The position numbers were made by a program, and so were the translations under genes. Below, in pieces: positions 1 to 53,628 of a stretch of 53,628 nt of DNA. The notes under the pieces were generated by a model, which did no database searches, was not told the DNA's origin, and saw only the letters and a list, made by a program, of their open reading frames with translations. Each line of letters starts with the position of its first letter. Position 1 is the stretch's first letter. This DNA comes from Ruminococcus sp. (lineage in GTDB: Bacteria; Bacillota; Clostridia; Oscillospirales; Acutalibacteraceae), in the NCBI GenBank assembly GCA_017473775.1, contig JAFUJH010000064.1, positions 1 through 53,628 of the forward strand, written 5' to 3'.

Positions 1-162
1 GAGCTGGCGGCGAAGCCGACTGAGGGGTAGTGATTTGTAGTTTTTCTCTCCCTCCGTCTTTTGCTTCGCAAAATCCACCTCTTCTGCGAAGACGGCAACC
101 CTTTTGTCTGCTTCGCAGACATTTCCCCTAACAGGGGAATTTCCTCGTCAGAGGGAGGCAAG
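1..162 (+). repeat. Family-B hairpin repeat, left end cut off, with family-D insert
   Basis: Bases 1-31 are identical to 35743-35773, and the block ends with the same GAGGGAGGCAAG as 35834-35845, so this is one copy of a repeat seen also at 35726, 39735 and 46703. Small hairpins are CGGC-GAA-GCCG (8-18) and TTTTGC-TTC-GCAAAA (59-73). The stretch 83-147 (TTCTGCGAAGACGGCAACCC onward, then CCCC..GGGG) is an extra module found again at 7019-7082. An open frame runs through the repeat into the next gene, but the repeat is not part of that protein. Confidence 0.75.
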
Positions 163-225
163 AGCTTTCTCCACAGACTGCGTCTTAAGGCAAAAATCCC
201 AAGACGCCCATTCGGAGGCGATAAA

Positions 226-1515
226 ATGAGAAGAAAGAAGGACGAGTATTTTATCGGTATGGTTGATAACTTCGCCGCCAGCCAGAGATACTCCAGAAAC
301 AAAAAACGAAGAAGGGCAAAGCTGTACCTTAAAAGAGGTCTGCTCATTGCACTGTGTGTGTTGATTATTGCAGGCATAGGTGCAGGTACATACTTCTTCC
401 TTATCCCTGCTGTTAAAAACTGGACTGCATCGTGGGGTGCAACCAAGGACGAGGCAACTATTGACGAGACAACAGTTGATGAGCTCCCCACCACTACCGC
501 CGCACCTGTTACAACGCAGGCTCCCACACAAGCACCCACCACAGTACCTGTGACAACTGCTCCTCCTGCCCCTGTGACAAATCTTGACTTTGTGACTCCC
601 ACAATTCCTGACGACGGCAGTGACGGCACACTTTACTCAAGCACATTGTATCTTTACAAAAACACAGGCTACAACCTATTCTTCAGCACAGACAAGGTTG
701 CAAAGCACTACGCTACTGCTGTTAACAATATTGCCGCAGGCCTTGATAAGGATATTACCGTTTACAATATGGTAGTCCCCAACCACACAGAGTTCGGTCT
801 GCCAACACGCATCGGCAAGAGTGTTGAGAATGTATCTCAGGCTGATAACATCCGCACAATTTACAAAAATCTCAGCAGCAGAGTTACTCCCATTAACTGC
901 TACAACGCACTCAGCGAGCATAACTCTGAGTACATCTACTACAACACCGACCACCACTGGACAAGCCTTGGTGCATACTACGGCTACACAGCATTCTGTG
1001 AGCAGACAGGGCTTGAGGCAGTGGATATCAATTCACTCAAGAAGAACTCCATCGACGGGTTTACAGGTTCTTTCTATACACTTACAAGCAACTCAGGTCT
1101 TTACAAGAACGCCGACACAGTCAACTACTACGATCTGCCTGTAGAGACCGAGGCAAAGATGAAGGAGCGTATGAGCTCTGACACCATCCACTGTGATGTT
1201 TACTATCCTGCTGCTACCTCGGGCACACTGACCTACGGTGTATTCTGCTGGGGCGACACAGCACAGTTTGTAATCAGCTCCTCTGCTAATACAGGCAAGA
1301 AGATTGCAGTTGTCAAGGACTCCTACGGCAACGCCTTTGCTCCTTACCTGACAGCACACTATGACGAGGTACACCTTCTGGACTTCAGATACTGGAGCGG
1401 TGACCTTAACGACTATCTCAAGACAAACGGCATTGACGAGGTGTTAATTATGAATAACACCATGTCTGCGAACAGCACCTCGCAGGTTAACTCAATGAGC
1501 AGTGCTCTGAGCTAA
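226..1515 (+). CDS. DHHW family membrane-anchored protein, putative polysaccharide O-acetylation factor
   Basis: A 429-residue protein with a basic N-terminus (KNKKRRR), one transmembrane helix near residues 40-60, then a Thr/Pro/Ala-rich linker that suggests an extracytoplasmic globular domain. That domain contains the family signature TDHHWTS (D242, H243, H244, W245) and a later KDSYG motif with a candidate nucleophile Ser366, the layout of the AlgJ/AlgX-like SGNH family that transfers acetyl groups to exopolysaccharides together with an MBOAT protein. I chose ATG 226 because GGAGG lies 8 bases upstream; an open frame continues to 61 but runs through repeat DNA. A paralogue with the same motif lies at 2836-3984 beside an MBOAT gene. 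The substrate is not known. Confidence 0.8.
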   Translation: MRRKKDEYFIGMVDNFAASQRYSRNKKRRRAKLYLKRGLLIALCVLIIAGIGAGTYFFLIPAVKNWTASWGATKDEATIDETTVDELPTTTAAPVTTQAPTQAPTTVPVTTAPPAPVTNLDFVTPTIPDDGSDGTLYSSTLYLYKNTGYNLFFSTDKVAKHYATAVNNIAAGLDKDITVYNMVVPNHTEFGLPTRIGKSVENVSQADNIRTIYKNLSSRVTPINCYNALSEHNSEYIYYNTDHHWTSLGAYYGYTAFCEQTGLEAVDINSLKKNSIDGFTGSFYTLTSNSGLYKNADTVNYYDLPVETEAKMKERMSSDTIHCDVYYPAATSGTLTYGVFCWGDTAQFVISSSANTGKKIAVVKDSYGNAFAPYLTAHYDEVHLLDFRYWSGDLNDYLKTNGIDEVLIMNNTMSANSTSQVNSMSSALS

Positions 1516-1548
1516 GATGCTCAGAGATTATGCGAGGAGGTTTAAGCA

Positions 1549-2246
1549 ATGCTGGCAAATGATGTAACCGCAACAATATACGGCACACTGTCTCCCACCC
1601 TGTACTCAGGCTATGCACAGGGTAACGGAACACAGGGAATAAATGCCTATGTAATATCCAAAAAGCCTGTGGGCGATACGCTTACAGGTGTTGTGACCGC
1701 AGTGCTGACACTGTCTGACGGGACACAGCGGGTAGTTGTTGCACCTAAAAACGAGATTATGTACGAGCCTGAGATTATGGAAAAGCTCAGTGCTCTCAGA
1801 CAGATAAAGATTGAAAAAATCAGCTGTCTTTACGAGAAGTCCTGCGGTGCGGTTATCCTCTACGAGGACAAAGCCACAGGCGACACTCTGATTCTGCTTG
1901 TCAAGAATCACAACGGCAGATTCTACAGCTTTCCCAAAGGTCATGTGGAACTTCACGAAAACGAGAAGGAGACCGCAGTCCGCGAGGTCAAGGAGGAGAC
2001 AAACCTTGATGTTGAGATACTGGACGATTTCCGCGAGATAAGCGACTACTGCCCCTTTGGCAAATCCGCAAGAGGGTAGTGTTCTTCTTAGCAAGAGCCA
2101 AAAGCGACAAAATCAAAATTCAGGAGAGCGAAATCGACAGTTATCAGTGGGTATCACTGGATAAAGCAGAAACCGTCTGCACCTACGACAACGACAAGCG
2201 GGTCATCGAAAAGGTCCGCAGATACCTGAAAGATCACAGGATATAA
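1549..2246 (+). pseudogene. Nudix hydrolase, frameshifted near its 3' end
   Basis: The first 176 codons (1549-2079) encode an N-terminal region of about 90 residues followed by a Nudix domain. The box reads G-x5-E-x7-REVKEETNL, with Asn where the consensus has Gly. Translation stops at TAG 2077-2079 just after KSARG. In the next frame, from GTA 2076, the sequence continues without a stop as VVFFLARAKSD... to TAA 2244-2246, which is the expected C-terminal part of a Nudix fold (strand, then a QWVSLDKA segment). One missing base in the GGG run at 2074-2076 explains this. It may be a true mutation, an assembly error or slippage on the short G run. The gene starts 33 bases after the DHHW gene with an AGGAGG site, so the two are probably cotranscribed. 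Confidence 0.75.
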
Positions 2247-2270
2247 CTGCTAACTACTTATATTAAACAA

Positions 2271-2315
2271 AAAACACTTCCGAACGATAGAAATTTCGGA
2301 AGTGTTTTCTTTTAT
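2271..2315. terminator. Bidirectional intrinsic terminator
   Basis: A perfect 14-bp stem (AAAACACTTCCGAA, 2271-2284, with 2295-2308) has a 10-base loop and T-runs on both strands. It lies between the convergent Nudix gene and the zinc-ribbon gene. Confidence 0.9.
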
Positions 2316-2325
2316 GCTTTCTCTG

Positions 2326-2823
2326 TTATTGCAATCTTTCGCCGCAGAAAATACATTTGGAATTTTCTGCCTTTTGCAACTGCATACAATGAGGACAATG
2401 AACCAAGTTGTTCCCTGTGCTCATTGCTTTATTTTCTGCTTTTTTATCTGCCGCTTTCTCAGGCTTACGGTCATCTTCGCCTGAATCTGCACAGTGACTA
2501 AGCATCCACAATTCAATAAGTTTTTCCGTTCTGTAGGTATTATCCAAAAGATTTGCCTTCGCACTTGCCTGCATAGCAAGATAGCAAGCCACACCGTAAA
2601 CTAAGGACGCGGTTATTACATCTCCTACCAAAATTAAAATACCAACCAACAAAAACTCATTAATCATCACTGCAATTGTCGTGATGATTCCTACCACAAG
2701 AATAATTACAGCAATAATCATACCTATCTTCTTTACAGAGTCAGCATAGCCTCTGAGCTCTGTTGCTGAAGAATCCTCCATATTGGAAATAGAGCGGACT
2801 TTTTTAGTATCAAATTCTTTCAT
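2326..2823 (-). CDS. Small membrane protein with C-terminal zinc ribbon
   Basis: A 165-residue protein with two strongly hydrophobic segments (about residues 30-55 and 60-85), then a charged linker and a C-terminal CPHC...CIFC pair that looks like a zinc ribbon facing the cytoplasm. I do not recognise a named family and assign no reaction. It starts 12 bases after the stop of the second DHHW gene, with an AAGGAGA site, so it is probably the last gene of the MBOAT-DHHW transcription unit and ends at the shared terminator. A membrane zinc-ribbon protein of similar plan occurs at 44555-45223, but the two are not obviously homologous outside the cysteines. Confidence 0.7.
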   Translation of the reverse strand: MKEFDTKKVRSISNMEDSSATELRGYADSVKKIGMIIAVIILVVGIITTIAVMINEFLLVGILILVGDVITASLVYGVACYLAMQASAKANLLDNTYRTEKLIELWMLSHCADSGEDDRKPEKAADKKAENKAMSTGNNLVHCPHCMQLQKAENSKCIFCGERLQ

Positions 2824-2835
2824 CTCAATGTCTCC

Positions 2836-3984
2836 TTACCCTAAATACCCAAGGTTTGTGTCGGTGCAGAAGTTGTTCATTCCGTAGAGGAACAGCACCT
2901 CGTCCACGCTCTCGCTGTTTATAATATCACTGACAGGGAGCTTGTAGTATCGCAAATCCACCATAATGACCTTACTGTAATTCTCTGCAAAGAAGGGAGC
3001 CGCACAGTGTGCAAAGCTGTCCTTGATAATCAGAATTGTATCATCACTCTTTGCCTTCGAGTTCTCAATTGTCACCAGTGCGTGGTTGCCGTCAAGGAAC
3101 ACAGGGTACATATCGTCCTCGCTCAGATGAGAGTCAAAGTACATACTGTCAAAGGTTTCGGTAACTGCACCCTCGGTGATAGTCACCTTTATGCTGTCGG
3201 AGATTGCTTTGTTCTCCCAGATTTCCAGTGTATCGGGGTCGTTTAAAAAGTATCCGCTGGAGGAATAGGTAGTGCCGTAGAAAGCCTCATAGGTGCTTAC
3301 AGTGTAGGCGTCCTTGTCGGTATACGCTACACCCTTATCCTCGCAGAATCTGCCGTATGCAGTATATGCACCAAGGCTTGTCCAGTGGTGGTCGGTTTTG
3401 TAGAAAATCTGCTCGTCGCTTACCACATGATCGCCGAAGTCCTCACACAAACCATAGAATCTGATGTTGTCCGCCTTGTTCTCATAGATATATTCGTACA
3501 CCTGCTCATCGGGATAATCGGCGTGAGCTTTTGGGAGCTTTGAGTCCAGCATATAGCCTGCAGAGGGCACAACCATCAATCCTACCTCGTCGAGTGTTGC
3601 ACTGAATCGGTTAATCAGTTCTAAGTTCTTCTCTGCTCTGTTTGAGTCAGCAGGCTTTGTGATAATGTAGCCGTCGTCTCCGTAGTAGTAGCCGTTGGAG
3701 GCGGTAGTGCCTGTGAGTAAATTCCAGTAAGCGTTCACACCTACAAAGAAGGTGCGGAAGGGGAAGTGGTCAGGGATATAGCCTCCGTTTTCGCCACCCT
3801 CAAGAGCATTTGTAAGCTCTCCTGCAAAGAAGCTATCCAAGGAAACCTCAGGTGCTTTTGCAAGGTATCTTTTTTCACTCGGGCTGTACTCGCTTTTGGG
3901 CAGTATCAGGAACAAACCGAAAAAACCAACAGTGAAGGCAAGGAAGATTGCAATAATTGATATCTGTGCTTTTTTATTGTTCAT
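2836..3984 (-). CDS. DHHW family protein, partner of the MBOAT acyltransferase
   Basis: A 382-residue protein with one N-terminal transmembrane helix (about residues 8-28) and an extracytoplasmic domain carrying TDHHWTSLGAY (D198, H199, H200, W201) and a downstream IIKDSF motif with a candidate catalytic Ser. This is the DHHW branch of the AlgX/AlgJ superfamily, whose members work with an MBOAT protein to O-acetylate secreted glycans. It begins 12 bases downstream of the MBOAT stop with GGAGG before the ATG, so the pair is translated from one message. It differs from the paralogue at 226-1515 in lacking the Thr/Pro linker. The function is inferred from motif and neighbourhood; the acetylated polymer cannot be told. 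Confidence 0.85.
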   Translation of the reverse strand: MNNKKAQISIIAIFLAFTVGFFGLFLILPKSEYSPSEKRYLAKAPEVSLDSFFAGELTNALEGGENGGYIPDHFPFRTFFVGVNAYWNLLTGTTASNGYYYGDDGYIITKPADSNRAEKNLELINRFSATLDEVGLMVVPSAGYMLDSKLPKAHADYPDEQVYEYIYENKADNIRFYGLCEDFGDHVVSDEQIFYKTDHHWTSLGAYTAYGRFCEDKGVAYTDKDAYTVSTYEAFYGTTYSSSGYFLNDPDTLEIWENKAISDSIKVTITEGAVTETFDSMYFDSHLSEDDMYPVFLDGNHALVTIENSKAKSDDTILIIKDSFAHCAAPFFAENYSKVIMVDLRYYKLPVSDIINSESVDEVLFLYGMNNFCTDTNLGYLG

Positions 3985-3996
3985 ATCCTTACCTCC

Positions 3997-5388
3997 TTAG
4001 AATCTGAAGTATATAAAGGGATTGTAGCTGTCGCTTACAAGGGAAGCGGTACACAGCACCATAGCTCCCACACAGCAGATACCCAGCAACACAGGATAAA
4101 GCTTTTTATCCTTGAGCTTATGATGCATAATCCTCAGCACAGGTGTGCTGAATATTGCACCTGCCACAGTTACAGGCAGGTAGCTCAGGAGCACTGCACC
4201 TGACTCGGAGCTGAACATTCCGTCAGTAGCTGTAAACAGTCCGCAAATGTAAGACCACAGTGCAGACACATCCTCAAAGTTGAAGATTGCCCAGCCAATC
4301 ATAATGAAGAACAGAGCATATATATGACCTACAAAAGAGGGAAGCTTCTGAAGAAGCTTTCCAAGGAAAAGCTTTTCAATTACAAGAAGCACAAAGAAAT
4401 AAAGTCCCCACAATAGGAAGTTATAAGCCGCTCCGTGCCACAGTCCTGTCATAGACCAGACTATGAACAGGTTGAGTATCTGTCGCGCAAAGCCCTTGCG
4501 GTTGCCGCCCAAGGGAATGTACAGATAGTCCCTGAACCAAGTGGAAAGAGAAATATGCCACCTACGCCAGAATTCGGTAATGGACTTGGAGATATAGGGG
4601 AAGTTGAAGTTCTCCATAAACTCAAAACCTATCATCTTGCCAAGACCTCGTGCCATATCACTGTAGCCTGAGAAGTCAAAGTAAATCTGCAGTGTAAGTG
4701 CCGCAAGTCCGCCCCATCGTGCAAGGAGTCCTTCGGCAGATTCTCCGCCTAAGTTCTCCCACATTGCGGCAAACTGATTTGCAAGGAGGACTTTCTTAGA
4801 AAGACCCACAAGGAACAGCACAACACCGTTTGCAAACTGAGAAATATTCTCTTTTCTGTCTATCATCTGGTCCTCTACATCCCTGTAGCGGACAATGGGA
4901 CCTGCAATAAGCTGTGGGAACAGAGTAACATAAGTACCCAGAATCAGAGGATTTTTCTGAGCGCGAGTATCCTGCATATATACATCGATTGTGTAGGACA
5001 TAGCCTGGAAGGTATAGAAGCTGATACCGATAGGCAGGGACGGAGCTTCAAAGGGGATATCTGCAAAAGGCAGAAGATTGATTGTGTCCACAATCATACC
5101 CGAATATTTGAAGAATACAAGAAGTCCCAAATTGATAACAACAGACAGCACAAGCCACAACCGCTGTTTTGGTTTGTTACCTGCCTCGTTTTCTATGAGC
5201 ATACCTGCAATGTAGTTTACAAGTATAGTGAAAAGCATCAACAGAATATACACAGGCTCTCCCCATCCGTAAAAGGCAAGGCTCACCACAAAAAGCACAA
5301 TATTCCTCACCTTTTTAGGTACTGCATAGTAAACAGCCAGTACACAGGGCAGATAGAAAAACCAGAAGGTTAAGCTGGAAAATACCAA
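3997..5388 (-). CDS. MBOAT family O-acyltransferase (AlgI-like)
   Basis: A 463-residue polytopic membrane protein of the membrane-bound O-acyltransferase family, which moves acyl groups across the membrane to extracytoplasmic polysaccharide acceptors. Visible signatures are RRWHISLSTWFRDYLYIPLGG and the conserved WHGAAYNF histidine (about H318). The start is probably the TTG at 5386-5388. This gives the usual family N-terminus VFSSLTFWFFYLP, and AGAGGAGG lies 7 bases upstream. The ATG at 5406 would translate that ribosome binding site as RGGK and has no site of its own. It heads the MBOAT-DHHW-zinc-ribbon unit. Confidence 0.9.
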   Translation of the reverse strand: MVFSSLTFWFFYLPCVLAVYYAVPKKVRNIVLFVVSLAFYGWGEPVYILLMLFTILVNYIAGMLIENEAGNKPKQRLWLVLSVVINLGLLVFFKYSGMIVDTINLLPFADIPFEAPSLPIGISFYTFQAMSYTIDVYMQDTRAQKNPLILGTYVTLFPQLIAGPIVRYRDVEDQMIDRKENISQFANGVVLFLVGLSKKVLLANQFAAMWENLGGESAEGLLARWGGLAALTLQIYFDFSGYSDMARGLGKMIGFEFMENFNFPYISKSITEFWRRWHISLSTWFRDYLYIPLGGNRKGFARQILNLFIVWSMTGLWHGAAYNFLLWGLYFFVLLVIEKLFLGKLLQKLPSFVGHIYALFFIMIGWAIFNFEDVSALWSYICGLFTATDGMFSSESGAVLLSYLPVTVAGAIFSTPVLRIMHHKLKDKKLYPVLLGICCVGAMVLCTASLVSDSYNPFIYFRF

Positions 5389-5461
5389 GAATTTTCCTCC
5401 TCTCATACTGTTTATATGGTCATAGGAGTCAAAAAGACGCCTTTGACCTCATTATACATAT

Positions 5462-5490
5462 ATAATATATGATTCCCGACTTATAGTCAA
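5462..5490 (-). promoter_or_regulatory. Sigma-A-type promoter of the MBOAT unit
   Basis: On the minus strand TTGACT (5485-5490) and TATTAT (5462-5467) are separated by 17 bases. The leader contains a small hairpin, GTCAAAG...TTTGAC, around 5428-5447. Confidence 0.65.
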
Positions 5491-5550
5491 TTTACAGAAT
5501 TATCATTATTTTGCACTTTGTTTTAACTTTTCCGTTACAAATGCCAAAAC

Positions 5551-5590
5551 AAAAAGAACACCGCAATTGAAAATCAACCGCGGTGCTCGT
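5551..5590 (-). terminator. Intrinsic terminator of the degV-family gene
   Basis: On the minus strand the stem GAGCACCGC/GCGGTGTTC is followed by TTTTTG. It sits about 35 bases past the stop codon. Confidence 0.8.
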
Positions 5591-5624
5591 ATATGGAGTT
5601 TCTCTTTGCTGAGTTAATGTCAGA

Positions 5625-6515
5625 TTAGTCTACGCGCTCATCGCCCCAGAAGAACACAGCAACTGTGCCGGGACCTGTGTGGCTGCCGATAGTAGTACCG
5701 ATGGTGTAAATCTGTACCTTGCCGTCAAGGTTGGGGAAGCTCTCCTCAATCAGTGCGGCAACCTCTTTTGCGTCATCCTCACAAGCAGAGTTACACATAA
5801 AGCACTTACCATTGTAGTTTGTGCCGCCCTCTGCGTGCTCCTTCATACGCTCAACGATTTCTACAAATACCTTCTTCTTGCCTCTTACCTTTGCACGAGC
5901 TGTAAGCTTACCCTCGTTGCTGACATTCATCAGAGGACAGATGTTCAGCACGCCGCCGATAAATCCGCTTGTCTTGGAAACTCTGCCGCCGCGTACAAGA
6001 TAGGTAAGGTCAGTGGTAAAGAACCAGTGGTGGAGCTTCAGCTTGTTAGCCTCAATCCAATCGCGGAGCTCAACAATACCCATACCGCCTGCACGAAGGT
6101 TAGAGGCAGTCTCCATAAGCAGACCCAGACCTGCAGCAGCAGCCAGAGAGTCAACAAGGTAGATTGTTCTCTCGGGGAACTCCTCCTTCATTGCCTCAAT
6201 AGCAAGGCGTGCAGAGTTGGAAACGCCTGACAGACCTGAGGACAGGCTCACATGGAGAATATCCTGACCGGTCTTGAGCAGTTCTCTGAAATAATCAGCA
6301 AAGTCGTTCTGGTTGAGCTGGTAGGTGTTTGTGATTGCACCATTCTCCATAGCCTTGTAGAACTCCTCATAAGAGGTAGTCTCGCCCAGGTCGTCAATGT
6401 ATGTTTTGCCGTCCATCATATAGGGAGTACAGATGTACTTGATGTCCAGGTCTTTCATCTTCTGTGCAGAAAAGTCTGTGTAAGAGCAGCAGCTGAGAAT
6501 ATAATTGTAAGCCAT
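5625..6515 (-). CDS. DegV family fatty-acid-binding protein
   Basis: A 296-residue cytoplasmic protein of the DegV/FakB family. Family members hold one fatty acid and, in Firmicutes, present it to the kinase FakA for incorporation into phospholipid. Recognisable parts are the N-terminal CSYTDFS segment, the SSGLSGVSNSARLA block that binds the carboxylate in this family, the DSLAAAAG helix, and GRVSKTSGFIGGVLNICPLM. I chose ATG 6515 because TTTGGAGGA precedes it; a longer open frame has no ribosome binding site. It is monocistronic, with its own promoter and terminator. No fakA is visible nearby. Confidence 0.9.
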   Translation of the reverse strand: MAYNYILSCCSYTDFSAQKMKDLDIKYICTPYMMDGKTYIDDLGETTSYEEFYKAMENGAITNTYQLNQNDFADYFRELLKTGQDILHVSLSSGLSGVSNSARLAIEAMKEEFPERTIYLVDSLAAAAGLGLLMETASNLRAGGMGIVELRDWIEANKLKLHHWFFTTDLTYLVRGGRVSKTSGFIGGVLNICPLMNVSNEGKLTARAKVRGKKKVFVEIVERMKEHAEGGTNYNGKCFMCNSACEDDAKEVAALIEESFPNLDGKVQIYTIGTTIGSHTGPGTVAVFFWGDERVD

Positions 6516-6613
6516 TTTTGTTCCTCCAAAATTTTCTAATAATCTTATTAATCCATATGTGCACAACAGAAACGCCTCGGCTTCTGAGCACCCACACATA
6601 TTTGAACATTATA

Positions 6614-6642
6614 ATTATACCTGCCGGTTGTTGACAAGTCAA
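6614..6642 (-). promoter_or_regulatory. Promoter of the degV-family gene
   Basis: On the minus strand TTGACT (6637-6642), 17 bases, then a consensus TATAAT (6614-6619). The -35 hexamer lies inside the palindrome annotated at 6629-6644. Confidence 0.75.
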
Positions 6643-6644
6643 CA
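6629..6644. promoter_or_regulatory. Operator-like palindrome over the degV -35 box
   Basis: TGTTGAC-AA-GTCAACA is a perfect 7-2-7 inverted repeat covering the -35 element, a position suited to a dimeric repressor. FapR-type or TetR-type control of a fatty acid gene would fit, but the site does not let me name the regulator. Confidence 0.45.
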
Positions 6645-6827
6645 GTTTTGCGCCAATTACCACTCTCCACTTAAATCTCCCGTGTCAACCACAAAAAAGC
6701 CAACTCTACCAACAGTAGAGTCTCCAGTGTTTATGCGGTTTATGAGTGTATATTTCAAAAAATTTCCTTTGTCTGCACCGAATGTTGAAAAGAATAAATC
6801 TTTGTGATATTATATTTTCAGAGAAGG

Positions 6828-7090
6828 GCTTATAAGGCTCCCCTGTGAGGGAAGACTCCCTCGTGTAATGAGCGAGATGTCCCCAAAGGGGACAGAGGGA
6901 ATCAGCTCCCTCCCCGAGGGAACTGTCGAGCTCTGCGAGACTGAGGGAGTCCACTTCTTCACTATTCACTATTCTCTTGATATTCACTCCTCCCGTCTGT
7001 GCTTCGCACAGCCACCCTTTCTGCGAAAGCGGCAACCCTTTTGTCCCTTCGGGTCATTTCCCCTATCAGGGGAATTTCCTCTCAGAGGAG
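6828..7090. repeat. Composite repeat cluster, degenerate first half
   Basis: Part of the 946-base gap between the degV and HAD genes; no gene is supported here. Visible modules are TGTCCCC-AAA-GGGGACA (6878-6894), CTCCCTC/GAGGGA arms, ACTGAGGGAGT, and the family-D module (TTCTGCGAAAGCGGCAACCC... CCCC TATCA GGGG, 7019-7082) shared with 83-147. A promoter-like TTGAAA-17-TATTAT (6785-6813, +) points into the cluster but leads to no gene. Confidence 0.65.
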
Positions 7091-7227
7091 GGCTTATAAG
7101 GCTCCCTCCTTGAGGGAGCTGGATTTCGGCAACGCCGAAAGACTGAGGGAGTTATTGAGACCTTTCCTTTTACTCCCTTCGTCATTGGCTTTCAGCCAAT
7201 GCCACCTCCCTCGTGAGGGAGGCTTTT
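7091..7227 (-). repeat. Family-A hairpin repeat, reverse orientation
   Basis: The reverse complement matches 52716-52836 and 35545-35662 over nearly the whole length: GGTGGCATT...AATGACG, GGGAGTAAAAGGAAAGG, AACTCCCTCAGTC, then ...ATCCAGCTCCCTC...GAGGGAGCC. Its hairpins are TTTCGGC-AAC-GCCGAAA (7124-7140) and CATTGGCT-TTC-AGCCAATG (7183-7201). Confidence 0.8.
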
Positions 7228-7365
7228 CGGGTCGTCGTGGGCGCCGACCCCTACAATAAGAGGAAATCTCCATCGTAGGGGCGATTCAAGAATCGCCCGA
7301 AAGGTTTTGCATTAAACGCAAGGTTTCGGATGAGCATTGCTCATCCCTACGCGATACAAAAGGGG
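7228..7365 (-). repeat. Family-C 'GTAGGGG' repeats
   Basis: A palindromic block, GGGTCGTCGTGGGCGCCGACCC followed by CTAC (read as GTAGGGGTCGG on minus), then GTAGGGGCGATTC-AAG-AATCGCCC and GATGAGC-ATT-GCTCATCCCTAC. Equivalent blocks occur at 52503-52620 and, as a fragment, at 12153-12177. Confidence 0.7.
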
Positions 7366-7410
7366 GCTTTAGGACTTCCCCTTAGAGGACTTGTAAAAAT
7401 CATCTCACAA

Positions 7411-7441
7411 AAAAAGACACAGTGCAAAAACACTGTGTCCT
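7411..7441 (-). terminator. Intrinsic terminator of the HAD gene
   Basis: On the minus strand the stem GACACAGTG/CACTGTGTC with a TTTTTG loop is followed by seven T. Confidence 0.9.
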
Positions 7442-7461
7442 AAATAATCAAATATATAAAA

Positions 7462-8190
7462 TCATTTGAGCACCAAGGGCATAACCTTTGTAAAATCTCC
7501 GTCCATAACAGACCAGGTGCTCTTGAGTCGCTCGGTAATAGGGGGAGAAATTGCCTGATGGATATACAGGCTCTGAATCCCAAAATCATAGGAGCTCTTG
7601 ATATCTGCTCTGAAATCGTTGCCAATCATTATGGTTTCGCTTTTTCTCAGCTTATGCCGTCTGAACAGTATCTCGTACATATGGGGGTCGGGCTTTTTGC
7701 AGGCAACATCAGAGCTGATGATAATATCGTCAAAGTACTTCTCAAGTCCCAGCATTTTAATCTCCGGCACAGTGAAGTCGTGCTGTGCATTTGACAGGAG
7801 GAACACCTTCTTGCCCTTGTCCTTCAATGCCTGTAAAAACTCGGGAACGCCATTGTAAAGACGGATGAATTCTGTGGAGTAGCAACGGAAGGTATTGGCG
7901 GTCAATGCGGCAACCTCTCTGGAGACAGTTACCTTTTTGAACTCGTACAAATCCTGAAAAACTCTGGTCAGGTCTATGTCAACATACTTCTGCTCAGGAC
8001 GGGCCTTCTTCATCTTATTCTTCTCTGTTGCACAGAGCTCCTGATACTTGCATCTGAGCTCATAGGCAGTGTAGCTTGCACCTCTGTAGCCATAGAACAG
8101 TACCATCTTGTCCCAAAGCTCTTTTGACTCCTCGTCAGTGCGGATATCAATGAGCGTACCGTACAAATCAAATATGTAATTTTTGAACAC
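7462..8190 (-). CDS. HAD superfamily hydrolase (YjjG/haloacid-dehalogenase-like)
   Basis: A 242-residue cytoplasmic protein. Motif I is FDLYGTL, motif II is FLLSNAQ, the motif III lysine is in ACKKPDP, and motif IV is MIGNDFRADI. A helical cap of about 100 residues follows motif I. Motif I has Tyr where classical phosphatases have the second Asp (DxD), as in L-2-haloacid dehalogenases and YjjG-type nucleotidases, so the acid/base step may differ. The substrate cannot be predicted. It stands alone between a repeat-rich gap and the divergent nth gene. A TATAAT at 8219-8224 on the minus strand is a likely -10, with a poor -35. Confidence 0.85.
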   Translation of the reverse strand: MFKNYIFDLYGTLIDIRTDEESKELWDKMVLFYGYRGASYTAYELRCKYQELCATEKNKMKKARPEQKYVDIDLTRVFQDLYEFKKVTVSREVAALTANTFRCYSTEFIRLYNGVPEFLQALKDKGKKVFLLSNAQHDFTVPEIKMLGLEKYFDDIIISSDVACKKPDPHMYEILFRRHKLRKSETIMIGNDFRADIKSSYDFGIQSLYIHQAISPPITERLKSTWSVMDGDFTKVMPLVLK

Positions 8191-8387
8191 AAAACCACTT
8201 CCCTAAGTTTATGTCAAAATTATACCATACTTTTTTTATGAAATAAAGGCTTTTTATTATCTTTTATAGCAATTTTAAGGAATATCGTAATTTTTGTATA
8301 TCGTTTTTTGTCAGATTTTAGGATAATATTTTGTAACTATAAAAAATAAATTACTGTAAACTTCCCCACTGAGAAAGGAGATTGTAT

Positions 8388-9014
8388 ATGAGAAAAAAGG
8401 ATATAGCAATACAGGCAGTAGAAGCCCTGAAGAGGGAGTACCCCGATGCACTGTGCTCCCTGGATTACACCGACCCTTGGCAACTTTTAGTTGCAACACG
8501 CCTTGCGGCACAGTGCACAGACGCAAGGGTAAACCTTGTGACCCCTGCCCTGTTTGCAAGATTCCCCGATGCTCAGAGTATGGCACAGGCAGATGTGGAG
8601 GAAGTAGCAGAACTTATCCACAGTTGCGGATTCTACCGCACCAAATCACAGGACTTAATTGCGTTTTCCAAAACTATAGTAAATGACTTTGACGGCAAAG
8701 TGCCTGATACTATCGAAGAGCTGACCACTCTGCAGGGCATCGGCAGAAAAACCGCCAATCTGATTGTAGGTGATATCTACGGCAAGCCTGCCGTAGTAGT
8801 AGACACCCACTGCATACGCATCACACGCAGGCTGGGACTCCACGAAGAAAAGGACGCAGGCAAAATTGAAAAAATCCTGCGAGCCCTCCTGCCCCCTGAG
8901 GAAAGTAACGATTTCTGCCACCGCTTAGTCCTCCACGGCAGAGCAGTGTGCAAAGCCCCCAAACCAAAATGCGAGGACTGCTGTATGCAGGACTTCTGCA
9001 AGAAGAAAATATAA
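8388..9014 (+). CDS. nth: Endonuclease III, DNA glycosylase/AP lyase
   Basis: A 208-residue base-excision repair enzyme that removes oxidised pyrimidines and cuts the resulting abasic site. The helix-hairpin-helix contains the catalytic lysine in GIGRKTAN and the catalytic aspartate in VVDTHC. The C-terminal 4Fe-4S loop has the usual cysteine pattern C-x6-C-x2-C-x5-C (CKAPKPKCEDCCMQDFC region). The start is ATG 8388 with GAAAGGAGA upstream; a TTG six bases earlier is a poorer choice. It is monocistronic and closes with a strong terminator. Confidence 0.95.
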   Translation: MRKKDIAIQAVEALKREYPDALCSLDYTDPWQLLVATRLAAQCTDARVNLVTPALFARFPDAQSMAQADVEEVAELIHSCGFYRTKSQDLIAFSKTIVNDFDGKVPDTIEELTTLQGIGRKTANLIVGDIYGKPAVVVDTHCIRITRRLGLHEEKDAGKIEKILRALLPPEESNDFCHRLVLHGRAVCKAPKPKCEDCCMQDFCKKKI

Positions 9015-9031
9015 AATATCCGCTTCATATC

Positions 9032-9066
9032 AAGCCTGACGGAAATGCTCCGTCAGGCTTTTATTT
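9032..9066 (+). terminator. Intrinsic terminator of nth
   Basis: The perfect 12-bp stem AAGCCTGACGGA/TCCGTCAGGCTT has a 5-base loop and runs into TTTTATTTAT. Confidence 0.95.
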
Positions 9067-9101
9067 ATATAAAAAGCACCAATATGCACCAACAAAACTT
9101 A

Positions 9102-9130
9102 TTGATATTTATAAACAGAAGTGTTATACT
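9102..9130 (+). promoter_or_regulatory. Promoter of the structured leader
   Basis: TTGATA (9102-9107), a 17-base spacer, then TATACT (9125-9130). The predicted start, near 9136-9137, coincides with the first base of the long helix described next. Confidence 0.7.
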
Positions 9131-9136
9131 GATTAT

Positions 9137-9345
9137 GCCAAACCAATTTAATATAAGAATAAGGGGCAATCATCTCTTTTTATAGGGACAGTTATACCTT
9201 TTTAGCATATCTATATTCCGAATTTGATAAAAATGCAAATTCCAACAATATGGATGTGCTTATTGCCCTTTATATTGATTGGTTTGGCGACTATCGGAGT
9301 TTGCGTTTTTTGTGCGTCTGCTTCGGTAGGCGCACTTTTTATTTT
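9137..9345 (+). promoter_or_regulatory. Structured RNA leader ending in a terminator (candidate riboswitch or small RNA)
   Basis: Base pairing seen directly: GCCAAACCAAT (9137-9147) with ATTGGTTTGGC (9278-9288); GGGCAAT (9164-9170) with ATTGCCC (9262-9268); AGCATATCTATATT (9204-9217) with AATATGGATGTGCT (9247-9260), using three G-U pairs; GAATTTG (9220-9226) with CAAATTC (9236-9242). A terminator follows: GTGCGTCT (9312-9319) with AGGCGCAC (9328-9335) and a T-run. AAGGAGGA (9359-9366) and the GTG start come just after it. Transcription must pass the terminator to reach the dockerin gene, so this is either an attenuator/riboswitch or an independent RNA of about 210 bases. It matches no riboswitch class I can recall. 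Confidence 0.6.
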
Positions 9346-9372
9346 TAATCATTTTTTAAAGGAGGAATTTTC

Positions 9373-12099
9373 GTGAAAAGGGTTTTAAGCGTATTGTTAA
9401 GTGTAATTATCGTGTGCGGTTGCTTTGGCGGTTTAGCAATTCCAAGTGTCAATGCAGCAAGTAATTTAAAAATTTGCGGTGTTGATGTAGGTATAGCACC
9501 AAATTCATTTATGCAGTTTTCGACAGCTAATGGAAGTAATAGTAACAGTGGTTACTATTACAAAGAAAAGTATTTAGGTGCATCACAATGCTTCGGGTTT
9601 GCAAGATGGTGTCAGTATAAACTTTTTGGTACAATTAGTTTGGGAAATGTAGATGATAAATATATAGCAAACTCCAGTAAGGATTTTTATTGTGTGTCAG
9701 CTGATGGTATTTCAAGTGTTCCTGCTGGAAGTTTAACTGTAAGCAAACTTAAGGCTTTGATTAACGCTTCAAAGCCAGGTGCTCACCTTAGAACAAAAGG
9801 TTCTACTCAACATTCGATGGTTATTACAGAAATCACAGATAAAGGATTCTCTATTGCTCAATGTAACGGCTCGAACAATAACGAATATAGCGGATATAAG
9901 CAAAATTATGTAGGTACTTATACCTATACTTGGAGCAGTTATGTATCAAGTACATATGGTTCCAGAGGTATTGCATATATAGAGATGCCTTACAAGTATT
10001 CTTATGATAGTAAACCTAAAATAACTTCTGCAAATGGTGACAATCATACTGAAATTACAATAAAGTGGTCAGAGGTTAGTGGGGCAACAAAATATAAGGT
10101 TGAAAGAAGAAAAGCTGGTGATGATAACTATTCTACTGCCAAAGATTCTACAACAAACCTTTACTTTATAGATACAGGGTTAAGTAAAAATCAGCGTTAT
10201 TATTATAAAGTGACGGCTTACAATGGCTCAACAAAGTTGGGCACATCAGAAGCGATTGGTGTATATACAAAATTTGATCCGCCAAAGGTTACAGCTGTAA
10301 GTGATACTAAAATGGAAATCACTTGGGATAGTGTTGCGAAAGCTGAAAGCTATACAATTATGAGAAAAAAATCAGGTGGTGAGTATTCCGAAATAAAGAC
10401 TGTGACAGGTACATCGTACACTGATTCGGGATTGTCTGCTTCTACGCAATATTATTATTGGATAAAAGCCAACTGTAATGTTGACGGAACAGATATTACA
10501 GCTAAATCAACATCCAACGGTCAGTATACTTTTACCAAAGCTCCTGTAATTAAAGAGGTAGATGATATAAGCAAATCTGAGATTAAAATTACATGGGGTG
10601 CTGTTTCAGGTGCTGACTCCTACAGAATAGACAGACGAAAAGCCGGAGACAGTGCATATAAAACTGTAAAATCAGGATTAACAACTACATCATTCAATGA
10701 CACAGGGTTGGAAACAGGTCAGAGATATTACTATGTTGTGTATGCAAAGAACAGTGCAGGAGAATCTGCAGCTTCAACTGCAGCAGGCGGTTATACCAAG
10801 TTTAATGCTCCTAATGTTACATCTAAGGATACATCGCAACTTTATTTGAGCTGGAGCGGTGTTTCGTATGCAGAAAACTATACTGTCAAAAGAAAAATAT
10901 ATAATGGTGAATATGGAATTATCAATATAGTAAACGGAACTAACTATACTGATATAGGGTTGCAAAGCGGAACACAATACTATTATTGGATTCAGGCAAA
11001 TTGTAATGTAGACGGCACAGACCTTGTAGCAAAAACAGTTTCAAAAGGACAATATACCTTTATGGAAAGACCCGATGTTTTATCCACAAGCAGTACTTCT
11101 ATTACGCTAGGTTGGGATGCAGTAAGAGGTAACACTACCTATAAATACGAGGTGTTAAGAAGTGCGGTGGGTGAAAATAACTTCAAGATTATTGCAACTA
11201 CAACAAACACAATATATGCAGACAATAATTTGTCTCCTTCTAATGAGTATGTTTATAAAATAAAAGCTTTTGATAGCAATTCCAACTATTGTACAGAAAC
11301 AATTGATCCTATATGTGTAGGGACAAAAGCTTGTTACCATAACTACACTTCAACAATAGTATCTCCCACTTGTACTTCAAATGGTACAACAACATATACT
11401 TGCGCGATTTGCGGTGACACATATACAGAATCAATATCTGCTACAGGACATACAGAAGTTATAGACAAGGTGGTTGCTCCAAGTTGCACTAAAACAGGTT
11501 TAACGGAAGGTAAGCATTGTTCTGTTTGTAACACAGTATTAATAGAGCAAACTGAGGTTATGGCGCTTGGTCATACAGAGGTTATAACAAAAGGTCATGA
11601 GGCTACTTGTACTGAAAACGGTTTAACCGATAGCGTGCATTGCTCAGTTTGTAAAGAAGTATTGACTAAAGCTGTAGTAATAGATGCGAAAGGCCATAGT
11701 GCTGAGAAGGATTGGACTACGATTTCATCATCGGATTCAGGAAAAATCACACAGGTTAAATATTGTATATATTGTGAAGATGTAATGGAATCAAGAGAAC
11801 TAACACAGGATATCACAAATCCGAGCAATCCCTCTGAGCCTTCAACAGGAGATCAGGATAATCCTACCGACCCCACAGACCCTGTTATGACAGGTCTCCT
11901 TGGTGATGCGGATTGCGATGGTACTGTAAACATCAAGGATGCAACGGCTATTCAGAAGCACATCGCAAATATTGTTGTTCTTTCCGAGGATGGCTATGCA
12001 GTTTCAGATGTTGATGCTTCCGATGATATCAATATCAAGGACGCAACTGCAATTCAGAAACACATCGCAGGTATTGATACAGGTTTTCCTATTGGTTGA
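9373..12099 (+). CDS. Secreted papain-fold/FN3/dockerin protein
   Basis: A 908-residue exported protein. Order: signal peptide 1-28 (cut after VNA); a domain of about 180 residues with a CHAP/NlpC-like look (Cys73 in SQCFGFARW, His147 in TQHSMVITEI); about five fibronectin type III modules (roughly 215-650) with two internally duplicated pairs; three Cys-rich repeats of the CxxC...GHTE type (about 652-790); a Pro/Asp linker; and a C-terminal type-I dockerin with two GD-D-D...NIKDATAIQKHIA repeats. The dockerin should attach it to a cohesin scaffold on the cell. Peptidase or cell-wall amidase activity is inferred from two residues and is unproven. The start is GTG with AAGGAGGA. The sequence is more AT-rich than the flanking housekeeping genes. 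Confidence 0.85.
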   Translation: MKRVLSVLLSVIIVCGCFGGLAIPSVNAASNLKICGVDVGIAPNSFMQFSTANGSNSNSGYYYKEKYLGASQCFGFARWCQYKLFGTISLGNVDDKYIANSSKDFYCVSADGISSVPAGSLTVSKLKALINASKPGAHLRTKGSTQHSMVITEITDKGFSIAQCNGSNNNEYSGYKQNYVGTYTYTWSSYVSSTYGSRGIAYIEMPYKYSYDSKPKITSANGDNHTEITIKWSEVSGATKYKVERRKAGDDNYSTAKDSTTNLYFIDTGLSKNQRYYYKVTAYNGSTKLGTSEAIGVYTKFDPPKVTAVSDTKMEITWDSVAKAESYTIMRKKSGGEYSEIKTVTGTSYTDSGLSASTQYYYWIKANCNVDGTDITAKSTSNGQYTFTKAPVIKEVDDISKSEIKITWGAVSGADSYRIDRRKAGDSAYKTVKSGLTTTSFNDTGLETGQRYYYVVYAKNSAGESAASTAAGGYTKFNAPNVTSKDTSQLYLSWSGVSYAENYTVKRKIYNGEYGIINIVNGTNYTDIGLQSGTQYYYWIQANCNVDGTDLVAKTVSKGQYTFMERPDVLSTSSTSITLGWDAVRGNTTYKYEVLRSAVGENNFKIIATTTNTIYADNNLSPSNEYVYKIKAFDSNSNYCTETIDPICVGTKACYHNYTSTIVSPTCTSNGTTTYTCAICGDTYTESISATGHTEVIDKVVAPSCTKTGLTEGKHCSVCNTVLIEQTEVMALGHTEVITKGHEATCTENGLTDSVHCSVCKEVLTKAVVIDAKGHSAEKDWTTISSSDSGKITQVKYCIYCEDVMESRELTQDITNPSNPSEPSTGDQDNPTDPTDPVMTGLLGDADCDGTVNIKDATAIQKHIANIVVLSEDGYAVSDVDASDDINIKDATAIQKHIAGIDTGFPIG

Positions 12100-12149
12100 T
12101 ATAAATAATCAAGCCCAAAGTAAATAAAACTGAGTATCAAACAGTCAAA

Positions 12150-12178
12150 ACACGGGTCGTCGTAGGCAACCACCCCTA
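12150..12178. repeat. Family-C repeat fragment
   Basis: ACGGGTCGTCGTAGGCAACC and CACCCCTACA resemble the GGGTCGTCGTGGGCGCCGACCCCTACA block at 7228 and 52503, here with a degenerate centre. Confidence 0.5.
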
Positions 12179-12194
12179 CAAAACATAAATCCTA

Positions 12195-12236
12195 TACAAA
12201 AATCCCCGACTACGGAAGTAATCGGGGATTTATTAT
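12195..12236. terminator. Bidirectional terminator between the dockerin gene and valS
   Basis: The stem AAATCCCCGA (12200-12209)/TCGGGGATTT (12222-12231) has T-rich flanks on both strands and serves two convergent genes. Confidence 0.9.
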
Positions 12237-12267
12237 TGCGTTTCTGCCTTTATTTCATTAATAAAGA

Positions 12268-14904
12268 TTACTGCAGGGCTTCGATTGCGGCCTTGATAAG
12301 GGCAATCTTCTCGCGCTCGCGCTGAGCCTGACCCTTAATCTTCTCAACAACAGCCTCGGGAGCCTTTGCCATAAAGCCTGCATTGTTCAGCTTGCCCTCG
12401 TCCTGAGCAAGAAGCTTCTCAACCTGAGCAAGTTCCTTCTGAAGTCGTGCAAGTTCTGCTTCCTTGTCTACAAGCTCGCTCATGGGAATGTAGATTTTTG
12501 CATCGGAAACAACGATTGTAACTGCACCGTCAAGGTCAAATTCCTTGTCAATCTCTACCTCTGTTGCAGATGCAAGAGATACAATGAACTTTGCACCAAG
12601 CTCGTAAGTCTCTTTATTCTCTGTTGCAATGTAAACCTTTGCCTTCTTTGAGGGAGGTACATTCATCTCGTTACGGCGTGTACGGATAGCGGTGATAGCC
12701 TCCATAATCTTCTGAGTTGTGAGCACCTCTGCAGGGAAGTGGAGGTCATCAGAAAATTCAGGATACTTACACAGCATAATTGTCTCGCCATCAGCCTCAG
12801 CATTGTGGGGCAGAGTCTGCCAGATTTCCTCAGTGATAAAGGGCATAAAGGGGTGGAGAAGTCTCAGTGTTCTCTCCAGTACCCAGACCAGTACCTGACG
12901 GGCGTTCTGAGCGGTCTCGCCCTCCTCGCGGAGTCTTGACTTGGTAAGCTCGATGTACCAGTCGCAGTAGCAATCCCAGATAAAGTCGTAGAGCTTCTGT
13001 ACAGCAATACCAAGCTCGAACTTATCAAGGTTATCTGCAACTTCTTTTGCAACTGTGTTTACAGCGGAGATAATCCACTTATCCTCTGTTGTGAGCACCT
13101 CGGGGAGCTCACAGGGAACATTGTGGTCGTCAATGTTCATATGAACAAAACGGCTTGCGTTGTAAAGCTTATTTGCAAAGTTACGGCAGGACTCAACTCG
13201 CTTGTCGGAAAATCTCATATCGTTTCCGGGTGAGTTACCTGTTGCGAGGAAGAATCTCAGTGCGTCTGCGCCGTACTGGTCAATGAGAAGCAGAGGGTCA
13301 ACGCCGTTGCCCAGAGACTTACTCATCTTTCTGCCCTGCTCGTCACGGATAATGCCGTGGATAAATACGGTATCAAAAGGCTGTGCACCCATATTCTCCA
13401 TACCGCTGAAAATCATTCTGGCAACCCAGAAGAAGATAATATCGTAACCTGTTACCAGAGTGCTTGTGGGATAGAAGAAGTCAAGCTCGTCTGTCTTATT
13501 GGGCCAGCCAAGAGTTGAGAAAGGCCACAGTGCAGAGCTGAACCAGGTATCCAGAGTGTCCTCATCCTGATGAACATGAGTGCCGCCGCACTTGGGACAT
13601 ACAGTAACCTCATCCTTGGATACTGTCATCTCGCCGCAATCAGCACAGTAGTATGCAGGGATTCTGTGTCCCCACCAAAGCTGACGGGAGATACACCAGT
13701 CACGGATATTCTCCATCCAGTGGAAGTAAACCTTCTCGAATCTTTCGGGAACGAACTTTGTTTTGCCTGAGCGTACACAGTCGATTGCAGGCTCAGCCAG
13801 AGGCTGCATCTTAACAAACCACTGCATTGAAACTCTGGGCTCAACAGTAGTACCGCAACGGTAGCAGGTACCTACATTATGAGCGTGAGGCTCAATCTTT
13901 ACAAGGAAGCCGCCTTCTTCAAGGTCTTTAACGATAGCCTTACGGCACTCGTAGCGGTCCATACCCTGATACTTCTCGCCTGCGTTCTCGTTCATATGAG
14001 CAGTATCGTCCATTACATTGATAATGGGCAGGTTGTGACGGAGTCCAACCTCGAAGTCGTTGGGGTCGTGTGCAGGAGTAATCTTAACAACACCTGTACC
14101 AAACTCCATATCAACATAGCTGTCTGCAACAACAGGAATCTCACGGCCCACAATGGGGAGGGTAACTGTCTTGCCAACGAATGCCTTGTATCTTTCATCA
14201 TCGGGGTTTACTGCAATAGCAGTATCGCCGAGTAAGGTCTCAGGACGGGTAGTAGCAAGCTCAACAAAACCTGAGCCGTCTGTGAGAGGATAGCGGAGAT
14301 GCCAGAAGAAGCCCTCCTGCTCCTCAAACTCAACCTCTGCATCAGAGATAGAAGTACAGCAGTGGGGACACCAGTTGATGATTCGCTCACCGCGGTAGAT
14401 GAGGCCCTTCTCATACAGGCGTACAAATACCTCTTTAACTGCGTCGGAGCAACCCTCGTCCATAGTGAATCGCTCTCTTGACCAGTCACAGCTTGTACCA
14501 AGCTTCTTCAGCTGGTTGCAAATGCGTCCGCCGTATTCTTCCTTCCAAGCCCAAGCACGCTCAAGAAAAGCCTCTCTGCCGATATCTTCCTTGGTGATGC
14601 CTTCCTTCTTCATTGCCTCAACAATCTTTGCTTCAGTCGCAATGGATGCGTGGTCAGTACCGGGCAGCCAGAGAGCTGCATAGCCCTGCATTCTGCGGTA
14701 GCGGATAAGGATATCCTGCAGAGTGTTGTCCAGAGCGTGTCCGATGTGAAGCTGACCTGTAATGTTAGGCGGGGGCATAACTATAGTATAGGGCTTCTTG
14801 CTGCGGTCAACCTCCGCACGGAAGAAGCCACCCTTCATCCAGAAATCATATATTTTATCCTCAACCTCTTTTGGGTTATAGGACTTTGCCAGTTCCTTTG
14901 CCAT
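12268..14904 (-). CDS. valS: Valine--tRNA ligase
   Basis: An 878-residue class Ia aminoacyl-tRNA synthetase that charges tRNA-Val. The HIGH motif is in [15 protein letters not shown], the KMSKS loop is in [11 protein letters not shown], the editing domain has the [12 protein letters not shown] block, and CYRCG...CADCG...CPKCG zinc-knuckle cysteines are present. The C-terminus is a coiled coil ([19 protein letters not shown]). Length and order are those of normal bacterial ValS. I chose ATG 14904 (MAKELAK), which follows AGGAGG; an earlier in-frame codon has no site. The promoter is close, leaving a leader too short for a T-box. Confidence 0.98.
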
Positions 14905-14942
14905 AAACAATTCCTCCTGTCGCAAAGGGAATATACATTGTT

Positions 14943-14971
14943 ATTATCGCATTTAGAGCCCGTTTTGTCAA
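14943..14971 (-). promoter_or_regulatory. Promoter of valS
   Basis: On the minus strand TTGACA (14966-14971), 17 bases, then GATAAT (14943-14948). It lies just downstream of the ABC operon terminator. Confidence 0.75.
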
Positions 14972-14982
14972 CGGATATACAA

Positions 14983-15017
14983 TAAAAAACCGACCGCTCC
15001 ACAAAAGAACGGTCGGA
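14983..15017 (-). terminator. Terminator of the Gld-type ABC operon
   Basis: On the minus strand the stem CCGACCG/CGGTCGG with a 13-base loop is followed by TTTTTTATTG. Confidence 0.9.
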
Positions 15018-15048
15018 TATTCTGTATTTTTTTCTTTTACTACACAGA

Positions 15049-16653
15049 TTATCGGATAGAAGCTATCTCCTTACCGCTTATAAGCTTAGAGATATTGCTT
15101 ATAATTGCAGAAATATCTGCGCTGTATACATAACCTGTTCTCTCACCGTTGACAAAGGGAATCACCTTCTGGGTGTCGGTCTCGCAGTATACTACTGTGT
15201 CGGACTCTCTGTCGGACAGGTAGTTGTAGGTTACTGTCAGAATCTTGTCCCCTGCTGTGGTTGTAGCATCAGCACCGCCATACTCCATAAGTGTTAAGTC
15301 CTGATACATAATATAGAACTGGTCAGAGTCTATTTCCTTGGAGTCAAGAGTAACCTTATACTCAACCTCTGTGGTCTCGTTGCCGTCCTCGTCGGTAGCA
15401 GGCACCTGCTCTGTTGCAAGCTTGAAGGTGTAAATATTGCCCTCTGCCTTTACTGTGACAGACTCAAGTGCTGTATACACAGGATTAAGCAGGTACTCGC
15501 TGCGAAGCTTATCCATAGAGGTGGTAGCCCAAGCAACGCTTGTTGCGGCAATCTTATAGATAAGTTTTCCGTCCTCCTCCATCAGGTACACATTACCCTC
15601 TGAGTCCGCCTCGGATGCCATAAGTGACATAGGCACCTTGACCTCCTCATTGAGGGTCTCGTTGCCTGCATCATCGTACTCGGTGTTTGTGTAGGTATAG
15701 GTGGTCTTGACTGTTGCAAAGGGAGTGCTCAGTCCGTAGTCCTTCAGATTCTGTGCATCGGGGTTGACGCATACAACCTCAGTAGCAGTCAGGTTTCTGA
15801 TATTACCTACTATGTTACTGCCCTCAACAGTGTTTACAGGAACATTTCCGTGGGAGGTCATCAGATAATAACAATTAAGGTCGCCCTCTGTATTGGCAGT
15901 GATAACAACCTCCTCGCTCAGGTGTGAGCCGCCGAGAGTTATCTTATCAAAGCTGTCGTCAGATGCATTGTAAGCCGCTGTATTGACAGAGGTACTAAAC
16001 AAATCGGTAATGCTCAGAAGCATAGGCTCCAGCTCAGACAGGTTTGCAACATACACAGTATCGTTGTCACCAAACTGAATATAGCAGGAGGTTCCGCCGG
16101 GAGCATCATCACCAAGTCGAAGCTCAGAATTTGTACCGTCGTTGTAGTAAACCTTAGCCACTGCACGGGGATTGTCAAAGCCGTACTCTGCGGCATTCTC
16201 ACCTGTAACATCTGCAACCTGAGTAAACTCTACAAAGCACACTGCACTTGCAAGGAGAGAGGGGTTTGTAGCCTGAAGGCTGTAATCCTCAAAGCCCTCC
16301 AGTGTATATACGGTTGCCTCGGTTGTGCCGTCGGAATTCACGGGAGTTGTAAGCAGGAAGGTGTAGTTACCCTCCTGAGTGCTCATTGAGATTTTATCAA
16401 TCTGAGCAGGCTTGTAGTTCAGGAGTGTGCCGTAGGAGTTATTCTCCAGCTCACCCTTATCGTTAGTCTTGACAGTTGCAGTGTGCATACCCTCATCAGT
16501 TACGCCGTAGGTAAGCTCTGTGCCGAGATCTATCTCAGAAAGTCCGCTGCCGCTCTCGCCCCAAGGTACAAGAACAACCACAAGAATCAGTGCTATAATA
16601 AGCACCAGTGCTACGCCTGCGATGATGATGTTTCTTTTCATATTCTTATTCAT
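15049..16653 (-). CDS. DUF4340-type extracytoplasmic protein of a Gld-like ABC system
   Basis: A 534-residue protein with one N-terminal transmembrane helix (about residues 9-31) and a long extracytoplasmic part rich in beta-strand-type sequence with repeated modules, the plan of DUF4340 proteins. In many bacteria DUF4340 genes close a cluster of an ATPase, an ABC-2 permease and a GldG-like protein, exactly as here. The ATG overlaps the stop of the preceding gene (TGATG), so translation is coupled. The transported substrate is unknown; gliding is not implied in this organism. Confidence 0.8.
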   Translation of the reverse strand: MNKNMKRNIIIAGVALVLIIALILVVVLVPWGESGSGLSEIDLGTELTYGVTDEGMHTATVKTNDKGELENNSYGTLLNYKPAQIDKISMSTQEGNYTFLLTTPVNSDGTTEATVYTLEGFEDYSLQATNPSLLASAVCFVEFTQVADVTGENAAEYGFDNPRAVAKVYYNDGTNSELRLGDDAPGGTSCYIQFGDNDTVYVANLSELEPMLLSITDLFSTSVNTAAYNASDDSFDKITLGGSHLSEEVVITANTEGDLNCYYLMTSHGNVPVNTVEGSNIVGNIRNLTATEVVCVNPDAQNLKDYGLSTPFATVKTTYTYTNTEYDDAGNETLNEEVKVPMSLMASEADSEGNVYLMEEDGKLIYKIAATSVAWATTSMDKLRSEYLLNPVYTALESVTVKAEGNIYTFKLATEQVPATDEDGNETTEVEYKVTLDSKEIDSDQFYIMYQDLTLMEYGGADATTTAGDKILTVTYNYLSDRESDTVVYCETDTQKVIPFVNGERTGYVYSADISAIISNISKLISGKEIASIR

Positions 16654-18203
16654 CAGCGGTGTCTCCTTTTATTCCATACGATGATACCGATTACTACCAG
16701 TGCCACAGGAATAATAATAACAAAGATAACAAACACAGCAATCTGCTGAGCAGAGGTTACAATAATAGAATCTCCGCCTACCTGCACGCTCTCGATAACA
16801 ATCATTGCATCGTTATCTGTCAGGGTGTTCAGCAGGTTGATGAAATATGCAGTATTGTTGAAGTTTGAGCTGTATGAGGAGTAAGTCCACTGATTGCTCA
16901 GACCGTCATAGGAGCCCCAGACGATTACCTGAGAGGACTCGTCGTTGTCGTTTGTTTTGGTTGAGATTGCGGCGGCATTATGGGGTGTGCCGTCACTCTT
17001 GATGTACTGGTGTTCGGAGCCATCTGTGGAGGGAATGAGGATATCTGCTGTATCAGAGGACCGGAGCAGAGGTGTTGCCATCTCCTCATCCAGAATCTCT
17101 ATGGGCAGACAGTAAGGCATCAGCACAGACAGAGACCTGTCGGTGAGCCCCTCTGTATAGGTCTCGTCATAATAGTCCATCATAGAGTTCACATTGCTGT
17201 CCTCGCCCATCATAGCAAGGCCCTTGTTAAGGTCGTTCTCGCTGATGTAGCCCTCGCCTACTTTAAGTCCCCACTGCTCCAAGAACAAATCAAGGTTGGG
17301 GGTCTCCTCTGCATAGTCAAAGGGAACATAGAACAGAGTCCTGCCATTGTTGCCATCGTTTGAAAGCCAAGCGGACAGATTATCTACTGCCTCTTTGGTC
17401 AAATCCACAGAGGGAGCCATCATAATGATAATATCTGTGTCATCACTTGGTGCCTGAGACAGGAGGTTCACCTCCTCAATCTCGTAGGCGTTATCCTCAA
17501 GGATAACAGGCAGGTATGTGCAGTAGGAATAAAGGTCGGAATTTTCATTGAAGAATTCACCGTTACCTGTGGAGAGTGCAATCTTTATCACCTTGTCAGC
17601 GGTAATTTTCTGGATAGAAGAAAGCACACATTGCTCAAGGTACTGACCTGAGATTACAACATTATAGCTTGAATCATAAGAGGGTGAGAACACATCATAA
17701 AGGGCAAGGCACTCGTACTTGCCTGTGTTTGCATCCTCAACGATTATCAGATTATCAGAGGAGGACCAGTCTACATCGGGGTACTTCTCTGACATAGACT
17801 TCATAGAGGTTGCCTCAATGTTCAGATACTCAAGGTTGACCTTATTATATCGGGACATTTCACGAAGGAGCTGATTCACCTGATAGCCGTAGGTTGAATC
17901 TACAGACAGGAGTGTCTCCTCCTCCATAAGCACCTTTACATTAACCTCTGTCTCCATATAATCCAGATATTCCTCTGTGGTTTTCTGCAGGGAATATGCA
18001 CCGCCTGAGGTCAGGTCAAGCTCCAATGCAGGGAACTTGTTTACAAGGAAGGTAGCCAGCACATTCACACCTGCAAAGATAAGCAGGAAAATAATAATAA
18101 AGATAGAGTAGAACAGCTTGCGCTGTTTTGTAGTCATACGCTTGTAGGAGGTTTTCACAGCTTCTGTGGCTGTTTCTTTATTCTTGATATTTTCGTTATT
18201 CAT
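16653..18203 (-). CDS. GldG-like auxiliary subunit of an ABC-2 transporter
   Basis: A 516-residue protein with transmembrane helices near both ends (about 35-57 and 484-506) and a large extracytoplasmic middle (TKFPALELDLTSGGAYSLQ region at its start), as in GldG/ABC_transp_aux proteins. The ATG at 18203 follows GGAGG by 8 bases; a GTG one codon earlier is possible. It starts 13 bases after the permease stop and its own stop overlaps the DUF4340 start. It probably forms one complex with the products of its neighbours at the membrane. Confidence 0.8.
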   Translation of the reverse strand: MNNENIKNKETATEAVKTSYKRMTTKQRKLFYSIFIIIFLLIFAGVNVLATFLVNKFPALELDLTSGGAYSLQKTTEEYLDYMETEVNVKVLMEEETLLSVDSTYGYQVNQLLREMSRYNKVNLEYLNIEATSMKSMSEKYPDVDWSSSDNLIIVEDANTGKYECLALYDVFSPSYDSSYNVVISGQYLEQCVLSSIQKITADKVIKIALSTGNGEFFNENSDLYSYCTYLPVILEDNAYEIEEVNLLSQAPSDDTDIIIMMAPSVDLTKEAVDNLSAWLSNDGNNGRTLFYVPFDYAEETPNLDLFLEQWGLKVGEGYISENDLNKGLAMMGEDSNVNSMMDYYDETYTEGLTDRSLSVLMPYCLPIEILDEEMATPLLRSSDTADILIPSTDGSEHQYIKSDGTPHNAAAISTKTNDNDESSQVIVWGSYDGLSNQWTYSSYSSNFNNTAYFINLLNTLTDNDAMIVIESVQVGGDSIIVTSAQQIAVFVIFVIIIPVALVVIGIIVWNKRRHR

Positions 18204-18216
18204 CACAAACCCCTCC

Positions 18217-18954
18217 TTATGCCCAGCGCTTTTTGTCCAGGACTCTCACGGTCAGGAACATAAACAGTACCACCCAACTCAGGTAGAAAACAATGTCTGC
18301 AGGGTTGATAACACCCTTGACAAGATTCATATAGTGAGCGGTAAGTGACAGCTTATCAAGCACTACAAGCTCATATGAGGTAGAGAACAAAGTGTTGATA
18401 AAGCTGAGTATTGCACCAACAATTGAATCATAAAGCATAAGCACAAGTCCTGTACCCATACCGATAACTGCGGCGATAATCTGGTACTCTGTAAGGGATG
18501 AGTAGAACAGATTTACAGACAGCAGTGCTGCACCCAACAGCATAATTCCCAGCCAGCCTGAAATGAGCAGACCCCACTGGATTGTAATCTCGGGGATAGT
18601 GACAAGCATTACAAGTGCATAGAAAAAGTATACCATATTGCAGATACCGTAAAGTGCCAGAGCACTCAGGTACTTGCCCAGTACAATCTCCCACAGCTTT
18701 ACGGGAGCAGTGAGCAATGCCTGGTCGGTACGCTGACGCTTTTCCTCTGCAAAAGATTTCATAGTAATAAGGGGAACAAGGAAGAAAACAACATACAGCA
18801 TATTGTTGATAACATCCACAAGGCTGTTATACTGGCTGAAATAGCAAATCATCCAGAAGAAGAAACCTGACAGAAGCAGGTACAGGGCAATTACTATGTA
18901 GCCCAGAGTAGATGTAAAGTAAGAGAAAAAGTCTCTTTTGAATATAGCACCCAT
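18217..18954 (-). CDS. ABC-2 type permease (GldF-like)
   Basis: A 245-residue integral membrane protein with six hydrophobic segments, an ABC-2 fold starting MGAIFKRDFFSYFTSTLGYI, and a conserved cytosolic KSFAEEKRQRTDQALLTAPV loop typical of GldF/NosY permeases. The start overlaps the ATPase stop (TGATG). Together with the ATPase it should form the exporter core; the next two genes would be extracytoplasmic partners. Confidence 0.88.
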   Translation of the reverse strand: MGAIFKRDFFSYFTSTLGYIVIALYLLLSGFFFWMICYFSQYNSLVDVINNMLYVVFFLVPLITMKSFAEEKRQRTDQALLTAPVKLWEIVLGKYLSALALYGICNMVYFFYALVMLVTIPEITIQWGLLISGWLGIMLLGAALLSVNLFYSSLTEYQIIAAVIGMGTGLVLMLYDSIVGAILSFINTLFSTSYELVVLDKLSLTAHYMNLVKGVINPADIVFYLSWVVLFMFLTVRVLDKKRWA

Positions 18955-19922
18955 CAGTTAGCTCCTCCTTTCTTCTTTGTGCGTTCAACCTTTGTTGAAC
19001 CTGTAAGCTGCAGGAAGCTCTCCTCAAGGGACATACCTGCATCCTTCATTTCCAGTATGGGACAATCAGCCTTTGCAAGTGTTCGGAACACAGCACGGCG
19101 GATATCCACTGTCTTTTTATAATCAACTGTATAACTGTATACGCTGTCGCTCTCCTGAGCAATTCTTCTTGCCTTTACAACTCCGTCCAGGTCATTAAGA
19201 ATAGACAGCACAGTTGCAGAATTGCCGTCAACTGTCAGGGAAAGCTTCTTTGTATCCTCGGTAATGTTTGAAATCTCCTCGGTTTTTGCATCAGCGGTAA
19301 TCACGCCGTTAGAGATAACCACAATTCTGTCACATATAGCAGATACCTCAGAAAGCACATGAGATGAGAAGATAACAGTGTGCTTCTTACCAAGGCTCTT
19401 GATGATGGAGCGCATCTCGATAATCTGTCTGGGGTCAAGTCCTACTGTAGGCTCGTCCAGAATCAGCACAGGGGGATTGCCCACCAGTGCCTGTGCAAAG
19501 CCCACACGCTGTTTGTAACCCTTGGAAAGATTACGGATGACTCTGTCCTTGATGTCATAAATCTTGACAAGCTCCATAACCTCTTTCAGGTGTGCCTCCT
19601 TTGGAAGCTTCACCTTCTTCAGCTCATAGATAAACTGCAGGTACTTCTCCACCGTCATATCAAGATACAGAGGAGGAAGCTCGGGCAGATATCCGATTCT
19701 GGCTCGTGCCTCCATAGGATTGTCCAGAATATCGTAGCCGTCAATGGTCACTGTACCGCTTGTTGCAGACAGATAACCTGTAATAATGTTCATTGTGGTG
19801 GTTTTACCTGCACCGTTAGGGCCGAGGAATCCAAGAATCTCTCCCTTTTCGGCGGTAAAGCTGATATCCTTTACAGCGGCGACATCGCCGTAGTTTTTTC
19901 TCAGGTTTTTAACCTCTACCAT
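18954..19922 (-). CDS. ABC transporter ATPase (GldA/CcmA-like)
   Basis: A 322-residue nucleotide-binding subunit. Walker A is GPNGAGKTTT, the signature is LSKGYKQRV, Walker B is VLILDEPTVGLD, and the switch histidine is in IFSSHVLSE. A C-terminal domain of about 100 residues follows, as in GldA-type ATPases. It is the first gene of a four-gene operon whose members overlap or abut. The leader contains the inverted repeat annotated at 19948-19991, with a -10-like TATAAT at 19995-20000 (minus) and no good -35. Confidence 0.92.
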   Translation of the reverse strand: MVEVKNLRKNYGDVAAVKDISFTAEKGEILGFLGPNGAGKTTTMNIITGYLSATSGTVTIDGYDILDNPMEARARIGYLPELPPLYLDMTVEKYLQFIYELKKVKLPKEAHLKEVMELVKIYDIKDRVIRNLSKGYKQRVGFAQALVGNPPVLILDEPTVGLDPRQIIEMRSIIKSLGKKHTVIFSSHVLSEVSAICDRIVVISNGVITADAKTEEISNITEDTKKLSLTVDGNSATVLSILNDLDGVVKARRIAQESDSVYSYTVDYKKTVDIRRAVFRTLAKADCPILEMKDAGMSLEESFLQLTGSTKVERTKKKGGAN

Positions 19923-19947
19923 TTATTTCACTCCTTGAGCTGTGAGT

Positions 19948-19991
19948 AATTGCGTTGCTCTCTACCATTTTCAGTAAACAACAACGCAATT
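19948..19991. promoter_or_regulatory. Inverted repeat at the start of the ABC operon
   Basis: AATTGCGTTG (19948-19957) and CAACGCAATT (19982-19991) are perfect 10-bp complements 24 bases apart, next to the probable -10 (19995-20000, minus). They could be a protein binding site or a stem at the very 5' end of the message. Confidence 0.45.
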
Positions 19992-20098
19992 TTAATTATA
20001 TAACAAAGTCCCTGTGTTTTGCTACACTAAAATGCAAAAATCAGTATAACATCACACAATTTCATAAATTTGACACATTAAATAGCCATTAATGAGCG

Positions 20099-20899
20099 TT
20101 ATACCCTGAACTGAGTAATACAGCCCTGAGGGCAAGCCTCAACGCAAAGGTTGCAGCCTGAGCACTTCTCGGCATCTACAACAGCCTTGAAGTTCACCAC
20201 AGTAACTGCTCCTGCCTCACAGACCTTCTCGCACTTTTTGCAACCGATACAGGCAGACTTGCAGACCTTGCGAGCCAGAGCACCCTTGTCAAAGTTTGAG
20301 CATCTGACCACTGTCTGAGCCTTGTAGGAAACAACAGAGATAATGTGCTTGGGACAAGCGTTTACACACATTGAACATCCCTTGCACAAATCAGCGTTAA
20401 TCCGTGCAACGCCGTTGCATACACTCACTGCACCGTAGGGACAAACTGCAACGCAGTCTCCAAAACCGATACAGCCGTATGCACAACTGCCCACGCCTCC
20501 GTGGAGTGACACCGCCGCCGCACAGGACTTGATACCCTGATACTCCATCTTTGTATCAGTGTTATCACAACTTCCCATACAGTGCACAAGGGCAACCTTT
20601 CTGTCAACAGCTCCTGCCTCAACGCCTAAAATCTCTGCAATAACCTTTGCACATTCCTCGCCGCCGGGAGCACAAGCACCAAGCTTTGCCTCTCCGTCTG
20701 CCAGTGCCTTTGCATAGCCACTACAGCCTGAGTAGCCGCAGGCACCGCAGTTAGCACCGGGCAGAGCCGAGGTTACCGCCTCTACCTTTTCGTCAACAGG
20801 TACAGCCATAATTGCAGATGCAATTGCAAGTATAAGTCCGATGATAAGTCCTATGCCTGCCACAATCGCCACGGCTATAAGAATCATTGTAAAATCCAT
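20099..20899 (-). CDS. rnfB: Rnf complex subunit B, ferredoxin-type iron-sulfur protein
   Basis: A 266-residue protein that takes electrons from reduced ferredoxin into the Rnf complex. It has an N-terminal membrane helix, the CGACGYSGC Fe-S domain, then several 4Fe-4S ferredoxin motifs (CIGFGDCVAVCP, CKGCSMCVNACP, CIGCKKCEKVC, CSGCNLCVEACP). I chose ATG 20899 after GGAGG; an upstream in-frame start overlaps rnfA without a site. It is the last gene of the operon, and I see no clear terminator before the ABC operon leader. Confidence 0.95.
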   Translation of the reverse strand: MDFTMILIAVAIVAGIGLIIGLILAIASAIMAVPVDEKVEAVTSALPGANCGACGYSGCSGYAKALADGEAKLGACAPGGEECAKVIAEILGVEAGAVDRKVALVHCMGSCDNTDTKMEYQGIKSCAAAVSLHGGVGSCAYGCIGFGDCVAVCPYGAVSVCNGVARINADLCKGCSMCVNACPKHIISVVSYKAQTVVRCSNFDKGALARKVCKSACIGCKKCEKVCEAGAVTVVNFKAVVDAEKCSGCNLCVEACPQGCITQFRV

Positions 20900-20912
20900 A
20901 ACCGCACCTCCA

Positions 20913-21515
20913 TCAAGCCAGCATATTATCCACAAGTCCCGAGAAGCCTAAAAAGCTCAGGGATACAAGGGATGCCGCTACCAGAGTAATGGGCAGACCC
21001 CGAAGGGACTTGGGAATATCGCAGGCTTCAAGACGCTGTCTTACTCCTGCAAACATTACCATAGCCACAAGGAAGCCGATACCTGCACCCAGAGCATTTA
21101 CCAGGGCGTGGATATAGCCAAACTCAGGGCCGCTCTTTTCAATTACCAGCATTGTAACGCCAAGCACAGCGCAGTTTGTGGTGATAAGGGGCAGATAGAT
21201 GCCCAGTGAATTATACAGTGCAGGAATGTACTTTTTCAGCACAATCTCTACAAGCTGAACCAGACCTGCAATAACAAGAATAAATACTATAGTCTCCAGA
21301 TACTCCATCTGAGACGGTACAAGTAGATACATATAAATAGGATAAGTAACTGCAGTTGCAAGCACCATAACAAAGGTAACTGCCGCACTCATACCCAGTG
21401 CTGTGTTTACTTTCTTTGAAACACCGAGGAAGGGGCATATACCTAAAAACTTGCTGAGAACATAGTTTTCTGTGAGGATTGCCGCAAGAAATACCGCAAC
21501 TAAAGCTTTAATCAT
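20913..21515 (-). CDS. rnfA: Rnf complex subunit A, integral membrane protein
   Basis: A 200-residue polytopic protein with six hydrophobic segments, paralogous to RnfE. It carries the conserved NYVLSKFLGICPFLGVSKK stretch with the cysteine that, in the RnfA/NqrE family, helps bind an iron-sulfur centre with RnfE. The start overlaps the rnfE stop (ATGA). Confidence 0.95.
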   Translation of the reverse strand: MIKALVAVFLAAILTENYVLSKFLGICPFLGVSKKVNTALGMSAAVTFVMVLATAVTYPIYMYLLVPSQMEYLETIVFILVIAGLVQLVEIVLKKYIPALYNSLGIYLPLITTNCAVLGVTMLVIEKSGPEFGYIHALVNALGAGIGFLVAMVMFAGVRQRLEACDIPKSLRGLPITLVAASLVSLSFLGFSGLVDNMLA

Positions 21516-22246
21516 ACAGCCTCTCCCCCTTTCTCAGTCTGAGAGTCCTCAGGCAAAGCACTGCAGGCACGGTCGATTCCCTCGTCCTTTGCAATAGAGC
21601 ACTTGCCTGCCATGGGACAGCCTGCACAACCTGTAGCCTTGGGAGGCTTCTTGCCGCTTATCTTTGAGGCAAGGGCAATGAGCATTCCGAATACAAAGAA
21701 GCCTCCGGGAGGAAGCAGGAATATAATTATCTGCAGCTCACCGGGCAAATCTAAACCAAACCAAGTACCGTTGCCTAAAATCTCTCTGATAGAGCCCATA
21801 AGCAGTAAGGTTGCCGTAAAGCCGATTCCCATTCCCAAGCCGTCAAGCATAGAGGGCAGGACGGGATTCTTGCTTGCGTACATCTCAGCTCTGCCGAGGA
21901 TGATACAGTTTACAACGATAAGAGGCAGGTAAATTCCCAGACTCTCGTCAATTGACGGAGCATACGCCTTAACTATCATCTGCACCAGCGTAACAAAAGC
22001 GGCAATAATGGTAATATAGGCAGGAATTCTGACCTTATCGGGAATAATCTTTCTCATAGCGGAGATAACCGCGTTGGAGCACACAAGAACGATAGTCGCC
22101 GCAACGCCCATTCCGATTGCGTTGGAAGCCGCAGTAGACACCGCCAGTGTGGGGCAGGTGCCGAGGACAAGGCAGAGCACGGGGTTTTCTTTAACTATAC
22201 CCTTGGTGACTTCCTTTAAGTAGTTGTACTTTTTCTTTTCTGCCAT
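21512..22246 (-). CDS. rnfE: Rnf complex subunit E, integral membrane protein
   Basis: A 244-residue paralogue of RnfA with the matching NPVLCLVLGTCPTLAVS segment and six membrane helices. It is about 40 residues longer than minimal homologues: the C-terminal tail holds CAGCPMAGKCS and a further Cys, which may bind metal or a cluster on the cytoplasmic side; the tail's role is unknown. The start overlaps the rnfG stop (TGATG). Confidence 0.93.
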   Translation of the reverse strand: MAEKKKYNYLKEVTKGIVKENPVLCLVLGTCPTLAVSTAASNAIGMGVAATIVLVCSNAVISAMRKIIPDKVRIPAYITIIAAFVTLVQMIVKAYAPSIDESLGIYLPLIVVNCIILGRAEMYASKNPVLPSMLDGLGMGIGFTATLLLMGSIREILGNGTWFGLDLPGELQIIIFLLPPGGFFVFGMLIALASKISGKKPPKATGCAGCPMAGKCSIAKDEGIDRACSALPEDSQTEKGGEAV

Positions 22247-22815
22247 CAGCCCTCGCCTCCTTCCAGTGAGTTGTATACATCGAGTGCCTTGTTCACAGCC
22301 TGAGTCACAGCGTCTGATGTAATAGTTGCACCTGTAAGAGCGTCGATTCTGCCGCCCTCGCCGCCTGTTGAGTCCTTCACAACAGAAAAGCTGTCAGTTA
22401 CAGACTGCTTGAACATATCTGTGAACTCTTCTTTGGTACAGTTTGCACCAAGACCGGGAGTCTCTCCGTGGGACAGAATCTCTACTCCTGTAACCTCACC
22501 TGAGAGATTTATACCCACCATAATCTCAATGTCTCCGCCGTAGCCTTTGTAGGAGGAGGGGATTGCGTAGCCAACCAGCCCTCCTGCTGAGTCAAGACCC
22601 CTGTAAACCTCAATCTCCAGACCCTCTTTACCCTCGAAGGTCTCTGCATCACTGCAAACCGCCTTCATAGCCTCGGCGGCAGTCTGTGCCTGAATCTCAG
22701 CGATAGGGCCCTTTGTCAGCTCGTTGGTGCCTGCAAGCAGAACACTCACCACAATGCAGATAAGGAAAAGTGAAATTGTGGGAACAAATATATCCTTAAA
22801 ATTTATCTTTTTCAT
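22246..22815 (-). CDS. rnfG: Rnf complex subunit G, covalent flavoprotein
   Basis: A 189-residue protein with one N-terminal transmembrane helix and an extracytoplasmic FMN-binding domain. The flavinylation motif appears as DALTGATITS, where the second Thr takes a phosphoester-linked FMN in this family. It overlaps rnfD by four bases (ATGA) and passes electrons between RnfD and the rest of the complex. Confidence 0.95.
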   Translation of the reverse strand: MKKINFKDIFVPTISLFLICIVVSVLLAGTNELTKGPIAEIQAQTAAEAMKAVCSDAETFEGKEGLEIEVYRGLDSAGGLVGYAIPSSYKGYGGDIEIMVGINLSGEVTGVEILSHGETPGLGANCTKEEFTDMFKQSVTDSFSVVKDSTGGEGGRIDALTGATITSDAVTQAVNKALDVYNSLEGGEG

Positions 22816-23744
22816 TTTGCACCCTGCCTCTCTTTCTTCTCTCCGAAAGCTCTGGGAGCAGTTGCACTCTCAATCAGAGGTGTCAGGATGTTCATAATAA
22901 GAATGGAGAAGGACACACCCTCGGGCAGGTTTGCGTATGTTCTGATAAGCATTGTCAGCACACCGCAACCGATAGCATATATAACCTTGCCCCACTTTGT
23001 AATGGGAGATGTAGTGTAGTCGGTAGCCATAAACACAGCACCCAGCATAATACCGCCTGAGAGCACCTGCTCCAACGGGTCAAGTCCCAGAAGCAGTGCC
23101 ATTACAGCCGATGTGCCTATATAAACCACGGGAATTGTGGGAACAATAACTTTTCTCAGCACAAGGTAGATACCGCCTAAAAGTATAGCCAGTGCACAGG
23201 TCTCACCCATAGAGCCGCCGTGATTACCAAGGAACAATTCCAGATATGAGAACGCACCTGACTCTGAGGCAAGAGGAGTCGCAGAGGTTACTGCGTCCAC
23301 TCCCTGCAGTGAGGTAGGAATCCATGTGGTCATTGCTGTGGGGAAGGATACCGTCAGAATAATTCTTGCAGCCAAAGCAGGATTTACAAAGTTCATACCG
23401 ATTCCGCCGAACATCTGCTTGACCACAACAATTGCGGCAACAGAGCCGAACACAGCCATCAGGGGATTAAGGTTTGCAGGCAAGTTAAGTGCAAGCAGTA
23501 CACCTGTAACCACTGCCGACAAATCGCCGATGGTCTGCTCACGCTTCATAACAATTCTGCATATGTACTCGGTAAATACACAGGTGAGCACGCATACGCC
23601 CAAGAGCATCAGTGCACGCCAACCAAAATAAACAACAGCGGCAATGCATGAGGGCACAAGAGCAATGACTACATCCAGCATTATCTTTCTGGTACTTGCT
23701 GTAGACCGCAGATGAGGAGATGCTGATGCAAAGAATTTACTCAT
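22812..23744 (-). CDS. rnfD: Rnf complex subunit D, membrane flavoprotein
   Basis: A 310-residue polytopic membrane protein of the NqrB/RnfD family with the flavin attachment motif in TSATPLAS. ATG 23744 (MSKFFASASPHLRS) follows AGGAGA and is placed directly after the rnfC stop; an upstream start inside rnfC lacks a site. RnfD forms part of the ion path of the complex; whether it moves Na+ or H+ cannot be told here. Confidence 0.95.
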   Translation of the reverse strand: MSKFFASASPHLRSTASTRKIMLDVVIALVPSCIAAVVYFGWRALMLLGVCVLTCVFTEYICRIVMKREQTIGDLSAVVTGVLLALNLPANLNPLMAVFGSVAAIVVVKQMFGGIGMNFVNPALAARIILTVSFPTAMTTWIPTSLQGVDAVTSATPLASESGAFSYLELFLGNHGGSMGETCALAILLGGIYLVLRKVIVPTIPVVYIGTSAVMALLLGLDPLEQVLSGGIMLGAVFMATDYTTSPITKWGKVIYAIGCGVLTMLIRTYANLPEGVSFSILIMNILTPLIESATAPRAFGEKKERQGAK

Positions 23745-23745
23745 A

Positions 23746-25110
23746 TCATTTATCTCCTTTCTTCTTCGCAAGCTCTGCTCGAAGCTGAGACTTGCCCAGA
23801 CGGATGGTCTGTACTATATGTCTGTGTGCAGGACAGCTGTACGCACAGCTTCCGCACTCCATACAGGTCATAATCTGATGCTTGCGCATTGCATCAAAGT
23901 CTTTTAGCTTTACATCTGCACACAGTCTTGTAGGCATAAGCCTCATAGGACAAGCGGACACACATCGTCCACAACGGATGCAGTCTGTAGGCTCAGAGAG
24001 TCTTGCCTCTTTTTCGTCAAAAGCAAGAACTGCGTTATTCTGCTTGAGCACAGGCAAGGTATCGTCAATGAGGGCAATACCCATCATAGGGCCGCCCATA
24101 AGAATCTTTCCGGGCTCTGCCTTGTAACCGCCGCAGAATTCTATTACCTTATTAATAGGTGTGCCGATGGGCACAATAACATTCTGAGGCTCCTTTATAG
24201 CACTGCCGTCTACAGTGATACGCTTCTTTGTAAGAGGCATACCTGTCTTGAGGTAGTCGCTGATGAAGGCAATGGAGGTTACATTCATTACTATACAGCC
24301 TGCATCTGCAGGGAGCTTTCCTGTAGGTACCTCTCTGCCTGTACAAGCCTTAATGAGCACCTTCTCTGCACCCTGAGGGTAAGAGGCTTTAAGCGGAAGT
24401 ACCCTCACTTTGTCCTCGGGGTCGTATTTTTCATTCTCTGCAATTTCTGTGAGGATTCTGATAGCCTCGGGCTTGTTGTTCTCTATACCGATAATTACCC
24501 TGTCAATACCGAGAAGCTCAAGCACTGAGTAAACGCCTGACATAACCGCCCATGAATTTTCTATAACTTCTCGGTTGTCGGCTGTAATATAAGGCTCACA
24601 CTCTGCACAGTTGATGATAAGTGTGTCAATTTCTTTATCAGCAGGGACATTGAGCTTTACATGAGCAGGGAAGCCTGCACCGCCAAGTCCAACCAGACCG
24701 CTGGCTCTGACAGCACTGAGGAAGTCCTGCAGATTTTCCACCACAGGGGGCTTTATGTCAGGGTCTGCCGTGTCCTTGCCGTCAGACTCAATCACCACTG
24801 CATCTGTCACTGCACCCGAGGGCATAGTGAGCTTTGTGATACTCTTTACAGTACCGCTGACACTTGAGTGAATAGGTGCACACACAAAGGCGTCACTGTC
24901 ACCGATAACTGTACCCACGCAAACCGCATCTCCCACAGCAACCTGTACCTTACAGGGTGCACCGATGTGCTGACTCATAGGGATAATAACCTCATCGGGT
25001 GTGGGCATAATCACGCTCTGCTTGTCTGCCGTATGCTTTCTGTGAGGTACCCTTGCACCACCCGGAGTACGGAAGGGGATTTTGGGGAACCTCAGATTCT
25101 TATCTTTCAT
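23746..25110 (-). CDS. rnfC: Rnf complex subunit C, NADH-binding iron-sulfur protein
   Basis: A 454-residue peripheral subunit that binds FMN and NAD(H). Visible are the glycine-rich GLVGLGGAGFPAHVKLN nucleotide site, the INCAECEPYITADNR block, and two 4Fe-4S motifs (CIRCGRCVSACP and CMECGSCAYSCP). ATG 25110 follows GGGAGG; the longer open frame starts within the leader. First gene of rnfCDGEAB. The complex links ferredoxin oxidation to NAD reduction and an ion gradient, the main energy-conserving device of many anaerobes. Confidence 0.96.
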   Translation of the reverse strand: MKDKNLRFPKIPFRTPGGARVPHRKHTADKQSVIMPTPDEVIIPMSQHIGAPCKVQVAVGDAVCVGTVIGDSDAFVCAPIHSSVSGTVKSITKLTMPSGAVTDAVVIESDGKDTADPDIKPPVVENLQDFLSAVRASGLVGLGGAGFPAHVKLNVPADKEIDTLIINCAECEPYITADNREVIENSWAVMSGVYSVLELLGIDRVIIGIENNKPEAIRILTEIAENEKYDPEDKVRVLPLKASYPQGAEKVLIKACTGREVPTGKLPADAGCIVMNVTSIAFISDYLKTGMPLTKKRITVDGSAIKEPQNVIVPIGTPINKVIEFCGGYKAEPGKILMGGPMMGIALIDDTLPVLKQNNAVLAFDEKEARLSEPTDCIRCGRCVSACPMRLMPTRLCADVKLKDFDAMRKHQIMTCMECGSCAYSCPAHRHIVQTIRLGKSQLRAELAKKKGDK

Positions 25111-25191
25111 ATCTAAACCTCCCTGTAAAAAAAGTCGGATTTCTATGTACCGAAGCTTCGGTGCATATTTCACCATTTTACAGTTATGATA

Positions 25192-25220
25192 ATTATATCA
25201 TTCACACCTGTATTTTTCAA
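25192..25220 (-). promoter_or_regulatory. Promoter of the rnf operon
   Basis: On the minus strand TTGAAA (25215-25220), 17 bases, then consensus TATAAT (25192-25197). The leader has a perfect 14-base palindrome, ACCGAAGCTTCGGT (25149-25162). Confidence 0.8.
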
Positions 25221-25307
25221 TAGAAATTATACTCTGACCTTATAGCTCTCAAAAATCATAAGAAAATATTATAGATTTTAAACAATTAATACAAAGGATG
25301 GAAGACA

Positions 25308-25664
25308 ATGGAATATCTCAACGCATTCTGGGTGGGCGGGGCCCTGTGCCTTTTGTGCCAATTGCTCATTGATTTTACAAAGCTTACCCCTGCCAGAATC
25401 CTCACAGGCTGTGTGGTACTTGGCCTTATACTCTCTGCAGTGGGTGTGTACAAGCCCTTGGCAGAATTTGCAGGAGCAGGCGCCACAGTACCCCTCTTAG
25501 GCTTTGGCAATATAATGGCAGAAGGTGTAAAAAAAGCCGTAGACGAACAGGGAGCTATGGGTATCCTCACAGGAGGGCTCACATCTGCCGCCGCAGGCAT
25601 CACCGCCGCCATAGTGCTGGGAATAATCGCAAGCTTCATCGGAAAATCCCGATTTAAAAAGTAA
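25308..25664 (+). CDS. spoVAE: Stage V sporulation protein AE
   Basis: A 118-residue integral membrane protein with four hydrophobic segments, matching the SpoVAE family (AFWVGGALCLLCQLLIDFT start, GAGATVPLLGFG and GALTGG-like glycine turns). SpoVAE belongs to the SpoVA channel that moves dipicolinic acid into the forespore. In most Firmicutes it lies with spoVAC and spoVAD; here it is alone between the divergent rnf operon and a DUF1846 gene. The ribosome binding site is AAAGGATGG. This hints that the organism may sporulate, but one gene does not prove it. Confidence 0.85.
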   Translation: MEYLNAFWVGGALCLLCQLLIDFTKLTPARILTGCVVLGLILSAVGVYKPLAEFAGAGATVPLLGFGNIMAEGVKKAVDEQGAMGILTGGLTSAAAGITAAIVLGIIASFIGKSRFKK

Positions 25665-25739
25665 TTTTTACGCAAGTCCTTTTGCTACAAAACAGTATAT
25701 TTTTTGCCATTTATGAGGAAAAAGCCCTGAATTTCACCC

Positions 25740-25768
25740 TTGAAAACTAAACTGTGCCGTTGTATAAT
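25740..25768 (+). promoter_or_regulatory. Promoter of the DUF1846 gene
   Basis: TTGAAA (25740-25745), 17 bases, then consensus TATAAT (25763-25768). Confidence 0.8.
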
Positions 25769-25811
25769 TAGGGGTAGATTGTTTTTAAGTTTTAGCCAAA
25801 GGGGTATTTCT

Positions 25812-27296
25812 ATGATAGCCAAGGGTTTTGACAATGATAAATATCTGAGAATGCAGTCCGAGCGTATCAAGCAGCGTATCGAGCAGTTCGGCGGTAAGCT
25901 GTACCTTGAGTTCGGCGGCAAGCTATATGACGATAACCACGCCTCCAGAGTCCTGCCGGGCTTTGAGCCTGACAGCAAGCTTCAGATGCTTATGCAGTTG
26001 AAGGACCAGGCGGAGATTGTTATTATCATCAACGCAGGTGATATTGAGAAGAACAAGGTTCGCGGTGACTTAGGCATCACCTATGACCTTGATACTCTCC
26101 GTCTGATTGATGTTTTCCGCGGAGTTGGTCTGTATGTAGGCTCGGTGGTACTCACCTGCTATGCAAACCAGCCCTCCGCAAATAAATTCCAGAAGCGTCT
26201 GGAGGACTTAGGCGTTAAGGTATACCGCCACTATCCCATTCCCGGCTACCCTGCTGACATCGACCTGATTGTAAGCGAGGAGGGTTTAGGCAAGAACGAA
26301 TACATCGAGACTGACAAACAGCTTGTCGTCATCACCGCTCCCGGCCCCGGCTCAGGCAAGATGGCTACCTGTCTTTCTCAGCTTTATCACGACCACAAGC
26401 GCGGCGTCAAGGCAGGATATGCAAAGTTCGAGACCTTCCCCATATGGAATCTCCCCCTGAAGCATCCTGTGAATGTGGCTTACGAGGCCGCCACCGCAGA
26501 CCTTAACGATGTAAATATGATAGACCCCTATCACTTTGAGGCTTACGGCGAGACCACCGTTAACTATAACAGAGATGTAGAGATTTTCCCTGTGCTCAGC
26601 GCTATGTTTGAGCAGATTCTGGGCGAGTCCCCCTACAAATCTCCCACAGATATGGGTGTTAATATGGCAGGACTGTGCATCTTTGACGACGATGCAGTAT
26701 GCGCCGCCGCTCAGCAGGAGATTATCCGACGCTACTACTCAGCAATGTGCTCCTACCGTCAGGGCAACGGCGAGAAGGATGTGACCCTCAAGCTGGAGCT
26801 TCTGATGAAGCAGGCAGGACTCAGCGCAGAGCAAAGACCCGTCATCGGCGCATCCCTCAAAAAAGCCGAGGAAACAGGCGAGCCTGCGGCGGCAATTGAG
26901 ATGCCCGACGGCACTATCATCACAGGCAAGACCTCAGCACTCTTAGGTGCTTCTTCTGCCGCAATCCTCAATGCACTCAAGTACTTAGGCGGCATTGACG
27001 ACGAGATACACCTTATCTCTCCTACAATCATCGAGCCTATCCAGAAGCTGAAGGTAGGTCACTTAGGCAACCACAACCCCAGACTCCACATTGACGAGGT
27101 GCTCTTGGCACTTTCCATCTGTGCGGCTACAGACTCACTTGCACAGAGGGCACTGGACCAGCTCCACAAGCTCAAGGGACTGGAGGCACACGCAACGGTT
27201 ATCCTTGCAAGCACCGACGAAAAGATGTTCAAGAAGCTTGGCATGAACCTGACCTGCGAGCCCACCTATCAGAGCAAAAAACTTTATCATCTGTAA
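25812..27296 (+). CDS. DUF1846 domain-containing protein
   Basis: A 494-residue cytoplasmic protein, full length for the DUF1846 family, which is common in Firmicutes and has no settled function. Seen here: an N-terminal KGFDNDKYLRMQSERIKQRI helix, a Rossmann-like region with ITAPGPGSGKMATCLSQ, which resembles a nucleotide-binding loop, and a Cys/Asp-rich C-terminal region. ATG 25812 follows AAAGGGG, and the upstream promoter is too close for the longer reading frame. It has its own promoter and terminator and stands alone. Confidence 0.9.
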   Translation: MIAKGFDNDKYLRMQSERIKQRIEQFGGKLYLEFGGKLYDDNHASRVLPGFEPDSKLQMLMQLKDQAEIVIIINAGDIEKNKVRGDLGITYDLDTLRLIDVFRGVGLYVGSVVLTCYANQPSANKFQKRLEDLGVKVYRHYPIPGYPADIDLIVSEEGLGKNEYIETDKQLVVITAPGPGSGKMATCLSQLYHDHKRGVKAGYAKFETFPIWNLPLKHPVNVAYEAATADLNDVNMIDPYHFEAYGETTVNYNRDVEIFPVLSAMFEQILGESPYKSPTDMGVNMAGLCIFDDDAVCAAAQQEIIRRYYSAMCSYRQGNGEKDVTLKLELLMKQAGLSAEQRPVIGASLKKAEETGEPAAAIEMPDGTIITGKTSALLGASSAAILNALKYLGGIDDEIHLISPTIIEPIQKLKVGHLGNHNPRLHIDEVLLALSICAATDSLAQRALDQLHKLKGLEAHATVILASTDEKMFKKLGMNLTCEPTYQSKKLYHL

Positions 27297-27310
27297 TTAT
27301 AATCGATTTA

Positions 27311-27345
27311 ATGCTGACAGCCGAAAACTGTCAGCATTTTTTGTT
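27311..27345 (+). terminator. Intrinsic terminator of the DUF1846 gene
   Basis: The perfect 10-bp stem ATGCTGACAG/CTGTCAGCAT is followed by TTTTTTG. Confidence 0.95.
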
Positions 27346-27366
27346 GTTTAATTTTGGATTTTTCAA

Positions 27367-27395
27367 TTGAAAAGCACACCTTTTTATGGTATCTT
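27367..27395 (+). promoter_or_regulatory. Promoter of the second dockerin gene
   Basis: TTGAAA (27367-27372), 17 bases, then TATCTT (27390-27395). Confidence 0.6.
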
Positions 27396-27426
27396 TAATT
27401 TATAAAATATATGGAGGTTTCTTACT

Positions 27427-30400
27427 ATGAACAGGAAAATCAAATTATTTCTTGCACTTATTCTGGTTTTATGCATTTTATTTGTTCCTATCACCTCATC
27501 TTCTCTGGAAATAAAGTTGATGAAAGGATCAACCGTTACCTACAAGGTAAACCTGTACTCTCCCTTCAAATTGTCTGACATTTATGCAAAAATTGATTAC
27601 GATGCAGATGTCCTGAATTATGTCACTTGTTCTTCAGCACATCTTACCGACAACAACACATTACGTTGCGACAAAAGCACTGACCGATTGGATGTACGCT
27701 TTACCACAAAAAACATCGGACTGGATTTCACTCAGAAAAGCTGTGCGTTCCAGATAGAATTTAAACTTCTGAAAACCATCAAATATTCAGAACTTCCCCT
27801 GTCATTAACAATGGACACAATCACCGACACCTCCGGCTTTACTTACTTCAAAGACGGGGCTGCTCAGGGTATTCTGACCGATATAAGCTGGGACACTTCT
27901 CTTGATGTTTCAATGTTTTCTCCCGACTCTTCACCTGTTGCCCTCTCCGATTGCACCATCACTCTGGACCAGACCCACTTTGTCTATGACGGCAACGCAA
28001 AGACCCCTGTTGTTACCGTTAAAAACGGCTCAAAAACTTATGCAAACGGCACTGACTACACCTGTGTATATGAGAACAATGTTAATCTGGGACTTGCAAG
28101 CGTCTATGTAATGGGCACAGGCTCAGATTTAAGCGGTACAGAGGTTGTGGATTTCACCATAGGTCTCACAGAAACACCTCTCCGCTCAATCCTGGATTGT
28201 ACCGTAATTATGGACAAAACCACTTACACCTACAACGGACAACCTCAGATTCCCGAAATAACAGTAAAAGACGGAGATAAAGTCCTTACCGACGGTATAG
28301 ACTACATCCTGATTTTTGTCCCCGACAATGTCAATGTCGGCACCTGTGCCGTCCACATCAGCGGTTTCTTTAACTATTGCGGTACTGTTTCAAGAGAATT
28401 TGAAATCGTTCCTTCTGCAACCCAGAAGATATCCATCTCCGCCTGTACCATCTCTATGGACAAGAACTTCACCTACACAGGCTCCGCAATAACCCCTGCG
28501 GTCACTGTCACCTTCAACGGAAATCAGCTTGTAAAGGGAACCGACTACACAGTTACTTATTCAAACAACACAAACCCCGGTACAGCAACTGCTACCATCA
28601 CAGGCAAAGGTACTTACACAGGCTCTGCAACAGTCAACTTCACAATCAAAGAAGCTGAAGCAAAGAAAATCCCTGTTACCGATTGTGCAGTCACACTGGA
28701 TAAATCCGTCTACACCTACGACGGCACTGCCAAAAAGCCTGTTGTTACCGTTAAATACGGCTCAAAAACTCTTACAAACGGAACTGATTACACTGTTTCC
28801 TACTCAAACAACACAAATGTAGGAAATGCCTCTGTCACCATTACAGGCAAGGGCAACTACACAGGCTCTGTAACAAAGGTCTTTTCTATTCAGGCTCCTC
28901 AGAAAACAGAATTCACATGGGGTGTGGATAACTGGAACTTCAACAACTCTGCTCCCAAGTATTTCCCCAAAACTTCTTACAGATATCATATAAACGACAC
29001 TTATCTTAACGCACTCAAGAGCAATCTGACAAACTCCGAGTACTATGCTATTTTTGAGTCAAGAAGTGCATGGCTTGACAGCCAGTTCGCAGGCTCCTGC
29101 TACGGAATGAGCTCCACCACTCTCCTTGCAAAGGAAGGTCTGCTTCCCTTTGCAAACTACCAGAGCGGTGCCACAAAACTCACAGACCTTGCCGCTCCTG
29201 TCAATAATATGGAAGTTAGTTCTCTGGTTACATACTATCAGATGCTTCAGGTTAAGGACATTATCCAGCAGCAGTACAGAACTGTTCCCTCTATGAGTAA
29301 CGAACAGATAATCAATAACATCATCTCTACTCTCAACGAAAACACAACCTGTATCGTTGGCTTCAAAAAGGCAGGCTGGGGCGGTCACGCAATCCTTGCC
29401 TACGGTTACGAATACGGCAGCTGGACTTTTGACGGTATAACTTATGACGGTTGCATCAAAATCTGCGACCCCAACCGCTCAACAGGATACAGCACAGATG
29501 CCAACATCTACTTCAACACAAGAACCTACAGCTGGACAATCCCCCTGTACTCCTATGTTCCCATCAGTTCTTCATCAGGTGCCGTGTTCAACTATGTAGG
29601 TGCTAACATAGACGAAATCAACCAGGGCGGTTATCTGTCAGGCTCTTCCTCCAACAACGCCACAGACTATGTTGCCAGAATCGACGCTATAGCAATCGCC
29701 AACAACCGTGCAGTTTCCAAGGTTGTAGATGCAAGCGGACTTTATATGAACAACGCAGCAGGCCCCGGAGAAATCGTTGAGGATGTTTCCTACATTGCAG
29801 GCGGTACATCTCAGGGCACTACAGGCTATAACCTCTTTGACGCAGAATCTGCTTACAAGGTTATTCAGGGCACCCCTTCTGAACTTTCCCTTACTATGGA
29901 CTACGAAGACTGCTACCTCACCGCAAGTTCAAAGGCAGGCACCTCCGTGCTCTTCGATAACGAAGGCTATGTAGAGGTAAACGGAGAAGCTGCAAACTTC
30001 AGTATGTCAATGACTCTTGACAACGACTACCCCACAAGCTGGTTTACATTGAGTGTTGAGGGAACAGGCGCAAACTTCGCTTCTCTTGACCTTGAGGAAA
30101 ACGGATATATTCTCTCTTCCGACAACCTCACAGACATCAGCATAAAAGCCAACAACAAAGAAGTGGCTGCAACCGCAAGTTTCTCAACCAATTATGACTC
30201 TGTATTCATCTATGAAATCAACGAGAACACCATAGGTGTAAAGGTAGATACCGACGATAACGGCACCTACGAAACAGACCTGGATGTTGAGCACGGAAGC
30301 AGCTTCGCTCTTGGCGATGTAAACCTTGACAACGACATCAACATTAAGGATGCAACCGCTATCCAGAAGCATATCGCAAAACTTGAGGTACTCACAGGTG

Positions 30401-30492
30401 AGTCTGCTCTCCTTGCAGATTACGATGAGGACGGCGTAATCACAATCAAAGATGCTACTGCTATTCAGAAGAAAATTGCAGGTCTTATCTGA
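27427..30492 (+). CDS. Secreted C39-like cysteine peptidase with dockerin
   Basis: A 1021-residue exported protein. Order: signal peptide (about 1-26); a beta-rich domain of about 125 residues that resembles cohesin/SipA-like folds (weak); four Ig-like repeats (about 172-490) with the shared pattern Y-Y-G-x-P-x-V...GTDYTVxYxNN...GxGNYTG; a papain-like domain with Cys558 (SCYGMS), His654 (GGHAILAYG) and Asp681 (CDPN) in the order expected for a C39-type catalytic triad; a beta-rich region; and a C-terminal dockerin with two NIKDATAIQKHIA-type repeats. It should be held on a cohesin scaffold. Proteolysis is inferred from the three residues. Monocistronic with its own promoter and terminator. 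Confidence 0.85.
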   Translation: MNRKIKLFLALILVLCILFVPITSSSLEIKLMKGSTVTYKVNLYSPFKLSDIYAKIDYDADVLNYVTCSSAHLTDNNTLRCDKSTDRLDVRFTTKNIGLDFTQKSCAFQIEFKLLKTIKYSELPLSLTMDTITDTSGFTYFKDGAAQGILTDISWDTSLDVSMFSPDSSPVALSDCTITLDQTHFVYDGNAKTPVVTVKNGSKTYANGTDYTCVYENNVNLGLASVYVMGTGSDLSGTEVVDFTIGLTETPLRSILDCTVIMDKTTYTYNGQPQIPEITVKDGDKVLTDGIDYILIFVPDNVNVGTCAVHISGFFNYCGTVSREFEIVPSATQKISISACTISMDKNFTYTGSAITPAVTVTFNGNQLVKGTDYTVTYSNNTNPGTATATITGKGTYTGSATVNFTIKEAEAKKIPVTDCAVTLDKSVYTYDGTAKKPVVTVKYGSKTLTNGTDYTVSYSNNTNVGNASVTITGKGNYTGSVTKVFSIQAPQKTEFTWGVDNWNFNNSAPKYFPKTSYRYHINDTYLNALKSNLTNSEYYAIFESRSAWLDSQFAGSCYGMSSTTLLAKEGLLPFANYQSGATKLTDLAAPVNNMEVSSLVTYYQMLQVKDIIQQQYRTVPSMSNEQIINNIISTLNENTTCIVGFKKAGWGGHAILAYGYEYGSWTFDGITYDGCIKICDPNRSTGYSTDANIYFNTRTYSWTIPLYSYVPISSSSGAVFNYVGANIDEINQGGYLSGSSSNNATDYVARIDAIAIANNRAVSKVVDASGLYMNNAAGPGEIVEDVSYIAGGTSQGTTGYNLFDAESAYKVIQGTPSELSLTMDYEDCYLTASSKAGTSVLFDNEGYVEVNGEAANFSMSMTLDNDYPTSWFTLSVEGTGANFASLDLEENGYILSSDNLTDISIKANNKEVAATASFSTNYDSVFIYEINENTIGVKVDTDDNGTYETDLDVEHGSSFALGDVNLDNDINIKDATAIQKHIAKLEVLTGESALLADYDEDGVITIKDATAIQKKIAGLI

Positions 30493-30525
30493 TTCATTTC
30501 CTGCAATATAATCACACGCAAAACC

Positions 30526-30566
30526 AAAAGGACACCACCGCACAACCTGCGGTGATGTCCTTTTTA
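30526..30566 (+). terminator. Intrinsic terminator of the second dockerin gene
   Basis: AAAAGGACACCACCGCA (30526-30542) pairs with TGCGGTGATGTCCTTTT (30548-30564) with one mismatch, and a T-run follows. Confidence 0.9.
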
Positions 30567-30615
30567 TATTTAAACACATAAGCAATTCACACACATCGCA
30601 AAAATTCTCTCCTAT

Positions 30616-30685
30616 GTGTGTATATATAACCTATACTATACTAACCTAACCTATCCTAACCTGTGTATCCAAATTGTATACACAC
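30616..30685. repeat. CTAACC-rich tract inside an inverted repeat
   Basis: GTGTGTATA (30616-30624) and TATACACAC (30677-30685) bracket a C/T/A-only tract built from CTATA and CTAACCTA-like units (30628-30661). It lies between two terminators and is probably not transcribed. Confidence 0.5.
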
Positions 30686-30709
30686 CCATTATGCAGTAAA
30701 ATCAAGGGC

Positions 30710-30743
30710 AAAAAAAAGCAGAGGGCATAGTACACCCTCTGCT
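30710..30743 (-). terminator. Terminator of the 50-residue membrane protein gene
   Basis: On the minus strand the stem GCAGAGGG/CCCTCTGC with a short loop is followed by seven T. Confidence 0.9.
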
Positions 30744-30776
30744 TTCGGTCAGCAATTAAGATTCGCAAAAGAACAA

Positions 30777-30929
30777 TCAGACAATAGCGTTATCGAGATA
30801 CTCCTCGAGCTCCTCGTTGTCTTTCTCTTTCTTCTTCTTGACAACCATAATGGTGGTAACTGCTGCAGCAACTGCAACTGCGGCAGACAGCAGAGCAATA
30901 ATCCAACCCCAAGAACTGTTCTTTTTCAT
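30777..30929 (-). CDS. 50-residue single-pass membrane protein
   Basis: A small gene with ATG 30929 preceded by CAGGAGGTACGAAGT (a strong, well-spaced ribosome binding site) and followed by its own terminator. The product has a short N-terminus (MKKNSSWGW), one transmembrane helix rich in Ala and Val (residues 9-30), a KKKKEK stop-transfer patch and an acidic tail ending EEYLDNAIV. I do not recognise it. The site, topology and terminator together make it a real gene despite its size. It is probably inserted with the tail in the cytoplasm. Function unknown. Confidence 0.75.
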   Translation of the reverse strand: MKKNSSWGWIIALLSAAVAVAAAVTTIMVVKKKKEKDNEELEEYLDNAIV

Positions 30930-31068
30930 ACTTCGTACCTCCTGAGTGTTCTCATAAATATTCTGTGCAGAAAATCACAGATATTCTATACATTAAAATA
31001 ATAACAGCCACACAAAAAAATGTCAACTAAATAATGGTAATTTACAGAAAAAATATCCAGTAAAAAAC

Positions 31069-31095
31069 AAAAAAAGCAGAGAGAGCTCTGCTTTT
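31069..31095 (-). terminator. Terminator of rpsT
   Basis: On the minus strand the stem AGCAGAG/CTCTGCT is followed by TTTTTTTG. Confidence 0.85.
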
Positions 31096-31116
31096 AAGGT
31101 TTTTATTAAGAAAAAA

Positions 31117-31377
31117 TTATGCTGTTGCATTCAGGCGCTTCACAAGATTAGACTTGCTTCTTGCGGCAGTGTTCTTATGCAGAATACCCTTTGCGGTAGC
31201 CTGATCAATTTTCTTAACAGCAAGACGAACCGCCTCAGCTTTGTTGTCGGCGTTGGTGTCGATAGCGTTGTAAGCTTTCTTGATAGCTGTTCTGAGAGCA
31301 GACTTAACGCTCTTGTTCTGAGCAGTTTTGGTTGCGATAACCTTAACGCGCTTCTTTGCTGATTTGATATTAGGCAT
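31117..31377 (-). CDS. rpsT: 30S ribosomal protein S20
   Basis: An 86-residue, highly basic helical protein of the small ribosomal subunit, with the family start MPNIKSAKKRVKV and the usual alternating Lys/Ala helices. ATG 31377 follows GGAGGTGGGAC; upstream in-frame codons are not part of the family. In Clostridia and Bacilli rpsT often sits divergent from or near lepA/hrcA; here it is divergent from the heat-shock operon. Confidence 0.97.
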   Translation of the reverse strand: MPNIKSAKKRVKVIATKTAQNKSVKSALRTAIKKAYNAIDTNADNKAEAVRLAVKKIDQATAKGILHKNTAARSKSNLVKRLNATA

Positions 31378-31471
31378 TGTCCCACCTCCTTCAAAAAGCG
31401 ATAACACGAATAACCGTGAGATTTATAAAACGGACTCCATAAAAGCCCTATTTTCACAATCGTGCTGATAT

Positions 31472-31500
31472 ATAATACCACTAACATCCGAAAAATGCAA
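31472..31500 (-). promoter_or_regulatory. Promoter of rpsT
   Basis: On the minus strand TTGCAT (31495-31500), 17 bases, then TATTAT (31472-31477). Confidence 0.7.
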
Positions 31501-31699
31501 GTATTTTCTTACATTTACGCAGAAAATTTTTTAATTTTTCCATCTGTCTCCAAACACCCACAATATATAGATGTTTCGTTTTCTGTGACATACTATAAAT
31601 GTTAGAGTTTTGTCCCCTTATACTATTATAAATGTCACAATCCGCCCTTAAAATTCCCTTATACACAAATAATTCACAAATCCTTTTTACAAAATATAC
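31501..31699. other. AT-rich spacer between rpsT and the heat-shock promoter
   Basis: No gene is supported here. The only structure I see is an 8-bp inverted repeat, TGTGACAT (31584-31591) and ATGTCACA (31632-31639), whose arms are each next to an ACTATAAATGT-like or ATTATAAATGT-like stretch. Confidence 0.4.
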
Positions 31700-31728
31700 T
31701 TGACATTTCCATATATCAGGTGTAAATT
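31700..31728 (+). promoter_or_regulatory. Promoter of the hrcA-grpE-dnaK-dnaJ operon
   Basis: TTGACA (31700-31705), 17 bases ending in TG, then TAAATT (31723-31728). The start point should fall at or just before the CIRCE element. Confidence 0.85.
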
Positions 31729-31738
31729 AATAGTAGAG

Positions 31739-31765
31739 TTAGCACTCGGAAGTCGAGAGTGCTAA
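31739..31765. promoter_or_regulatory. CIRCE operator for HrcA
   Basis: TTAGCACTC, nine bases, GAGTGCTAA: an exact match to the consensus CIRCE inverted repeat. HrcA binds it at normal temperature and represses the operon; GroEL is needed to keep HrcA active. Confidence 0.98.
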
Positions 31766-31787
31766 CGAGCAATAAGGAGGCGATGGA

Positions 31788-32816
31788 ATGGAGCTTGCAC
31801 AAAGAAAACAGAAAATCCTCCGTGCCATCGTTGAGGGATATATCAGCACAGGCGAGCCTGTAGGCTCTAAGACTCTGCTTCAGGAAACAGGCATTTCTGT
31901 TTCTCCTGCTACAGTGCGTAACGATATGGCAGACATGACTCAGTGCGGATATCTGTATCAGCCTCATACCTCGGCAGGCAGAGCTCCTACACAGGCAGGC
32001 ATCAGGTATTACATCAATAACCTGATGGAGCTTAAAGCTCCTAATCCCCGTGCCTGCGACTACATTGACCAGAAGCTGTCTGCGTCCGCAGACACTCCTG
32101 AGAATCTCCTGCGATGTGCCGCAGAGCTCTTGACAGACTACACAGGTTTCTGTGCTGTGACCACCACTCCGCCAAGCAGTGACGCCAGAATCCACAGGAT
32201 TCACATTCTCGGTACAGGGCGGCACACAGCTATGGCAGTGCTTGTCACCACCACGGGTATGGTCAGGAACAAGCTGTTCCGTTGCAACTTTGTAGTTACA
32301 TCAGAGATTACAGAGGTACTGCAGAAGGTGCTGAACAAAGCTCTGTCGGGTGTGCCCCTGAGCGAAATCACAAAGCCCTTTATGCAGTCTGTAGCATCGT
32401 CGCTTGGAGACCTTACACTCCTTGCTCCGCAGGCACTGGTTGCACTGATGGACATTGCACAGCAGGCACAGGAAATTCAGCTTTGCACAGCAGGACAGAC
32501 AAGACTTTTGTTTATGCCTGATGTGGATGTGCTCACAGCAAGGGGACTGCTCAGCTTCCTGCAGAACACGGAGCAGGTATCAAAACTTCTATTCTCACAT
32601 AAAAACGGGCTGAGAATTCTCATCGGTACAGAGTGCAGAAGCGCAGAGCTTCTCAGAAGTACCGTAATATCCGCAAGGTACGAAATCGCAGGAGGAGTAG
32701 CCGGTTCGGTGGCAATCTTCGGCCCCTTCCGTATGGACTACGCGGCAGCCGCAGGTGCTGTAGGCTACATTGCAAAATCAGTAGGAAATCTGCTTGATGA
32801 GATGGTGGATATATAA
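31788..32816 (+). CDS. hrcA: Heat-inducible transcription repressor HrcA
   Basis: A 342-residue DNA-binding repressor. The N-terminal winged helix covers about residues 1-75 (RKQKILRAIVEGYISTGEPVGSKTL and VSPATVRNDMADM), then the GAF-like HrcA domain; the C-terminal VGYIAKSVGNLLDEM is typical. The start at ATG 31788 follows AAGGAGG by 7 bases, 22 bases after the CIRCE half-site, so the gene is autoregulated. It leads the operon. Confidence 0.97.
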   Translation: MELAQRKQKILRAIVEGYISTGEPVGSKTLLQETGISVSPATVRNDMADMTQCGYLYQPHTSAGRAPTQAGIRYYINNLMELKAPNPRACDYIDQKLSASADTPENLLRCAAELLTDYTGFCAVTTTPPSSDARIHRIHILGTGRHTAMAVLVTTTGMVRNKLFRCNFVVTSEITEVLQKVLNKALSGVPLSEITKPFMQSVASSLGDLTLLAPQALVALMDIAQQAQEIQLCTAGQTRLLFMPDVDVLTARGLLSFLQNTEQVSKLLFSHKNGLRILIGTECRSAELLRSTVISARYEIAGGVAGSVAIFGPFRMDYAAAAGAVGYIAKSVGNLLDEMVDI

Positions 32817-32857
32817 ATCACACTTGCAGATTATACAATCAACATAAGGAGCTTATC

Positions 32858-33403
32858 ATGAGCAAGAAAAAAGAAAATACAGAAAACTTAAACACTGAAG
32901 AAATTCTGGAAACTGCTGAAGCAGAAACAGCTCAGGAGACAGAATCAGTAAAAGAGCCTACCGAAGTTGAGAAGCTTCAGGAAGAACTGAAAACTCAGAA
33001 GGAAAACTACCTGAGACTTGCCGCAGAGTACGACAATTACAGAAAGCGTACTCAGGCAGAAAAACTCTCTATCTATGCTGATGCTACAGCAAAAGCAGTT
33101 GAGGAGCTCCTCCCTATGGCAGACTCCGTGACAGCCGCTCTGGAATCAACTCCCGAGGATGACGCACAGCGTAAGGGCATTGAGCTTATCGGCAATCAGC
33201 TTGCAAAGTGTCTTGAGAAGTTAGGCGTTACAGCCTTCGGCGAGGTAGGCGAAGCCTTTGACCCCATGTTCCACAATGCAGTTGCAAGAACAGAGAATCC
33301 CGACCTTCCTCAGAATGCCATTGCAATGGTGTTCCAGAAAGGTTTCAAAATCGGTGACAAGGTAATCCGCCCTGCAATGGTACAGGTTGCAAATTGCGGT
33401 TGA
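32858..33403 (+). CDS. grpE: Nucleotide exchange factor GrpE
   Basis: A 181-residue co-chaperone that speeds ADP release from DnaK. It has an acidic, Glu/Thr-rich N-terminal tail (about 45 residues), a long coiled coil (ENYLRLAAEYDNYRKRTQAEK), and the C-terminal beta domain ending KGFKIGDKVIRPAMVQVA, all typical. It lies 41 bases after hrcA with AAGGAGC. The gap to dnaK, 218 bases, is unusually long because of the palindromic element annotated next. Confidence 0.97.
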   Translation: MSKKKENTENLNTEEILETAEAETAQETESVKEPTEVEKLQEELKTQKENYLRLAAEYDNYRKRTQAEKLSIYADATAKAVEELLPMADSVTAALESTPEDDAQRKGIELIGNQLAKCLEKLGVTAFGEVGEAFDPMFHNAVARTENPDLPQNAIAMVFQKGFKIGDKVIRPAMVQVANCG

Positions 33404-33407
33404 CAAA

Positions 33408-33550
33408 AGCGCCGAGGTGCGTAGCCTTAAAAAGTCGAGGACGACACCGAATTTGCCGAACAGTGAGTAAATGCTGTGCATTTGCTTACAGGCAATATTT
33501 GGAGAGGACGACGACTTTTTAAGAGCAGCGGAGCACAACGAGGCGTGACA
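33408..33550. repeat. Large imperfect palindrome between grpE and dnaK (MITE-like)
   Basis: The two halves are reverse complements with small gaps: GCGCCGAGGTGC (33410-33420) against the GCACAACGAGGCGT end; TTAAAAAGTCG (33427-33437) against CGACTTTTTAA (33512-33522); GGACGAC against GAGGACG; and AATTTGCCGAACAGTGAGTAAATGC against GCATTTGCTTACAGGCAATATTT around the centre (about 33477). No open frame is inside. It sits within the heat-shock message, so the RNA should form a very long hairpin. It does not belong to the CTCCCTC repeat families elsewhere in the window. Confidence 0.75.
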
Positions 33551-33621
33551 TCACAACCTTTCAATCAATCAGTTATCAATCAATTAATATACAAATCAAA
33601 TTCAATTTGGAGGAATTTATT

Positions 33622-35457
33622 ATGGCAAAGACAATTGGTATCGATCTTGGTACAACAAACTCATGCGTAGCAGTTATCGAAGGCGGCGAGCCCGTAGTTA
33701 TTGCTAACGCAGAAGGCGCAAGAACTACTCCTTCCGTTGTTGCTTTCTCAGCAAATGGCGAAAGACTGGTAGGTCAGTTTGCAAAGCGTCAGGCTATCAC
33801 AAACCCCACAGGTACAATCTCTTCTATCAAGAGAGAGATGGGCACAGACTATAAGGTTACAGTTAACGGCAAGTCCTACACTCCTCAGGAGATTTCTGCT
33901 ATGATTCTTCAAAAGCTGAAGGCTGACGCAGAGGCTTACCTTGGCGACACAGTAACTCAGGCAGTTATCACTGTTCCCGCATACTTCACAGATGCACAGC
34001 GTCAGGCTACAAAGGACGCAGGCAGAATCGCAGGTCTTGAGGTTAAGAGAATCATCAACGAGCCTACTGCCGCTGCTCTTTCCTACGGCATTGACAAAGA
34101 GTCCGACCAGAAGGTTATGGTTTATGACCTTGGCGGCGGTACCTTCGATGTATCCATCATTGAGATGGGCGACGGCGTTCAGGAGGTACTTGCAACTGCA
34201 GGTAACAACCGTCTCGGCGGCGACGACTTTGACCAGAGAATCATTGATTGGCTGGTACAGGGCTTCAAGGCAGAGGCAGGCATCGACCTGACTGCAGACA
34301 ATATGGCAATGCAGAGACTCAAGGAAGCTGCAGAGAAGGCTAAGATTGAGCTCTCCGGTGTTACTTCCACAGACATCAACCTGCCCTACATCACAGCAGA
34401 TGCAACAGGTCCCAAGCACCTTAATATGACTCTTACCCGTGCAAAGTTCAACGAGCTCACAGCAGACCTTGTTGAGAAGACTATTGCTCCCGTAAGACAG
34501 GCACTCAAGGACAGCGGTCTCCAGATAAACGAAATCGACAAAGTTCTTATGGTTGGCGGTTCTTCCCGTATTCCTGCTGTTCAGGAGGCTGTTAAATCCC
34601 TTATCGGCAAGGAGCCCTTCAAAGGCATCAACCCCGACGAGTGTGTTGCTATCGGTGCAGCCCTCCAGGCAGGTGTTCTCGGCGGTGAGGTTGAGGGACT
34701 TCTGCTTCTGGATGTTACTCCCCTTTCTCTCGGTGTTGAGACAATGGGCGGTGTAATGACAAAGATTATCGACAGAAACACAACCATCCCCACAAAGAAG
34801 AGCCAGATTTTCTCCACTGCCGCTGACAACCAGACACAGGTTGAAATCAATGTTCTTCAGGGTGAGAGAGAGTTCGCAAGAGACAACAAACAGCTTGGCC
34901 TCTTTGCTCTCACAGGCATTGCTCCTGCTCCCAGAGGAATCCCCCAGATTGAGGTTACGTTCGACATTGACGCTAACGGTATCGTTAATGTAAGTGCTAA
35001 GGACCTTGGCACAGGCAAGGAGCAGAACATCACAATCTCCTCCTCCACAAATATGTCCAAAGAGGACATCGACAAGGCTGTTAAGGAAGCAGAGCAGTTT
35101 GCCGCAGAGGATAAGGCTCGCCGCGAGGCAGTTGATGCCAAGAACGAGGCAGAGAATATGGCTTATCAGGCAGAGAAGCTGGTTGCTGAGAACGGCGACA
35201 AGCTGGACGAGGCTGATAAGTCTGCCCTGACAACAAAGGCTCAGGCTGTTAAGGATGCTATCCAGAAGGACGACAAGGCTCTCATTGATGCCGCTAAGGA
35301 GGACCTGCAGAAGACTCTGTACGAAATCTCCAGCAAGCTCTATCAGGCTGCACAGGCAGCAGGTGCCGCACCCGGTGCAGACCCCACAGCTGCCGCTCAG
35401 GGTCCTGAGGGCAATGTATACGATGCAGACTTCACAGATGTTGACGACAATCAGTAA
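33622..35457 (+). CDS. dnaK: Molecular chaperone DnaK (Hsp70)
   Basis: A 611-residue Hsp70. The actin-like ATPase domain starts [13 protein letters not shown] and includes [13 protein letters not shown] and [11 protein letters not shown]; the linker and substrate-binding domain begin at [18 protein letters not shown]; an Ala/Gly-rich tail ends in [11 protein letters not shown]. It lacks the about 24-residue insert near the N-terminus that Gram-negative DnaK proteins have, as expected for Firmicutes. ATG 33622 follows TTTGGAGG. It is in the CIRCE operon, separated from grpE by the palindrome and from dnaJ by 423 bases of repeats. Confidence 0.99.
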
Positions 35458-35535
35458 TATAAACTGTTGACGGATTGTGCAGTTACAGAGTATAATGTAT
35501 CAGTAAAATCCATTAAAATAAACGGTGCTGTTCCG

Positions 35536-35662
35536 GGTAAGCCCTCCTCACTGAGGAGGGTGGCATTTGCACAGCAAATGACGGGAGGAGTAAAAGGAAA
35601 GGTTTCCATAACTCCCTCAGTCTTTGCCTTCGGCAAATCCAGCTCCCTCAAGGAGGGAGCCT
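35536..35662 (+). repeat. Family-A hairpin repeat in the dnaK-dnaJ gap
   Basis: It matches 52716-52836 and the reverse of 7091-7227. Outer arms are CCCTCCTCA/TGAGGAGGG (35542-35560) and GCTCCCTCA/AGGAGGGAGC. Variable hairpins are CATTTGC-ACA-GCAAATG (35564-35580) and TTTGCC-TTC-GGCAAA (35623-35637). Confidence 0.8.
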
Positions 35663-35725
35663 ACTCCTTATTTCCGGAGCAGCACCTTGCAGTGTTTTTA
35701 TTAACTATCATACAAAGCAACTCTT

Positions 35726-35845
35726 GGCTCCCCTTGTGAGGGGAGCTGGCGGCGAAGCCGACTGAGGGGTAGTAAAACTATAACTTTTCTCTCCCTCCGT
35801 CTTTGCTTTCAGCAAAGCCACCTCCCTCGTCAGAGGGAGGCAAGT
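35726..35845 (+). repeat. Family-B hairpin repeat in the dnaK-dnaJ gap
   Basis: GGCTCCCCTTGTGAGGGGAGC opens the element; bases 35743-35773 are identical to 1-31. Variable hairpins are CGGC-GAA-GCCG and CTTTGCT-TTC-AGCAAAG (35801-35817). It ends CCTCCCTCGTCAGAGGGAGG. With the family-A copy it fills most of the 423-base gap before dnaJ. Confidence 0.8.
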
Positions 35846-35880
35846 GATATATATTAATCATCATTAAAGAGGGTGAGAAC

Positions 35881-37026
35881 TTGGCTGATAAAAGGGACTA
35901 TTATGAGGTCATGGGTGTAAGCAAAGGCGCATCTGACGATGAAATCAAGAAAGCCTACAGACAGCTTGCAAAGAAATACCATCCCGACCTGAATCCCGGC
36001 AATGCAGAAGCCGAGGCAAAATTTAAGGAAGTAAACGAAGCATACGAGGTGCTCTCCGATAAGGATAAGCGTGCCAGATATGACCAGTTCGGCCACGCAG
36101 GCGTAGACCCTAACTACGGTGCAGGCGGCTACGGCGGAAGCCCCTTCGGTCAGGAAGTAGACTTCGGTGATATATTCAACAGTGTTTTCGGCGGATTCGG
36201 CGGTTTTGGCGGCAGACGCTCCTCAAACCCCAACGCACCCAGACGAGGTGCTGATGTTGAAACTACTGTTACTATCTCCTTTGACGAGGCAGCTAAGGGC
36301 TGTCGCAAGGAGGTAGTATATAACTGCGTTTCCACCTGCGAGGAATGTTCAGGCACTGGTGCACAGAAGGGTACATCCCCCAAGACCTGCCCCACCTGCT
36401 CTGGCCGCGGTCAGGTAAATGTTCAACAGCGGACACCCTTCGGTGTAGTGCAGACCTCCAGAGTCTGTGATGCTTGCCGAGGCACAGGTAAGATTATCGA
36501 CAACCCCTGTAAGTCCTGTGGCGGCAACGGCAGAAAGAAAAAGCAGAGAAAAATCGAAATCAACATCCCTGCAGGCGTGAACACTGACCAGGTGCTCAAT
36601 GTATCAGGTCAGGGTTCAAGCGGCACTAACGGCGGCCCTGCAGGTGATTTACATGTATACATCAATGTCCGTCCTCATCCCATCTTTGAGCGCAGAGGCG
36701 ACGATGTGTGGTGTGAGTTCCCCCTTACCTTTACTCAGGCGGCTCTGGGTGCAGAGGTGGTTGTTCCTACCATTGACGGCAAGGTAAGCTACAGTGTTCA
36801 CGACGGTACTCAGCCGGGAGATGTGTTCAAGCTCAAGGGCAAGGGTATTCCCCATATTAATGGCAGAGGACGAGGCGACCAGTATGTAAAGGTCACCATC
36901 GAAGTCCCCAGAAACCTGAGCTCCAAGCAGAAGGAGGCACTCAAACAGTTTGAGTCCTCCACAACAGAGAAGAACTACACAAAGCGTAAGAGCTTTATAG
37001 ATGTAATCAAGAGTCTTTTTGACTGA
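35881..37026 (+). CDS. dnaJ: Chaperone protein DnaJ (Hsp40)
   Basis: A 381-residue co-chaperone that stimulates the DnaK ATPase and delivers substrates. It has a J domain with HPD ([10 protein letters not shown]), a G/F-rich region, a zinc-finger domain with four CxxCxGxG-type repeats ([36 protein letters not shown]) and two C-terminal beta domains. The start is a TTG at 35881 after GAGGGTG; no ATG fits the family N-terminus ([17 protein letters not shown]). The 423-base repeat-filled gap upstream is unusual for a dnaK-dnaJ pair. Confidence 0.97.
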
Positions 37027-37066
37027 TAACATTTAAGTACAAAGCACAAAGACAGAGGTGTTTTTT

Positions 37067-37990
37067 ATGGAATGGACCGAAATCATAATCTCTGTACACA
37101 GAGACAACCTTGAAACAGCAGAGGCTATTGCCCATATGATAGTCCCCTACGGCTTCTATGTAGAGGATTACGCCACTATGATGGAAGAGGTAATGGAGAT
37201 TGCTCACATCGACCTTATCGACGAGGAGCTTCTCTCAAAGGACAAGGACAAAGCTCTCATCCATGTTTACATCAGCCCTGAGGAGAATCCTGCAGAATCC
37301 ATCGCCTTCCTGCGTGAGAGGCTTTCTGCCGCAGGAGTAGATAACGAAATTGACACCACAGGCTGTAGTGAGATGGATTGGAGGAATAACTGGAAGCAGT
37401 ACTTCTTCCCCATTCCTGTAGGTGAAAAACTCCTTATCCGTCCTACATGGCGTGATGAATATGACGCAGGAAACAGAAAGGTCATCAACATTGACCCGGG
37501 TATGGCATTCGGTACAGGCAACCACGAGACAACAAGACTCTGCCTTCAGTGTCTTGAAAAATATGTAAGCGACGGCGACAAGGTTCTGGATGTAGGCTGT
37601 GGCAGCGGTATACTCTCCATTGCGTCTATCCTTTTAGGTGCGCAGAGTGCTTTTGGTGTGGACATCGACCCCACCGCAGTACGCACTGCCCTTGAAAATG
37701 CAGAAATGAACTCCGTTTGTAACAAATGCACCTTCGTTGCAGGTAACCTGACCGATAAGGTTGAGGGTGTTTACGAGATTGTAGTTGCAAATATTGTAGC
37801 AGATGCTATAATTATGCTGTCAGCAGATGTGAAGCAGTTTATGCGTGAGGACTCTGTTTACATTATGAGCGGTATCATTGATAAACGCCACGAGGATGTG
37901 CTCGCTGCTATTGAGAAGGACTTTGAGGTTATAGAGACCTTCGAGGAAGCAGGCTGGGTGTGCATCGCCGCAAAGGTGAAGAAAGCATAA
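37067..37990 (+). CDS. prmA: Ribosomal protein L11 methyltransferase
   Basis: A 307-residue SAM-dependent enzyme that methylates ribosomal protein L11. It has an N-terminal substrate-recognition domain with WRNNWKQYFFPIPVGEKLLIRPTW, then a Rossmann methyltransferase with DPGMAFGTGNHETT and VLDVGCGSGILSIAS (SAM site), and VVANIVADAI. ATG 37067 follows AGAGGTG by six bases. It directly follows dnaJ, the usual dnaJ-prmA order; the common next gene rsmE is instead at 46893-47621. Confidence 0.95.
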   Translation: MEWTEIIISVHRDNLETAEAIAHMIVPYGFYVEDYATMMEEVMEIAHIDLIDEELLSKDKDKALIHVYISPEENPAESIAFLRERLSAAGVDNEIDTTGCSEMDWRNNWKQYFFPIPVGEKLLIRPTWRDEYDAGNRKVINIDPGMAFGTGNHETTRLCLQCLEKYVSDGDKVLDVGCGSGILSIASILLGAQSAFGVDIDPTAVRTALENAEMNSVCNKCTFVAGNLTDKVEGVYEIVVANIVADAIIMLSADVKQFMREDSVYIMSGIIDKRHEDVLAAIEKDFEVIETFEEAGWVCIAAKVKKA

Positions 37991-38065
37991 GCAAAACAAC
38001 ACTCAGGCATCACATTCACCTGTTATGCTGATAAAACTGAAATTTATTACACGGAGGTACTACCT

Positions 38066-38779
38066 ATGAATAAACCCAACAAAAGAGACGGACTCAACCT
38101 TATTTTCTCCGCATTCCTGATTCTGGGCTACATTGTCTGTTGCTACTTTTTCCTTACAATGTCTGCTACAGTCGGCGGTGTGGAGCCCTATCTGAACACA
38201 CTTGTGTTCGCAGTATTCGGTCTGGTTATCTTCTATGCAACCAGAGTCGGCGAGGGCAAGCCTGTTAAGCGTTTCAGTCTTGCAACACTGCTCATTGTTG
38301 ACCTTCCCGCTTTGTATGTGATTCTGGCACAGCTTATTCCTGCTCTGCCCTTACATACCATTGTTGCAAACTTAGGCGGTACAACTCCCCTTGACTTCAG
38401 CCCCTTGTTTATTCTTGCCTGCGTAGCACTGGGTTACGGACTCCCCTACACCTTCTTCAGCGGCTTTGAGATGGTAGCAGAGGATACCAAAAACGCAGAG
38501 GATGACTGCGGCTGTGATTGCTGTGAGTGCATTGAGCTTAGCGGTGAGTTTGTTCTTTGCGAAGAAGGCGTTGACGGAGCACTGCTTGTAGTAGACGACT
38601 ACGACTTAGAGTTTGACCCGGAGAAGGAAATCAAGCTTTCCGATGTTACTCCTGCAAACGAAGAAATAAAGATTGGCTCCTATGTAGTCTTTGTTACCTC
38701 TGAGGTTGAGATAGAAGCTGAGGCTTCCGAGGAAACAGAAGAAACAGAAGACGCAGAGGACACAGCAGACGCTGAGTAA
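38066..38779 (+). CDS. Four-helix membrane protein with Cys motif and acidic tail
   Basis: A 237-residue protein of no family I recognise. Four hydrophobic segments lie in the first 135 residues; then comes a cluster CGCDCCECIE (about 150-160) that could bind metal, a small beta-like stretch, and a C-terminal tail made almost only of Glu, Thr and Ala. ATG follows CGGAGG. It lies between prmA and mrp, about 75 bases after the former, and may be cotranscribed with prmA. No function is assigned. Confidence 0.75.
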   Translation: MNKPNKRDGLNLIFSAFLILGYIVCCYFFLTMSATVGGVEPYLNTLVFAVFGLVIFYATRVGEGKPVKRFSLATLLIVDLPALYVILAQLIPALPLHTIVANLGGTTPLDFSPLFILACVALGYGLPYTFFSGFEMVAEDTKNAEDDCGCDCCECIELSGEFVLCEEGVDGALLVVDDYDLEFDPEKEIKLSDVTPANEEIKIGSYVVFVTSEVEIEAEASEETEETEDAEDTADAE

Positions 38780-38791
38780 TAAAAATTATAC

Positions 38792-38820
38792 TTGATGAAT
38801 TCCCTTTAAAGGGGTACAAT
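38792..38820 (+). promoter_or_regulatory. Promoter of mrp
   Basis: TTGATG (38792-38797), 17 bases, then TACAAT (38815-38820). Confidence 0.7.
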
Positions 38821-38830
38821 ATAAAAGCAC

Positions 38831-38854
38831 AGGGTGTACATCGCTGTACACCCT
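38831..38854 (+). promoter_or_regulatory. Hairpin at the 5' end of the mrp message
   Basis: AGGGTGTACA-TCGC-TGTACACCCT is a perfect 10-bp stem with a tetraloop, starting about 4 bases from the predicted start point and 26 bases before the ATG. No T-run follows, so it is not a normal terminator; it may stabilise the message or bind a protein. Confidence 0.55.
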
Positions 38855-38880
38855 ATTCATTTGGAAAAGAGGTATGTATT

Positions 38881-39702
38881 ATGGGTTGCACACATAATTG
38901 TGAAACCTGCGGAGAAAATTGTGCATCTAAGGGCGAGAACACTATCCCCAAGGAAGCTCTCAATGCTCACAGCAGTGTCAAGAAGGTAATCGGCGTTGTA
39001 TCAGGCAAGGGCGGCGTAGGCAAGAGCCTTGTTACCTCTGCTATGGCAGTTATGATGAACCGCCGCGGCTACAAGAGCGCAGTGCTTGATGCTGATATCA
39101 CAGGTCCTTCTATTCCCAAGGCGTTCGGTCTTACTGACAAATGTCAGGGCAGTGAGTTCGGTATTCTGCCTGTTACCACCAAGACAGGCATTGATGTAGT
39201 ATCTATCAACCTGCTTCTTGAGAACGAGACCGACCCTGTTGTATGGCGCGGTCCTGTCATTGCAGGCACAGTAAAGCAGTTCTGGACTGAGGTTGTATGG
39301 AACGATGTAGACTTCATGTTCATTGATATGCCTCCCGGAACAGGTGATGTTCCCCTGACAGTATTCCAAAGCCTGCCCATTGACGGCATAATTGTTGTGG
39401 CTTCTGTTCAGGAGCTGGTAGGAATGATTGTGGAGAAAGCGGCAAAAATGGCAAAGCTGATGAATGTTCCCATCATTGGTCTTGTTGAGAATATGAGCTA
39501 CTTCAAGTGCCCCGATTGCGGTAAAGAGCACAAGATTTTCGGTGACAGCCACATTGAGGAGATTGCCGCAAAATACGGCACACAGGTGCTTGCAAAGCTC
39601 CCCATTGACCCCGACCTTGCAAAATGCACAGACACAGGTACAATGGAGCTGTTTGTAGGCGATTACTTTGAGGCAGCCGCCGACGCAGTAGAAAAAATCT
39701 GA
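38881..39702 (+). CDS. mrp: Mrp/NBP35 family iron-sulfur cluster carrier ATPase
   Basis: A 273-residue ParA-like P-loop ATPase that carries Fe-S clusters to target proteins. The deviant Walker A is SGKGGVGKSLVTSA; IDMPPGTGD and a C-terminal CPDC pair (the cluster-binding CxxC) are present. A short N-terminal Cys-rich extension (MGCTHNCETCGENC) probably binds a further cluster or metal. The start is supported by AAGAGG. It has its own promoter and leader hairpin, and it fits an organism with a heavy need for Fe-S proteins such as Rnf. Confidence 0.93.
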   Translation: MGCTHNCETCGENCASKGENTIPKEALNAHSSVKKVIGVVSGKGGVGKSLVTSAMAVMMNRRGYKSAVLDADITGPSIPKAFGLTDKCQGSEFGILPVTTKTGIDVVSINLLLENETDPVVWRGPVIAGTVKQFWTEVVWNDVDFMFIDMPPGTGDVPLTVFQSLPIDGIIVVASVQELVGMIVEKAAKMAKLMNVPIIGLVENMSYFKCPDCGKEHKIFGDSHIEEIAAKYGTQVLAKLPIDPDLAKCTDTGTMELFVGDYFEAAADAVEKI

Positions 39703-39734
39703 TAATAATTCAACTTGACAGAAAATTCGTACTC

Positions 39735-39866
39735 GTGGCTCCCCTTGTCAGGGGAGCTGTCACCAAAGGTGACTGAGGGGTAGTAAAACTCTTATTAAAT
39801 CTGAATTTTCTCTCCCTCCGTCTTTCGGATGTGTCGAAAGACACCTCCCTCATCAGAGGGAGGCAA
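39735..39866 (+). repeat. Family-B hairpin repeat after mrp
   Basis: GGCTCCCCTTGTCAGGGGAGC opens, GAGGGAGGCAAG closes. Variable hairpins are GTCACC-AAA-GGTGAC (39759-39773) and GTCTTTCG-GATGTGT-CGAAAGAC (39820-39842). The shared frame ACTGAGGGGTAGTAAAAC and TTTTCTCTCCCTCCGTC matches 35761-35801. Confidence 0.8.
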
Positions 39867-39882
39867 GGGCTTTTTATACTGT

Positions 39883-39914
39883 AACCTCCGATTTTTGTCG
39901 GAGGTTTTTATTTT
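39883..39914 (+). terminator. Intrinsic terminator after mrp
   Basis: AACCTCCGA (39883-39891) pairs with TCGGAGGTT (39898-39906) and a TTTATTTT run follows. The repeat above lies between mrp and this terminator, so it is transcribed. Confidence 0.9.
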
Positions 39915-39961
39915 GCAAAAAATACACATACTATCATTGAATATTCATTGGCGGTGGGTGT

Positions 39962-40384
39962 ATGGGCTTATCCCGAAGGGTTTTGTTATTATGGAATATC
40001 CGTGTTTTTTTGATTCTTGTGCTTCTGTTCCCTGTTTCTGATTATCTTTCTGTTGACAGGATTTGGAGGCTTCTGATTTTTCTGATAATCTTTGTGTGTA
40101 TTCTTGTGTATTTTCTGTTCAGATACAAAAGCTGTGTCCTTGAGCTGAAAAAGGAAAGCCTCACCCTTCACACAGGTGTACTGATACGCAGAGCGCTCAC
40201 TGTAAAATACAGGCACATAGTTGCAGTCAACGAAGTACACACGCCCCTGTCACATCACCTTAATCTCTGCAATCTTTTAATATACTTCGAGGGTGCCGCA
40301 TTTCTGCTTCCACCCCTTGATAAAAAACTGACACAGCAGATTGAAAGCAACATAAAAGCAGAGGTCACAAAGAATGAAGCATAA
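39962..40384 (+). CDS. Bacterial PH-domain membrane protein (YdbS-like)
   Basis: A 140-residue protein with two N-terminal transmembrane helices (about 10-30 and 35-55) followed by one bacterial pleckstrin-homology domain (bPH2/DUF304) containing LHTGVLIRRALTVKYRHIVAV. It overlaps the next gene by 11 bases. Pairs of short and long PH-domain proteins of this kind (YdbS-YdbT) are common in Firmicutes; in Bacillus they are linked to resistance to bacteriocins, but that role is not shown here. Confidence 0.85.
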   Translation: MGLSRRVLLLWNIRVFLILVLLFPVSDYLSVDRIWRLLIFLIIFVCILVYFLFRYKSCVLELKKESLTLHTGVLIRRALTVKYRHIVAVNEVHTPLSHHLNLCNLLIYFEGAAFLLPPLDKKLTQQIESNIKAEVTKNEA

Positions 40385-41762
40385 ATCTTCCCCCATATAT
40401 ATAGCCGTATTCCTGTACCGCTTTGCCTTTCTGCTTTTAGCACTGCCGCTGCAGGCAGTGCTTTTTGAAGGAACAGCTCCACAGGTTGCGGTGTATATGT
40501 ACCGACTTGATATATTTATTCTTGGATTTCTGTGCATATGGGCAGCAGTGTGCTATGGCAGTATCAGGTACAGCACCCGTATCAACGCCTTAGTAACACA
40601 AAAAGGCGTCTTGTTTACACAAAAAAATCAGGTTTTCCTCAGTACCTTTGACACTCTGCGTATAACAGCAAACCCTGTTTTCCGACTGTTCAAGGTCTGC
40701 AAAATTCAGACAACAGCCTCAAGGAACATCAAAGCCTTATATCTTAACCGAAAAAGTGCAGAAACACTCATTAACTTTTTCTGTACCGACGCAACTAATA
40801 AATCGAAAAAGCTCAACTCCAACCTCTTTTCTGTGCTGATATTCTCCGCAGGCTTTTCGGGTGCACTGACAGGGCTTCTGTCGGCAATTCCTTTGCTTCG
40901 CAACATTGCCGGAATCTTGGGAGAAAGCAACACCCAGAACATCCTTGCAAGTGCCGACCTGTGGGTATATATAGGCTATACGGCTCTGCCGCCCTTTCTG
41001 CGTACACTCTCCACGCTTTTTCTGTGGGCTTGGGGCATTGGAACCTTTGCAGAGCTTAACCGCTATCTGGGTCTTACCGCTTACTTTCAAGGTGACCGTG
41101 TTATTGCTCGTCACGGACTGTTTACAAAACACCTGACTGTTCTTCGTACAGGTGCTGTGGCTTGCGTTGTCCTCAGACAAAGTATTCTTCTGTATTTTTT
41201 GGGACTTTTCACCGCAGAAGTTTATCTGCCGACAGGCAAAAGAGAAACAAAAGTCCCCCTGCTCCTTGCAAGCAAAAAAGAAAAGTGCAAAGACCTTTTA
41301 CACGCTCTCGGTATGCAGACCTGTCACAGAACCTTACCCTATGCAAAACCGCCTGCAAGCACCCTGTGGGGCTATGTGTGGAAGCCTCTGTTGTTTTTAT
41401 CCTTTGTATCTCTTTTAAGCATCGGGGTGGATATACTGACCCCATACCGTGTGGAAGTACACCTGATGGTTTTCATCACCCTGTGGGGCTGTGTGTGGTT
41501 TCTGTTTTCAGCTTTTGCTCACAAGCACAGTGCTTTATTTTATGACAGCAGCGGACTCATTATCCGCACAGCACAGGGGCTGAGCTTCACAACAGTACAC
41601 ATCCCCCGTAATAAAGTAAGAGCTATCAGAACAACTCAGAATATTTTTCAGAGAAGAAAAGGTGTCTGTAACCTGTATGTTTATGTCCGCTCTGCACGCA
41701 GGCAATACTTCCTGATTAAACACATTGACAAAAGCAAAACCGCACAGCTTACCTTGGGGTAA
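40374..41762 (+). CDS. Bacterial PH-domain membrane protein (YdbT-like)
   Basis: A 462-residue protein with about six transmembrane helices and three predicted bPH2 modules after helix pairs (around residues 70-130, 225-305 and 385-455), the layout of YdbT. A motif such as YFQGDRVIARHGLFTKHLTVLR marks the second module. The ATG lies inside the end of the preceding gene, so translation is coupled. The stop codon lies inside the terminator stem. Confidence 0.85.
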   Translation: MKHKSSPIYIAVFLYRFAFLLLALPLQAVLFEGTAPQVAVYMYRLDIFILGFLCIWAAVCYGSIRYSTRINALVTQKGVLFTQKNQVFLSTFDTLRITANPVFRLFKVCKIQTTASRNIKALYLNRKSAETLINFFCTDATNKSKKLNSNLFSVLIFSAGFSGALTGLLSAIPLLRNIAGILGESNTQNILASADLWVYIGYTALPPFLRTLSTLFLWAWGIGTFAELNRYLGLTAYFQGDRVIARHGLFTKHLTVLRTGAVACVVLRQSILLYFLGLFTAEVYLPTGKRETKVPLLLASKKEKCKDLLHALGMQTCHRTLPYAKPPASTLWGYVWKPLLFLSFVSLLSIGVDILTPYRVEVHLMVFITLWGCVWFLFSAFAHKHSALFYDSSGLIIRTAQGLSFTTVHIPRNKVRAIRTTQNIFQRRKGVCNLYVYVRSARRQYFLIKHIDKSKTAQLTLG

Positions 41763-41780
41763 ACTGTGCGGAAATTTATT
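41740..41780 (+). terminator. Terminator overlapping the YdbT-like stop codon
   Basis: CCGCACAGCTTACC (41740-41753) pairs with GGTAAACTGTGCGG (41758-41771) with one mismatch; AAATTTATT follows. The TAA at 41760-41762 is in the 3' arm. It faces a convergent gene 15 bases away. Confidence 0.8.
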
Positions 41781-41794
41781 GTGTATTATGGATT

Positions 41795-43582
41795 TTATGC
41801 TTCCTCAGTATAGGAATCAAAAAGCTCATCCTCAAGGGCATATTCGTCAACAAAGGGCTCTATGCCACGCTTTGCAAATACAGCCTGTGCATTGCTCTCA
41901 GGCAGGTTCATACTTACAAAGCCATTATCGAAAGACGCAAGATACTGATAGAATCCCTCTACCTGCTCACCCACGGTTTCGTAGTAGTCGCTGTAAAACT
42001 CCTCCTTGCCTTCCTGATACCAGTTCTCACAATAATATTGATACTCAGGGGCAATTTCGTTGACAGCCTTTGTCTCGTCATCAAAGAGCTCGTCAAGGTA
42101 AGGCACTGCACTGTGGTCAAGCTCGTAGAGAGCCTCCTCACCCATCCAGCCTATCTTGCCCTCTTTGTACCACTGCACATTGTACTTTGCAATGAGCATA
42201 TCAACATTAGAAAGGCTCAACAATAAGAACATTACAAGGAAGATGCACATTGCACTTGACCAGAAGCTGACCTTGGGTGCAAGAATCTTCACAAACAGTA
42301 CGGCAACCAACAGGAGCATAACCGCTGTAAGCCACAGGGTGTATATCCTCAGGTGTGTCAATCCGTAAGCAGAGGTATACATAATCATCTTGGCAACGGA
42401 TATTGCCACCAGTGCCGCAGAGCACAGACACAGCACACAAACCATAAGCTTCACACCTGCTGAGTAGTGACCGTTTTCTTTCTTCTTGCAAAGGAGCATT
42501 GTAAGCACAACCATCAGAATATTGATTGCAACTACTGCACAAAGCTCAAAGAAGCCCTGCCGAGCATACTCAGCATATGTAAACTCCTCGGGCAGAATGC
42601 TCTGGAATGCATTTGTAAAGTATGCAAACTGAGAAATAAAGAAAGCACCGTATAAAAGAATCACAGGTATAAAGGCAGTCACAAAAACAATGTGATTCAT
42701 CCTGCCGTTTGGTGCCTTGCCCTTCTTAGCCTTAACATAGTCCTTGTCACGGGTTGATGTAATCAGCACGCTGAAAATTATCATAGCAACAGGAATTGCA
42801 AAGATAAATCTTACTATAAACTCGCCGATTTCATCAGCAAGATTCTCAATTCCGATAAGGTTGCGGAATGCCTCATCCGAGGACAGAAGCAGTGCCGCAA
42901 TAACAGCAGTAAAGGGGATAGTTACCAGAAGTCCTATGAGCACATAGCGGAGCACCTTGGTCTTTGCGTTCTTTGCAGGCTTAAAAACTGCCACAGGCAG
43001 TGCTACAAAGTTCTTGAAGGGGTTTACAAACACTGAACGCAGAGCATCGCCAAGGAAGCTCTGTCTGAAATTCCTGAGCCCTGCAGAGGCTGAGTACATC
43101 CAGTACATATAAAGCAAAATCTCAAACAATGCTCCGAAGCCTTTTATCACATCATTGTCGCTGAGGATAAAGCTTACAGGATACAGCAGGAGCACCACAG
43201 CAAGGCATATACTTATGCCGTTAAGCTTAGCACCTTGTCTGAGAAGATACACCATACCGCAGACAAGGGCAGTCTCAAAGAAGATAAGTGCGCCAAGTCC
43301 GGGGGCGAAATCGCTGAACAAAAAGCGGTTGAAAAGATAACCCAGCACCAATGCTACAAGGGCAAAGCCCTTCTCAAAGGCTGTAAACTCAAACCTGCCT
43401 GATTTGGCGACGGGAGGAGTCACAGGAGACACAGGTGTATGCTGTGGTCTGTATGGGTCACGGGGAATCTCATATGGGGATTCATAGGGAGCCTGCACAG
43501 GAGCAGTTACCTGTGCCGTGGGTGTATAAGGGCAATTACCTTCAGCGGTATTTACCACAGGGTTGTCAGTCATAAAGGTCAC
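41795..43582 (-). CDS. DUF4173 family polytopic membrane protein
   Basis: A 595-residue protein with a Pro/Thr/Val-rich cytoplasmic N-terminus of about 60 residues, around a dozen transmembrane helices (about 65-490) and an acidic C-terminal domain of about 110 residues. The helical core matches the DUF4173/DUF4153 family in length and plan (YVLIGLLVTIPFTAVIAALLLSSDEAF region). It overlaps the XRE gene upstream by four bases (ATGA). No biochemical role is known for this family; the link to an XRE regulator and a DUF2975 protein suggests a membrane stress or signalling module. Confidence 0.82.
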   Translation of the reverse strand: MTFMTDNPVVNTAEGNCPYTPTAQVTAPVQAPYESPYEIPRDPYRPQHTPVSPVTPPVAKSGRFEFTAFEKGFALVALVLGYLFNRFLFSDFAPGLGALIFFETALVCGMVYLLRQGAKLNGISICLAVVLLLYPVSFILSDNDVIKGFGALFEILLYMYWMYSASAGLRNFRQSFLGDALRSVFVNPFKNFVALPVAVFKPAKNAKTKVLRYVLIGLLVTIPFTAVIAALLLSSDEAFRNLIGIENLADEIGEFIVRFIFAIPVAMIIFSVLITSTRDKDYVKAKKGKAPNGRMNHIVFVTAFIPVILLYGAFFISQFAYFTNAFQSILPEEFTYAEYARQGFFELCAVVAINILMVVLTMLLCKKKENGHYSAGVKLMVCVLCLCSAALVAISVAKMIMYTSAYGLTHLRIYTLWLTAVMLLLVAVLFVKILAPKVSFWSSAMCIFLVMFLLLSLSNVDMLIAKYNVQWYKEGKIGWMGEEALYELDHSAVPYLDELFDDETKAVNEIAPEYQYYCENWYQEGKEEFYSDYYETVGEQVEGFYQYLASFDNGFVSMNLPESNAQAVFAKRGIEPFVDEYALEDELFDSYTEEA

Positions 43583-43782
43583 TCCTTGTATTCAAGAATG
43601 TCTGACGGTTGACAATCGAGAGCCTTGCACAGCTTCTCGAGAGTTGAAAAGCGAATAGCCTTCGCCTTTCCTGTTTTCAGAATTGACAGATTGGGGGGAG
43701 TGATGTCAATCATTTCAGCAAGCTCGTTAGAGGAAATCTTGCGTTTTGCCATCATCACATCCAAATTTACGATTATTGGCAT
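43579..43782 (-). CDS. Small XRE-family transcriptional regulator (YozG-like)
   Basis: A 67-residue protein that is just one helix-turn-helix of the Cro/C1 type: NLDVMMAKRKISSNELAEMI then TPPNLSILKTGKAKAIRFSTLEKLCKALDCQPSDILEY. ATG 43782 follows AAGGAGG; the longer open frame starts upstream of the ribosome binding site. Genes of this type are regularly paired with DUF2975 membrane proteins, as here (the DUF2975 gene ends 19 bases upstream). It probably regulates its own operon. Confidence 0.9.
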   Translation of the reverse strand: MPIIVNLDVMMAKRKISSNELAEMIDITPPNLSILKTGKAKAIRFSTLEKLCKALDCQPSDILEYKE

Positions 43783-43801
43783 TTGTAAAAAATCCTCCTT
43801 A

Positions 43802-44278
43802 TTAAATTGTGTAGTCGTTTTCTTCTTTAATGTCGATAACACGCAGAAGAAGATGCTTCATCACCTTGCAGAAGCCAAAGAGCATCAGACACACAAAGGC
43901 AACAAGGAAAAGTATAAATACAAAGCTGGGGTGCGCCTCCATCAGCCAGATAGCCAGTACAATAAAGCCGATCATATAGGCAATAAGCTCGCCCATAGCA
44001 ACCACAGCTATTGTGTCAAAGAGCTTCACTGTGCTGAATGTAAACGCCTTGTCCGACTGAACATTACTGCATATATTGAACACAAGTATAATTATGTAGT
44101 AAAATCCAATCAGTGTAGCCCATACAAATATAAGCATGGGATACTCAAGGTATGCAATCTCCGGGAAACGCCATGCAGCCCAACTGGCCATCTCGGGCAG
44201 AAGCGTAACGGAGAGGACGAAGGTACTGCCGCCGATAATAAGCAACAGCCATTTGAACATCCGGATGTATTTGTCCAT
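43802..44278 (-). CDS. DUF2975 family membrane protein
   Basis: A 158-residue protein with four transmembrane helices spaced like the DUF2975 family, ending in a short basic/acidic cytoplasmic tail. It heads a three-gene unit DUF2975-XRE-DUF4173 and has its own promoter. The family commonly occurs with a YozG-like regulator and may sense the membrane state; no direct evidence is in the sequence. Confidence 0.82.
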   Translation of the reverse strand: MDKYIRMFKWLLLIIGGSTFVLSVTLLPEMASWAAWRFPEIAYLEYPMLIFVWATLIGFYYIIILVFNICSNVQSDKAFTFSTVKLFDTIAVVAMGELIAYMIGFIVLAIWLMEAHPSFVFILFLVAFVCLMLFGFCKVMKHLLLRVIDIKEENDYTI

Positions 44279-44301
44279 AATTTTTATTCACCTCGTATCG
44301 G

Positions 44302-44330
44302 ATATTACCACCATATACACCAAATGTCAA
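44302..44330 (-). promoter_or_regulatory. Promoter of the DUF2975-XRE-DUF4173 unit
   Basis: On the minus strand TTGACA (44325-44330), 17 bases, then TAATAT (44302-44307). Confidence 0.75.
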
Positions 44331-44478
44331 GAAAAAATTTCCGAAAAACGATAATTTATTTTTGAATTTTGAAAAAATAATGCTGTTTTTCTGATTTTAC
44401 AGTATCAAAAAACTCACATATAACACCCACAGCTTCAATAAACCTGCAGACAAGAGCCGTACAATAATTGATTTTATA

Positions 44479-44507
44479 TTGACATTTTGCGTCTATTTTT
44501 GTAGAAT
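44479..44507 (+). promoter_or_regulatory. Promoter of the zinc-ribbon membrane protein gene
   Basis: TTGACA (44479-44484), 17 bases, then TAGAAT (44502-44507). Confidence 0.75.
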
Positions 44508-44554
44508 GTCGTTATAATAATTTGCAATTATAACATAGAAATGAGGTTTTGATT

Positions 44555-45223
44555 ATGGCGAAAATCTGCAGTCATTGCGGTGAACAAGCAAGAGACGAAA
44601 GCAAATTCTGCTCAAACTGCGGAGGAAGCAACTTCACCACTACAGAGGACTCCCTCAACTCCCCTGCATATACACTCAACGGAGCTTTGGGCGGAATGCC
44701 CGAGACCCCTGAAAAAGAGCGGGTGTTCCTTGGAATACTGGGAGCATTTCTGTTTTCTCTGGCCGGCGGTGTAATTTATGTAATTTTATACCAGCTGGGT
44801 ATTCTCGCGGCTGTCTGCGGTTGGGTCACCTTTACACTGGCCGGAGTCGGCTACAGAAAATTCTCTAAGACAAAGGAACGCTTCTCGCTCAAGAGCATCA
44901 TTGTTTCTCTTGTAATGCTGGTGGTAGTAATCCTCCTTGCAGAGTATGTCTGCATTGCCATTGAGATTTACAAGGAGCTGGTTAACGATTACTACATAAC
45001 CTTCCTTGATGCATTTTTGTTTGTGCCCACACTGCTTACCGACAGCGAAGCACTGAGGGCAACTCTGGGTGACCTTGGTTTCTCCTATCTGTTCGGCTTC
45101 ATTGCTGTTATCGGCAATATCACTAACTTCTTCAAAGGCAGAAAAGCCGAGAAGCAGGGTGTTGAGGTCGGCAGTCAGGCTACCCCTGCACAGGAAGAAA
45201 ACACTCCCCCTACAGAAGAATAA
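44555..45223 (+). CDS. Membrane protein with N-terminal zinc ribbon
   Basis: A 222-residue protein. The N-terminus is a zinc ribbon of the zinc_ribbon_2 kind (CSHCG...CSNCG), followed by a linker, two helices around 55-95, one around 115-138, a loop, and a last hydrophobic segment near 170-190; the tail is Glu/Thr-rich. Many Firmicutes membrane proteins carry such a ribbon without a known role, and I do not assign one. ATG 44555 was chosen over a TTG two codons earlier because it fits the family start and the GAGG site. Confidence 0.8.
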   Translation: MAKICSHCGEQARDESKFCSNCGGSNFTTTEDSLNSPAYTLNGALGGMPETPEKERVFLGILGAFLFSLAGGVIYVILYQLGILAAVCGWVTFTLAGVGYRKFSKTKERFSLKSIIVSLVMLVVVILLAEYVCIAIEIYKELVNDYYITFLDAFLFVPTLLTDSEALRATLGDLGFSYLFGFIAVIGNITNFFKGRKAEKQGVEVGSQATPAQEENTPPTEE

Positions 45224-45235
45224 ACGCACACAAGC

Positions 45236-45282
45236 AAATCACCGAGCTCTCATATAAAAGCTCGGTGATTTTTATTTATCTT
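45236..45282. terminator. Bidirectional terminator
   Basis: AAATCACCGAGCT (45236-45248) pairs with AGCTCGGTGATTT (45259-45271) and T-rich runs lie on both sides; it serves the zinc-ribbon gene and the convergent TRIC gene. Confidence 0.9.
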
Positions 45283-45943
45283 CTTTTTTCTTTTGTTCAG
45301 ACACAGTTTCTTCCATTTGTGATGTGGGCAAACTCCAATGGTAGTGTGCCGCCAAGAGCCTGAGCACTATGATAACCACTGTGCCTCCTGCCATACCTGC
45401 AAAGCTTCCCAAAAATTGCCACAGCAGTATACACACCACTGCACCTATGAGGGATGCACATGCGTAAAAATGCTTTACAAGTATAAAGGGTGTGTTGCCT
45501 GCCAACAAATCACGGATAACTCCGCCGCCCACTCCTGTTATCATACCAACGAACAACAGCAGGAATGCATTGTGCTGTGCCTCGGCAGTATATGCCACCT
45601 GAATTCCCACCACGGTGAATATACCAAGCCCCAGTGAATCCATAATAAGCATAGATATCTCGTACACTTTCGGCTTGTGGAACAAAACTCTGCGTACAGC
45701 AGGGATAAACATTATCAGGGATACAGCAATTGCCACCAAGGCATACAGGGGATTCTGAAATGTTGCAGGAGGAGTGTTACCCAGTATCAGGTCACGGATG
45801 ACTCCGCCGCCCACTGCGGTCACAACACCCAAAGTAGCAACGCCGAATATATCCATTTTCTTGGAAAGAGCGGTAATTGCGCCCGATGCCGCAAAGGCAA
45901 CCGTACCAATCAGCTCAAATATAAGCAGTATTGTAGAGGACAT
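45272..45943 (-). CDS. TRIC-type cation channel family protein (UPF0126)
   Basis: A 223-residue integral membrane protein with seven helices built from two related halves, each with the signature GGGVIRDLxxGNTP (TAVGGGVIRDLILGNTP and TGVGGGVIRDLLAGNTP). This is the prokaryotic TRIC/YadS family, whose members form trimeric monovalent-cation channels. Start ATG 45943. It is 34 bases downstream of the nucleosidase gene and may be cotranscribed. Confidence 0.92.
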   Translation of the reverse strand: MSSTILLIFELIGTVAFAASGAITALSKKMDIFGVATLGVVTAVGGGVIRDLILGNTPPATFQNPLYALVAIAVSLIMFIPAVRRVLFHKPKVYEISMLIMDSLGLGIFTVVGIQVAYTAEAQHNAFLLLFVGMITGVGGGVIRDLLAGNTPFILVKHFYACASLIGAVVCILLWQFLGSFAGMAGGTVVIIVLRLLAAHYHWSLPTSQMEETVSEQKKKEDK

Positions 45944-45977
45944 TCTATCAACCCCCGAAGCTGTCAGAATTTATGTA

Positions 45978-46667
45978 TTACTTCAGCACCTGAGACAGCA
46001 CATCAACAGTTTTCTTTGCCGCCATAACCTTGAACTCGTCAAAGCTCATAGATGTGTTATTTGTCAAATCATCAGATATTGAACGAAGTATTGCAAAGGG
46101 AGTCTGCGCTCTGTAGCACACCTGTGCTATGGCACCACCCTCCATCTCGCAGGCAAGAGCAGAGAATTCCCCACCTATTGCAAGGCGTCTTGCTGTAGCG
46201 TGTACAAACTCGTCACCTGTGGCAATTACCCCTCGGAATACCTTTGTATCAGGTAAATTCTCAGCCGCCTCAAAGAGCTTTGCAGACAGCTCCTCGTCAG
46301 CAGGGAAGTTAATAATATTCTCGCCTGCACAGGTAATCATTCCCTTTGGCTCACCTAAGCCTGTGGTATCGTAATCGTGCTGTACAGCAGAGGTTGCAAT
46401 CACAACATCACCAACAGAAACCTCTGTGGAGAGTGCTCCTGCCACGCCGCTGTTGATAACACAGTCAACCTCAAACATATCAATCATCATTCTGGTACAG
46501 ATTGCAGCATTGACCTTGCCTACACCGCACTCTACAGCCACAACCTCAGTATTACCGATGTTACCCTTGTAAAAGGTAACTCCGTCACGGGTTATATCCT
46601 CTGTGTTATTCATAAGAGCAATGATACCCTCAACCTCTAAATTCATTGCACAAATAATACCTGTCAT
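45978..46667 (-). CDS. mtnN: 5'-methylthioadenosine/S-adenosylhomocysteine nucleosidase
   Basis: A 229-residue cytoplasmic enzyme that splits adenine from MTA and SAH, recycling the by-products of methylation and polyamine synthesis. It has the family start GIICAMNLEVEGIIALM, the NSGVAGAL phosphorylase-like motif, and the FSALACEMEGGAIAQVC and ILRSISDDL motifs with the catalytic acid (D in SDD). ATG 46667 follows AGGAGAC; the longer frame extends into repeat DNA. Confidence 0.96.
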   Translation of the reverse strand: MTGIICAMNLEVEGIIALMNNTEDITRDGVTFYKGNIGNTEVVAVECGVGKVNAAICTRMMIDMFEVDCVINSGVAGALSTEVSVGDVVIATSAVQHDYDTTGLGEPKGMITCAGENIINFPADEELSAKLFEAAENLPDTKVFRGVIATGDEFVHATARRLAIGGEFSALACEMEGGAIAQVCYRAQTPFAILRSISDDLTNNTSMSFDEFKVMAAKKTVDVLSQVLK

Positions 46668-46699
46668 TTTTATGTCTCCTCTTCCTCTGATTTCTGCTC

Positions 46700-46870
46700 C
46701 TTGCCTCCCCTTGTCAGGAAACTCCCTTATCAAGGGAGATGGCACGAAGTGCCAAAGGGTTTGCTGTTCCTGCAAGGAAAGGTGGGTTTTGTAAAACAAA
46801 ACTCGGAGGGGTAGTAAATTTTCTCTCCCTCAGTCACCTTTGGTGACAGCTCCCTCATCAGAGGGAGCCA
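46700..46870 (+). repeat. Divergent family-B hairpin repeat
   Basis: Shares GGAGGGGTAGTAAATTTTCTCTCCCTC with the copies at 35766 and 39775. Variable hairpins are GGCAC-GAA-GTGCC (46741-46753) and GTCACC-TTT-GGTGAC (46833-46847). The right end GCTCCCTCATCAGAGGGAGC is intact; the left end is rearranged. It fills the gap between rsmE and mtnN. Confidence 0.7.
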
Positions 46871-46892
46871 TGTGCTATTTTCTCTGTATTCA

Positions 46893-47621
46893 TCAATCAA
46901 AATTTCCGCTGAGGCACATAATTGCAGATATACCTGCAAGCGGTGCTGTCTCTGCACGGAGTATCCGTTTGCCCAGTGTTGCAGGGATAACTCCTGCTTC
47001 CTTTGCAAGCTCAACCTCAGATATATCAAAGCCACCCTCACAGCCTACAAAGACCGCCACAGACTTTATGTCCTTATTAATAAGTGCAGACAGAGATTCT
47101 CCGCCACCCTCATAAAAGATAAGGCTCAGGTCATTTTCTGATGCCTCCTGCACTGCCTGAGCAAAGCTCATCGTCTCTGACACCTCAGGCACAATTCCTC
47201 TGCAGGACTGCTGTGCCGCACCTGTGGCTATCTTCTGCCACCGCTCGGTTTTCTTGCGGAGGGATTTTTCGTCAGGACGGGACACGCATCGGGAGGTCAC
47301 AACAGGCACTATCCTGTGCACTCCAAGCTCCACTGCCTTCTGGACTATCATATCCATCTTATCCCCTTTGGTCAGGGATTGGTACAGGGTAACCTGCACT
47401 GACGCCTCCTGCTCACAGGGCTTTGAGCTGATAACTCTTGCTTCGACACCCTCTGAGCTGAAATCTGAAATCTCACATTTATGCTCTGTAAGGTCAGGGG
47501 ATACAAGGGTCAGCGCCTCACCCTTTTTCATTCTCAGGGATTTTTCTATGTGCTTTGCATCCTCACCTGTAATCAGATAGTCTGTACCGCTTATGTTCTC
47601 CTTAGAAAAAAACCAAGCCAT
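46893..47621 (-). CDS. rsmE: 16S rRNA (uridine-1498-N3) methyltransferase
   Basis: A 242-residue SPOUT-class enzyme that methylates U1498 of 16S rRNA. It has an N-terminal PUA-like domain (HIEKSLRMKKGEALTLVS) and a C-terminal knot with VFVGCEGGFDISEVELA and LGKRILRAETAPLAGIS. I chose ATG 47621, spaced 7 bases from GAGGAG; the ATG two codons earlier is too close to it. In many relatives this gene follows prmA; here the two are about 9 kb apart. Confidence 0.95.
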   Translation of the reverse strand: MAWFFSKENISGTDYLITGEDAKHIEKSLRMKKGEALTLVSPDLTEHKCEISDFSSEGVEARVISSKPCEQEASVQVTLYQSLTKGDKMDMIVQKAVELGVHRIVPVVTSRCVSRPDEKSLRKKTERWQKIATGAAQQSCRGIVPEVSETMSFAQAVQEASENDLSLIFYEGGGESLSALINKDIKSVAVFVGCEGGFDISEVELAKEAGVIPATLGKRILRAETAPLAGISAIMCLSGNFD

Positions 47622-47731
47622 AACCATACTCCTCAGCTAAAACTCATATATATAAAATATATCAAAAATCTCTCTCCATTGCAATAATCATCTTGCAATG
47701 GTACAATATAAATCGTATGGAAATTTATATT

Positions 47732-47760
47732 TTGGCAATATTAGTAAGTGAATATATGAT
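47732..47760 (+). promoter_or_regulatory. Promoter of the pncC-like gene
   Basis: TTGGCA (47732-47737), 17 bases, then TATGAT (47755-47760). Confidence 0.6.
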
Positions 47761-47781
47761 AAATTCTACGGAGGAATACAA

Positions 47782-48321
47782 ATGAACTATACCACAATAA
47801 CCGAGGATGATTTCTGCAGAATTCTTGAAGCAAAAGGCATAGACCAAAAGGAGCTGCCCAGACTTCTTATCAGCAAGCTTGAGGATAAGGGTATGAAGAT
47901 TGCTACCTCAGAAAGCTGTACAGGAGGACTTATCAGCAAGCTTCTCACCGACGAGCCGGGAGTATCGGAGGTTTTTGACTGCGGAGTGTGCTCCTATGCT
48001 AATTGTATCAAAGAAAAGCTCCTTGGTGTAAAGAGCGAAACTCTTGAATCCTTTGGTGCTGTGTCCCCCCAGACAGCCTCTGAGATGGCACAGGGTATCA
48101 GAAAACTTGCGTCCTCTCACATAGGTATCAGCACCACAGGCATCGCAGGGCCCTCGGGCGGCAGTGATAAAAAGCCTGTGGGGACCGTGTTTATAGGCAT
48201 TTCCTCAGAGAGCGAAACAAAGATAATAAAAGCCGATTTTACTGCAAAAAACAACAATCGAGATAAAATACGCCAACTCTCCGCTCATTTAGCCATTTAT
48301 TGTGCAATTGCCAGTATTTAA
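47782..48321 (+). CDS. pncC: CinA C-terminal domain protein (nicotinamide-nucleotide amidase)
   Basis: A 179-residue stand-alone CinA C-terminal domain, which in E. coli (PncC) deamidates nicotinamide mononucleotide for NAD recycling. Seen: ATSESCTGGLISKLLTDEPG (active Ser region), CSYANCIKEKLLGV, and TTGIAGPSGGSDKKPVGTVFIGIS. A short N-terminal extension of about 25 residues precedes the domain. The N-terminal MoaB-like half of full CinA is absent, as in PncC. ATG follows ACGGAGG. Confidence 0.92.
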   Translation: MNYTTITEDDFCRILEAKGIDQKELPRLLISKLEDKGMKIATSESCTGGLISKLLTDEPGVSEVFDCGVCSYANCIKEKLLGVKSETLESFGAVSPQTASEMAQGIRKLASSHIGISTTGIAGPSGGSDKKPVGTVFIGISSESETKIIKADFTAKNNNRDKIRQLSAHLAIYCAIASI

Positions 48322-48343
48322 GCCGTTTCTGCCCTGTAAAGAC

Positions 48344-48372
48344 TTGCCAAAACCGTTTCTTTGTGCTACAAT
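48344..48372 (+). promoter_or_regulatory. Promoter of malQ-glgP
   Basis: TTGCCA (48344-48349), 17 bases, then TACAAT (48367-48372). The leader is about 135 bases and has the stem CCACCG (48427-48432)/CGGTGG (48441-48446), which competes with ACAAC/GTTGT pairing; no known riboswitch is recognised. Confidence 0.7.
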
Positions 48373-48514
48373 CTTAATATCTATTGTAGTCAAATTATGA
48401 GTTTTTTCGAGCAAATTGAACTACAACCACCGAATGTTGTCGGTGGGGTATAGACCGCACACTATATATCGGAAGATATCCAAATAAAACATAATATTTT
48501 CAGGAGATGATTTT

Positions 48515-50017
48515 ATGTCAAGAGCAGCCGGCATCCTTATGCCCATCACTTCTCTGCCCTCTCCTTACGGAATCGGCACCATCGGTAAAGAAGCTTACAA
48601 GTTCGCAGACTTTCTGAAAAAAGCAGGTCAGACCATCTGGCAGATTCTCCCTGTAGGACCTACCAGCTACGGTGACTCTCCTTATCAGTCTTTCTCTACT
48701 TATGCAGGCAATCCTTATATGATTGACCTGGATATGCTTATTGAGGAAGGACTCCTTCAGGCATCTGACATTGAAGGCTACGAATACGGCTCAAACCCCG
48801 GTTATGTTGATTATGAGAAAATCTACAACTACCGCTTCGAGGTTCTCCGCAAGGCTTATGATAACTTCAAGGCTTTAGACAAGGACTCCGACGCTCAGAA
48901 GGCTTTCCGTTCCTTCAAGCGTAAAAACAGCGGTTGGCTCAAGAACTACGCACTCTATATGTCCGTTAAAAAGGCTAACGGTATGAAGGCTTGGACAGAG
49001 TGGGAGGATGAGAGCATCCGCGTAAGAGACGAAAAGGCAGTAGCTCGCTACACCAGAAAGTTCGCAGACGAGATTGGTTTCTGGAGCTTTGTTCAGTTTA
49101 AGTTCTACGAGCAGTGGGATAAGTTCCGCGCTTATGTTAATTCCCTCGGCATCAAGATTCTCGGCGATATGCCTATCTATGTTGCTATGGACTCTGCAGA
49201 CACATGGGCTAACCCCGAGGTGTTCTGGCTCACAGAGGAAAGAAATCCTGTTTGCGTTGCAGGCTGTCCCCCCGACTACTTCTCCGCTACAGGTCAGCTT
49301 TGGGGCAACCCCCTGTATAACTGGGATTACCTGAAGAGCACCAGCTACGCTTGGTGGTTTGAGCGTATCAAGGCGGCAACTGCTCTCTTTGATATCACTC
49401 GTATCGACCACTTCCGTGCATTTGACAGCTACTATGCAATTCCCTTCCCTGCTGAGAACGCAGTCGACGGCAGTTGGATGGTAGGCCCCGGCATTGAGTT
49501 CTTCAACCTGATGAACGAGCAGATTGAGGATGTTGAGATTGTTGCTGAGGACCTTGGCGACCTGACTCCCGGCGTTAAGCAGCTTCTTCTTGACTGCGGC
49601 TACCCCGGCATGAAGGTTCTGGAGTTCGCATTTGACAGCGGCGAGGCTAACGATTACCTGCCTCACAACTATCCTGAGAACTGCGTAGTATACTCAGGCA
49701 CACACGATAACGATACCCTCATGGGCTGGAAGGCTCAGGCTAAGGAGAGCGACATCCAGTATGCAGAGAACTACTGCGGAATCTCTCCTGAGGAAGGCTT
49801 CAACTGGGGTATCATCCGCACCGCTTACGCAAGCGTTGCAAAGTACGCCATCATCCAGATGCAGGACATCCTGGGTCTTGGTACTGAAGCAAGAATCAAC
49901 ACCCCCTCTACCCTTGGCGGTAACTGGGAGTGGAGAATAGATGCTGCTGCTCTCACTGATGAGCTGGCCGCAAAACTTAACGATATGGTAACCAACCACA
50001 ACAGAAAGAATGGTTAA
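48515..50017 (+). CDS. malQ: 4-alpha-glucanotransferase (amylomaltase)
   Basis: A 500-residue GH77 enzyme that moves alpha-1,4-glucan segments between maltodextrins, releasing glucose. It has the family start RAAGILMPITSLPSPYGIG, WQILPVGPTSYGDSPYQSFS, the nucleophile region FDITRIDHFRAF (Asp in RIDHFR), the general acid in IVAEDLGDLTP (Glu), and YSGTHDNDT. Complete. AGGAG lies upstream. It forms a two-gene operon with glgP, 28 bases apart, so that MalQ lengthens the dextrins that the phosphorylase then degrades. Confidence 0.98.
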   Translation: MSRAAGILMPITSLPSPYGIGTIGKEAYKFADFLKKAGQTIWQILPVGPTSYGDSPYQSFSTYAGNPYMIDLDMLIEEGLLQASDIEGYEYGSNPGYVDYEKIYNYRFEVLRKAYDNFKALDKDSDAQKAFRSFKRKNSGWLKNYALYMSVKKANGMKAWTEWEDESIRVRDEKAVARYTRKFADEIGFWSFVQFKFYEQWDKFRAYVNSLGIKILGDMPIYVAMDSADTWANPEVFWLTEERNPVCVAGCPPDYFSATGQLWGNPLYNWDYLKSTSYAWWFERIKAATALFDITRIDHFRAFDSYYAIPFPAENAVDGSWMVGPGIEFFNLMNEQIEDVEIVAEDLGDLTPGVKQLLLDCGYPGMKVLEFAFDSGEANDYLPHNYPENCVVYSGTHDNDTLMGWKAQAKESDIQYAENYCGISPEEGFNWGIIRTAYASVAKYAIIQMQDILGLGTEARINTPSTLGGNWEWRIDAAALTDELAAKLNDMVTNHNRKNG

Positions 50018-50045
50018 CACCTACAATAGACTGGAGGACTAAATA

Positions 50046-52400
50046 ATGAGTACCATTATGGAAAATCTTGAGCTTATTGCTAAAAGTGCTTATTGTAAAA
50101 AGCCTAAGGAACTGACAAAAGAGCAGCTTCACCAGGCTCTGGGTAAAGCCGTTATGGGCGACATCGCAGACCGCTGGGAGAAATCAAAGAAGGCTCACGC
50201 AAAGAAGCGCAGAGCTTACTACTTCTCTGCTGAGTTCCTTATGGGTAGAATGATTTACAACAACCTGTACTGCCTTGGCGCACTTGATGAGGTTAAAGAC
50301 CTTCTCAAGTCAAAGGGTATGAACATCAACCAGTTCGAGGATATCGACGACGCCGCTCTTGGTAACGGCGGTCTGGGCAGACTTGCTGCTTGTTTCCTTG
50401 ACTCTGCCGCTACACAGGAAGTTCCCCTTGACGGCTACGGCATCCGTTACAAGTACGGTCTGTTCAAGCAGAGCATCGAGAACGGCTATCAGGTTGAGAC
50501 TGCAGACGATTGGCAGAAGTTCGGCGATCCTTGGAGCATCCGTTGCATCGAGGACGCTGTAACAGTTAAGTTTGCTGACCAGACAGTTGTTGCTGTTCCC
50601 TATGATATGGCTATCATCGGCTACGGCACAAAGAATATCAACACTCTCCGTCTGTGGCAGGCAGAGGCTCTTAATGAGTTCAACTTCCTCCAGTTCAACG
50701 AGGGCAGATACGACGAGTCTATTAAGGCTAAGAATGACGCAGAGAACATCTCCAAGGTTCTCTATCCCAACGACAACTCCCGTGAGGGTAAGGTTCTCAG
50801 ACTCAAGCAGCAGTATTTCTTCTGCTCCGCTTCTCTGCAGGATATCCTCAAGAAGTACAAGGCTAAGTACGGCAATGATTTCTCTCATTTCGCAGAGATG
50901 AACGCTTGCCAGCTTAACGATACACACCCCATCTGCTGTATCCCCGAGCTTATCCGTCTTCTCGGTCTAGAGGGCGTAGGCTTTGATGAGGCTTTCGCAA
51001 TTGCTCAGAAGACATTTGCATACACCAACCACACAGTTATGGCAGAGGCTCTGGAGAAGTGGAGCATCTCCCTTATGCGCGAGGTTATCCCCGAGATTTA
51101 CTCCATCATTGAGAGAATCAATGAGAAGGAAATCTGCGATCTGAGAGGCATGGGCCTTGAGGAGTGGAAGGTTAACGAGATGCGCATCATCGACGGCGAG
51201 AGAGTTCACATGGCTCGCCTCGGTATCTATGCTTCCAGCTATGTAAACGGCGTTGCATGGATTCACACAGAAATCCTCAAGAACGATGTTCTCAAGGATT
51301 GGTATGCTATCTATCCCGACCGTTTCCAGAACAAGACAAACGGTATCACTCAGAGACGCTGGCTGGGTCTTTGCAACCCCGAGCTCTCCGACTTCATCAC
51401 TGCAAGAGTAGGCGACGGCTGGCAGAGAGACCTCAGTAAGCTCTCCGCACTTAACGATATGCTGGACGACAAGACCGTTCGCGAGTTCAACAAGATTAAG
51501 GCTAAGAAGAAAAAGCAGCTGGCTGCTTATGTTAAGAAGATGGACAACTTCGACCTTAACCCTGACTTCATCTTTGACATTCAGGTTAAGCGTCTCCACG
51601 AGTATAAGAGACAGCTCCTCAACGCTTTCTCCATTCTTTACATCTACTTCCTCATCAAGGACGGCAAACTTCCCAACTGGAATCCCACAGCTTACATCTT
51701 CGGTGCTAAGGCTGCTCCCGGTTACCGCCGTGCAAAGGCAATCATCAAGTACATCAACGAGATTGCAAACCTTGTAAACAACGACCCCGATACAAAGGAC
51801 AAGCTCCAGGTTGTATTCGTTTCCAACTACAATGTTTCCTATGCAGAGAAGATTGTTGTTGCTGCTGATTTCTCTGAGCAGATTTCCACAGCAGGTACAG
51901 AGGCTTCAGGTACAGGTAACATGAAGTTTATGCTCAACGGTGCAGTGACACTGGGTACTTACGACGGTGCTAATGTTGAGATTGCACAGAAGGCAGGCGA
52001 AGAGAACGAGTATATCTTCGGTGCACGAGTTGAAGAAATCGACAGACTCAAGAGAGAGGGTTACTGGCCCCGCGGTATCTACGAGAGCAACGAGTACATC
52101 AGACGCGTTGTTGACACACTGGTTAACGGTATGTTCAACGATGACGGTGCTCAGGGCGAGGGTAGCTTCCGTGAGCTCTGGGAGGGTATCCTTGACGGCA
52201 AGTGCTGGCACGCACCTGACCACTACTTCCTCCTCCTTGACCTTCAGGATTATGTTGATACAAAGATTCGTGCTAATGCTGAGTACGCAGACCGCGTATC
52301 CTTCGGCAGAAAGTGCCTCAAGAATGTAGCAAACGCAGGCGAGTTCAGCTCTGACAGAACTATCCTCCAGTATGCTAAGGAGCTCTGGCATGTTAAGTAA
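50046..52400 (+). CDS. glgP: Glycogen/maltodextrin phosphorylase
   Basis: A 784-residue GT35 enzyme that releases glucose-1-phosphate from alpha-1,4-glucans. Visible signatures are AALGNGGLGRLAACFLDSAAT near the N-terminus, QLNDTHP, VKRLHEYKRQLLN and the pyridoxal phosphate lysine in EASGTGNMKFMLNGA. Length and order are normal for bacterial phosphorylases. Preceded by GGAGG and followed by a strong terminator. It should act on stored glycogen or on imported starch fragments, a typical pair with malQ in starch users. Confidence 0.98.
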   Translation: MSTIMENLELIAKSAYCKKPKELTKEQLHQALGKAVMGDIADRWEKSKKAHAKKRRAYYFSAEFLMGRMIYNNLYCLGALDEVKDLLKSKGMNINQFEDIDDAALGNGGLGRLAACFLDSAATQEVPLDGYGIRYKYGLFKQSIENGYQVETADDWQKFGDPWSIRCIEDAVTVKFADQTVVAVPYDMAIIGYGTKNINTLRLWQAEALNEFNFLQFNEGRYDESIKAKNDAENISKVLYPNDNSREGKVLRLKQQYFFCSASLQDILKKYKAKYGNDFSHFAEMNACQLNDTHPICCIPELIRLLGLEGVGFDEAFAIAQKTFAYTNHTVMAEALEKWSISLMREVIPEIYSIIERINEKEICDLRGMGLEEWKVNEMRIIDGERVHMARLGIYASSYVNGVAWIHTEILKNDVLKDWYAIYPDRFQNKTNGITQRRWLGLCNPELSDFITARVGDGWQRDLSKLSALNDMLDDKTVREFNKIKAKKKKQLAAYVKKMDNFDLNPDFIFDIQVKRLHEYKRQLLNAFSILYIYFLIKDGKLPNWNPTAYIFGAKAAPGYRRAKAIIKYINEIANLVNNDPDTKDKLQVVFVSNYNVSYAEKIVVAADFSEQISTAGTEASGTGNMKFMLNGAVTLGTYDGANVEIAQKAGEENEYIFGARVEEIDRLKREGYWPRGIYESNEYIRRVVDTLVNGMFNDDGAQGEGSFRELWEGILDGKCWHAPDHYFLLLDLQDYVDTKIRANAEYADRVSFGRKCLKNVANAGEFSSDRTILQYAKELWHVK

Positions 52401-52430
52401 TTTTTAATTACGGACAAGCTATATAAATAA

Positions 52431-52462
52431 ACGGCACATCCGATTTGGATGTGCCGTTTTTG
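52431..52462 (+). terminator. Intrinsic terminator of malQ-glgP
   Basis: The perfect 11-bp stem ACGGCACATCC/GGATGTGCCGT is followed by TTTTTG. Confidence 0.95.
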
Positions 52463-52502
52463 AATGCCTTGATGAAACCCCACCTGTTAGGTGAGATGTT
52501 AT

Positions 52503-52690
52503 ATCGTAGGGGTCGGCGCCACGACGACCCGTTCCTCAATATAAATCGTATCTTCCCAGCGTAGGGGCGGTTCATGAATCGCCCCTACAATGTAAGCTTT
52601 CCTCTTATTGTAGGGACCGGCGTCCCCGACGGTCCAAACCTCTCCTAGACATCGAAACTTTCGGACGGACACATTCGTGTCCTACACCTC
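52503..52690 (+). repeat. Family-C 'GTAGGGG' repeat array
   Basis: GTAGGGGTCGGCGCCACGACGACCC, then GTAGGGGCGGTTCATGAATCGCCCCTAC (a perfect-ended palindrome), GTAGGGACCGGCGTCCCCGACGGTCC, and GGACGGACAC-ATTC-GTGTCC. The first two match the array at 7228-7365 in the other orientation. Confidence 0.7.
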
Positions 52691-52836
52691 ATCGGTCACC
52701 TTCGGTGACAGCTTCCCTCTTTGAGGGAAGTGGCATTGGCTGAAAGCCAATGACGAAGGGAGTAAAAAGGAAAGCTCTCAATAACTCCCTCAGTCTTTCG
52801 GCTTTGCCGAAATCCAGCTCCCTCAAAGAGGGAGCC
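52691..52836 (+). repeat. Family-A hairpin repeat after glgP
   Basis: Hairpins in order: GTCACC-TTC-GGTGAC (52695-52709), CATTGGCT-GAA-AGCCAATG (52734-52752), TTTCGGC-TTT-GCCGAAA (52796-52812), and the end CTCCCTCAAAGAGGGAG. The frame equals that of 35545-35662 and the reverse of 7091-7227. A family-C fragment, CGCCCCTACAATGTAG, follows at 52847-52862. Confidence 0.8.
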
Positions 52837-52862
52837 ATTTTTCAATCGCCCCTACAATGTAG

Positions 52863-53027
52863 CATCACACCCCAAGGAGACTTTTTCTGATTATAAAAAT
52901 AGCATATGTAGTGCCAAAAAATATTTTTACTCAGTTATTGAGTAAAAGCCCATCCTTCGCTTTCAACTATGCTATTATTAGCAGGGCAACATAGCCAATA
53001 CTAACTGCAAGAAATTAGGAAACAAAA
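52863..53027. other. AT-rich spacer with one inverted repeat
   Basis: TTTTACTCA-GTTAT-TGAGTAAAA (52925-52947) forms a 9-bp stem without a T-run. I see no clear promoter for the next gene. Confidence 0.4.
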
Positions 53028-53312
53028 ATGTCTATACTTGAAGAACTGTACAACGGAAATATAACACCCTGTGAGATGTTCGTAAAAAAGGGCAGTGAAT
53101 ACCAAAAGCTCAGCACACAACTCACGGAATATATTGATGACCTCCTGCCCTTACTGACTAAAGAAGAAAGAGAACTCTACGAAAAGATAGAAGAAACCAT
53201 ATCTGAACGAAGCTGTATATCTGAGCGAGAGCACTTTATTCAGGGCTTCCGCTTAGGTGCAGGGCTTATCCGAGAGCTTGAGCATTACAAAAGCAGTAAC
53301 TTCAGGTCATAA
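53028..53312 (+). CDS. DUF6809-like small protein
   Basis: A 94-residue protein beginning MSILEELYNGNITPCE and continuing with a GSEYQKL helix, a Glu-rich coiled middle and the C-terminal block FIQGFRLGAGLIREL. This matches my memory of DUF6809, a small family frequent in Lachnospiraceae and Oscillospiraceae, often on accessory or mobile DNA. No function is known. The ribosome binding site is weak (TTAGGAAAC). It sits between a repeat array and the candidate RNA at the right edge. Confidence 0.7.
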   Translation: MSILEELYNGNITPCEMFVKKGSEYQKLSTQLTEYIDDLLPLLTKEERELYEKIEETISERSCISEREHFIQGFRLGAGLIRELEHYKSSNFRS

Positions 53313-53394
53313 AGAACAGATATTTTTATTATTTTCAGAGTGTGAGGTTTTGCTTATCTTCACCGTCTAAGTAATGCAAAGAATAAAAATTGAG

Positions 53395-53423
53395 TTGACA
53401 GCCAAGTTTTATTGGATTAGAAT
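53395..53423 (+). promoter_or_regulatory. Strong promoter for a non-coding transcript
   Basis: Consensus TTGACA (53395-53400), exactly 17 bases, then TAGAAT (53418-53423). No open frame with a ribosome binding site follows in the remaining 205 bases. Confidence 0.75.
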
Positions 53424-53429
53424 TTAAGT

Positions 53430-53628
53430 AATAAACAATCCTCCTTCCTCGAGGATTCTACAGGAAGGCGGTACACAATATTCTTACGAGGTGACTAACT
53501 ATTAAAAGTCAACCCCTAAAAGTAGAAAATTATTCTGCTGAAAAATAGGCGCACTGAAGTAAGCCCTCTTTCGAGCGCCGAAAAATTAAATTACAGTAGT
53601 TAGCGGATCAAGGTTGGATCATAGGAAA
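53430..53628 (+). ncRNA. Candidate structured RNA, cut off by the window (possibly raiA-type)
   Basis: From the predicted start the sequence folds as follows. Stem AATCCTC (53437-53443)/GAGGATT (53451-53457), whose loop CTTCCT pairs with AGGAAG (53462-53467), an H-type pseudoknot. Stem GGTGACT (53490-53496)/AGTC-ACC (53507-53514), whose loop AACTA pairs with TAGTT (53597-53601), a second pseudoknot. Stem AGTAGAA/TTCTGCT (53521-53539). Stem GGCGC/GCGCC (53548-53579). Unpaired stretches are purine-rich, as in large bacterial RNAs. The clostridial raiA RNA is my best guess from memory of its size and style, not from an alignment. The 3' end is outside the window. Confidence 0.5.

Follow-up and report, generated by a model that had tools for sequence, protein, structure and literature searches.

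Repeat units in the window

The window, by which we mean the whole analysed stretch of 53 628 nt from Ruminococcus sp., carries short repeats built of an outer hairpin and, within a conserved frame, an inner one. The original prediction named seven loci sharing the frame CTCCCTC[A/C]GTC–hairpin–[A/T]CC[A/C][C/G]CTCCCTC, and all seven contain units, although the right-hand part had to be corrected to xyCA[G/C]CTCCCTC. In the window, the string CTCCCTCMGTC with at most one mismatch has 10 matches against 1.27 expected, and none of 100 shuffles reached at least 10. The mapped units are listed below.

1..33, minus strand: left unit of a type II composite, truncated where the window begins, with stem GGC and loop GAA as read on the plus strand (from sequence)
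48..87, plus strand: C-frame unit, stem TTTTGC/GCAAAA; a different repeat family (about 88–150) interrupts it after CCACCTC
6838..6949, minus strand: two tandem A-type units with outer hairpins; the second (6916–6949) has a T.C/C.T internal mismatch in its stem
within 6988..7079, plus strand: type III unit with a CTCCTCCCGTC-type frame and stem TGTGC/GCACA, fused in this interval to a repeat of a second family, CCCTTTTGTC-hairpin-ATTTCCCC
7096..7151, minus strand: A-frame unit, stem TTTCGGC/GCCGAAA, outer hairpin; left half of an inverted heterodimer
7173..7223, plus strand: C-frame unit, stem ATTGGCT/AGCCAAT, outer hairpin; right half of the same heterodimer
35541..35591, minus strand: type III unit, stem ATTTGC/GCAAAT; its composite sits between both arms of the dnaK terminator
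35612..35661, plus strand: A-frame unit, stem TTTGCC/GGCAAA, outer hairpin
35727..35771, minus strand: left unit of a type II composite, stem GGC/GCC
35791..35841, plus strand: C-frame unit, stem TTTGCT/AGCAAA, outer hairpin
39737..39783, minus strand: left unit of a type II composite, stem TCACC/GGTGA
39812..39863, plus strand: C-frame unit, imperfect stem GTCTTTCG/CGAAAGAC, outer hairpin
46703..46821, minus strand: left part of a type II composite, with another repeat inside its outer hairpin
46825..46869, plus strand: A-frame unit, stem GTCACC/GGTGAC, outer hairpin
52711..52763, minus strand: C-frame unit, stem ATTGGCT/AGCCAAT, outer hairpin
52785..52838, plus strand: A-frame unit, stem TTTCGGC/GCCGAAA, outer hairpin

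Using the pattern CTCCCT[C/T][A/C]GTC–hairpin–xyCA[G/C]CTCCCTC, which is blind to pairing, we found 69 units in the genome of the window and none in the control. With mismatches tolerated, 93 units were collected from 47 stretches of this genome, the window and L001; three of these 93 rows were misframed, and were replaced in the count of arm pairing and left out of the analyses of pair geometry, gene orientation and outer hairpins. The outer hairpin (CTCCCTC..GAGGGAG) reaches at least 7 bp in 71 of 89 units, compared with 1 of 89 in the shuffled control. Counting the source genome each time, units occur in 33 of 161 genomes of the genus and in 22 of 391 genomes of the class Clostridia, and they are also present in predicted viral contigs. 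We found no publication on this repeat, judging by titles and listings drawn mostly from literature outside subscription, and the 11-base string of the frame was met only in 15 papers, all unrelated by title.

Two coupled frames, A...G and C...C, account for 190 of 198 distinct units. The base preceding GTC is A in 162, C in 78 and T in 6 of 246 units; CA is present in all 246, a dinucleotide that the search pattern itself fixes. The proposed fixed frame holds as a nearly invariant one, with the exception of the variants CTACCCCTCAGTC (9 matches) and CTCCTCCCGTC (14 matches), whose stems are variable too. A common composite joins two unlike units, one of each frame, in inverted orientation: 18 of 33 neighbouring pairs are inverted, 16 of them with tags inward, and 15 of these 16 combine an A frame with a C frame.

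Loops and strand asymmetry

For structural analysis we parsed units with a stem of at least 3 pairs and a loop of 3–5 nt, comprising 154 of the 198 distinct units, and set the other 44 aside; in the parsed units the base before CA is A or C. Three-base loops, which had been expected in nearly all copies, are indeed the commonest class with 99 units, but 41 loops have four bases and 14 have five. The loops are asymmetric between strands, a feature new in this analysis. Among 140 distinct units with loops of 3–4 nt, 73 loops are of the form T..C and only 2 of the form G..A (51 of 99 versus 2 for 3-nt loops; 22 of 41 versus none for 4-nt loops), and the closing pair is C/G in 92 of the 99 units with 3-nt loops. 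The test was repeated on 44 unseen viral cores, and gave 20 T..C and 2 G..A loops among the 33 with a parsable loop of 3–4 nt. The preference is missing in some abundant stems of the source genome, such as TTTCGGC with loops TTT, GTT, GAT and GGT.

With the loop-adjacent pair omitted, non-Watson-Crick pairs of the stems comprise 19 A.C or C.A against 4 G.T or T.G (p=0.0026), which places the wobbles on the opposite strand. The complementary strand is the more stable one in 118 of 192 cores and the other strand in 15 when folded with DNA parameters, and RNA parameters favour it likewise (113 versus 16); the fold alone therefore cannot tell DNA from RNA. T..C loops occur in either orientation relative to genes (11 of 25 and 17 of 27, with no G..A loop in either). 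It follows from the loop asymmetry that the complementary strand bears GNA/GNNA mini-hairpins whatever the direction of the neighbouring gene, which suggests that the form that folds is single-stranded DNA. GNA or GNNA loops with G-C pairs are described as extraordinarily stable DNA mini-hairpins (PMC4686876).

Stem pairing and its upkeep

Pairing is kept despite changes in the stem, as the original prediction held. Across 192 distinct cores, 859 of 943 arm positions are paired, far above the 526±16 of shuffled arms (maximum 584 in 2000 shuffles); shuffle statistics of this kind are made optimistic by kinship among the sequences. Viral A-frame cores pair at 154 of 166 positions compared with 117 when shuffled (sd 7, maximum 140). 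Among 74 distinct left arms of at least 3 nt, 45 have a perfect partner, 15 a partner with one mismatch and 14 a worse one. The source genome alone has 22 distinct left arms, 15 of them perfectly partnered, so its stems are not reduced to one or two sequences and the arms do not change independently. Few stem types occur per species in genomes whose units were listed whole. Stems span 3–7 bp in 150 of 154 parsed units, and in 79 of the 154 pairing between GTC and GAC is possible (flank GA). The flank offsets stem length: the mean stem is 4.06 bp where GTC/GAC prolongs it, and longer otherwise (p=1e-11). The further suggestion that stems are swapped as modules found no support between frames, since A and C frames share a stem of at least 4 bases in only 2 of 10 genomes (P=0.19).

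Same-frame copies with different paired stems lie inside single predicted viral contigs (G551 and G555). Those of G551 differ by C:G versus G:C and by one base of length in each arm, and one of six same-frame copies in G554 differs by A:T versus G:C. Such paired differences would be expected if mutation alone maintained the stems, with template switching or quasipalindrome correction copying one arm onto the other and recombination or slippage spreading the units; because one arm is copied onto the other, no selection would be needed. Template switching has been proposed both to create and to maintain hairpins (PMC8794818), and 10 of 15 same-direction pairs are tandem, with 14–20 nt spacing. 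We nevertheless consider this account unlikely: it does not predict the loop asymmetry, given that switching which inverts the spacer would give both orientations, and it leaves the retention of the frame across the class unexplained.

Gene context and relatives

The units are intergenic, with just one of 57 clusters inside an ORF of >200 aa by crude ORF calling. This placement would suit mRNA hairpins under selection at the beginnings or ends of genes, acting in stability, termination or translation, and RNA folding parameters are compatible with such a role. In the viral contig G551 all five units are in the sense of the following genes and three of the five lie 25–37 bp upstream of an ORF, a leader-like position at which an RNA role is possible. 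Within codirectional gene clusters, however, 35 units are sense and 29 antisense, with no transcription bias; one unit of every inverted dimer is wrongly oriented, and the loop asymmetry tracks the unit, not transcription. G.T pairs are scarce in unit orientation (9 of 84 non-Watson-Crick cells), and the window has no Rfam match at the gathering threshold. We regard an RNA-level function as a quite improbable explanation.

At three window loci the composites are absent from relatives in 11 comparisons with four of them, 10 of these traceless; in relative L004 a stretch of 24 bases between dnaK and dnaJ may be a remnant. Such absence is evidence of gain or loss but not of transposition. An IS-derived MITE would have a target-site duplication and cognate transposase ends; the composite loci showed no target duplication, but the relatives are too diverged to place borders. 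At one 8-kb locus none of the 161 genomes is closer than G045 (82–90% DNA identity), so orthologous stem changes are not traceable.

Search for a mobilizing gene

The source genome holds a RAYT-like remnant only, truncated to 121–124 aa. Intact units are absent from 53 stretches around a subset of Y1 matches, some of which carry GTAGGG repeats; four have the 11-base frame match within one mismatch, and one of these (L028 of G017, close to a fragment of Y1) resembles a degenerate unit. In a cross-count of 60 genomes of the genus, Y1 is present in 10 of the 18 that carry units and in 22 of the 42 that lack them, and a Y1 match is missing in five of ten other unit-bearing genomes (G087, G090, G367, G264 and G211). 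Neither the Y1 stretches nor the ORFs in nine intervals between neighbouring units, which by eye resemble ordinary chromosomal genes, yielded a mobilizing partner gene. A RAYT acting in trans, as had been suggested, is thus not supported; a classical REPIN driven by a RAYT (Y1 HUH) transposase recently lost from the source genome would fit the inverted pairs, the hairpins, the truncated gene and the degenerate unit, yet is already weakened by the distribution of Y1 and the lack of intact units beside it in the 53 stretches, and we hold it to be very unlikely.

Proposed explanation

We favour, at a probability of roughly 55%, the reading that these are REP/BIME-like non-autonomous mobile repeats whose frame is read by sequence and whose inner stem is read only by shape, both in single-stranded DNA. 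The strand that folds would then read GAGGGAGxTGxC-stem-C(GNA or GNNA)G-stem-GACxGAGGGAG. If the stem is recognized only by shape, its sequence would be free to drift provided that both arms change together, and arm-templated replication (quasipalindrome correction) could yield such paired changes in one step. Mobilization would fall to a trans-acting enzyme independent of the Y1/RAYT protein, and spread would be by phages. A G551 module has a single weak match, 49 bases long, in a faecal phage record that bears no annotation, and one type II module has none among phages or plasmids.

We hold the full form of this reading to be less likely than not: a class-wide, phage-carried mobile repeat marked by a fixed flanking sequence, with an inner stem recognized by its shape only and a strand-specific single-stranded DNA mini-hairpin read by an enzyme other than Y1/RAYT. 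The mini-hairpin would have a GNA/GNNA loop and, in some subfamilies, tandem G.A mismatches. If true, the reading would provide a testable mobilization substrate for CGTC-like REPs, which have no known transposase. Dozens of paired stems within one near-invariant frame, across Clostridia and some predicted phages, show which parts have to stay constant and which need only pair, and the loop asymmetry names the strand to test as single-stranded DNA, which makes a biochemical search for the enzyme practical.

Comparison with known systems

In Cluster K mycobacteriophages, start-associated sequences reportedly recur as a module ahead of several phage genes, and the G551 units upstream of genes may be comparable to them.

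The GNA/GNNA mini-hairpins match the complementary strand of the repeat in loop and closing C-G pair; they were described from oligonucleotides and form no repeat family, unlike the clostridial units. A REP-like nature of the elements is supported by the many short palindromic intergenic copies (69) and the inverted pairs (18 of 33), features of REPs and BIMEs in general. The claim that no described system joins a fixed frame to exchangeable stems was too strong, since the GTAG and CGTC REP families are known to keep their tag fixed while the stem takes alternative complementary residues (PMC3733652). GTAG REPs, BIMEs and REPINs share inverted hairpin pairs and a conserved foot, and for one subclass of RAYT the foot and stem together span a narrow range of lengths, 10 to 13 nt (PMC6006769), which resembles the compensation between stem and flank seen here. 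RAYT-linked elements, however, have a GTAG or GTGG foot, absent from the clostridial frame CTCCCTC[A/C]GTC...CA[G/C]CTCCCTC, and their RAYT is flanked by the repeat, whereas we found none with intact units around it in the 53 Y1 stretches.

The clostridial units are closest to the CGTC-tagged REPs, yet several defining features fail. The paper on these elements names five phyla, its main text having no mention of Firmicutes or Clostridi, and states how CGTC-type REPs move as an open question (Di Nocera et al. 2013; PMC3733652). Both have a short palindrome, a GTC-containing tag, stems of alternative but complementary sequence, inverted dimers, an intergenic position and no associated or dedicated transposase, as judged here from 53 Y1 stretches. 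A CCA-like tail may be shared as well, its CA being set here by the search pattern. CGTC REPs differ in their unpaired CGTC (or TGTC/CCTC) end tag, against AGTC in 162 of 246 units and a tag that can often pair; in a stem of 8–9 bp with A/T in its first two positions, against 3–7 bp in 150 of 154 with no fixed A/T start; and in a loop of 4–5 nt, against 3 nt in 99 of 154. Their dimers are predominantly head-head with tags outside, whereas tags lie inside in 16 of our 18 inverted pairs, and the clostridial units have an outer hairpin in addition.

Architecture and arm pairing of the CTCCCTC units

The CTCCCTC element, a nearly fixed frame around an inner hairpin of variable stem, works like a REP/BIME. 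The original prediction of a fixed frame repeated through the window holds there and genome-wide: the 11-base frame CTCCCTCMGTC matches the window 10 times at ≤1 mismatch against 1.27 expected, and 74 exact copies occur in the 2.46-Mb genome (control, 8). With both flanks constrained and the hairpin left free, the two-sided pattern CTCYCTYHGTCN{6,34}NCAVCTYCCTY finds 69 units in the genome and none in the control. If mismatches are tolerated, the window, stretch L001 and 47 fetched stretches together contain 93 units, including three misframed rows whose corrected strings were used for pairing and which were dropped from the neighbour, gene-orientation and outer-hairpin counts.

From 5′ to 3′, a unit comprises CTCCCT[C/T][A/C]GTC, the inner hairpin, xyCA[G/C]CTCCCTC and finally the closing arm of an outer hairpin, GAGGGAG. 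That hairpin has 7 or 8 unbroken pairs in 71 of the 89 units counted (a further unit, at a contig end, was skipped) versus 1 of 89 with shuffled flanks. The frame positions are coupled, with A...G (123) and C...C (67) accounting for 190 of 198 distinct units, and the variant frames type II-left (9 matches) and type III (14) also carry variable stems. Another unit lies within 250 bp of 58 of 90 units. In 18 of the 33 neighbour pairs the units are inverted, 16 with the GTC tags facing inward and 2 outward, and in the other 15 they share a direction; an A frame is joined to a C frame in 15 of the 16 inward pairs. Tandem A-unit arrays at 14–20 nt spacing occur in four stretches (L039, L057, L067 and L078), suggesting slippage.

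As had been predicted, the arms differ between copies yet pair. Across the 49 genomes sampled, the matches listed give 246 distinct combinations of genome and unit and 192 unique cores. Their inner stems are Watson-Crick at 859 of 943 positions, against 526 (sd 16, maximum 584) after permutation of right arms within length classes; one overlapping match in genome G143 was left out of this sample, and several frame-positive genomes contributed no strings. In the window's genome alone, 218 of 235 positions pair versus 159 shuffled (sd 7, maximum 186). Kinship is ignored by the shuffles, which makes the number of different, perfectly paired stems the more reliable measure: of the 74 different left arms at least 3 nt long among the matches listed, 45 have a fully complementary partner, 15 a partner with a single mismatch and 14 a poorer one. 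Stem and flank compensate each other, the inner stem averaging 4.06 bp with a GA flank, where GTC/GAC can lengthen it, 5.0 with GC and 6.4 with TC. GTC-TC..TC-GAC stems, whose internal T.C/C.T mismatch is fixed, recur in different families and in predicted phages (L067, G067, G213, G264, and viral G552 and G553).

Loop and strand asymmetry

After 44 unparsable units of the 198 were set aside, 3-base loops were T..C in 51 of 99 cases and G..A in 2, 4-base loops in 22 and 0 of 41, and 5-base loops in 3 and 0 of 14; a C/G pair closes 92 of the 99 3-base loops. Per distinct stem, T..C loops number 31 of 51 and G..A loops 2. On the complementary strand, T..C loops of the unit strand therefore become C(GNA)G or C(GNNA)G, a class that PMC4686876 describes as extraordinarily stable DNA mini-hairpins. 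The mismatch bias agrees, placing wobbles on the complementary strand: excluding the loop-adjacent pair, A.C and C.A mismatches total 19 versus 4 for G.T and T.G, and the recurrent T.C/C.T pair (22 cells) is tandem G.A on that strand. Under DNA parameters the complementary strand is predicted to be the more stable in 118 of 192 cores and the less stable in 15; RNA parameters give 113 and 16.

This loop asymmetry tracks the unit, not transcription. Units lie sense to genes in 35 cases and antisense in 29; T..C loops occur in 11 of 25 units whose strand is sense, 17 of 27 antisense, 10 of 19 elsewhere and 0 of 5 at contig edges, with no G..A loop among these 76 units classed by gene orientation (14 set aside).

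Distribution, absence from relatives and predicted viruses

The frame is present in 33 of 161 genomes of the genus, with the reversed pattern once (G125), and in 22 of 391 genomes and 15 of 223 genera of the class, with a single reversed match in each of six genomes; both counts include the window's genome. A single frame match can be chance, as that in G170 and one of four in G080 appear to be. Among genomes listed whole, each species has few stem types, and stems look more diverse in the window's genome than in the others.

The original prediction asked for empty sites in relatives, and four relatives with collinear DNA, Ruminococcus or Oscillospiraceae MAGs (L002–L005), were compared. Composites, commonly two unlike units in inverted orientation, are missing there at three window loci, 10 of 11 comparisons being without trace; L003 does not extend to the third locus, and in L004 a stretch of 24 bases between dnaK and dnaJ may be a remnant. 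The composite at window 35520–35690 separates the arms of the dnaK terminator, a hairpin that is uninterrupted in L002.

Other repeats accompany the units. A second family, CCCTTTTGTC-hairpin-ATTTCCCC (11 matches in the fetched stretches of this genome plus the window), is fused to or inserted in CTCCCTC composites at window 88–150 and 7020–7079. A similar foreign repeat breaks the outer hairpin at the same point in two type II composites (window 46703–46821 and L062), so composites may have spread after being interrupted.

In IMG/VR, the A-frame pattern matches 53 stretches and the C-frame pattern 24, on 66 contigs, some near-identical; the reversed A-frame control has 0 matches. Viral A-frame cores (n = 40, 12 previously seen) pair at 154 of 166 positions versus 117 shuffled (sd 7, maximum 140), and of 44 viral cores new to the analysis, the 33 whose 3–4 nt loop could be parsed include 20 T..C and 2 G..A. 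PHROGs matches were obtained for 9 of 10 proteins searched from two viral stretches:

L120: terminase, portal, virion and tail proteins
L132: repressor, replication initiator and thymidylate synthase-like protein

Five similar two-hairpin modules lie upstream of phage genes at L132 2205–11456, all in sense direction. In G551, the viral record holding L132, the five modules share identical bases beside the hairpin (16 left, 28 right), vary further out, and within the hairpin show C:G versus G:C, a single-base difference per arm, and loop differences. Three end 25–37 bp before an ORF of at least 150 aa and the remaining two at 192 and 267 bp; a leader or operator function is possible. The viral record G555 has four copies of an otherwise near-identical type II frame, one with an altered left end, bearing three different inner-hairpin pairs, all paired.

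Mechanism and comparison with known REPs

In the most likely mechanism, a putative enzyme would recognise the frame by sequence and the stem by shape in single-stranded DNA, and stems would drift in pairs, both arms together. Module swapping of stems, one of two explanations originally proposed, was tried via stems common to A and C frames, and the sharing did not support it.

The RAYT-like transposase also suggested did not emerge as a partner. The only Y1 match in the window's genome is to a RAYT-like remnant, 121–124 aa long, and five of the 10 other unit-bearing genomes tested have none. Y1 does not track the units across 60 genomes from the genus, being present in 10 of 18 unit-bearing and 22 of 42 unit-free genomes. 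The 53 fetched stretches around a subset of Y1 matches, many IS200-like rather than RAYT-like and two overlapping (L093 and L029), contain no intact unit and one degenerate unit (L028).

Palindromes of the GTAGGG[G/A] type, whose stems vary, lie at window 7274–7299 and 52505–52640 (23 regex matches in the fetched stretches of this genome plus the window). Some RAYT-like genes (L001, L030, L091 and L112) have GTAGGG repeats at, within or close to them, whereas the fetched Y1 stretches contain no intact CTCCCTC unit, consistent with the split in PMC3733652 between GTAG REPs with RAYT and CGTC REPs without. The CTCCCTC element differs from CGTC REPs in tag, stem, loop and dimer orientation, each of which was tested, and is therefore not filed as one.
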